Shown piece after piece: positions 1 to 39,025 of a stretch of DNA of 39,025 nucleotides. The stretch is from Perkinsus marinus ATCC 50983 (taxonomy: Eukaryota; Perkinsozoa; Perkinsida; Perkinsidae). The stretch spans positions 71,850 to 110,874 of the forward strand of contig NW_003204277.1 of NCBI RefSeq assembly GCF_000006405.1, read 5' to 3'. Every line of letters begins with the position of its first letter. The first letter of the stretch is position 1. A model generated the notes under the pieces. That model saw only the letters and a list, made by a program, of their open reading frames with translations, was not told the DNA's origin and made no database searches. The position numbers were made by a program, and so were the translations under genes.

Positions 1-582
1 TCGTCACCCCATCCATGTACAGCCCGATTCGATATCGAAAAACGCTGATACCTTATTCTTATCACCCTGGCATGCCTTCTTTATTGCCGAGGCCCAAGAA
101 ATTCTTTTCTGACGATCACCTCGACGCTGCAGAACCCGCCGCGTAGTACGGAGACATCGCCACCCCTCGTCGCGGATCACTCGAAGGAATGTATCTTAAG
201 AAAAGGCGAATTTTCGAGATAAATAGAAGGCCTTCGCCGTGAGAAATGGTATAGCCTTTCTAGCGAAGCTAAAATCCCTCAGAATGATGCGACGCCTTCG
301 ACTGTCGATGAGCGGGGGCCGTCCTTGGTTGAACTCCGCCGTTTTATGCTCCTTCTGCACTGCACTTTGTCGAACGATCCTAGCGACTGATGACTGGCTG
401 CATCCCACCCTTGCAGCTATCTGGCGCGAAGAAAGACCGGATCGGCTGTTCTCTATAATGCTTTCTTTCTGAGACGCTGTCCGATAGTATGTCATCTCTC
501 GATTGGAAAGTCCCCGGCCTGAGCGAGAGACGGAAATCGCTCGCGCTTCCAGCCGGAAACGTTCTACTGCAGTCAGTCGCAA
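1..582 (-). pseudogene. Tc1/mariner-like transposase, N-terminal half, copy A
   Basis: The open part (196-582) encodes the DNA-binding half of a Tc1-type transposase: a helix-turn-helix with SRQIAARVGCSQSSVARIV, then a GRPP hook-like motif and the start of a second helix-turn-helix. The frame closes at 196. Similarity to the family continues in another frame down to position 1, where the window cuts it off. The matching copy at 2944-4091 shows what the missing catalytic half looks like. It is probably non-functional because of the frame break, which both copies share, so the break predates their duplication. Confidence 0.7.
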
Positions 583-605
583 AAATATGACTCAGCCGCG
601 CGCGC

Positions 606-693
606 CCCCCTTACCCCCATCCAATGTTGGCTCTAGACACAAGTATTGAGTGCTCGGCTCTAGGAGTCCCAACATTGGAGAGGGGGTGAGGGG
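606..693. repeat. GC-rich hairpin in copy A
   Basis: Arms at 606-630 and 668-693 are imperfect reverse complements, sharing CCAATGTTGG and a run of C's (G's on the other arm). The loop side carries the direct octamer GGCTCTAG twice (629-636 and 656-663). It lies upstream of the transposase and could be a terminal structure of the element. Confidence 0.6.
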
Positions 694-787
694 ATTATCA
701 ATTCATCATAGTCATGTTTTCTCTCTGCGCGTTGACTCACTTTTGCGTTTGCATGCATTTGCAGTGTGGGAGACAGCCTTGGGACAT

Positions 788-809
788 CACGTCGGCGACG
801 TGACGTCGC
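788..809. repeat. 22-bp palindromic scar, octamer CACGTCGC
   Basis: Perfect 7+8+7 pattern: octamer bases 1-7 at 788-794, its full reverse complement at 795-802, bases 2-8 at 803-809. It lies just outside the end of duplicated block A. Confidence 0.85.
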
Positions 810-977
810 ACCACTCATGATAATTCGGGAACTCAAAACTGTGAACAGAGCAGTACTCCGGAGTTGTTTACCACTGCGAAACATACCGCACTACTAGGAA
901 AACCCAATGACATACACTATCTCATATCATCAATTAGTATCATGCAATGACTCGGAGCCGAAGCCATCCCACTATAA

Positions 978-2541
978 CTAACCTGTACCAGAAGAATTAC
1001 GGAGAATGACTCTAGCACAGCAACTTCCACAGACTGGAAGATCTTTGCGACTTGATATGTCAATAGGATTAGTTAGATAGATCCACTTAAACCTTTGATT
1101 CAACATATCGTTGTCGTCCGGGGTCAAATCCCAGCATTGAAACCTCGCAGGGACCGTTATGATTACTGGGGCATCGTTCTTATACAAAGCATCGCACTTG
1201 CTACCATTCTTGGGTAAGGGTAGAGTAATTTCCTTCTTTCCTTCGAAAAAAGGCAGAGCGTCGGAGAGAGAAAAACCAATCTGTCGTCCACAATAGTGGA
1301 AGTCGTCAAGAATGAACAGTTCAACATCCTTCTCCATCAAAATTGACAGAGGATAGCTGCCGGAAGCTAGAGAACAGGTACGATATATTTCAGACAAGTG
1401 ACGAACGAGATATGATTTCCCACAACCGCTCGGACCGGAACAAGATAGATTACAGTTTCGACTACGCCCGACCTCGAGAAGCTTGACTATTGCGGTCGCA
1501 AAGTGAGATGGTTTGATTCCGTTATGCGATAATATCTCGAGCATTGCGATTTCCGTCACGCCTTTGCAGGCACAGGGACCTTGGGCGGCGTTCGCTAATC
1601 TAGCCAAACGAGTCGTTTTAGTTCTCTTGGCCTCTGATGCAGAATCCTCGATGTTCCACACTCTACATAGAAGGTTCGAAATGGAATCCTTCTGATTGAT
1701 GATATACTCTTTAACATTCTTTTCCTGATATGCAGCAGCTAGAAAATCGCGTTCGGTCCGCAGTTTCTTCGTCACAATCCACGGGGCGAGATCGCTCAGA
1801 CGCCTTATCCGACAAGACTGTCCGGTATCTCGCTTCTCATCAGAGGCTCGGAACTCCTTCAACGAGGGTTGCATCGACATGGCAGGGTGATCACGACTCA
1901 GATATGGACTAGGGTCCATCTTACAGCAGTACGTGTAACAGCCTAAATAGCTTCTGAAGTTCAGAATCTGAACGACCGAAAGTTGACAAAAAAATTCTGC
2001 TCTCTCAAATATTTGGCCAGAGATGGCCATCGATGACGTCTAGATGCACAGGTAGATACATGAAAGTGAGTACCTCCGCTTTCGCGGTGCTCTTCTGAAC
2101 AAATACAGTAAAACTTCAAAGGTATACGTTGATGAAGGAATGCTTGCTCGACTCTTCGTCCGAAACTCTCCTTGCTCACATCAATCTCGGGGAGGAGTGT
2201 ATTCTCATTGATGGTACAGGGTTTCGCCCATGTGATAAGATAGTAGCAAGAATAGTCAGGAGAGCGCCTCGGGGGTGTTGCGGATATTGGAAGCTCTGAT
2301 ATGTGGTCCTAAAGTCACGTGAGCATGGCATCGTATGAGCATGGCTACATTGGAAGGTATAGATTCTCACCTCGTCCTTAGAGTCATGATGATCGACAGA
2401 CGGATATGTGCTCAAAGGAATATCATCCGGTACCAGAAAATCCACGATTGAACCAATAGCAGTGTCGAATGTGAGGTTTATATGTGAGGACTCAGATATA
2501 TTTGCTTGGGACTGAGCGGCCGAGACATCTAGGAATTCCAT
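978..2541 (-). pseudogene. CRESS-DNA-virus-like replication initiator (Rep): HUH endonuclease plus SF3 helicase
   Basis: All landmarks of a CRESS-type Rep occur in order on the minus strand. They are motif I LITW (2228-2239), HUH motif II HFH inside EEHRESGGTHFHV (2060-2068), motif III YCCK with the catalytic Tyr (1920-1931), Walker A GPSGCGKS (1413-1436), Walker B FILDDF (1299-1316), a motif-C-like APVIIT (1155-1172) and a possible arginine-finger region RFKWIYL (1074-1094). In viruses this protein nicks the origin and drives rolling-circle replication. Exon 1 would start at the ATG at 2541; a GT-AG intron (2309-2370) brings it into frame with motif I. Between motifs II and III the frame slips by one base at a run of seven T's (1988-1994 on the plus strand), which is either a real mutation or a sequencing error. 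Without the slip the length would be about 500 residues, longer than most viral Reps. The spacing between motifs II and III is normal for the family. It is probably an integrated viral or plasmid gene; whether it is expressed cannot be told. Confidence 0.85.
2309..2370 (-). other. Predicted 62-base intron in the Rep gene
   Basis: On the minus strand the donor is GAG|GTGAGAAT and the acceptor is CTTTAG|GAC. Both junctions are in phase 0 and join the upstream ATG-initiated frame to the frame carrying motif I, skipping a TGA and a TAG. The size matches other introns in the window. Viruses of this type rarely need such introns, so this hints at adaptation after integration. Confidence 0.6.
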
Positions 2542-2557
2542 GCCAATCAACGGGAGC

Positions 2558-2656
2558 TGATCAACTGATCACTGATCAGCAGAAAATTAAGAAAAACATA
2601 ACTCTGAATATTCTCTAGAAGTCAAGTGATCAGCTGATCAGCTGATCAGGGGATCA
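2558..2656. repeat. Palindromic TGATCA cluster, possible replication-origin relic
   Basis: A left arm (2558-2580) with three TGATCA units faces a right arm (2626-2648) with three more, and the arms can pair around a 45-base AT-rich loop. The right side reads as tandem 8-bp repeats of TGATCAGC, like Rep-binding iterons. The loop contains AATATT, also the core of many CRESS nonanucleotides, but no exact TAATATTAC. It sits just upstream of the Rep start, where an origin would be expected. Confidence 0.5.
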
Positions 2657-2658
2657 GA

Positions 2659-2784
2659 ATGGACCGCAAGTGTTATACAGCAAATGAGGTTCATTTCTAT
2701 ATAGGTAGCTCAGCGCTCGAAAAAATTAAAGCGAACGGAATTGTGCGAACTAAGCCTTTGATGATGATATCTTGTACTAAATGA
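2659..2784 (+). CDS. Small ORF divergent from Rep
   Basis: An ATG-to-TGA frame of 41 residues starts three bases beyond the TGATCA cluster and runs away from Rep. It is lysine-containing (KCYT, EKIKANG, RTK) and not recognised. Ambisense CRESS genomes place a second gene, usually the capsid gene, in this position, but nothing in the sequence identifies it as a capsid remnant. It could equally be a chance frame. Confidence 0.2.
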   Translation: MDRKCYTANEVHFYIGSSALEKIKANGIVRTKPLMMISCTK

Positions 2785-2943
2785 TGATCGTCCTTTCTCT
2801 AGCTTCCCAAGAATGTCCCAATTACAAGACTCTACCCGTACCCAAGATTGACGAACAAAACTGTCCCCGGTGTTGCGTAAAAATTATGTTGACATGCACA
2901 ATCATGGAATAATTCACAGCTAACTGGTGATCGCCAGAATGGA

Positions 2944-4091
2944 TCAGTATTTTATCAGCCGCCCTCTACTCCGCATAACCATCTCCAAACGCCTGCTCAT
3001 GCTATTGATAAGAGTATCTCCGTCGATACTAGAGTAAATATCTTTCACTCGGTCCACAAATGCTTCTTTGCTTGGACAGGGACCTTCTGCAGTAGCTGCC
3101 GAACGTAGGCGACTCTTCAGGATGGCGAACGACGTTTCTATGCATGCTAAGTCTGGACTTCTCGGAGGAAAGTCCACAAATGAGCACCCAGCTGCACTGA
3201 GAACCCTTCTACAGGAAGCCGTCTTAGGAGCGCTATAATTATCTGCTAGCAGAGTCTTACGGACATCGTGATTCCTTCTACTTCTCTTCTTTAATAACGG
3301 AATCACAACAGTACGGTAAACGGACTCGTACGATTTGGCCGAGTTACTCTCTATTGGCGTGATTATTGGACGCTCACCCCATGCTAAAACCCCGACAAAT
3401 TTAATTTTTTTACTCAATCTGAAAGCACTGCGAGTTGGCGTTACATAGCTGGCATTGTCCCATATCCTCTCCGTAGCATCAGCTCGAAAACCCTCTGCAT
3501 CAAATCCAATCGTCACCCCATCCATGTACAGCCCGATTCGATATCGAAAAACGCTGATACCTTATTCTTATCACCCTGGCATGCCTTCTTTATTGCCGAG
3601 GCCCAAGAAATTCTTTTCTGACGATCACCTCGACGCTGCAGAACCCGCCGCGTAGTACGGAGACATCGCCACCCCTCGTCGCGGATCACTCGAAGGAATG
3701 TATCTTAAGAAAAGGCGAATTTTCGAGATAAATAGAAGGCCTTCGCCGTGAGAAATGGTATAGCCTTTCTAGCGGAGCTAAAATCCCTCAGAATGATGCG
3801 ACGCCTTCGACTGTCGATGAGCGGGGGCCGTCCTTGGTTGAACTCCGCCGTTTTATGCTCCTTCTGCACTGCACTTTGTCGAACGATCCTAGCGACTGAT
3901 GACTGGCTGCATCCCACCCTTGCAGCTATCTGGCGCGAAGAAAGACCGGATCGGCTGTTCTCTATAATGCTTTCTTTCTGAGACGCTGTCCGATAGTATG
4001 TCATCTCTCGATTGGAAAGTCCCCGGCCTGAGCGAGAGACGGAAATCGCTCGCGCTTCCAGCCGGAAACGTTCTACTGCAGTCAGTCGCAA
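2944..4091 (-). pseudogene. Tc1/mariner-like transposase, copy B (frameshifted)
   Basis: The N-terminal part (3705-4091; probable start at the internal Met near 4004) has the Tc1 helix-turn-helix SRQIAARVGCSQSSVARIV. A middle part in a second frame carries the family's TTRRVLQRRG segment and FFDIES, likely the first catalytic Asp. The C-terminal part (2944-3525) in a third frame has the second Asp in LLADNYSAPKT and the final Glu in SPDLACIE. The gap between those two is 34 residues, the D34E spacing of Tc1 elements. At least two frameshifts separate the parts, so this copy cannot make a full enzyme. The ends of the element were not pinned to TA dinucleotides. Confidence 0.85.
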
Positions 4092-4264
4092 AAATATGAC
4101 TCAGCCGCGCGCGCCCCCCTTACCCCCATCCAATGTTGGCTCTAGACACAAGTATTGAGTGCTCGGCTCTAGGAGTCCCAACATTGGAGAGGGGGTGAGG
4201 GGATTATCAATTCATCATAGTCATGTTTTCTCTCTGCGCGTTGACTCACTTTTGCGTTTGCATG
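3510..4264. repeat. 755-bp duplicated block, copy B
   Basis: Same-orientation partner of 1-755. In this copy the sequence continues left of 3510 into the transposase C-terminus. The two copies bracket the Rep locus. Confidence 0.95.
4115..4202. repeat. GC-rich hairpin in copy B
   Basis: Identical to the hairpin of copy A, with arms at 4115-4139 and 4177-4202, about 25 bases upstream of the transposase frame. Confidence 0.6.
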
Positions 4265-5346
4265 GCGTGCTTTTGCTCGGGCCGAGCTATGGCCATCCCT
4301 ATTATTAGATAAATAGATAGATCCGACTACTAAGCAATTCAAGTTAGTCTTTCCTTGAGACTTTAATGGCAATGAGTTCAGTCCGTGGCGGCATAACCGC
4401 AACATACAGCGTCTTCATGATCAAGCCAATCACCACTGGTGAACAACCCTACACTGACATCGGGGCAAGATGAGGAGTTAGTCGTCAGAAGATGTTTACA
4501 ACTCGCTTGAGCCAAGACGGATACCGAAAGAAAAGATCCCAGAAGTCCCCCTGATTCCGGAGTCCACCTGCCCTATCAACATTAATCAACCCACGTACTC
4601 CACGTAAAACGTTACGAATGAACAGGATTCGCACAACCAATTTGTGCGGCTTCGACCTCCCACGCGTCGCGCACAAATAAACCAATTCTATTCGTAATCT
4701 GGTCAAGCACGTTATTGGCTTGTGCTCTGTCGGAAAGGCCGCGGAGAGCTCGCTACAGATGAGCGATGATGAAGAGTGTGGTATTCTTGACTTGCAAGGT
4801 GCAACCATAAAATACACCGAGATCCGAGGGAGCAAGCTTCTCGGTAGATCTACAACATAGAACGTGTTCTACCGCGATCTGGCCATGTCGTACCCCTTCG
4901 ATATGCTCAAGCCCATTCCGATGGCTAGTCTGGATCTGTCTCACAGTTCACCTGGGACGTCAATTTTTGCGACTTTTAGAAGCCACAAACCCCAGCGTTG
5001 CCAACGCTGCGTTGGAAATTAGGACTGTTGTGAGATCGAGATGGCAATAGAACTAAGGATAGACATCTCGCTGTGTAGTTGCGGACGATGCCTGAGGCAA
5101 TGTGCTTTGAGATCTTCGTCAATCGATTTGATTCATAAGCTTCATCTCAGAAGTGCTGCTGGAGATAATCAAATAGGAGGAGCTAATGCGAACGACAACC
5201 CACCAAGGTCACTCTGAGATTCATCATTACCATAACTACAGCTTGTCAGTTACGATGAGCTGTTCCCTCCGCCACCAACTTATTCCCCATGAAGGCTATG
5301 CATATTCCAATTCGATTAATATGTTGAGTGGTTACAATGCCTCATG
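4265..5346. other. No recognisable gene
   Basis: Short frames only, none with family motifs. It holds one 22-bp scar (4994-5015). The block is probably decayed mobile-element sequence between the Tc1 copy and the hAT relic. Confidence 0.5.
4994..5015. repeat. 22-bp palindromic scar, octamer AGCGTTGG
   Basis: Perfect: 4994-5000, 5001-5008 (reverse complement), 5009-5015. Confidence 0.9.
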
Positions 5347-5737
5347 TTATGCTGGATCAGCTCGTTCGACATTCCAACATCCTAGTAGAATGTCAAAATC
5401 GGGAAATAGAGGGCAACGTAGAGAGCATTCTACCAGCAAGGATAGTCTCGTATTGGTTAGAGACTTCCGCAGTTTGCTTGATACCCTGGTGTAAGTGGAG
5501 AACGTTCTCTCGCATGAAGCTGTAGATAATGGATTTACCAAAATAGTCCCAGCAATAACTGCATGCAATGGCATCTGATCAACACTACCATCACATGCAA
5601 CGAACCGCCGAAGAAAAGACATAGTTGAGACAGGATCAGCCATAGCACCCGAGAACTCGAATCCTGGGCCGCCCCATTTAAGGTATTTCCCGATGAACTT
5701 CAATTCTATATCCATCTCAGAAGCCGCCAAGCCTAGC

Positions 5738-5791
5738 TTTTCTGCCACAGTGGCAGAAAAAAGTGAATGTGGCCGAAAGTGACTTTCGGCC
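5738..5791. repeat. Two odd-centred palindromes, variant scar
   Basis: Palindromes at 5738-5760 (centre A) and 5771-5791 (centre G), ten bases apart. Read by the hairpin rule, the two flanks share only CACT, not an octamer. This could be a trimmed scar or two separate events. Confidence 0.5.
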
Positions 5792-5854
5792 CTTGCTTCT
5801 TCCATAACTCCGAACCAAAATGTGTAATGCTCCTCAAAGTGAGGGCATACACAA

Positions 5855-5876
5855 GTTTGGCCGCCAAACTTTGGCG
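5855..5876. repeat. 22-bp palindromic scar, octamer GTTTGGCG
   Basis: Perfect: 5855-5861, 5862-5869, 5870-5876. It lies inside the hAT relic. Confidence 0.9.
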
Positions 5877-5899
5877 CATGTTGCAGAAGCACTAAAGGA

Positions 5900-5921
5900 G
5901 TTGAGACTCTCAACTTGAGAG
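5900..5921. repeat. 22-bp palindromic scar, octamer GTTGAGAG
   Basis: Perfect: 5900-5906, 5907-5914, 5915-5921. It closes the 5' side of the hAT relic frame. The octamer fits the hAT target preference nTnnnnAn. Confidence 0.9.
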
Positions 5922-6398
5922 GACGGGTGCCATCTGTTTCGCATGTATATGTAGACCAGGGATGTTGTCAAACGGAAGGTTTGAATAGTGCAGAACTCAT
6001 AAGATCAGATGTCCAATGTGATAAGGTCATCATCAAATTGATGCTTCACATGCGCTGTTTAGACTGACCTGATCCATTAGTCAAAATCATCCGCAATTCG
6101 TTAGATTCTGCCGTAAAACCTCCAATGCATTGTACATCTCCGATTCAGGGGACATTGAATGACTTCAAGCACGGAGATTGCAAACTGGCAAAATTGGGGA
6201 GAAAATAAGTAAGGAGGTCTTACGCAAGAATGTTCGGCGATACATACCATCGGTTGACAACGTCGTATTGCGTCAGGGTCGCTGGGGGCGAAGCGAGGCT
6301 CCCCCCTGGTGATAAAATCTATATGCCGTTGGGGCATTGATACCGTTGGGGGTGAAGAACGGCTTTGCAGCTTGGCAGTCGACGCGCATGGCGCGAAA

Positions 6399-6420
6399 GT
6401 GTCCATCGGACACTGTCCGA
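6399..6420. repeat. 22-bp palindromic scar, octamer GTGTCCGA, one substitution
   Basis: 6399-6405 reads GTGTCCA where the rule expects G at base 7; the reverse complement (6406-6413) and second part (6414-6420) are exact. It is slightly aged. Confidence 0.8.
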
Positions 6421-6445
6421 TGATACTCGGAACACCGGGGCTCTA

Positions 6446-6838
6446 ATGAAGATCTTGGCGGAGGGACCTTTTGTCTCTTGTCTGGATTACTCAGATTCTA
6501 ATTCACAGCATCATCTGGGGGTACTGCCGTATTGTGCTGATCATTTTGCGGATAGGACTATAGGCGTTGTAGATGATGAGGAAGTTGCTGGCATCGATGG
6601 CTGGTATAGGGACAGTTATAGAAGAGCGTGGTTCCAGGGTAAACCAGAGCTTGGTCTTCAAATGTTCGAACTTACGTGGTGCTGCATGAATACGCCGCAC
6701 ACTGAAGCATCTCCAGAGCAGTTCTATAGCGAAAAGACGGTCGAGTCGATGAATTGGGTTTCAAGGCTTTCGCTTATGAATGATACAGCGGAGCACAGGC
6801 TTGACGCGCTCTGTGATGTTTCCGAACTCACGCCCTGA
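6446..6838 (+). CDS. Hypothetical protein, 130 residues
   Basis: A frame from ATG at 6446 to TGA at 6838. The composition looks protein-like (many Trp, Asp and Glu; WYRDSYRRAWFQGKPELGLQMFELTWCC), and the frame is longer than most chance frames nearby. No signal peptide, membrane segment or known motif was seen. It stays open upstream to about 6365 through the scar at 6399-6420 but without an earlier ATG. It may be an exon of a larger gene or a relic. Confidence 0.3.
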   Translation: MKILAEGPFVSCLDYSDSNSQHHLGVLPYCADHFADRTIGVVDDEEVAGIDGWYRDSYRRAWFQGKPELGLQMFELTWCCMNTPHTEASPEQFYSEKTVESMNWVSRLSLMNDTAEHRLDALCDVSELTP

Positions 6839-7657
6839 GGTGAAGAATTTTGTAGAATTTTTTGTCCATACTTATCAGAACCTCTACCTCAGTGACAATA
6901 ATCTAACACTTCGAATCATATTACCATGTAACTCAACAAAAGGCAAAGATGGATTCTCAGTTTATTCAAAGAAGAGTTGAATACCGTAGAGATCATAAGA
7001 TTGACTAATGACGAACGTTGAACTGCTAACAGAATGGAATTCCGAGAATCCGTCCAGCAAACCCCTAAGTGCACGCAGTACTGACCATCGGCCCCGTCTT
7101 CAATCGTCACGGTGAGCACAGGCCCCAGCACATGTACCAATTTATGGAGTCGAATGGAATCAAATAGGGTCAGAAATGTAGACGGAATCGATCCGACGAT
7201 GACAGAAGAAAGAATGATGACTATGGAACGTCAAGATTGAGGACGATAATAATAGACCTCGTTAATATTCGGCGCACATTTGACGGTCAAATGTAGGCGA
7301 TCTGGTGAAATTTGGATCACATCATCGAATGGGCCATTGGCTCCTCAGCTCCTTGGCAAACAGACAATTTGTTAATGCTGGTTACAGCAGTCACATTCCC
7401 CGCCACAGTCCCCAATTATAGCCCAACAAATGGGCCCACCACAGCAGAGGTAGAGCCAGCAAGTCTGGCACGCACCGCAAAGGTTGTGAAACTTCGCTCT
7501 CCTTCTTGGACTAGACACGGCACTAACAGCATCATCGCCATCCTCACTGACATCCCTGTGATCGTCAGTCCCCTCCACAGTGATATTGGACTTTTATCCA
7601 CTTTGATCATCCATTTCATAGTCGCTGCCTAGGGTAGCAACGACCACCCACAGGATG
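6839..7657. other. No supported gene
   Basis: Frames are open on both strands around 7312-7632. The minus frame at 7372-7578 is cysteine-rich (CGACQTC, CDCC), but no start, splice sites or family support it. An odd-centred single palindrome occurs at 7276-7294. Confidence 0.4.
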
Positions 7658-8490
7658 ATGAAGAGTCTCAGAACAGGATAGGGCATCACAAAATTGAAAT
7701 GATATGCACAACATTCCCCTAGCCATCGCTTGCTATCAGTAGAGAAGATATTTCAATAATGATAACTGTGATATGAGTGGATACGCACAGAAGTGAAGCG
7801 ACGGCCTTTGCAGAGCAGACCATCCGCTCGCCTCAACGGTTTCACGTTTTCGTCTTGGGTTTATGATGTGGACTTCTCACGTGACCTGCCTTTACGTTCA
7901 CGTGTGTGTATTGTGCTCTTGGAGCACCCGCACAATGAAGAGTCTCAGAACAGGATAGGGCATCACAAAATTGAAATGATATGCACAACATTCCCCTAGC
8001 CATCGCTTGCTATCAGTAGAGAAGATATTTCAATAATGATAACTGTGATATGAGTGGATACGCACAGAAGTGAAGCGACGGCCTTTGCAGAGCAGACCAT
8101 CCGCTCGCCTCAACGGTTTCACGTTTTCGTCTTGGGTTTATGATGTGGACTTCTCACGTGACCTGCCTTTACGTTCACGTGTGTGTATTGTGCTCTTGGA
8201 GCACCCGCACAATGAAGAGTCTCAGAACAGGATAGGGCATCACAAAATTGAAATGATATGCACAACATTCCCCTAGCCATCGCTTGCTATCAGTAGAGAA
8301 GATATTTCAATAATGATAACTGTGATATGAGTGGATACGCACAGAAGTGAAGCGACGGCCTTTGCAGAGCAGACCATCCGCTCGCCTCAACGGTTTCACG
8401 TTTTCGTTTTGGGTTTATGATGTGGACTTCTCACGTGACCTGCCTTTACGTTCACGTGTGTGTATTGTGCTCTTGGAGCACCCGCACAAT
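7658..8490. repeat. Tandem repeat, three units of 277 bp
   Basis: Units start at 7658, 7935 and 8212 and are nearly identical; the only change noticed is C to T in the TTCGTCTTGG stretch of unit 3. Each unit has a CACGTG core twice about 30 bases apart. Repeated 68-codon frames start with GTG, not ATG, and are just the repeat read in frame. Near identity means recent amplification. Confidence 0.97.
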
Positions 8491-8576
8491 CCCTCTCCGG
8501 GCCTGACTAGTCCACTCTTGTTTACGCCACTACGTTGGAGCGAGACCCATGTATATCTTGTGTGTATTTGAGCTCA

Positions 8577-8598
8577 CTTTGAAGTTCAAAGTTTGAAC
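8577..8598. repeat. 22-bp palindromic scar, octamer CTTTGAAC
   Basis: Perfect: 8577-8583, 8584-8591, 8592-8598. It fits the nTnnnnAn hAT target consensus. Confidence 0.9.
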
Positions 8599-9006
8599 TC
8601 TCATGAATCGTTAGAAGTTCCGACACTTTTCTGCATCGAATTTGCGCCACACATCAGGAGCTCACATACCGTGTCACCGATTATGACGACAGATAAGCCA
8701 ACTCACTGAACGCTGCAAACACAGGCTCGGTCGCAGCTTCCCACCCAAAAACTCGTTAACTCAATTAATCCCGCCCTGTCGACTTCATCTCTGGCCATCG
8801 GACGGCCATTCTCAGTGAATCCTCAGGATTCCTCACCCAGTTGAGGATTGCACGTCAAGATGCAGACAATCAGAAACTACCGGATGGACAAAATGAGCCA
8901 GCACGCTCACCCGCAACTGATAGATGAGGTGAAGTGTCAATAGCCTCACAGTAAGAGTTAGGACCAGCAACAACAACAACAACAGTGAAAATACACAGGC
9001 TAGGTA

Positions 9007-9053
9007 TAGCTCGGACTCCGAGCTAGTTACTCCAAGTCTCGGAGTAACTAGCT
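9007..9053. repeat. Extended scar, octamer about GCTCGGAG (aged)
   Basis: The left palindrome 9007-9025 has a single-base centre (C) and the right one 9021-9053 has centre T with one arm mismatch; they overlap by AGCTA. The octamers inferred from the two centres agree at 7 of 8 bases. The arms run past the octamer into the flanks. Confidence 0.65.
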
Positions 9054-9612
9054 TCGTGGGAGAGCGCGTCACGAGCCAGTGTTTGCACCACTCCACACTC
9101 CACAAGCTTCGTGTAGGGTAACAAACAACCGGGGATGCTTCCGTTCAATACGAGGCCAGTTGTGCCACATATGACAGTAATGATTGTAAACAGGCTTCAC
9201 TCGCCTACGCATCTTGTTGAATATCCACCATTCGCGAGGATGTGTCATCATTACATAGTTCAGGTGGAGGTACTTCAATTATTGAATAAGGAGATCGGAC
9301 TTGATACTTCAATGGATCGGAATGTCTACATCTAGTGTCATGGTGGCGCATGGTGTCGTCTTCGGTGTCAAACTTTAACTATCGAGTTTCAAACTCGATC
9401 GTATACTCCGTAGGCCAAATTGGCCAACAGAGTTCGAGTTTCGGCTTGACATTTGGCATGCAAGCTTGGAAGAAGCGCTTACACTTGGCGTTTTTTCCCT
9501 CAGGGCACACTCATTTCTGACGTCACCGCGCGGCATTTCTTCTTGGCCATGACCGACTCTCCTGCTTGCTTCAGTTGACTAATGTGTAGCCCGTGTCTAA
9601 CGTACTAATATC

Positions 9613-9686
9613 CCTCGATTAGTTCAGCTGGATAGAATGTCTGCCTAAGGAGCAGATGGTTGTAGGTCCGAATCCTGCATCGGGTA
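9613..9686 (+). tRNA. tRNA-like sequence, positional anticodon AAG
   Basis: It folds as a cloverleaf: weak acceptor stem with several wobble or mismatched pairs, D arm GTTC/GAAT, anticodon stem TCTGC/GCAGA with loop CTAAGGA, five-base variable loop and T arm GTAGG/CCTGC. Internal promoter boxes match well (A box TTAGTTCAGCTGG, B box GGTCCGAATCC). AAG would be leucine, but leucine tRNAs normally have a long variable arm. This may therefore be a tRNA pseudogene or the head of a tRNA-derived SINE. Confidence 0.5.
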
Positions 9687-10354
9687 TTTAGTGTCCCCCT
9701 ATTCGACCTCGTCCATATAGTCTCGAGTGAGTAGCGTTTTGTAATCAAGTCCTCCGGTCTATTTCCGCAGCAAGAACTCTCGAGTGAAGGTCTCTAGCGT
9801 ATTATACCGATTCCCTCGGGGTTCACGGGTGTGTGTGATTCTTTAATATCATTCTAAGAATAGCTGACACAAGCGGTGATAGGTCGAATGAGAATGTCGC
9901 CAGGTACGTAGGAAGAGAGAGAGGATAAGGGCCGTAGCCTTAGAGCAGTAGGACGTGATGACTACATTCATGTATTGTTCGTTATTAAGAATAGTCTCAA
10001 TTGACTCGGAGCTGTCGATTCATCAGTATGCCTTCAGCAGAGTGCAGTAATCCCGCCTAGTTCAGCATGTAATGACCATTACCGAGAGCGACAATCTAAG
10101 CATCTTCGAAAGGTTGAATATTAAGCCGGGCATCGCCTGTCACGTCCATTCCCCCAAAGCCTCATCTGCGTGCAAGCTCACCAAAGTGCGCCGAGCGTGC
10201 AAATCGATCAGAATGGCGCGTGCAACTTTCTAACGGCGCATCTTAAACCGAGCTCGCCCTAAAACGACCGTTTTGAAACGGCTGGCGAATCCCCAAAAGA
10301 TCGCACGTTTACGGCCTAACCAAGCTACTTGATCGTATCGATCATTCGGTCGCA
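9687..10354. other. No gene seen; probable upstream region of the 10355 gene
   Basis: No long frame. A degenerate scar-like stretch sits near 10264-10282 (ACCGTTTT between AAAACG and AAACGG). The last few hundred bases should hold the promoter of the membrane protein gene, but no core element is identifiable. Confidence 0.4.
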
Positions 10355-10938
10355 ATGAACATTGCTTTGAAAGCTACCCGTATCCTACTATTCCTCGGCA
10401 TTATTGCCGTCCCTACTCCAGCTTCTCAATCTGAGGTAACCTTAACTCACTGGTGACTACTGGTTCGACTATCTCCCTTTCAGTTAACCTTCAACACTCC
10501 TCCAGCAGTGCCTGGAGCGATAGAATACTTCGACAAAATGTAAGTGGAACTTGTCTTTGTCTGGTTTATGAGCTTGTTCAGGTTAAACGCTACCATGGAC
10601 GCTCTGGGGGATATGGTGTACTCTGACCAAGACTCCAACGCTACTCTACCTAATGGTGATATCAGCGGCAACACTACTGGGTTTATGGCTGCTGTGGAAG
10701 AATTCTTCTCACCAACTCAGTAAGTTCTCATACCACTCCTCGAGCGAATCGTCTCCCTTTCAGATTAATTGCATCTCTGGTTGGCACCATCCTGACCTTT
10801 ATAATTCTATGCTGTATGGACCGTCTCGCTAAAAGGTTTCGCCGATGGGCGAATGCTAGGGTGGTCGCTAAGCTCGTCCCCAGCCACGAGACCCTAGAGG
10901 AGGGAGAGGAAAGCGAAGTTGACTATTACGTACACTAA
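10355..10938 (+). CDS. Type I membrane protein, four exons, function unknown
   Basis: Exons 10355-10435, 10484-10539, 10582-10719 and 10764-10938 are separated by 48-, 42- and 44-base GT-AG introns with pyrimidine-rich acceptors (CTTTCAG, TTCAG). All phases agree and give 149 residues. Residues 1 to about 24 form a signal peptide (basic start, LLFLGIIAV, cut near PTPASQS). The short ectodomain has N-glycosylation sites NAT, NAT and NTT. A membrane helix follows (LIASLVGTILTFIILCC) and then a basic and finally acidic cytoplasmic tail ending in YYVH. No family is recognised. The intact splice sites and topology make it a believable expressed gene, possibly a small surface protein. Confidence 0.85.
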
Positions 10939-11523
10939 ACAAGAAAACGTTGTTCTTTTATACAACTCGTAACTATTGTGTTAAACTAGTTTCGGCAGGA
11001 GAGGGGAACCTTTGATTTAGAACACTAGTGCGTTATATATCGTTAATTAGTATAATCCTTGAGGTAGAGTTAGCGTGAGAAAAGTAACCCACATGAATCT
11101 GTTGAATGTATTTTCAAGGGCTTTTTGTAATACTCCTGTAAAAGACGACTTTTATTCGAATTTGAGGCGATACAGCACCCTATAATGGGAATATGATCAA
11201 TTCTGTGATCGGATATAAGGTAAACAGTGAATTACTGGGACGACCGTTGCCCGCAAACCCGGGCCAAATGGGTGAGGAAGCGGATCTAGTCGTCTATCAG
11301 TTCCCTAAGCGATCTAGGCCTCCCATTGAGCAATCTGATATGCTACGCTGGGTTATTAGAAGTAAAGCTCGAACGACACATTCTGACCCTAGGCGAAGAC
11401 CTGCCTAACTGTGGCCAGGGAGTTGACGGGCTGAGCTGTAACCGTCATACACTGGAAACCCCAACATGATGCCGTAATGCGTTTTACAATATACACGAGA
11501 TGACCGATTGATGATGTTCATGG

Positions 11524-11545
11524 AATAGGACTCCTATTATAGGAG
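11524..11545. repeat. 22-bp palindromic scar, octamer AATAGGAG
   Basis: Perfect: 11524-11530, 11531-11538, 11539-11545. Confidence 0.9.
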
Positions 11546-12404
11546 TGCATTCGCCTAGCCATAGCATGTGGTAATTCATAAGTACTCTCAGGCTACCCAG
11601 ACACCCGTTGTAATGTGTGAACATGTGCATAGTGATCGCATATGAGTTGGCTGGTCAAATGGGAAGGTGAGGGTGAAGTCTTGTAACGGCATGGGTATCA
11701 CAAATATGGAGGCAGGTGATCGAGCCTTGCTCTTCAATGGACGCACTGGAGAGAAAAGTATCGGAAACTTCCATGTCGATATAAATAAATACGTCGTAGG
11801 AAGTTGGTGTGAATGTCCGCACTTGTATGAGCAGGCTCGTGCTGCCAATAGTGCGTTTGGATCGCATACTTCATCGAATTTTTGGTTGTTTACCAAATCA
11901 AATAGCTGAATAGTAGCGCACCCGACCAATGTTTCTGTCCTTCGAGAGATCCAGGTTCGATTCCTGCCGTCTTAGTTTCATAGTAACATAATCATATACT
12001 ACTCAACACAGTACTGTACGCGTCAGCAACAGTGCCCTCGCGCGAACGAGCTTAAAATAACCGAACCGATACCGTAGGAAGCACGACGATGCTCCGTGTT
12101 AGGATAGCACCATGGATCCTCTTCCTGACATGATCGTGTTCCCCTCTGGATCCAACCTAGGGACCTCACTCATGTGCTCTGTTGGATATCGCACATCTAT
12201 ACCGGCAATGTGATACCCCTTACAGATGACAGCGAATATACGTTTTTCCGTCCTCGACGGCATAAGCTTCATCTCAGAAGCATCGTGATTCTCAGAAGTT
12301 CTCAGTTACGTCGACCATTGAATGTACCGATACGCGGTCTCGTAGCTCTGCCCAGCACTATCAACTACGGCAACTCAACACGCATTGTGAATTACGAACA
12401 TGCG

Positions 12405-12422
12405 AGCAGCAGCAGCAGCAGC
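12405..12422. repeat. (AGC)n microsatellite
   Basis: Six AGC units. A second, interrupted GCT tract lies at 12649-12676. Confidence 0.9.
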
Positions 12423-12994
12423 ATGCCACACAGGGAGTAGTACTGCATTCTCTAAAGGGCGCAAATGAGGTAATTCAATATAACCAAGGAGCATAGATGA
12501 TTATTAGACAGTTTAATAATAATAACAACAACGTATCAATGGAGATTCCCTCGTTTAGCTTGCTGCCAATAAGAGTCCATCATCATCATCGGCAACTGCC
12601 CCGAGGACAGTGGAGGGATACTGTACACAGGAGGAGGGGGGACAGCAGCTGCTGCTGCTAAAGGCTGCTGCTGCTGTCGTAATGGGAGAGCGAATGGAGA
12701 CTGAGGCAACAGGAAGCTACCGAGACCCCCCTGGGTCGTCGTCTTACCAAATCAGCTGAGGTGAGCGTCGCCAACGGTGGTGGTAAGGCCATGTTCGCAA
12801 GTGTGCTGGTGTGGACCTGTACATATGGATACCATCATGCTACTTTATTACTGTGCACGGGATCAACAACAACAACATCACGAGGATTTTTCTGAATGAT
12901 TCTTATTATCCGTCTACTTCACAAGACAGCACGGAAATTCATTCGACAGAAAAGGATGTACTACCACTACCACTGGCTCAGTCACTAACACATG

Positions 12995-13030
<36 letters not shown>

Positions 13031-13050
13031 CTACTACTACTACTACCACT
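12995..13050. repeat. (CTA)n microsatellite
   Basis: About 18 near-perfect CTA/ACT units with one CTC interruption, flanked on both sides by the phrase CCACTGGCTCAGTC. It makes a Thr-rich frame on the plus strand that is probably not coding. Confidence 0.9.
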
Positions 13051-13265
13051 GGCTCAGTCCCTTCCATGAGTCCTGCTGCCCTTGCCGGAATTTCCCGTGA
13101 TGGTGGTAGTGGTGATGGCATCATCTAACCAACACTCCCGACTCTCATCCCCCACCCACTACATTACTCCAATGAAACCGCCATTCGGAATCGGTAGTAA
13201 GTTATGATTCGTGAATACCCCCGAGTAGGAGGCCAATCCCGGCACTTTCAACTGGGCCGTCATCA

Positions 13266-16200
13266 CTAACACCATAGCGTCCTCCTCACACCAGCCGCGA
13301 TCGGCCCCCCACCTCTTCGTTGCTCCTCACACTTCACTTCATCATCGTCATCCTCACTAATACTACCCAATGAGGACGGATCTCGCGACACCGAGTGATA
13401 CTTCTGAATCCAACCATGCTCCATAGCCGTCGAAGCATGCATTCTCGCTTTAGGATTCAACTAAAAAGTGCATTGTTCTACTCAACGACTAGAGCAGATA
13501 TATACACACGATTCACAATCGATACACTAGCTGAGGGACGAGGCTATGTAGCTATCTACTGATGATTGTGGGTTGGGACAGAAGCTACCAAAGAATCATC
13601 CTTTTGCATTTTCCACGTATGGCCAGGAACACATTCTTCAATCAGTTTCCCATGTAAATGTCATCACATTATAAACATTTTCCCCATTGTTATCAAACCC
13701 TCAAAAACGATACCTTTCAAAGCTACCTGAGTCCTTAGGAGTAACACCACTACTATGACCATAATTTACTACTACAGGATGATGCAAAAAAAGGAGCCCA
13801 TCCGTCGTAATTTCACAGCAAGTGACAGTTCGTGAACAACAAAAATACCATTTGATAGCCCTCATCGAGCTCTCTCCAACGCTGTGTGAGATATCGACAA
13901 ATGTAAAATCGGCCACATAGGGAAAAGCCGTACCGGTTTCGAATTGGTACTCGCTAGAAATTTTCAAAGTATTCCCCATTAATGCACTTATTACCTGCAT
14001 GAGTCTATGTATCAGGTCGCGAGCTGCTGAACTGCCAACACCAGCTGGGTACGGTACTCCTCTAGATGTCAATATCCGCTACAGAAAACACCAGTGGAAA
14101 AAAAATCCGAGAAAATTTTTGCGAATTTTTTGGGGAGTTTTTGAACAAGTCTGCCCTACTTCGTGTGTTAACTGCTGAGCAGCTGAGGAATGCAAACATA
14201 TATTCCTCAAACACTGAGGACCACCCCAAACATGTGTGAGGAAATACAAAAATTTTGTGAAAATTTTCGGAAAAATTATGCAGAAACCACCGAGAATTTT
14301 CCAAAATTTTCTCTGAATTTTCATAGGAAACTCCTGAGCTCAGCTGAGGAATTCGAACATATATTTTTCCAACACTAAAGACTAATTCTACTCACATCTC
14401 TAACCACAGCCAGTTGCACTCCACCACTGTTGCTCACTGCATAAGGACTATGTCCAACTAAAAGGGCGTACAGCAGACAGCCCAAAGCCCACCGATCGCA
14501 CGGCAAACCATGAGGAGCCCCCATGAGCATTTCGGGCGGCTGAGGACAACACCAATATTGGAGAAATGTGGACATATGAAAACTCCGTGGAAATTCATTA
14601 CAAGCGTATTTATATTTCTACAATCAACCTCTTGAGCTCAGCTGAGGAATGCAAACATATTTTCTTCCAACTCGGAGTGATACATACCGATTTAACAAAG
14701 CTATGTTCCCAATGTGAAGACACTCACATAGTAAACTGTTCGATAACATTATGAGTTCCTTAATGCATCAGTGTTATCACTTACCATGCTGTCCACAGTT
14801 CCACATATAGTGTGCCTCCTGTTAACATTAACTACATTAGGATCTACTTCAGCAATCAACTCCGCGTCACCATCGACTGTCCCCACACACTCCGTAGACC
14901 AACCGAAATCACAGAGCCGTATGGAAATATCTAAGGTCACTCTGTGAAAGATTCAAACCAGGCCCGAATCAAACACTTACGTATATCTACATTTTTCACA
15001 TGGTTTTCATCAATTCTAGACTACGCAACGCCTCAAAAACGTCGGTGTCAACCGATTCACATTGAAGTTTCACAACCCGTTTTATGTGAAGTGGCGTAAA
15101 GCCTCGTAAGAAACGCGATATTCTCGGTGAAATATGTTTTTCATATCACAGATGAAACCCCATTGTTATCATGTTAACTTTCGAACTCCCCGAAAATTAA
15201 CAAGTTTTTCAAACATCCCTCACCAGTGTCCGCAGCTCCATAGGGTTTCAACATCAACACGTTTGCAGTTTTCAAATCTCGATGGGCAATGTTGTGACGA
15301 TGCAAATGTTCCACTGCTGATAATATCTAAAATTAAAAATATGCACATGGACAACTACATGTGTTGATAACAATATGAAAATTCTGAGAAACTGTTATTG
15401 GTTTTTGTAAACTGTAACATATACATACGTATCGTGTGGGAAAATAAAATGCACATGGTCAACTACATGTGTTGATGACAATATGAAAATTCTAGGAAAT
15501 TGTTATTGGTTTTTGTAAACTGTAACATATACATACGTATGGTGTAGGAAAATAAAATGCACACGGACAACTACATGTGTTGATAACAATATGAAAATTC
15601 TAGGAAATTGTTATTGGTTTTTGTGAACTGTAACATATACATACGTATAGTGTGGGAAAATAAAATACACATGGACAAATACATGTGTTGATGACAATAT
15701 GAAAATTCTGGTGAATTGGAGTTTCATCAGTGATACGACAAAACATATTTCAACGCCGAAAACAATTGTGAACTGATTGTGAAAAAATATACATGCTATA
15801 GTTTACAAAAGTTTTACACCACTTCACGTTAACCATATACTACGAACAACTGAGGAAATTTTAGCTGAAAATTCTTCGTATAATTCTATCCAAATTCGCA
15901 AGTAGATTTCCATAACTAATGACGAAACTCCTGAGCTCAGCTGATGGACACATTTCCCTCCAACACTCACTTGCCGAAATATTATAGCAGCTTGTTGCTC
16001 AGGAACCCTACTAGAGGGGGGGAAGCATCGAACTTGCCAGTCTGAGAGAACCCCGCCGGTCGCCAGCTCCAACTGCATGTATATGTGGGTACAATCCTCG
16101 TAGTATCTGAAATAGTCTTTTAAAGGTAATGGAGATTGCAGTATATTCAAACAAAAAATTTTCGTAAAAATATAAAGAAAATTTCAAATGATACAAAAAT

Positions 16201-16998
16201 ATAACTTCTCATACTTTTCGAGAACCTCCAGTTTACACGATTTCATAAAATCATTGCGATGACCTCATCCCCCTAGAAATACATAAAAAACAGAGTTCTC
16301 CGCAACGCCCTGTACTAAACCGAGTTGCACCGTAAAAAGCAGTTTGAAGGCTTATTCCACAGTGTGTGTGTCGAAGGAAGCACATGGTCAACTACGTGTG
16401 TTGGTGACAACAACATTTTGGAAATTCTCATTATCTTCTCAACACTTCTACCCTAATTCGTACGTAAACTCCTGAGCTCAGCTGAGGATATATATTCCTT
16501 CTCCTTCTCCACCACTATTACTACCCATGTAAAGTAAGAATGTTCTCATGTTTCAGCTCTTGGTGAGTAGCAATCTCATTGTAAACTCGATCGAGCATGC
16601 CCCGCGCGATCAAGGGTTGTTTCTGAACTGCTTTCAACGCATAGTACTCTCCAGTTTCCCTAATACCAATATCATCACTACTATGTACCCGTGTGGGAAA
16701 ATATGCACATGGCCAACTACATGTTTATGGGAATTCTGAGGAAATTTTTCGTAATTTCTATACACTTCTACCAGAGCTCGTATGAATCAGAAGGCTCAGC
16801 AGAACTTCCCAAAAATTTCCTGAAATTTTCTTATATTCTCACAATCACACGTCGTCGCGCATGTGCAAACTTTCTCACACGGCTGTGTAGATTCAGGCGC
16901 TTACTTGTCCTTGAGTTGCCTTACTATAGCGTAGCTGCCCGACCCCAGTATGCACTGTGTTGGACTTGGGTGCAGGGAGAACCTCTTAGCGATAGGAC
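13266..16998 (-). CDS. Aurora-like serine/threonine protein kinase, eight visible exons (5' end incomplete)
   Basis: Exons on the minus strand: 16998-16905, 16659-16525, 16106-15971, 15326-15224, 14939-14785, 14539-14396, 14078-13995 and 13460-13266. All junctions are GT-AG and in phase. The kinase landmarks run in order: glycine loop GSGSYAIV; catalytic Lys in YYALK; alpha-C Glu in NEIATHQELKH; hinge region IYMQLELATGG; catalytic loop HRDLKTAN; DFGWS with the activation segment ending TICGTVD; PPEM; DRWALGCLLYALL; and the last-subdomain Arg in NPKARMHAS. DFGWS and TICGT followed by PPEM are typical of Aurora kinases, which phosphorylate mitotic targets. A short acidic tail (SEDDDDE) follows. 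About 348 residues are visible. The start codon was not located: coding-looking sequence at 17335-17577 may hold an upstream exon. The activation segment has an unusually long insert after DFGWS. Polo/SAK-type kinases are the main alternative. Confidence 0.85.
14170..16495. repeat. Dispersed intronic repeat family in the kinase gene
   Basis: The phrase CTCCTGAGCTCAGCTGAGGA with an A/T-rich tail recurs near 14330, 14630 (CTCTTGAGCTC), 15930 and 16470, each in a different intron close to a splice site; a diverged form is near 14178. A second shared block links 13640-13730 with 17065-17160. Confidence 0.75.
15341..15707. repeat. Tandem repeat, 108-bp period, in a kinase intron
   Basis: Units start at 15341, 15449 and 15557, with a partial fourth at 15665. 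Each begins ATGCACATGGACAACTACAT and differs by a few bases. Related phrases (CACATGG...CAACTACATGT) occur again in other introns near 16382, 16706 and 17345. Confidence 0.95.
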
Positions 16999-17960
16999 CT
17001 ATCACGACTACTACTTACACTCAGTAGCCTACAAAGTTTCCGAGGAAGCTCATTTTGTTCGAATAGTTCCCCATGTGAATGTCATCATCACTTTAAGCAC
17101 ATTTCCCCCCATTGTTATCAAACCGTTAAGGATAATATTTGTCAAAGCTAAATTTAACCCTACTCTCATCTCGGCATTATCAACGACAGAAGTGTTCACC
17201 TGGTAAATCTAATGGTACTGCTGAAATGCACTCAGGGAGGGAGTGCATGACCTGTTGGTGAGGGGAGGGTAAAGGGACAGAGGAGGACGGCAGTAGCATT
17301 GAAGTGGACGGCCAACCTCAGAATTGCCATATTGTCACCAACACACGTGGTTGGCCATGTGCAGATTTTCATACACTACGTATTCTGAGTGGGACAAAGC
17401 ACCAACTATCGTAGGTACTGTGGCATTGCCTGAGACTTCGGAATCCACTTCAAATTTTATCGTTCGAGTCCTAGAAGTGTTTCCTTTTCCAAGTACTCGA
17501 GCCACTACATAGAGCGACCACTTGCACAGGTTGCAGTTGAGCAACACCTGCGCCCGCTGTTCTCGACGTACGTACACGGCCCGTAATGTAACGACACATG
17601 GCTAGGGGCGAGCGAGATATGAGTCTGCTCATTGACCATGGTTCGTGGCAGCCATGATCGTCGTTGTGATGGTCCACTGCGGGGATTTTAGACTAAGATT
17701 GACTAAGATTCCTAGTCAATACGTGACTGTTTATGAAGAATGATGGTGCGCTGATGATGGGTAAAAAATTCCGGAATCGCTTTTTCCATCAAAACAGCGC
17801 AACGCGGATAGATTTCCAGCGAGATCAGTTCTCTGGCGTGACGAGCGAGCAATGCCTCTTAGGTTAACAGTTTTTCTGAAGCCGATCAAGGTGCTCTGAT
17901 TTTTGAGTCCAAGCTTTCGGGGAAGTCGATTTCTAGTGCGCGGATAAAAACGACGAGTCA
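16999..17960. other. Upstream of the kinase: possible 5' exon, otherwise unclear
   Basis: The minus frame 17335-17577 reads like protein (SLYVVARVLGKG, FEVDSEVSGNATVPTIVGA) and ends at a GTAGTG donor-like site, but it has no ATG and no family. A tandem GACTAAGATT pair lies at 17691-17710. Confidence 0.3.
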
Positions 17961-18108
17961 AAGTATGGCAAAATAGCGGTGCTTTTGTTCCGAGCTCGGG
18001 ATTCCTATCACTCGATTCCGAATTGACGTTTCCGATTTCCGAGTGTGTAAAACTACTATAATCTCTTTTTTCTCGGGAAAGCTATTCCGAATTCGGAAAA
18101 TTCAGGCA

Positions 18109-18130
18109 ACCTCGCTGCGAGGTCCTCGCA
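18109..18130. repeat. 22-bp palindromic scar, octamer ACCTCGCA
   Basis: Perfect: 18109-18115, 18116-18123, 18124-18130. Confidence 0.9.
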
Positions 18131-18276
18131 CCAATTTGGCGCCGCGAGCAATGGACTTGGCATTGTCAGAGTAAAAGCCACCTTCAACAACCCTTCTATA
18201 TGGACATTTATCCTCAACTCTCAACACTCAGTCATGGACGTATTTCGCAAATATCGCGTTTGCCTCTCAATGGCCG

Positions 18277-18327
18277 CGTTCGCATTAGTAATGCGAACGT
18301 AAAACATGTAATGCGGCATTACATGTT
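18277..18327. repeat. Extended scar, octamer CGCATTAC
   Basis: Palindrome 18277-18299 (11-base arms, centre G) and palindrome 18303-18327 (12-base arms, centre G) are separated by TAA. The octamer inferred from each centre is exactly CGCATTAC. The arms extend 4-5 bases into the unique flanks. Confidence 0.9.
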
Positions 18328-18330
18328 CCT

Positions 18331-18352
18331 ATTGACTGAGTCAATTTGACTC
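18331..18352. repeat. 22-bp palindromic scar, octamer ATTGACTC
   Basis: Perfect: 18331-18337, 18338-18345, 18346-18352. It starts four bases after the preceding extended scar. Confidence 0.9.
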
Positions 18353-18465
18353 GCCGCTTGACCAGCCTCCGGTGCGGATTCATTGATAGGTAGTTACTTC
18401 ACTGAGAGTTTAGCATTTGCTGCAAGCGGTTTCCTCTTAGTACACGGCGTAGAACCGAATACTGT

Positions 18466-18487
18466 ACCGCCGACGGCGGTCCGCCGT
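18466..18487. repeat. 22-bp palindromic scar, octamer ACCGCCGT
   Basis: Perfect: 18466-18472, 18473-18480, 18481-18487. Confidence 0.88.
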
Positions 18488-18759
18488 GGTGGTCTATAAC
18501 TTCCGGCGGATTTCCTTGGCGCTGTGGGCCAGACCAGCTTCCACGAATGGAAGGTCGAGACCAGCTGAAACGGGCGATTAGACTCCACAGGCATTCTCGC
18601 GGTGGCTGTGATCGCCATGGGCAATGCTCGTGCGACTGAGCTTAGCGATGCTGTCAATGGGACAGGCGCATCCTGTGATATCCCTGATCAAGCGGCTGCT
18701 GACTCAAATGGTATTTAAAGGTGGTTTTTATTTCTGGTCATTTAATGACCAGAATGCAC

Positions 18760-18788
18760 CATCGACATTGTCGATGTCGATTCGACAA
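18760..18788. repeat. Extended scar, octamer ATCGACAA
   Basis: The left palindrome 18760-18776 and right palindrome 18775-18787 each have centre T. Both centres predict the same octamer, ATCGACAA. A lone palindrome with 11-base arms lies just before it (18732-18754). Confidence 0.75.
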
Positions 18789-19302
18789 CAGAACTGAAAT
18801 GTGGCATCACTGAGGAATTAGTTGCTGGCTAGAGGCTATTTGTGACTTCTGCGACAAATGTCGGGCCCGCAAGAAATAGTGTGCCTGAGAGCATTATCGG
18901 AAATGCGCGTGCCCAGAAGGATACGATTGCTATCCTTGAAGTCAGATTGAATGATTCAATTTGCTGGAGCACTCAATCCGAGGCCTTTCTTCGAAAAACT
19001 ACCGGGCACCGATGATGAATTGCCTTCGATGGTCGCCTCGGCAAAACCCGGCAAGTATTTGTGTTTGTTACATAAGGGTTCTGGTATAGACTATAGCATG
19101 GCGTGGACCGTCACGAGATTCCGGAACTTTGCACGTCAATGACTTTTTGAGCAAGGCTCTATACTCCCGTCACTCGATTATGTATGTCGATAGGCAATAA
19201 TTCTGTTAAAGGATTAGACTATGTTGGCGAAGACAAATGCGGTGTCCCCCGATTTGCATCAGATGTGGTTGCTAACGCAAACTCTCCCTGCGCTCAACAT
19301 GA

Positions 19303-19324
19303 TGTGTGTCACACACAGTGTGTG
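19303..19324. repeat. 22-bp palindromic scar, octamer TGTGTGTG
   Basis: Fits the rule exactly (19303-19309, 19310-19317, 19318-19324), but the octamer is simple sequence, so chance is likelier here than elsewhere. Confidence 0.6.
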
Positions 19325-20030
19325 AATGAATTTGACCCCTTCATGAAGCAGAAATTGGCACCTCAGATACAGCTGGACTCGGGTTTGCTCACGAAGAGAC
19401 CGAAAACGACAGTAAGATTCTTAGCCGAGACCGATCTCGACGACACAGCGAGCCGTTGTCAGATTCGATCCCAGCTTCCTTGCCCCCGGTGGTCTGGAAG
19501 AAAGGGAAACAATAGTCTTGACAGCTGTAAGAGTCCAGACGACGAGAACTCGGTGAGCCCCTAAGGGACAGAACCGTCAGAGCGCGGGGTAGGGGACCCC
19601 GCGCATATAGCGACCACACAGCCTCAACAGGTACCGCTGACGGCCTTCACGCGGTGGACTAGTAAGTAGAGTCGGTTAGATATTTGGAACTCCTAGCGCG
19701 ACTCACAGCGTGTGACTGCAACTAGCTTGCTTTGCAGGCACGTGTGTAGTTCAGCAGACTGAGGAACTCATCGACCTCTACATCTGTCATGTGTGGGTAA
19801 TACCTGTGAGTAGTAGCTCAACAGAAATTCACCGGTCATTCGAAACCCAATGGTGTCTCAGTAATATAACCGAGCTATAAATACATCCAATGTATTCATA
19901 GACCGGTTATATACACTGCGTTCAATACTCTATGCTGCGCCATTGAAACGGTGAGAAAAGATTTGACGCCCCTTTTTGTCTTTTAGATGATTAACCCGCT
20001 CGGCAATGCTGCCAGCTACATGTCGCTGCT

Positions 20031-20052
20031 GCTGACCCGGTCAGCCTGACCG
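20031..20052. repeat. 22-bp palindromic scar, octamer GCTGACCG
   Basis: Perfect: 20031-20037, 20038-20045, 20046-20052. Confidence 0.9.
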
Positions 20053-20362
20053 TCATGTACACGGAGTTTTGCATATTGGTATGTGGATTTGACCTTTCTC
20101 TCACTTACGGTACTCTGGTAACATATGTCGGATCCTGTCGACTTAACATTGACAGAAATATCCGTATGATTATTATCGTCGTAAACTGTGAGCTACATAA
20201 TTTCAGTATAAATTTTACACAGCAAGAATAAGTATGATAGTCTATTGTCACGTAGAACGGTAGATAGTAACGTAGCTCCGCGGATGCAAGGATGCTTCTT
20301 AGCGAAGCATCAGAAGGGAGGTCATTGCTCCCATCGAGGAACAATGAATCACTCAGATTCCG

Positions 20363-22090
20363 TTGGCGACAAGCGTGGCGACGGTCCTTCTACGGCTGAA
20401 ACGAGACCGCCAGGCCGTTTATGGTCGCTCCACGTATATTGATAGTATGTGCATACAGTCTTGTCCCTCTCACCCCGAGCGGCGGCGGTCCATACCGCCG
20501 ATAACTGATGTCTATCGCCGTTTCGGGGGTTCAGAGGAAGAATGTAGATCTTGTATTGCTAGAGAGGAACAGATATTATCAACAGGTAGACAGTATGTAA
20601 GTGAGTCAGTGCAGAATCTCTTCGACCAGGTTCCCACGCGATGTGCTCACGACGTTTGTTCTTACTGTGGACTCCGACGATCCTCCGCCGCCCATGGCCA
20701 TACGTTGAGATTGCTTTGAATCAGCTAGCAGCCAACTCGAAGGAAGTTCTGTTAGTATCTCTTCGGATGCTCTATACAGCCATAATCATCTGTGCTGTAA
20801 CGGCGATGAAGGTGCGTGGACTAGACCCATTCAAATAGTATATTCTTGGTAGATACCCTTCCGCGACGCTGGGATAGCCCCCTGGCTTGTCTATGGCAGC
20901 GTGATGATCATTGATACGATCATTTCCGTATTCGAGGGCAAGCAAATGAGAGATAGCTTGGCAGGTCTCGGATTCTGGAATACACACACTGATGGCCCTG
21001 ATGATCAACGGCTCCTGGCCGCACAATTGACGATGATTTTCGGATCAGTTGAGTGGCAGCAGCGCCAACAGCCGGCTCTCTGGTATTGGAAGAATATTCT
21101 TGCTAGGTGGAAGTGTGTGATACACGGCTGTGGCGAAGGTTGTCCATGCTGTATGAGGAGCGGGATCGATTGTCCAACACTATATTGATTTGGATCCTGG
21201 GGAGTGATGAATTATTATCGTCAGCAGATTGAACCTCAATCTGTGACATTCACTCGATCATTGAGTAAGTCTCGGAGCATCTATTGAAGGTAGATTGTAG
21301 GCTGTCAAATTTACCGTGTGAATGTCCCCAGCGCGTTACTCCAGCTGTCGCATCCTCGTTGCCGTTGCTTGTTCCTGCGGAGGTTTGTGAAGTGGATGCA
21401 TCCATCCATGTGATGAAATTATATTGGATGGCGATGATTCGTTTGTATGATCGTTTCAACTGTTCTGTCATGTGAAACTAGGTTTCCTCTAAGCATCGTA
21501 TCACGCTATCATGCACGAATGAATTACGATAAAAAATTCTGAGGCATAGTAGTTCTCAAATCTCATCAACTAAGTTCCTATTTTCTGCTTTTGCTTTGCA
21601 GCTGCTACTACAATATCTCCCCAGCGCCAAAGAGATCGCCTTTTTTCATGAGCTTGCCGGTACTGGCTCCTTGCCCAAACGGTATCGGGTGAACATCCAT
21701 GGTCTGCTCTGTGATGATTTCCCACCCAATATTTCAGTGCTGCCTAGACTACCCCGTTCGGTTCCATGATTATTTCCCGCTTGTGGTGACAGTTTCTCGC
21801 GGTAGACTATCAGCTGAGTTGCGTCTTATAGCCGTTCAGTTTGAAGTTGGCATTTTCAATTCGGGCAATAGGTGAATGCGTTCTACGGTTGTAAGGCAGT
21901 TGAGATTGGGACAAAAACTGTCGCCAAAGCCATGCCAATCCAGATAGTGGAAACCGATGCACCAATCTACTCGCTCGTCTTACCTTCCGAGCAGTATCAG
22001 TATCAAATAAACCACTACTCAGCGACCCGATGGACCCACCAAAATTGGGTGAAGTTAGCCGAAACAGGGCCGTGTTCAGCATTCTTGTAG
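20363..22090 (+). pseudogene. Possible decayed or intron-containing gene, unknown function
   Basis: Several plus-strand pieces look coding: 20363-20719 (CRSC and CSYC cysteine pairs), 20901-21188 (HGCGEGCPCC), a segment from 21601 that follows a good acceptor (TTTGCAG) and encodes LPSAKEIAFFHELAGTG, and one from about 21871 following ATAG and encoding IQIVETDAPIYSLVLPSE. The pieces could be exons, but not all junctions could be matched. No family is recognised. No scar was found inside this stretch, unlike its flanks, which mildly supports some function. Confidence 0.25.
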
Positions 22091-22644
22091 GAGCTGAAGT
22101 TCTAGGCAAAAGCAGCGGCTGTGGACGTTTCCCCATTGCTATTGGTGAAATGTTCTGATATCCGAGACTTCAACACAGCAGTTCAGCACAGAATACACGA
22201 ATTCATCACTAGAAAATGTTCTCAGTATACTGAGAGTATTTTACAGTACTACTGTATCACACACTTCACGTATTTTCTCTGTTCTGTTACAGAACGGAGA
22301 AAATACGGGAATTTTGTATCTAGACTTATCATCAGGGTGGAATAGACTGTTTTTACCAATATGGTTCTACCATACTAATAGCAGTCTGGGCTTAAGACAG
22401 TACATTGGAGTTCCACCACCGGTGATATGAAAACACTAGTGAAATGCATATTTCACGACTACTGCGTAGCGCAAATATCGCTTTTTTCGCCAAGTATTAC
22501 GCCACTTCACGTAAAACGGGTGAAACTCCATTATTGGACCAGTCACAGAAAGATCATCGGTGATAATGAATCTCATGGCTCTATATTTAATTGAAATTAA
22601 TTTTCAAGATAATAACGAGTTCAACTTATATGTGAAAGGCAATC

Positions 22645-22666
22645 GACCTGAATCAGGCCGCCTGAT
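22645..22666. repeat. 22-bp palindromic scar, octamer GGCCTGAT, one substitution
   Basis: 22645-22651 has A at octamer base 2; 22652-22659 and 22660-22666 are exact. Confidence 0.8.
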
Positions 22667-22887
22667 CGGGATCACGCCGATTGTCGTGTCGCGACTGACG
22701 TTGTTGGCAATCAATCTACTGTATGCTTGGATCAGTGAAGACTCGACAAGAAATCACGATTGTAATTTGGCCCCACTGCTCCATTTCTCACGAGTCCAAA
22801 CATGTTCAAGTTCAATCTAATCTGTATCATCCAAGGAAAACCATCCAAGGCTCGAATCAGAATGAAGATTTTAGTGAACCTCAGCAG

Positions 22888-22909
22888 CTGAGGCAGCCTC
22901 AGTGAGACT
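22888..22909. repeat. 22-bp palindromic scar, octamer CTGAGGCT, one substitution
   Basis: 22888-22894 and 22895-22902 are exact; 22903-22909 reads TGAGACT for TGAGGCT. A further odd palindrome (22880-22894) overlaps its left end, so the site may have been hit twice. Confidence 0.75.
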
Positions 22910-22966
22910 CAGCCCGCCAATAGTCCCATTCAGAACCTCGTATGTGGGATCGTTTTCTTGCTCTGG

Positions 22967-22988
22967 ACATACAATGTATGTCATACAT
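22967..22988. repeat. 22-bp palindromic scar, octamer ACATACAT
   Basis: Perfect: 22967-22973, 22974-22981, 22982-22988. Confidence 0.85.
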
Positions 22989-23071
22989 CAATATCGGCTT
23001 CCAACGTGAAGCTGGGCCTAGTAGGTTTCATAATACATTGTATTGAATACAACCATAGAAAAACCAGAAGA

Positions 23072-23093
23072 GTTGGTAATACCAACTTGGTAT
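23072..23093. repeat. 22-bp palindromic scar, octamer GTTGGTAT
   Basis: Perfect: 23072-23078, 23079-23086, 23087-23093. Matches nTnnnnAn. Confidence 0.9.
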
Positions 23094-23723
23094 ATAATTG
23101 ATTGCAAATTACACCATTATATGCCGTTACTAGACGGAAGCTATCAACAACCAGGTTAATATCACCTGAACGTTCACAGCGTTTTGAGTCAAGACTTTCG
23201 ACCTCCAAAATCATTCGTTTCGCATTACGTTATTCGTTTTGCGTTTAACACTAGCGTTTCATTATGAAACTTTCATACAACTTAGGTGAAGCGTCAATGT
23301 CTTACATACTTCAATCATCCTTACATGACTGGAAGAGGTTTTCCGAAGCGGATTACGGTGATAGCGAAATCGATTCAATGAAATCCTCAATAAGCATGTA
23401 TCAGTGGAAAACTGCTACCAACCGATCGCTAACCAGTGGTACGACTTGGGGAAAAATATTCTTCCCCATTCACAGCACCTCAGGAGGGCGAGCATGTCAA
23501 CAAACTGCTGCTATCCAAGGCATGAGTCAAAGAGCGGGTCGAGTTCACACGCATAAACTTGATACGCTCCACCAGTGTGTATCTCCTTGTTTAAATAGTT
23601 TATCAAAACACTTCGCGCAAGTATATGCGAAAACGAAGTGTGTTACACAGCCATCTTATATCCTGTCGTCACACTCGTATAAACTGTCAGAACGCGTCGA
23701 ACGTATGGTACGCGTGAAGGTGT

Positions 23724-23745
23724 TATATTAGCCTAATATTATCAG
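23724..23745. repeat. 22-bp palindromic scar, octamer ATATTAGG, one substitution
   Basis: 23724-23730 and 23731-23738 are exact; 23739-23745 reads TATCAGG for TATTAGG. Confidence 0.75.
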
Positions 23746-23866
23746 GCCTTGCGGGATCACATCGACTTGGGTCGTTTCTGTCAACCGTTGGTGTCGAAGG
23801 AAAAGTTGGACTCGGCGGAGAAAAAATCATGAGCGTTATGGGTGTATCATATTGATGCTACAAGCC

Positions 23867-23940
23867 TTAGTGGTGCTACATTGAGTGTAGTACCACTAAT
23901 GCAAGCGTGCTATATAATGTAGTACATTATGTAGCACGCT
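23867..23940. repeat. Extended scar, octamer about CTACATTA (aged)
   Basis: Palindrome 23867-23899 (two mismatched pairs) and palindrome 23904-23940 (18-base arms, one mismatch) both have single-base centres. The right centre gives CTACATTA; the left agrees at 7 of 8 bases. Confidence 0.65.
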
Positions 23941-24261
23941 CGCAACACGTTTCGTTGGCGCCCATTAATTTAACGCCGACGCCTTCGGCCCGAAGGGCGG
24001 AACGGGTTCTCACTCCCCACATAGAATTGGCCATGCTCAAAAATCGTCGCCCCCTGTGGAGGGTTGCCACTGTACCCGCTAATGCCGAATTAATGTTACG
24101 TACTGACCGGGACTCAAACACAACAAGAGTTGGTTCCACAGCAGACAACACATGCGCAACATCACAGGTAATTTCACTTTTCCTTGTTCTTTTCAGCGTC
24201 CCCTTCGTTTCCGGAAAACCTGATGAGCGATTCATGATGAACCAGCTCATCACATCATGAC

Positions 24262-24587
24262 TTACGCTAGAGAGAACCAGCTTTTTTTATCCTTTTTTTT
24301 ATCCTTTTGTTCCTGCTTCGCGCGGTGCTCCTTCCCATTCCGCTCGAGCTCTGAAATTGCTCCGATCTTCGTTTTGCCTAGGTGTTGCTTTCCTTCGGGA
24401 CTCTTGCCGGCACCGCGACCTGCTCCCCTACCAGTCAACTGAAGATAATGCTTCAATAGGAAAATTTGGGATCGAATGAATTGAAATTGCTCTCAGCTTG
24501 GCAGTCTCAAGGAGTTCTCACTTTCAAAGCGCAAGAGTTTAGGACGAAGAGAACGCCGATGATGAAGAGGCGGATGATACTGGTCAT
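24262..24587 (-). CDS. Small secreted lysine-rich protein, two exons
   Basis: Exon 1 (24587-24522) encodes a classic signal peptide, MTSIIRLFIIGVLFVLNSC, and ends at donor AAA|GTGAGAAC. A 71-base intron (24521-24451) ends in TTGAAG, and exon 2 (24450-24262) runs to TAA, both in phase 0. The mature part, about 62 residues, has a Gly/Arg/Ala stretch (GRGAGRGAGK) and a highly basic tail (KQEQKDKKKDKKSW). No cysteine pattern or known family is evident. It could be a secreted cationic peptide or a nucleic-acid-binding protein. The intron acceptor has only a moderate pyrimidine tract, so the splice is likely but not certain. Confidence 0.65.
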
Positions 24588-25024
24588 TTCGAGGTCGAAA
24601 GATGACTGACCCGAGCACCAACAATCACAGAAACAACTCGAAATCCGATTGAATCGTATATACTTTGATTCGCCCCTACTATCAATTGATGGGAAAGACG
24701 CGAGGAGCTCGGAAGTGTGAGATGCGCGAACGAATAATTGCAATATTAGCTTCGCCCTACATATTTCCGCACGCCGCACGAAATCAAACATAGAGATTCC
24801 CTGAGGTTTTTCATTCGAGTTTCTTCTACTCCATCGCTGATTGAAAATCACAGGGCTGGAGTCTGTTCAGAAACACATCGAACGATTCCCCGCGAACAAC
24901 ATGAGCTGAGTTACATTCTCTCCCTCACTAGATGAGGCTCACCTTGCTAAGGTGAAGTTTCAGAGATTGTTGCCATCCTCAAAATTTAATACTGGTCGTA
25001 CCATGCTAGCGATGAACGTCTACT

Positions 25025-25124
25025 NNNNNNNNNNNNNNNNNNNNNNNNNNNNNNNNNNNNNNNNNNNNNNNNNNNNNNNNNNNNNNNNNNNNNNNNNNNN
25101 NNNNNNNNNNNNNNNNNNNNNNNN
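25025..25124. other. Assembly gap, 100 N
   Basis: Exactly 100 N's, the usual placeholder for a gap of unknown size. Linkage across it is an assembly claim, not observed sequence. Confidence 1.
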
Positions 25125-26135
25125 CGCATCGAGTAGACACTATTATATCAGCGGAGTTTGTATCGAACACCAGAGTCGGTGATATCCCTAGTAGCGACAT
25201 TATCCCGCGCATAGTCGATAGTTATTGTAAGTCTAACACGAACCCAATGCGAGAGCCAATCACTGTAATCAGATTGACTCCTTCTGGCCGAACAAGCTCT
25301 TTGCTTTGATGAAGAATACAATCCCGAGCCTATACAAACGTCCTGGGCAAGGTGTCCAGGACGGTGACGTCATTAGCAGCTAATGATAATACGGGCAGTA
25401 TTGCCAGAATAGTTCCTTGCTCAAGTACCCAATGAACAGCATATGAACGAATAGGCTAGAAATCGACACTCTCCCGAATGGGGACCACCTGTCGAGGGAT
25501 GCATGGTTATTCAAAACTCGACGCTTATAATATCAGTAATTCCAGATCTTCCTCACACATTTTGCCCTTCAAAGTTCCCCATAGGGCGAACTTCCAAGGA
25601 TGATGTGGCACGCCGATCGTCCGAAGAGCAGACGATGGTCAAACTATATTCGATTCGCGCGGTCGTTGACCATGTAGACGGAACCTGAGAAAAACAACGG
25701 GTGAAGATCAGCGAACCGGCTCCCAATCGCTGTTAGTGCACGCCATTGAGATGCATCTTCAACAAGAAGAACAATTCTCACAGAGTTTGAATCATACCTG
25801 TGTCAGGAAGACGTCACCTACAACACGAACGGCTCACCACAACATAGCAGCCAGAACTGGGCACTCTGTTCGCGTGGAAGTAAACGTGACGATTCTTCCT
25901 CAACGACGACATTCCTCCCTGCCGATGAATTCTATCTTTCTGGAAGCCTTCAAGGCTTAGCTTGGGCGAGTCCACTCGCATCAAACATACGAAGAGCTGA
26001 GAGTGCAGTGTGTGACTAGGATTGTGTACAGATGCTTTAGAATAGGAAATTCTCTATTCGGGATGGGGCCGACCATTTCGGACCAAATCTCAGCGAAAAT
26101 TCTCTTTTCAATTGGTCCTTCATTATCGGCTGCAA
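25125..26135. other. No recognisable gene
   Basis: Short frames only. It contains a lone odd palindrome (25370-25386) and a damaged scar (25944-25964). Confidence 0.45.
25944..25964. repeat. Palindromic scar, octamer AAGCCTTG, one base deleted
   Basis: 25944-25950 and 25951-25958 are exact; the third part (25959-25964) lacks one C. Confidence 0.65.
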
Positions 26136-27415
26136 TTAAGTCGAGCGAATACGTTTTGTACTCAAGAAGCGCGCAACCTCACTCACTTCTTCTATATCAT
26201 CGTCGACACAGCTTTCTGTTGTATCTTGGGAGAGTAGGACAAATATGTCCGAAGTGACGCTACTGCTTGCAGTGAAGTTTACGATGAACATTGGATTTCT
26301 GCTCCACGATTCGACAGTGCCTATCGAAGCCAAGTCGTGAGGATGACGATGCCGTCGACTTCTTCCCCACCAGGAACTGGTTGCCGTGTAGGAATTGGTG
26401 TTCCTCCACAAGTGTCACAGGTGAATCGACCGCGGAATGTCCATCGGCTGGCACTCGGTGGAATGTTGCGGAGAGTGATGATCGAGTTGAATGCTCCGCT
26501 GAAGGTATGCAAATCGATCTCCACTAGAGATTCGGGACTCTCTTGGAATGGACAGCGAAGAGCAACCCGCTGCTGATCGATATGCTCGACGAAGTTGATT
26601 TGCTCGTCGTTCACACCGTGAGCGTCTTGGTCGGACATATATGTGCACGCGAGCACTACGGTATTTTCCGTCGCGACGCTTTCATTGACACGATCTTGCC
26701 AGTTCCCACCAGCGACTTCCATTCGCTCCACCCAATAGGAGTCAGATAAATCACGGAGAATATCGTCAGTCAAGCTCAGTCGCACAAGTCGCTTGTCCCC
26801 AATAAGGGCGACTAGAGCCTGTTCACACAGAGCCGGCCAGAGAAAGGCGCCCTCGTGGCACCGTGTGCCTCGAGGCTCTCCATCGACTAAGGGTATGTGC
26901 AGCCCTGGGAGTACGGCGAACTTTCCAGCCAATCTCAAAATGTGCACACCGTATTGTCTAAGTTCCGGGTCCCAGCCTTCGAGAGGGAAGAGAATCTCAG
27001 GGAAGGTCGGCAAGGTCTGGAGCACAGCCAGGGCGTTAGCAAGAGACACTCCGATAGAATCACTCGGAAGCAGCGTTGACTTTCCCTCAGGGAGAAGGTC
27101 GAAACTTCCTATCTCTTGACGCGAGAAATTCTGATGGTTTACCAGACCAGACTTATCCTGTATTCTTAAAGGCCCTTTCCTCGCCACTAAGATGGAAACC
27201 AGAGTAAAGGCGTAGGATAGAGCAGAGCAGATGTCCTCGTGGAAGATCGCGAGTGGAAGAGGCTCTTCGATGTTTATCGGTCGAGGCGTCGGAGGAGTCT
27301 TCGACCTCCTTCGAAAAGAGTCAGCAAGCCAGTCACTTCGAGCTCGGGGAAGTGGTATATAAGATCCCAGTGGCTCAGTTACAAAATAGCAAAGGAGCAA
27401 ATAGCAAAAAAGTGC
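26136..27415 (-). CDS. Calpain-like cysteine protease (5' end incomplete)
   Basis: The upstream exon is open from about 27415 to 26371. A 50-base GT-AG intron (26370-26321; donor CTG|GTGGGG, acceptor CGATAG) joins in phase 1 to the last exon (26320-26136). Features resemble family C2 calpains, nearest calpain-7. These are a Cys-containing helix (EDICSALSYAFTLVSI) where the catalytic Cys sits; GVHILRLAGKFAVLPGLHIPLVDGEPRG, like the strand region around LxxNGxWRxVxIDDxLP; FLWPALCEQALVALIG, like the LWPSLLEKAYxKLMG helix; and DAHGVND near the expected catalytic His. After the intron WSRNPMFIVNF...VLLSQD matches the beta-sandwich domain III. The Asn of the NPWG motif is not evident, so activity is uncertain. 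No ATG begins the open frame: a 5' exon must lie upstream or is lost. Confidence 0.55.
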
Positions 27416-27760
27416 CAATTAGCTGGAATGCATATTCCCTGCGGCTTTTGCTGTTGTGCTAGTGTGTAAAAACGCTATGGCTGATACACAGAAGAGTAAA
27501 GTAGTAAAATTCACTTTACAAATACGCAAATTTGCCGTTTTGTATAACAGAAACTGCTCGAATGAATATCGTTTGCTTGTTTATATTTCAGAAAATTGCT
27601 ACAATGTATAAAAGTTGCCGCTATGTGAAGTGCTACTATGTAACAAAATTTAGCAGTTTTGCTCAAAAAAGTGGCAAACCAATAAATTGCTCCTCCTACT
27701 ATTGAGCAAATTGCTACTTTTCAGAGGAGCAATTTACCGCTTAACGAATGGGCAACCCCG
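27374..27760. repeat. AT-rich block peppered with GCAA/TTGC, left
   Basis: GCAA, TTGC, GCTA or TGCC recurs about every 10-15 bases in AT-rich sequence. A block of the same style lies at 29390-29970. The 12-mer CTCAGTTACAAA at 27374-27385 has its inverse at 29875-29886. Confidence 0.5.
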
Positions 27761-28117
27761 CAATGGAGCAAATTTTTGCTGTTCTACAATCGGAAGAAGG
27801 AATTGAAATTTCGCACGCGAGAGTCGAACTTTGGTGGGTTGTTGGTGATTGTGTTGAGCATTGCATTATAGTTTCGAAGTCTCTGAGTGGTGACTATTTT
27901 GCAAAGTTCTTTGGTTCTGTCGATATAGATAAGTATAGTTGCAGCACTGGGAGAATGATGGATGGACTATTGTAAGTGGTAGTAGGTCGTTACTAAAGAC
28001 TTACATAATGTAAGTTACATTCGTTAAGGATTCGTTGGATTTTCATATTTTCCACATCATTGCAGTTCGCACATGGTCACAGAAGGACGAGGGAGAGGAT
28101 TGGTGTTTACATGGTAG
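27748..28117 (+). CDS. Possible small two-exon protein
   Basis: The frame from ATG at 27748 runs to a good donor (ATT|GTAAGTGG, exon end 27971). A 94-base intron ends at TTGCAG (28065), and exon 2 (28066-28117) ends in TAG, giving about 92 residues (start MGNPAMEQIFAVLQ, middle WWVVGDCVEHCIIVSKSL). No family is recognised. The intron contains a perfect 22-bp scar (28000-28021), which would be tolerated there. A chance frame next to a chance splice pair cannot be excluded. Confidence 0.35.
28000..28021. repeat. 22-bp palindromic scar, octamer CTTACATT
   Basis: Perfect: 28000-28006, 28007-28014, 28015-28021. It lies within the predicted intron of the small gene. Confidence 0.9.
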
Positions 28118-28385
28118 TTCGTATTGGGCGGAATCACTCGTACTGAGTTATCCGAGATCACTTATTTGGATCAACGTGGATCACTCATCTGCAGTGTAGT
28201 GCTGTATTGCAGGCACCCCAGTGGTGCCCATGCGAGATGTCGTGGCCTTCATACTCGCACCCTGATCCCTACGTGGCCTATTGCATGCGAACCAATATGC
28301 TCTTCCGTAGTCTGAGCAAATACTGGTCATTGCAGAAAGATGCCCCTCGCGAAAATCGAAATTATCGAGGAAAGAGGCAGGCTGG

Positions 28386-28407
28386 CTTAGCAGTGCTAAG
28401 TTAGCAC
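28386..28407. repeat. 22-bp palindromic scar, octamer CTTAGCAC
   Basis: Perfect: 28386-28392, 28393-28400, 28401-28407. Matches nTnnnnAn. Confidence 0.9.
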
Positions 28408-28657
28408 TCCGCATCTACCCGGCGCTGAACAAGTTCTCCCGAGGTACCAGATGTGAGGAGATAGTGCGAAAGTACTCGCCTAACAACAATGCTATTTTAT
28501 TGGTGGAGGAGTATGAGAGGCACGCGGCAAAAGAATTGCAGCAGAAGCGGTCGAAAGAGGACGAGCGTGAGGAATCGAAGTAGTTTCTCCCATCACTGGA
28601 GACTAGCGACCATGTACGCACTCGCAGTAAGATAGGCACCTCAGGGGTGCTCAGCTG

Positions 28658-28678
28658 TTGTAGCTGCTACAAGTAGCT
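28658..28678. repeat. Degenerate scar, octamer about TTGTAGCA
   Basis: 28658-28664 and 28665-28672 are exact; the third part has one missing and one changed base. Confidence 0.5.
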
Positions 28679-29234
28679 GTCTCGGTGATTGGTAGAGAAA
28701 AATTGGACGTTTCTCAATATGCTTCTCATGCAACCCTTAATAGTTTCTCTATGAAAGCCCTCTAGTGGTGCCCGGGAGCGAATATTGTGTGCGGGGGGCT
28801 GTAGAGTTCATACTCAATAATTTAGTCCGTGTTGCGTTTCCCCTGTACAATCCTTCGACACCTCTGCAAAGTCTATAACAATAGCTCCACGAAGACGCTC
28901 AGATGAGTGCCACTGCCCATGAGCAAATGTTTCTCGTGCAGAATGTCAAAGTTGCCCGTAATACTTACGTGATGCCTACTTGAGGGTTTAACTTGTGGGT
29001 ATTGTTGAGTCGTCAATACGTACAATCGTACCAAACCATGAGACACAACTGATACGATGCAAAAAGAGAGAGGATACTCGAAGATGGGACTCAATTTAAC
29101 TGTTATCTCATCTGATTCAATCGCGACGTGTAAGAGCAATCATGTGTTTGGTATTCAGCATTGATCATAACTCGCGCTGTCTTCGGAGTGAATGATATAT
29201 CTCACTAGAGTGCTATCACGCTTTGACTCGATAC

Positions 29235-29256
29235 TAAGTGACTCACTTGGAGTGAG
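29235..29256. repeat. Palindromic scar, octamer about TAAGTGAG, two substitutions
   Basis: 20 of 22 bases follow the rule; the changed pair is GG at 29249-29250. Confidence 0.55.
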
Positions 29257-29389
29257 ACACAAAGTGTGACACCTTTGATAGATAAGATACTTAGTAAGTG
29301 CACAGGGCATGAACATGTTCTGGAGCATAAGATATAAGGCGTAATACCGTAATCGAACGAGAAACGCTATCCCACAACTATGTTTGCTC

Positions 29390-29970
29390 GATTGTATATT
29401 GCTCGTACGAGTAATGCAAAATGACAAGTTTGCTAATAACGCTAACAGAGACGCAGTTTGAGCGAGTGAGCAAAACGCTAGTATATATTTCCGCAGGACG
29501 TAAGTTACAAGAGAGCAAATAGCCGAAACATAGAAGTGGCGTAGCGTTGTCACATACCGGCAACTGCCAAGTTGTATATTTCATGCAGGAACATCACATA
29601 AGGGCAAACCTTGAAAAATGCCAGACTATATAATTACAACGCAAAACATATCAGACAGCAAATGAGCACAACTTGCCAGAATAACGAAAACGTGCGGGCG
29701 AAGCACACTTGGGCAAAAGTGCCAGCGTGTAAAACATTCCGGGGAAATATACAATGCAGCAAAAAAAGAGCAAAAAGAGCGACTTGCTGGAAAACACTTC
29801 TGGATTTGCTACTTTCAACATTGGGTTGCTAAAACCTATACCATAAATTGCTAGGTTATAAATGTGGTTGGTACTTTGTAACTGAGAAAGCAGCACATAC
29901 AAAAGAGCAAAAAAGTGAGACTGTCAGAAATTATAGCATTTGGCAAGTCCGCAATATTAGCAAAAAGTTG
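29390..29970. repeat. AT-rich block peppered with GCAA/TTGC, right
   Basis: Counterpart of 27374-27760. Together they bracket about 1.6 kb. Subterminal motif clusters of this kind flank some DNA transposons, but no convincing terminal repeats with target duplication were found. Confidence 0.45.
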
Positions 29971-30117
29971 CGATTGCCGGATTGTATTACACCGCCTCGT
30001 CCCCCCCAAAACCTGAGCCAATCCTCAGACTTCACAATAATAAGCACGATGACAATAACTAACGGAAAGATAGAGTCTAGCAAAGGTCAACCGAGCCACG
30101 ATACACGGGTATCGAGA

Positions 30118-30670
30118 CTACGGGACAAAGAATAAGCAAAAGATCCACTTTCCTAATTGGGGCCACGGTAGCTCCAACGAAGTCATCCACAATGGAACAA
30201 ATCGGGGCAGACAACGAGTACAGAGTGAGAACAGCTGACATAGAACTCTTCGTCGTCCCCCGACTCGAGCAAAGTCGGAACATGGATCGATATCCTCGGG
30301 TCGTGCAACATAGTATGTTGAACATACCAAAGGCAGAACAAACGGCTATAGACGATATCATACCTTGAGGGAAATGAGACCAGCAGTAAACACTTACGAG
30401 CCATACTCGTAGATAAACGAACCACCAGTATAATCCCAAGCGAGATTCCCATTGCCGTTTCAACGTAAACCAGTGTGGCGCGGCTCCTCCAAGAACGGGA
30501 GAAACGGTGAGCATCTCAAGATACTCAGTGCGCATTCCGAGAACATCAGTGTTCATCCGAATCTCACAACCATTCCTTCCGGGATCAAGGACACAGAATC
30601 CAGCCATGCAGGCGTCCCTGAAAGCATCGAATTCGAGTCCCCCCCAGTCGGATGCGCCTATTCCAAACAT
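30118..30670 (-). CDS. Probable membrane protein, two exons, unknown function
   Basis: Exon 1 runs from ATG at 30670 to 30398 (91 codons) and ends at CTC|GTAAGTG. A 52-base intron (30397-30346) ends in CTATAG, and exon 2 runs from 30345 to the stop at 30118, giving 166 residues. Hydrophobic aromatic stretches (GLYWWFVYLRVWL, PFVLPLVCSTYYV, WIFCLFFV) suggest membrane association; Cys-rich turns lie between (CQLFSLCTRCL). An alternative acceptor 18 bases earlier would end the protein at once. An in-frame Met eight codons upstream is also possible. No family is recognised. It lies just beyond the 3' end of the retroelement on the same strand. Confidence 0.45.
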
Positions 30671-32469
30671 CTTGTGCGCGCGTGCACGTGCCATAAGCAG
30701 CTGCACGTGTGCACGGCCAAATCCGTTGCACAATAACAGTCATAACCCACATACTTCCTCCACGGCCAACAAGACCATTGCAATAATACCGACCGAAGAA
30801 TAGGGGTAACAGGAATAAATATAACATAATCCAACCTCGGGAAACCAAAATAAGATAGCTCCAGCTCTCCTCCCCTCTAAAATGTTGGCCACGGAGGACC
30901 TCATTTTAAGACCGGTCAAGGGGACAGAGCAGAGACTATAATAGAAGCCAGCAAACGGCGGGTCATTCTCGATGACATCAGCCGAACAAAAACAGAAATC
31001 AGCAAAGATAGTGAAAGTAGGCAATAATCCTACTCAGCGTAACCACCACGGGACGTATAACGCTCGGGGGAGAAACGCGTGGGTGCCCTCGGAGTACGCA
31101 CACTCCGACGAGGCGCTACAGAATCTTCTACCTGCTCTGGACTAGAAGCCAGCACATCAGTGTAAGTGCGAGCAGACGAAGTCGAACCACCACTACGAGC
31201 AGAGACTACCGGAATGTCTGTCGTAGCCGGGGAGGTTTCCAAAGCCGGGGTAGTAGGGATCTCGTCAGGAATTACAAGATCAGTAGGGGGCCCAACAGTC
31301 GCTTCCTTGAAACGTACCGCAGGGGCAGGTGCTGGCTCTGGGCCTCCAGACAACAGAAACGTCTCATCGGTACCAGAAGATCTTGTAATCGAGCTCGACG
31401 AAACTAGCTGAGACGTATTTCTAGAGAGGTCTGTAGAGACCGGGGCATCCGAGACCAATCCAGAACCCAGACTTAAAGACGATGTCTCGCCAGGGTCGAC
31501 CAAAGGTGGCGAAACAGAAAGCAGTTGCTGACGCTGAGCTAGGGTCAACACAGAAGGGGCACTTAACGTTTGCCTTGAGGAAGGCCCAGAGTGACCTAAC
31601 AACTGCTCGAAGTCGGCTGCAGGGGCCGACACTACATGGGTGGGAGTGGAAGCCGAGAAAGGCAGTGACCTTCTAGAGGCACCACATTCCTGCGAAGCAG
31701 AATCCAGTCCCAACGAGGGAGAATTACCAGAGGACTCCAAACCAGCAGGTACCACAGCAGGCCCAGACCTACCAGTAGCCTGGGAAACTGCCCCACTCGT
31801 GGCAGGAGACCGGAGAACGGCAGACCCTAATTGTACAGGAACTGGAATAGGAGCTTCCAGTCTCGGCACACCGACCTGTGCAGAACCAGACGATAGTGCC
31901 TCCAGCCTCGGAAGCAGATCATCTCGTCTTTCTGCTAGAGGGTCAAGATCATCACCATCATACACATAGGGAATGTCGACCAACCGAAGATTAGCAGGAG
32001 CTTCGACGTCCGGGACAACCGAAGATCTAGCAGACCGTCTAGAAGCAGCCGAGCGAACCAACTCATCACGAAATGGAAACTGCTCTATACGCGGCCCCTC
32101 TTCTACAGGAGGATCCAACCTAACAATGCCAAGCTCTACCGGGACATCGGCAGGCTGTACTGGATCGGGAACTATATAGTCAGTAGAGATAACCTTCGCT
32201 TCCTTGGAGGGGTAGTGTCGAAGAACCACCGTCTTCAAGTGTGTTCCCGGGACGAACTTAGCAATATACCAATTCAACTGCCATTTAGGTAATAACTTCC
32301 GACCTGGCAGATTGTTAGGATGTTGTATCCTCAGCCTTACACGTTGTCCCACAAAATGTCGACGTGCAGCAGCAATCTTCTCCCTCTCCTTCAGCGCTTG
32401 GAACCCAGCACCATGAGCAGTAACCCACTCGTCGACATTGTCCTCGACACAAGCCCGAATACGAGACAA

Positions 32470-32569
32470 ATGGCGCTGATAACCTTGTGGATCAAAGTTT
32501 GATCCACAAGGTTATCAGCGCCATACGTTGATTATGTGTTTGATCATCAAACACATAATCAACGTATGG
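32470..32569. repeat. Extended scar: 55-bp and 49-bp palindromes overlapping by 4 bp
   Basis: Palindrome 32470-32524 has 27-base arms and centre G. Palindrome 32521-32569 has 24-base arms and centre C. They overlap at 32521-32524. On the coding strand both centres predict the octamer GTTTGATC. The net insertion is 55 bases, which equals the frame offset between the integrase parts on each side. Confidence 0.95.
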
Positions 32570-32860
32570 TTCCAAAGCTGGGAAAAATAACGTAGGCGGC
32601 TCCCGCCCATACATTAGGAAAAATGGGGCATACCCAGTCACACTATGAGGTGTAGTGTTGTAGGCCCACAACACTGACCGTAAGTGATCCTGCCAGATAT
32701 CCATCCTCGTCACATGAGTCCTCAATGAATTGAGAATGGTGCTGTTAAACCTCTCCACATGACCATTTGCATTGCGATGATAGACCGAAGTACGAGACTA
32801 AGCTATACCTAGCTGAGCCAATACGTCCTTGAACAGCTGTGACTCGAACGCACTTCCCTG

Positions 32861-32882
32861 GTCTGAGTCTCAGACTCTGAGA
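32861..32882. repeat. 22-bp palindromic scar, octamer GTCTGAGA, in integrase
   Basis: Perfect: 32861-32867, 32868-32875, 32876-32882. It interrupts the codons around the second catalytic Asp of integrase. Confidence 0.95.
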
Positions 32883-33209
32883 GTATCCTTACCGGGGGAC
32901 CATGGATCGAAAAGAGATACAGTAGGGCCTTCAGTGCCTCAGCAGCGCTCTCACCTGCCACGGGGACAGCTTCGGCCCACCTCGTGAAGTGGTCCACCAC
33001 TACCAATAGTTTAGATACACCGCTTCTGCTGGGAGCCACCGTTAGGAAATCGATAGCCACAGTATGCCAAGGCGAACCAACCGGGTACGGGACATATGGC
33101 AAGTGGGATAGCAAGACGTTCTTATGGGGTGGACAGCCTTCACAGTGCAACAAGAACTCACTAATATCCTTACTCATACCTGGCCAGTAAGCTGTACGTC
33201 TCAACCTTG

Positions 33210-33231
33210 CCACCATCATGGTGGCACCATG
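33210..33231. repeat. 22-bp palindromic scar, octamer CCACCATG, in integrase
   Basis: Perfect: 33210-33216, 33217-33224, 33225-33231. It lies within the HHCC zinc-finger coding region and brings in a TGA. Confidence 0.95.
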
Positions 33232-36200
33232 TGCTCTCGTCGAAAGTGTCCCGCCTCCTCATGAAACCGATCTAGTGCTTGGCGTCGGAGACCTAAGGCC
33301 GATACTCTGGATCCTTGAGCTCATCCTTCGCTAAAGGCTCTCCTGTCCGGACCCTGTCTCTCACCACCCGAAGAACAGGATCCAACTCTTGATCACGTAC
33401 CAAATCAGCTGTTGACCATTGCTCACAAAGGGTGAGAACACAAGCAGGGGCAGAATTGTCCTCCTTCAACACGTCGGCCTCCCTGTCTTTAGTCAACAAC
33501 TTATCTGTCACCAGGACAGGTATACCTTGCAATTCACGCTGGAGTGCTCCAAGATCTGGCTCTGTCACTTTGTCGTCAGATGTAGTGATCCGGGACAAGG
33601 CATCAGCTACGACGTTGTGCTTACCCTTCTTGTAAAATACCTTAAACTTGAACTGGGACATACTAATGAGCCAGCGTTGCACTTTCGCAGTCGTAGCCGT
33701 CTGTATCCATTCCAAAGGCTTGTGGTCCGAAAAGACGACCAACTCCAAATGGTAACCCCAGAGCAACGGTCTGAACCGTTCCAATGCCTTGAAGATGGCA
33801 TAGGCTTCCCGCTCATACACCGGCCAGACTTTCTTAGTAGGGGTCAGAGACTGGCTGAAGAAGGCTAAAGGCCTTCCGTCCTGCTCCACCACAGCCCCTA
33901 TCGCTACATCGCTGGCGTCGGTCATGAGCCGAAATGGTCTCGAGAAATCTGGGTAGGCCAACAAGGGGAGACTGGCTATCCACTGCTTCAGGTCATTGAA
34001 GGCCAGCTCTTCCTCCTTGCCCCACTGATTCCCGAGTTCCACAACCTTGTTCTTCGTACAGTAGTTCACAATTTCAGAAAGACACCGAGACCTATCCGCA
34101 AATTGCGGGACAAAATTCCTATAGTACCCTGCCAGCCCTAAGAAAGACCGAAGGGCGGGAGCAGTCCGAGGTAGAGGCCACCGTAGGATAATCTCGGCCT
34201 TACCCAAGTCGGGACTCATCCCAGTACTATTGAACATGTGACCCAAATAGGTCACTCGATCCTGCATAAACTCGCACTTCTCAGCGGCCACCGTCATACC
34301 AGCCGCCCGTAGAAGCTCAAAGACGATCCTCAAGTGCTCCAAATGCTCTTCATCAGATCTACTAAAGATCAGGACGTCATCAAGGAAACCCTCACAAAAG
34401 GGAGGTGTCCCAGAATAGCATCCATCAATCGCTGGAAGGTAGCCGGGGCACTTGCCAAACCAAAGGGCATCATCACCCACTCATACAATGGGAAGCTTGG
34501 ACCGGGGCAGAAGGCGGTCTTCCGTTGGTCCTCCTTGCGAATCGGGATCTGCCAGTAACCACTTCTCAAATCGAGAGTCGAAAACACTCGTGCACCAGCC
34601 AGGTGCTCCTGTACATCGTCTGGCCGGGGCACAGGGTGCGCCTCAGTATGGCATGCCTTGTTGAGGTTCCTGTAGTCGATACACATTCTGACTTTATTAT
34701 TCTTCTCCGGAACGAAGACGCACGGGAACCTCCATGCCGACGTACTCCTTCTAATAACACCAAGCTCCTCCATCTCCTTCAGTAAGGCCGAGATCTCATC
34801 ACGGCACTTGTGAGGAATAGGCCTTATTCTCTCACAAATTGGACGAGTCGCCCCAGTGTCGACCGAGTGCTCAGCTTGAGTACAACGTCCGTGACGTAAC
34901 ACAAAACGATCCTTGAACTCCTCACATAGGTCAGCAACGGGTTGTTGCGCTTCCGTAGGGCTCTCACATATATCTGGTAACTTAACCGTCTCGTCCAGAA
35001 ACTCTGGGACAGCAAACCGTAAGGGGTCTTGGCATATATCATCTCCTTCGAAGCCATCTACATGCTCCCAAGCAGCTGGGGGCCACTCCTCTCCCTTAAT
35101 AAGGTTTCTCCCTTTCGGCTTAGACGTGCCGGGAACTCTAGCCTGTGATTCGGCCGGGAGGTTCAAGTTGGCTCTCTCTAACTCCTCGTCAGTCATGAGA
35201 GGCCCATCCGCTCTCAGGCCGGCACACCCAGTCGGGGCAGAGCAAATACCACAAGGACGATCGAAGGTGGAGACATCCAAATGGGCAAATGCAGCTGCAC
35301 ATCCCACGCAATAATGTTCTGGCTCTCTCACACAGTCGATTTCTATATCTTCTTCGGGGCAAGGCTTCTCGCACCAATCCTGAACGGGCGCCGAAACAGT
35401 CCCCTTCGACGTATCACTGTAGGCCACATCCTCGCCCACAGCCTTGTCCGATGCCTCAGTGTTGGCCTTGTCCTCAACCAAGAATTTTTCGGTCTGGCTT
35501 CCTATATTGACCACACCCGTAACCCCTTCTTCCTCGGAGTCAACGGTCTGGACACCTTGCGTTAGCAATCTCCCAGTAGTTTCTAGCACTTGACTTTGTT
35601 GAGCAGCCATCAAAGCTATCCTTGGAGACACCGGCTCCGTCATCGAAGGAGGACTGCTCAACACAGAATCTATATAGGAGGTCGCGTTGCCACCCTGGCA
35701 ACACCGCCTCGACCGTACACCTCTGTCAACGGCGTCCAATGCATCTCGCATCAACCATGGAATACCAGGCGGGCCTGCCTCCGTATTCCTACCAATAATA
35801 CGCACCGGTTTCTCTGGATACAATATATCTAACTGAAAATATTTTAAGAAGTCGTGCCCCAAAATCACGGGGAACGCCAACGATTCTACAATAAAAGCTG
35901 TAATCAAAAAGGGAATACTCAACTCATCAGCTGTGGAGCGGGCTCTCTCCCCCACCCCTGTTGCTGTAATCAGATTAATCGCTAATGTTGCTACACCAAT
36001 AATCTTACAAGAGGACTTATCTATTGTAATCAACGACGGCCCATTCACGGGGCTAACTTCGCAGCCAGCGGGTATCACATCACGTGCTACCATCGTGGCA
36101 CAGCAGCCAGTATCCACGAGGCAGCGAACAAGGCCAACAGACCGAAAATTTGACAGACAAGTTGTACAGACAAGAATAGACGAGAATCATCTCCAAAAGG

Positions 36201-36234
36201 GTACAAAGTCAATGTTTTCTTATGATCATCAGGG

Positions 36235-36256
36235 GTCAAGAGTCTTGACTCAAGAC
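36235..36256. repeat. 22-bp palindromic scar, octamer GTCAAGAC, gag-pol junction
   Basis: Perfect: 36235-36241, 36242-36249, 36250-36256. It lies between the gag stop and the protease. Matches nTnnnnAn. Confidence 0.95.
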
Positions 36257-36297
36257 TTTAGCGACTGGCGACCGCGGGCTGCTGAGCGGCCGCCCCG

Positions 36298-37587
36298 CTA
36301 ATTTCCCTGTTCCGGCGTCACACCCTTCTTAATCCTCTCCAGCAGAGCGGGGCGCTCAGGACACGAGCGGGACAAGTGTGCCTTAGAACCACAGATGAAG
36401 CAACCCTCACTGCACCTCTTATGAAGACAGTTATAGGATGCATGCTTCCCCTCACAGATCCCGCACGGCATCAGCTGTCTCCTGGGCTGCGTGGGTCCTG
36501 CACGCATGTCCTTATCCTTACGACCAGGATCTTGTTGAGCCTTGAGGATGTCCTTCAGGGACCTAAGCAGGGCATTCTGCGAAGTATGCATAGCGTTGAT
36601 CGCCTTAGTCTGTGATTCGATAAGCGAAGCCAACTGCTTGTCCTTGTCTGGGGAAGGTTGTGCCACCGCCCCGGGGCACGCATGCTCATCCTTGGACACA
36701 GCCGCCGCAGCATGCTTGGCCGTCCGAGACTGCTTTCCTCTGTAATCTTCTATAATCTGGCAGACCTCAGTTATACCCTTAGGTCGACGTCTTCTTAGAA
36801 CCGGCCTGGCCCCCTCCGGGGCACAGGCAATAAGCCGATCCAACAACATACGACTCTTAACCAAAGGGGGAAGCTTCTCCTCCGCCGGTAACATCTTGTC
36901 ATACTCCTCCAGGGCCCGCTTCAAGATGGCCATGAACTGACTGACATGACCCTTCCCGTCCCAAGATAAGGCGTGGAACTTCTCCAAGGCCTCGTCGGGA
37001 CGAATCAGGTCAAAGAGTTGTAACATCATCTCCCGATCAGCAGCGAAGTCCTTCTTGCCAGCGTTCTCGTCCCAAGTGTCAAAATAGGAATCCCTGAAGA
37101 AGCTACCCAATCTCTCGGCCATCATGTGCTCATTCCAACCGGCCGCCCTGGCATCTGCCTCGAACCTTCGGAACCAGATCCTTAGGTCGGAGACTCCATC
37201 ATATCTCTCCGGCATCTGGGCGGTCACCACTTGCAACGTCTGACCAGTGAGGAGAGGCGCCAATATGCCTCTCGTCTGTGATAACTCGGCCTGCTTGTTG
37301 TCCTTAGCCGACTCAGTAACCATACTTTGATGCTTCAGTGTCGGGATCGCTTGAGGGGGTGACCTTTCCTCTAACACGCGGTTATACTCTTCAAGTTGAA
37401 GACTTCAACTGAACGCCTCGCCATCTCTCGCCTGCTTAGCCGCCGCCTCACCCAACTCAGCACGAATGAACTCGTCATAGGCCTCCTGAGCTGCCTCCTC
37501 AGGATCACGACGCACCAAGGGGCCCCGAGGGCCCTCCCCCTCCGCTCGGGGCAGAGTGGGGGTAGAACCAGAAGCTGAACCAACCAT
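36298..37587 (-). pseudogene. gag: Gag-like polyprotein with CCHC zinc knuckle, broken by a scar
   Basis: The front part from ATG 37587 (acidic and helical: EEAAQEAYDEFIRAELGEAAAKQ) is followed after the scar by a 359-codon part. That part holds a capsid-like helical region (MPERYDGVSDLRIWFRRFEADARAAG) and a C-terminal knuckle CFICGSKAHLSRSC (CX2CX4HX4C), preceded by a related CGICEGKHASYNC. Gag packages the element RNA. The scar at 37388-37409 puts a TGA between the two parts, which otherwise lie in the same frame. Simply removing the 14 bases would leave them one base out of register, so another small change is implied, or the original start lay in the third frame near 37424. Confidence 0.8.
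37388..37409. repeat. 22-bp palindromic scar, octamer TCTTCAAC, in gag
   Basis: Perfect: 37388-37394, 37395-37402, 37403-37409. Confidence 0.95.
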
Positions 37588-37626
37588 CTCGTAGTTGTAA
37601 TCGTTCGTAACAAGGAGCTGCTACCA

Positions 37627-39025
37627 AAAAAGTGTCGGGGTATCGGTTGATGAACTCTAAGAACAACACAACAAGGGAACTCGAGCTAGAGCAACCAATA
37701 CTACGACCCTAGGACAATAACAATAAACGCACTACCTGCACTTAAGTTCTGTACGAATACACACTTAGCAGCACAGTATTCGATATTGGGCTCATTCGTT
37801 ATAATGAGGAAGGCGAAGGTTTGATGAGATGCCTCCCGAGTCGGGAGACACGACCGGGCAGCCGCGTCACACCAGTCCGCATCAATCGAAGTCCGCTCAT
37901 CGGAGCAATGAGTGCCAAGTAGTACGGCTGCAGACTACAATGTGTAGCCATACACTAGAGAATATGTTGCTTCAGGTGTGGTGGTTTGAGAAGCAGTCCT
38001 CAGTGAGAACTCCCCACTAACCGTCTTCGATCGTTTCACGCCTTCACGTGCGCAGAAGATTCTCCGTGTGCCATGCGTGAGTCACCCGATGAGAGGTTTC
38101 ATAGTACTTCTCGCCTTATGCCGGCCGCCAAAAGTGTCTAAAAAACACACCTCGCACTACGCCGCGTAGTGGACGGGCAAGAGACGTTCCTCCGAAACAG
38201 CCCTTCTTATGTATCTCCGTATCACTAGATTTGTGCGCGATTGTGCGATCATGCAACGCGGTGGATAGGCGCACAGTTTAGCAGAAGCCTACCAACCTCC
38301 TAGCTCACTCTGTGTTTGTGAACGGCTAGATGGATTCGCATTTCCACATATCGTTTGGGAGTCTCACGCTAGTAGTGGATGCTGCCAAAGATTAGTCGAA
38401 TCGCAGCAAACAGATATGATGAAGTTTGACTTGCTCACCAACAAGCTACATGTCATGTTCCCCGCTCCAGAGCGTGCCCCATCGGCTAATTGTCAATTAG
38501 TAATTGACTGCTAGATGCCATTAACGTCTCAAAGGATACTGGCGTACGAACAAGCAAATCTCACGAGACCAGTGAGGCTCGGGCAAGGCTAATCACCTGT
38601 CACACTGCACGCATACCCATTGTTCTCCTCCAACCGCAGAAAGCTGTCTCTATAGGGTATTTAGCGCACGTCCGTGTGCACCGACCATCCTACTCGACAC
38701 TATGGAGCGACTCTGTGTACATGCCGAGCCACTTATGGTTCTTTCGAGCTCATTGATCATGAATTCCACCGAGGACTTAGGTTCGGGGAAACGAAGCACT
38801 CTAGTTGACGTCTGGAGACTTCCAATCGTAGGCGTGAAATTCCATACTTCCAACTTGCAGCTGTAAATTGTTCAATCTTCGCTGTTGTGTTCCGTTCGAG
38901 CCTGAACATAGGAGAGTTCCTACTTGAGGAGTGAGCTAATTCTCTCTTTGTGATGTTGAGAACTCCCCATTGTGACTCCTTAAATGTGTGACGGGCCGTT
39001 ACGTGTTTCGTGTCACAGCGAGTCT
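37627..39025. other. Upstream of the retroelement, no gene recognised
   Basis: This should hold the 5' LTR if one survives, but no match to the sequence after the polypurine tract was found. It contains a lone 17-bp odd palindrome (38155-38171) and one perfect scar. Confidence 0.5.
38486..38507. repeat. 22-bp palindromic scar, octamer CTAATTGA
   Basis: Perfect: 38486-38492, 38493-38500, 38501-38507. Confidence 0.9.

What the first reader, a model, noticed from the sequence alone, without database searches (positions are those of the whole stretch)
788..38507. A recurrent 22-bp scar built from one octamer in three orientations
Twenty perfect sites obey one rule: octamer bases 1-7, reverse complement of the full octamer, octamer bases 2-8. 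The octamer itself differs at every site. Fourteen of 22 bases are fixed by the other eight, so with even base use about 4^-14 x 39,025, or 0.00015, sites are expected by chance. A mechanism that gives exactly this is excision of an element with an 8-bp target duplication by an enzyme that hairpins the flanks (known for hAT and RAG-type transposases; hAT flank hairpins carry a one-base offset, which explains the single-base palindrome centres). The hairpins would be nicked on the distal side of the duplication, the complementary octamer overhangs annealed, and the ends ligated (+14 bp). T at octamer base 2 (10 of 20) and A at base 7 (8 of 20) are enriched over one quarter, as in the hAT target consensus. 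Short palindromic hAT footprints are known; one dominant, precise +14 outcome at this density is, to my knowledge, unusual.
Basis: partly seen in the sequence, partly recalled or inferred. Interest (0 to 1): 0.93.

Follow-up and report, generated by a model that had tools for sequence, protein, structure and literature searches.

The report
Transposon excision scars pepper oyster parasite
The genome of an oyster parasite (Perkinsus marinus) carries an estimated several thousand 14-base insertions, all built by one rule, that look like healed wounds left where hAT-type jumping genes cut themselves out, giving an unusually clear record of how such hairpin-capped breaks are repaired.

Summary
The window holds 23 perfect 7+8+7 sites (reader: 20); simulated sequence has none, and only unit length 8 with a one-base offset is strongly enriched. 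The genome is almost certainly Perkinsus marinus ATCC 50983. Scars occur genome-wide: 62 perfect in a 222.5-kb sample (window included); arbitrary loci extrapolate to about 6,000 perfect and 22,000 recognisable in the 54.5 Mb held.

Repeat copies elsewhere lack exactly 14 bp at six window sites (22 of 22 alignments; 18 keep the exact octamer). One scar is shared by 12 of 12 fetched copies of its repeat, so scars are inherited. hAT elements with perfect 8-bp target duplications are present, some nearly identical.

Strongest new evidence: 14 further sites carry two separate odd-centred palindromes (arms 4-27) whose tips spell the same octamer: both hairpinned flanks, opened at varying distances and joined differently. 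Short partial footprints exist too, about 23 above simulation. The +14 form (61 sites) is thus the commonest recognisable outcome, not the only one, and is best explained by annealing of the complementary octamers that the duplication supplies.

The mechanism is a known kind (hAT excision, P-nucleotides). Density, preferred product and twin-hairpin class are, as far as searched, undescribed.

The parts
788..809 (.). +14 scar, octamer CACGTCGC
1952..1973 (.). +14 scar, octamer TTCTGAAC
4994..5015 (.). +14 scar, octamer AGCGTTGG
5855..5876 (.). +14 scar, octamer GTTTGGCG (paralog similarity begins inside it, so the empty state is not testable)
5900..5921 (.). +14 scar, octamer GTTGAGAG; absent from paralogs at C289 (two places) and C104, which hold the bare octamer
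8577..8598 (.). +14 scar, octamer CTTTGAAC
11524..11545 (.). +14 scar, octamer AATAGGAG
18109..18130 (.). +14 scar, octamer ACCTCGCA (no other copy found in the genome)
18277..18327 (.). twin-hairpin footprint: odd palindromes centred 18288 and 18315, arms 11 and 12, both spelling octamer CGCATTAC
18331..18352 (.). +14 scar, octamer ATTGACTC
18466..18487 (.). +14 scar, octamer ACCGCCGT
18760..18787 (.). twin-hairpin footprint: centres 18768 and 18781, arms 8 and 6, octamer ATCGACAA
19303..19324 (.). +14 scar, octamer TGTGTGTG (low-complexity octamer, left out of the 61)
20031..20052 (.). +14 scar, octamer GCTGACCG
22967..22988 (.). +14 scar, octamer ACATACAT
23072..23093 (.). +14 scar, octamer GTTGGTAT
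23256..23277 (.). +14 scar, octamer GTTTCATA
28000..28021 (.). +14 scar, octamer CTTACATT; 5 of 5 paralogs aligned lack the 14 bp
28386..28407 (.). +14 scar, octamer CTTAGCAC; shared by 12 of 12 fetched paralogs (inherited before the repeat spread)
30306..30327 (.). +14 scar, octamer CAACATAC
32470..32569 (.). twin-hairpin footprint: centres 32497 and 32545, arms 27 and 24, octamer GATCAAAC; paralogs C45 and C137 are 55 bp shorter here, as predicted
   Evidence: coordinates
32861..32882 (.). +14 scar, octamer GTCTGAGA; 3 of 3 paralogs aligned are bare
33210..33231 (.). +14 scar, octamer CCACCATG; 3 of 3 paralogs aligned lack the 14 bp
36235..36256 (.). +14 scar, octamer GTCAAGAC; 3 of 3 paralogs aligned lack the 14 bp
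37388..37409 (.). +14 scar, octamer TCTTCAAC; 5 of 5 paralogs aligned are bare
38486..38507 (.). +14 scar, octamer CTAATTGA
6399..6420 (.). scar with 1 mismatch, octamer GTGTCCGA
22645..22666 (.). scar with 1 mismatch, octamer GGCCTGAT
22888..22909 (.). scar with 1 mismatch, octamer CTGAGGCT
23031..23052 (.). scar with 1 mismatch, octamer CAATACAA
23725..23746 (.). scar with 1 mismatch, octamer ATATTAGG
23975..23996 (.). scar with 1 mismatch, octamer GCCGAAGG
5347..5913 (-). open frame with a weak hAT C-terminal dimerisation match (PF05699, E 7.9e-4, 19.6 bits, below its cut-off of 21.4): probable hAT remnant, crossed by scars 5855 and 5900
27372..29995 (.). dispersed repeat, many partial and full copies, mostly 82-97% identical, used as the paralog set for scars 28000 and 28386
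33293..36117 (-). Ty3/gypsy-like reverse transcriptase and RNase H frames of a retroelement copy that carries scars
   Evidence: the Ty3/gypsy label is my reading of the domains

Best explanation
Each 22-mer is the healed donor site of a hAT-type cut-and-paste transposon. SHOWN: at the sites that could be tested, other copies hold a bare octamer O where the scar holds O1-7 rc(O) O2-8, exactly +14 bp; hAT elements with 8-bp duplications live in the same genome; other sites carry both hairpin tracts of one octamer separately. INFERRED: the element duplicates O on insertion. On excision the transposase nicks one base outside each end and the freed 3' end attacks the opposite strand, so each flank becomes a hairpin whose tip is a single unpaired base, complementary to the base bordering the element. 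A host nuclease opens each hairpin at a variable distance back from the tip, leaving 3' overhangs (P-nucleotides) that include rc(O) on one side and O on the other. Because the two copies of O are identical, these overhangs are complementary over exactly eight bases. They anneal, flaps are trimmed and gaps filled, giving +14 bp. When annealing at O fails, the overhangs are joined elsewhere, giving twin long palindromes or short partial ones. Scars are inherited, decay by substitution, and can be hit again.
For: 23 perfect sites against 0 simulated, strongly only at k = 8 with offset 1. 22 of 22 paralog alignments at six window sites lack exactly 14 bp, 18 with the exact octamer. 14 bp is the commonest indel size between the repeat copies aligned, and 8 of 9 distinct 14-bp indels are scars (after merging two alignment-register duplicates by hand). 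A 28-bp insertion in paralog L043 resolves into two nested scars. A hAT family (CATAC...GTATG; three 4.34-kb copies about 99.9% identical) has perfect 8-bp duplications in 3 of 3, and in 8 of 10 testable shorter copies. T2/A7 occupancy is 51 of 124 in scars (p = 1.8e-4) and 15 of 22 in the element duplications. 14 twin-palindrome sites share one octamer each, against 0-2 in each of five shift controls.
Against: No element was seen at an octamer that is scarred in another copy. No reads or other strains could be checked. 16 of the 23 window scars have no paralog test. Source families are unassigned: scars have a weaker T2/A7 bias than the CATAC family, and their strongest deviation is at base 1 (G1/C8, 49 of 124, p = 1e-4), which neither nTnnnnAn nor the CATAC duplications (G1/C8 3 of 22) predicts. 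Short footprints (inserts of 2-6 nt) are above simulation by about 23 sites, so the +14 product is not the sole outcome. The annealing step and the nuclease are inferred. Two of ten testable short elements lack a duplication.
Confidence: 0.9

Rival explanations
1. The same hAT excision, but the hairpins are opened precisely at the distal edge of the 8-bp duplication by a nuclease guided by the transpososome footprint, so the product is fixed by cutting and not by annealing.
For: One product is far the commonest: 61 sites against 14 twin sites and 36 observed short-insert sites, of which about 13 are expected by simulation.
Against: In the 14 twin sites palindrome arms vary from 4 to 27 nt, so opening is not fixed at the edge in those events.
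Confidence: 0.15
2. Another DNA-transposon superfamily with duplications near 8 bp (MULE or Merlin, both present in this genome; or P, not searched for) made the scars through flank hairpins.
For: MULE domain: 28 matches; Merlin/IS1595 domain: 4; hAT domain: 14. Muta1 makes 8- or 9-bp duplications (PMC5225508 passages); Merlin 8 or 9 bp and remnants in P. marinus (PMC8101967 passages).
Against: The one-base-offset palindrome is the stated hAT rule (PMC5873905 passages) and T2/A7 is the Hermes target (PMC10368747 passages). The Muta1 main text never uses the word hairpin. In the sample, elements with inverted ends and duplications of 6, 7, 8, 9 and 10 bp gave 6, 3, 4, 0 and 0 hits. Dada elements, also in P. 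marinus, make 6-7-bp duplications (PMC3706591 passages), which do not fit a unit of 8.
Confidence: 0.06
3. Replication template switching or quasi-palindrome mutation, without a transposon.
For: Such events make local inverted copies (recalled).
Against: They would not give a fixed length of 8 and a fixed one-base offset, nor T2/A7 enrichment, nor twin palindromes spelling one octamer.
Confidence: 0.01
4. Chance or assembly artefact.
For: None found; raw reads were not available.
Against: 0 in simulations; sites on many contigs; one scar shared by 12 paralogs with decay in 3.
Confidence: 0.01

Closest known systems
Ac/Ds excision footprints in plants, baker's yeast and Candida albicans (PMC5873905, passages read; Yu 2004, Huefner 2011 and Lazarow 2012 only as cited there)
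   Same: Palindromic P-nucleotide insertions centred on the complement of the base next to the element; hairpin intermediate; putative microhomology in 88-89% of yeast footprints; palindrome arms up to 20 nt in yeast.
   Different: In Candida 28 different footprints among 128 excisions, the two commonest making 53, and P-tracts of at most three nucleotides. Here a full-octamer +14 product is the commonest recognisable form (61 sites) and is fossilised across the genome.
Ascot-1 of Ascobolus immersus (Colot 1998; recalled, paper not held)
   Same: hAT-like element, small palindromic additions, hairpin model (recalled).
   Different: Many products at one locus (recalled) versus one favoured product at very many loci.
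TcBuster excision in human cells (PMC3499496, passages read)
   Same: hAT, 8-bp duplication, hairpin plus end joining.
   Different: Insertions of a few nucleotides and deletions up to 50 bp; no +14 form in the passages read.
mPing excision repair (PMC4561436, abstract read)
   Same: Target-duplication-derived microhomology directs repair.
   Different: PIF/Harbinger element, staggered cuts, precise restoration; no inverted octamer.
V(D)J coding joints (recalled)
   Same: Flank hairpins opened off-centre leave P-nucleotides.
   Different: Hairpins without the one-base offset (recalled) and no target duplication to anneal.

Membership tests
hAT excision footprints | 8-bp unit, as in hAT target duplications | tested here: met
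   k = 8 only; bare octamer in paralogs
hAT excision footprints | hairpin palindromes centred on the complement of the base bordering the element (one-base offset) | tested here: met
   offset 1 gives 61, offset 0 gives 0 at k = 8; odd-centred palindromes with arms of exactly 7 nt number 168 against 13 even-centred; rule as stated in PMC5873905
hAT excision footprints | nTnnnnAn target preference | tested here: met
   51 of 124 T2/A7 in scars, p = 1.8e-4, but base 1 deviates at least as strongly (G1/C8 49 of 124); consensus from PMC10368747
hAT excision footprints | an element at the same octamer in another allele or copy (filled state) | tested here: inconclusive
   none recognised in the match lists; sequences of most matches were not read
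hAT transposon superfamily (the resident elements) | hAT C-terminal dimerisation domain PF05699 | tested here: met
   14 matches, 14 over the cut-off; within the CATAC element E 1.1e-6
hAT transposon superfamily (the resident elements) | terminal inverted repeats and 8-bp duplication | tested here: met
   11 of 13 testable copies have a perfect duplication; short imperfect inverted ends starting CATAC
hAT transposon superfamily (the resident elements) | catalytic activity with flank hairpins | not testable with these tools
   needs biochemistry
Mutator-like or Merlin origin of the scars | elements of these families with 8-9-bp duplications and flank hairpins | tested here: inconclusive
   domains present; no 9- or 10-bp-duplication elements in the sample; flank hairpins not tested

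The most novel reading that the evidence does not exclude
In Perkinsus marinus, hairpin-capped transposon breaks are healed mainly by a target-duplication-directed annealing route that writes an exact, self-templated 14-bp insertion. Some twenty thousand recognisable scars form one of the largest indel classes in the genome and work as a countable, datable record of transposition that outlives the elements. The minority twin-hairpin scars record where the hairpins were opened, so both steps of hairpin repair can be read from the genome alone.
Probability: 0.55. Interest if true: 0.86.

Novelty: new variant of a known kind. Interest (0 to 1): 0.79.

Why it matters
hAT excision products are normally seen one locus at a time in reporter assays and are diverse. 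Here a genome has kept very many products with their exact target octamer readable, so the opening distance, joining rule, nesting and decay of hairpin-ended break repair can be measured statistically, in a lineage (Perkinsozoa) for which the searches made here showed no such study. It suggests that the target-site duplication itself, by giving complementary overhangs, steers the repair outcome. It also offers a transposition counter that does not depend on surviving elements, and suggests that 14-bp insertions are a major mutation class in this oyster parasite.

Tried and rejected
Loss of classical end joining as the cause of the favoured annealed product: a Ku core domain is present (best E 2.2e-6, with stops inside the matched frame, introns not considered) and three contigs carry family-A polymerase domains. 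The idea is not supported by gene loss; integrity of the Ku gene was not examined.

My first claim that +14 makes up 81% of footprints (61 of 75) counted only +14 and twin sites. The check found 36 distinct sites with short inserts of 2-6 nt (17, 7, 4, 4, 4) and none of 7, against a simulated mean of 13.2 (9.2, 1.6, 1.4, 1.0, 0.0), so about 23 are probably real; two of them are also half of twin sites. With these the +14 share is about 61 of 98, and less if short footprints are under-detected or perfect restoration, which is invisible here, is common. I lowered the novel-case probability from 0.6 to 0.55 for this.

DNA search for paralogs of window 17900-20300 (five scars): self match only. 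Search of solved structures with a hAT frame: no match up to E 1. PF01548 was searched first only to learn which genome holds the window: no match. A C23 copy of the short element abuts a gypsy copy but lacks a duplication, so it is not a usable filled site. One 14-bp indel at 28282 is not a scar. In one search two scars were split by alignment register (33207/33211; 13+1 at 36234) and I merged them by hand. Incomplete copies of the CATAC family (C78+, C39, C15, C137-) were fetched and not counted for duplications.


Full report
IDENTITY. The window is G000:C72:71850-110874 of a held assembly of 54.46 Mb in 347 contigs. A hAT transposase frame from contig C25 (249,143 bases) matches at 100% over the whole query a protein named as Perkinsus marinus ATCC 50983 on a contig of 249,143 bases. 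The published P. marinus assembly has 17,897 scaffolds and 87 Mb (PMC7789003 passages), so the held genome is probably a subset or another version. I take the genome to be P. marinus (Alveolata, Perkinsozoa), an oyster parasite (so called in PMC3706591).

OBSERVATION. Excluding the 100-N gap, the window has 23 perfect O1-7|rc(O)|O2-8 sites. Scanning k 5-13 and offsets 0-3 against three Markov simulations, k = 8 with offset 1 stands out (23 perfect, 29 with up to 1 mismatch, 32 with up to 2; 0 simulated). The k = 10, offset-3 signal is the same sites re-read. The larger sample has 222,525 non-N bases: window, loci at arbitrary places, and loci around hAT and repeat hits. The all-N locus L001, loci overlapping others (L025, L026, L032, L033, L035, L037) and the later paralog pieces were left out; the near-identical copies L024/L048-L050 and L020/L021 still overlap in content. 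It holds 62 perfect, 47 one-mismatch, 37 two-mismatch and 63 three-mismatch sites; the 62 have 61 distinct octamers. Many three-mismatch sites may be chance. With low-complexity octamers removed 61 remain, against 0 simulated. Using only the loci placed without regard to content, L002-L017 (124,711 non-N bases, L002 being next to the window and some stretches masked), the counts are 14, 34 and 51 for 0, up to 1 and up to 2 mismatches. These extrapolate to about 6,100 (95% interval 3,300-10,300), 14,800 (10,300-20,700) and 22,300 (16,600-29,300) in 54.46 Mb. The window, at 23 in 38.9 kb, is several times denser than that average, and 3 of the 13 readable loci L003-L017 had no site even at three mismatches (L004, L008, L015). 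Density is thus uneven and the extrapolation rough.

EMPTY SITES. In the retroelement copy at about 30-37.7 kb, paralogs on C45, C243, C137, C212, C51 and C77 were aligned at scars 32861, 33210, 36235 and 37388: 14 of 14 alignments lack exactly 14 bp and 12 hold the exact octamer (two have substitutions in it). In the dispersed repeat 27372-29995, 5 of 5 aligned paralogs lack the 14 bp of scar 28000, three with the exact octamer. Scar 5900 is absent from three paralogous places, C289 twice and C104 (four loci, two of them overlapping), with the exact octamer in each. Total: 22 of 22 lack 14 bp, 18 of 22 with the exact octamer. Scar 28386 behaves differently: 12 of 12 fetched paralogs carry it, 9 perfectly and 3 with one or two changes. 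It predates the spread of that repeat and shows that scars are heritable and decay. The other 16 window scars were not tested for an empty state; five of them (18109-20031) lie in DNA with no other copy found. Conversely, paralogs L089 and L090 carry private scars where the window is bare, and L043 has a 28-bp insertion. That insertion reads as one scar (octamer ATACTATC) inside an older one (GTATCCAC); the window there differs from the older octamer at two bases. Peeling scars elsewhere printed five new matches in four loci (L030 twice with the same 22-mer), from 110 scars, against 3 in 2,130 random controls; only L043 is backed by a paralog.

INDEL SPECTRUM. Indels between window and paralogs were listed without using the pattern (22 alignments). 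14 bp is the commonest size. After merging alignment-register duplicates there are nine distinct 14-bp indels, eight of them scars, and the 28-bp indel is two nested scars. Every other size occurs one to five times. Substitution divergence is 2.3-4.4% for the retroelement and the repeat, 9-10% for the 5900 region.

TWIN HAIRPINS AND SHORT FOOTPRINTS. Palindromes with a single-base centre and arms of at least 7 number 278, against 20 and 21 for gaps 0 and 2, 145 for gap 3 (largely the same odd centres re-read) and 27 for gap 4; arms of exactly 7 nt: 168 odd against 13 even. Of 277 odd palindromes with arms of at least 7, 179 have 5-7 of 7 matches on the missing side, as expected for intact or decayed scars, against about 3.5% of random centres. 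The others include long perfect odd palindromes with arms to 27 nt. I then searched for pairs of odd palindromes up to 300 bp apart (arms at least 4) whose tips encode the same octamer: 61 pairs at distance 7 (the +14 scar) and 14 at other distances (13-53), against 2, 1, 0, 0 and 2 when the register is shifted. The 14 octamers all differ. Some of the 14 may be compound events: one lies in repeated GCGTGCGTCAC sequence, one in L016 contains further palindromes, and several have long filler. Three lie in the window (18288/18315, 18768/18781, 32497/32545). For the last, the model predicts a 55-bp insertion. From window 32000 to 32546 the paralogs C45 and C137 span 491 bases against 546 (coordinates): exactly 55 fewer. 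Short footprints with inserts of 2-6 nt number 36 against 13.2 simulated, and none has an insert of 7. So +14 is the commonest recognisable product, roughly 61 of 98, not the sole one.

SOURCE ELEMENTS. The hAT dimerisation domain has 14 matches in the genome. One family (ends CATAC...GTATG) has three 4.34-kb copies about 99.9% identical, each with a perfect 8-bp duplication (ATTCTGAG, AAGCAGAA, TTCCCAAG), and shorter relatives of about 1.43-1.6 kb (17 right-end and 18 left-end matches in all). Of 11 shorter copies with both ends read and paired, 8 have perfect duplications, C23 and C104 have none, and C249 has a gap on one side. A scan of the sample for inverted ends flanked by direct repeats of 6, 7, 8, 9 and 10 bp gave 6, 3, 4, 0 and 0 hits. 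The four 8-bp hits include a 1,188-bp element with CAGGG ends in L006 and a 1,716-bp element in the hAT locus L020; the other two, in L015, share one right end. T2/A7 is 51 of 124 in scars (p = 1.8e-4) and 15 of 22 in element duplications. In scars base 1 deviates as strongly (G1/C8 49 of 124, p = 1e-4) and base 3 weakly (p = 0.009), which the CATAC family does not show, so other families probably contributed. MULE (28) and Merlin (4) domains are also present and Dada elements are published from P. marinus; P elements were not searched for.

MECHANISM. With an 8-bp duplication O...O, nicking one base outside each element end and hairpinning gives tips with the complement of the bordering base as centre. 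Opening each hairpin further back leaves 3' overhangs that contain rc(O) on the left and O on the right. These are complementary over exactly eight bases, whatever the opening distance if flaps are trimmed, and joining there gives O1-7 rc(O) O2-8. The twin sites show variable opening, so annealing by the duplication is the simpler cause of the favoured product. This last step is inference.

LITERATURE. Passages were read in PMC5873905, PMC10368747, PMC3499496, PMC5225508, PMC8101967, PMC3706591 and PMC7789003; the abstract of PMC4561436. Colot 1998 (Ascot-1), Yu 2004 and Lazarow 2012 were not held; what I say of Colot is recalled. Nine searches (listings and starts of abstracts) showed no title or abstract start describing genome-wide +14 palindromic scars or hAT scars in Perkinsus. 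The library lacks most subscription papers.

VERDICT. Real, genome-wide, and best explained by hAT-type excision repaired through hairpins: a known chemistry with an unusual, favoured, fossilised outcome. Shown: pattern, empty sites, inheritance, nesting, twin hairpins, resident hAT elements with 8-bp duplications. Inferred: the annealing step, the host nuclease, and which element families acted.

Noticed in passing
window 1-755 and 3510-4264: 755-bp direct repeat at 99.87% identity, possibly long terminal repeats of a young element.
   Followed up: no
window 2944-3525 (-): Frame with a DDE_3 endonuclease match (28.8 bits, just over the cut-off) between those repeats.
   Followed up: no
window 7658-8490; 15341-15709; 12995-13050: Tandem repeats: 277 bp x 3 at 99%, 108 bp x 3.4, and a CTA microsatellite.
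   Followed up: no
window 27372-29995: Dispersed repeat, most of the 69 match rows (40 of 66 candidates scored); nature not identified.
   Followed up: partly
L053, L054 (C282): One short hAT copy sits in what looks by eye like a tRNA gene (no tRNA finder run). P. marinus Dada elements are published as tRNA-gene inserters (PMC3706591 passages), but this copy has CATAC ends and an 8-bp duplication.
   Followed up: no
L055 (C249): The right flank of an element abuts a scar-like GTCTCTC-GGC-GGAGAGAC-TCTCTCC with three extra bases; the left flank is a gap, so this is unexplained.
   Followed up: partly
window 5749 and 18743 (centres): Single odd-centred palindromes with 11-nt arms and no twin by exact octamer: perhaps one-sided hairpin products.
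   Followed up: no
L046 at the site of window scar 36235: The octamer region reads with GT replaced by AC (its reverse complement) at unchanged length: a possible 2-bp inversion or two substitutions.
   Followed up: no
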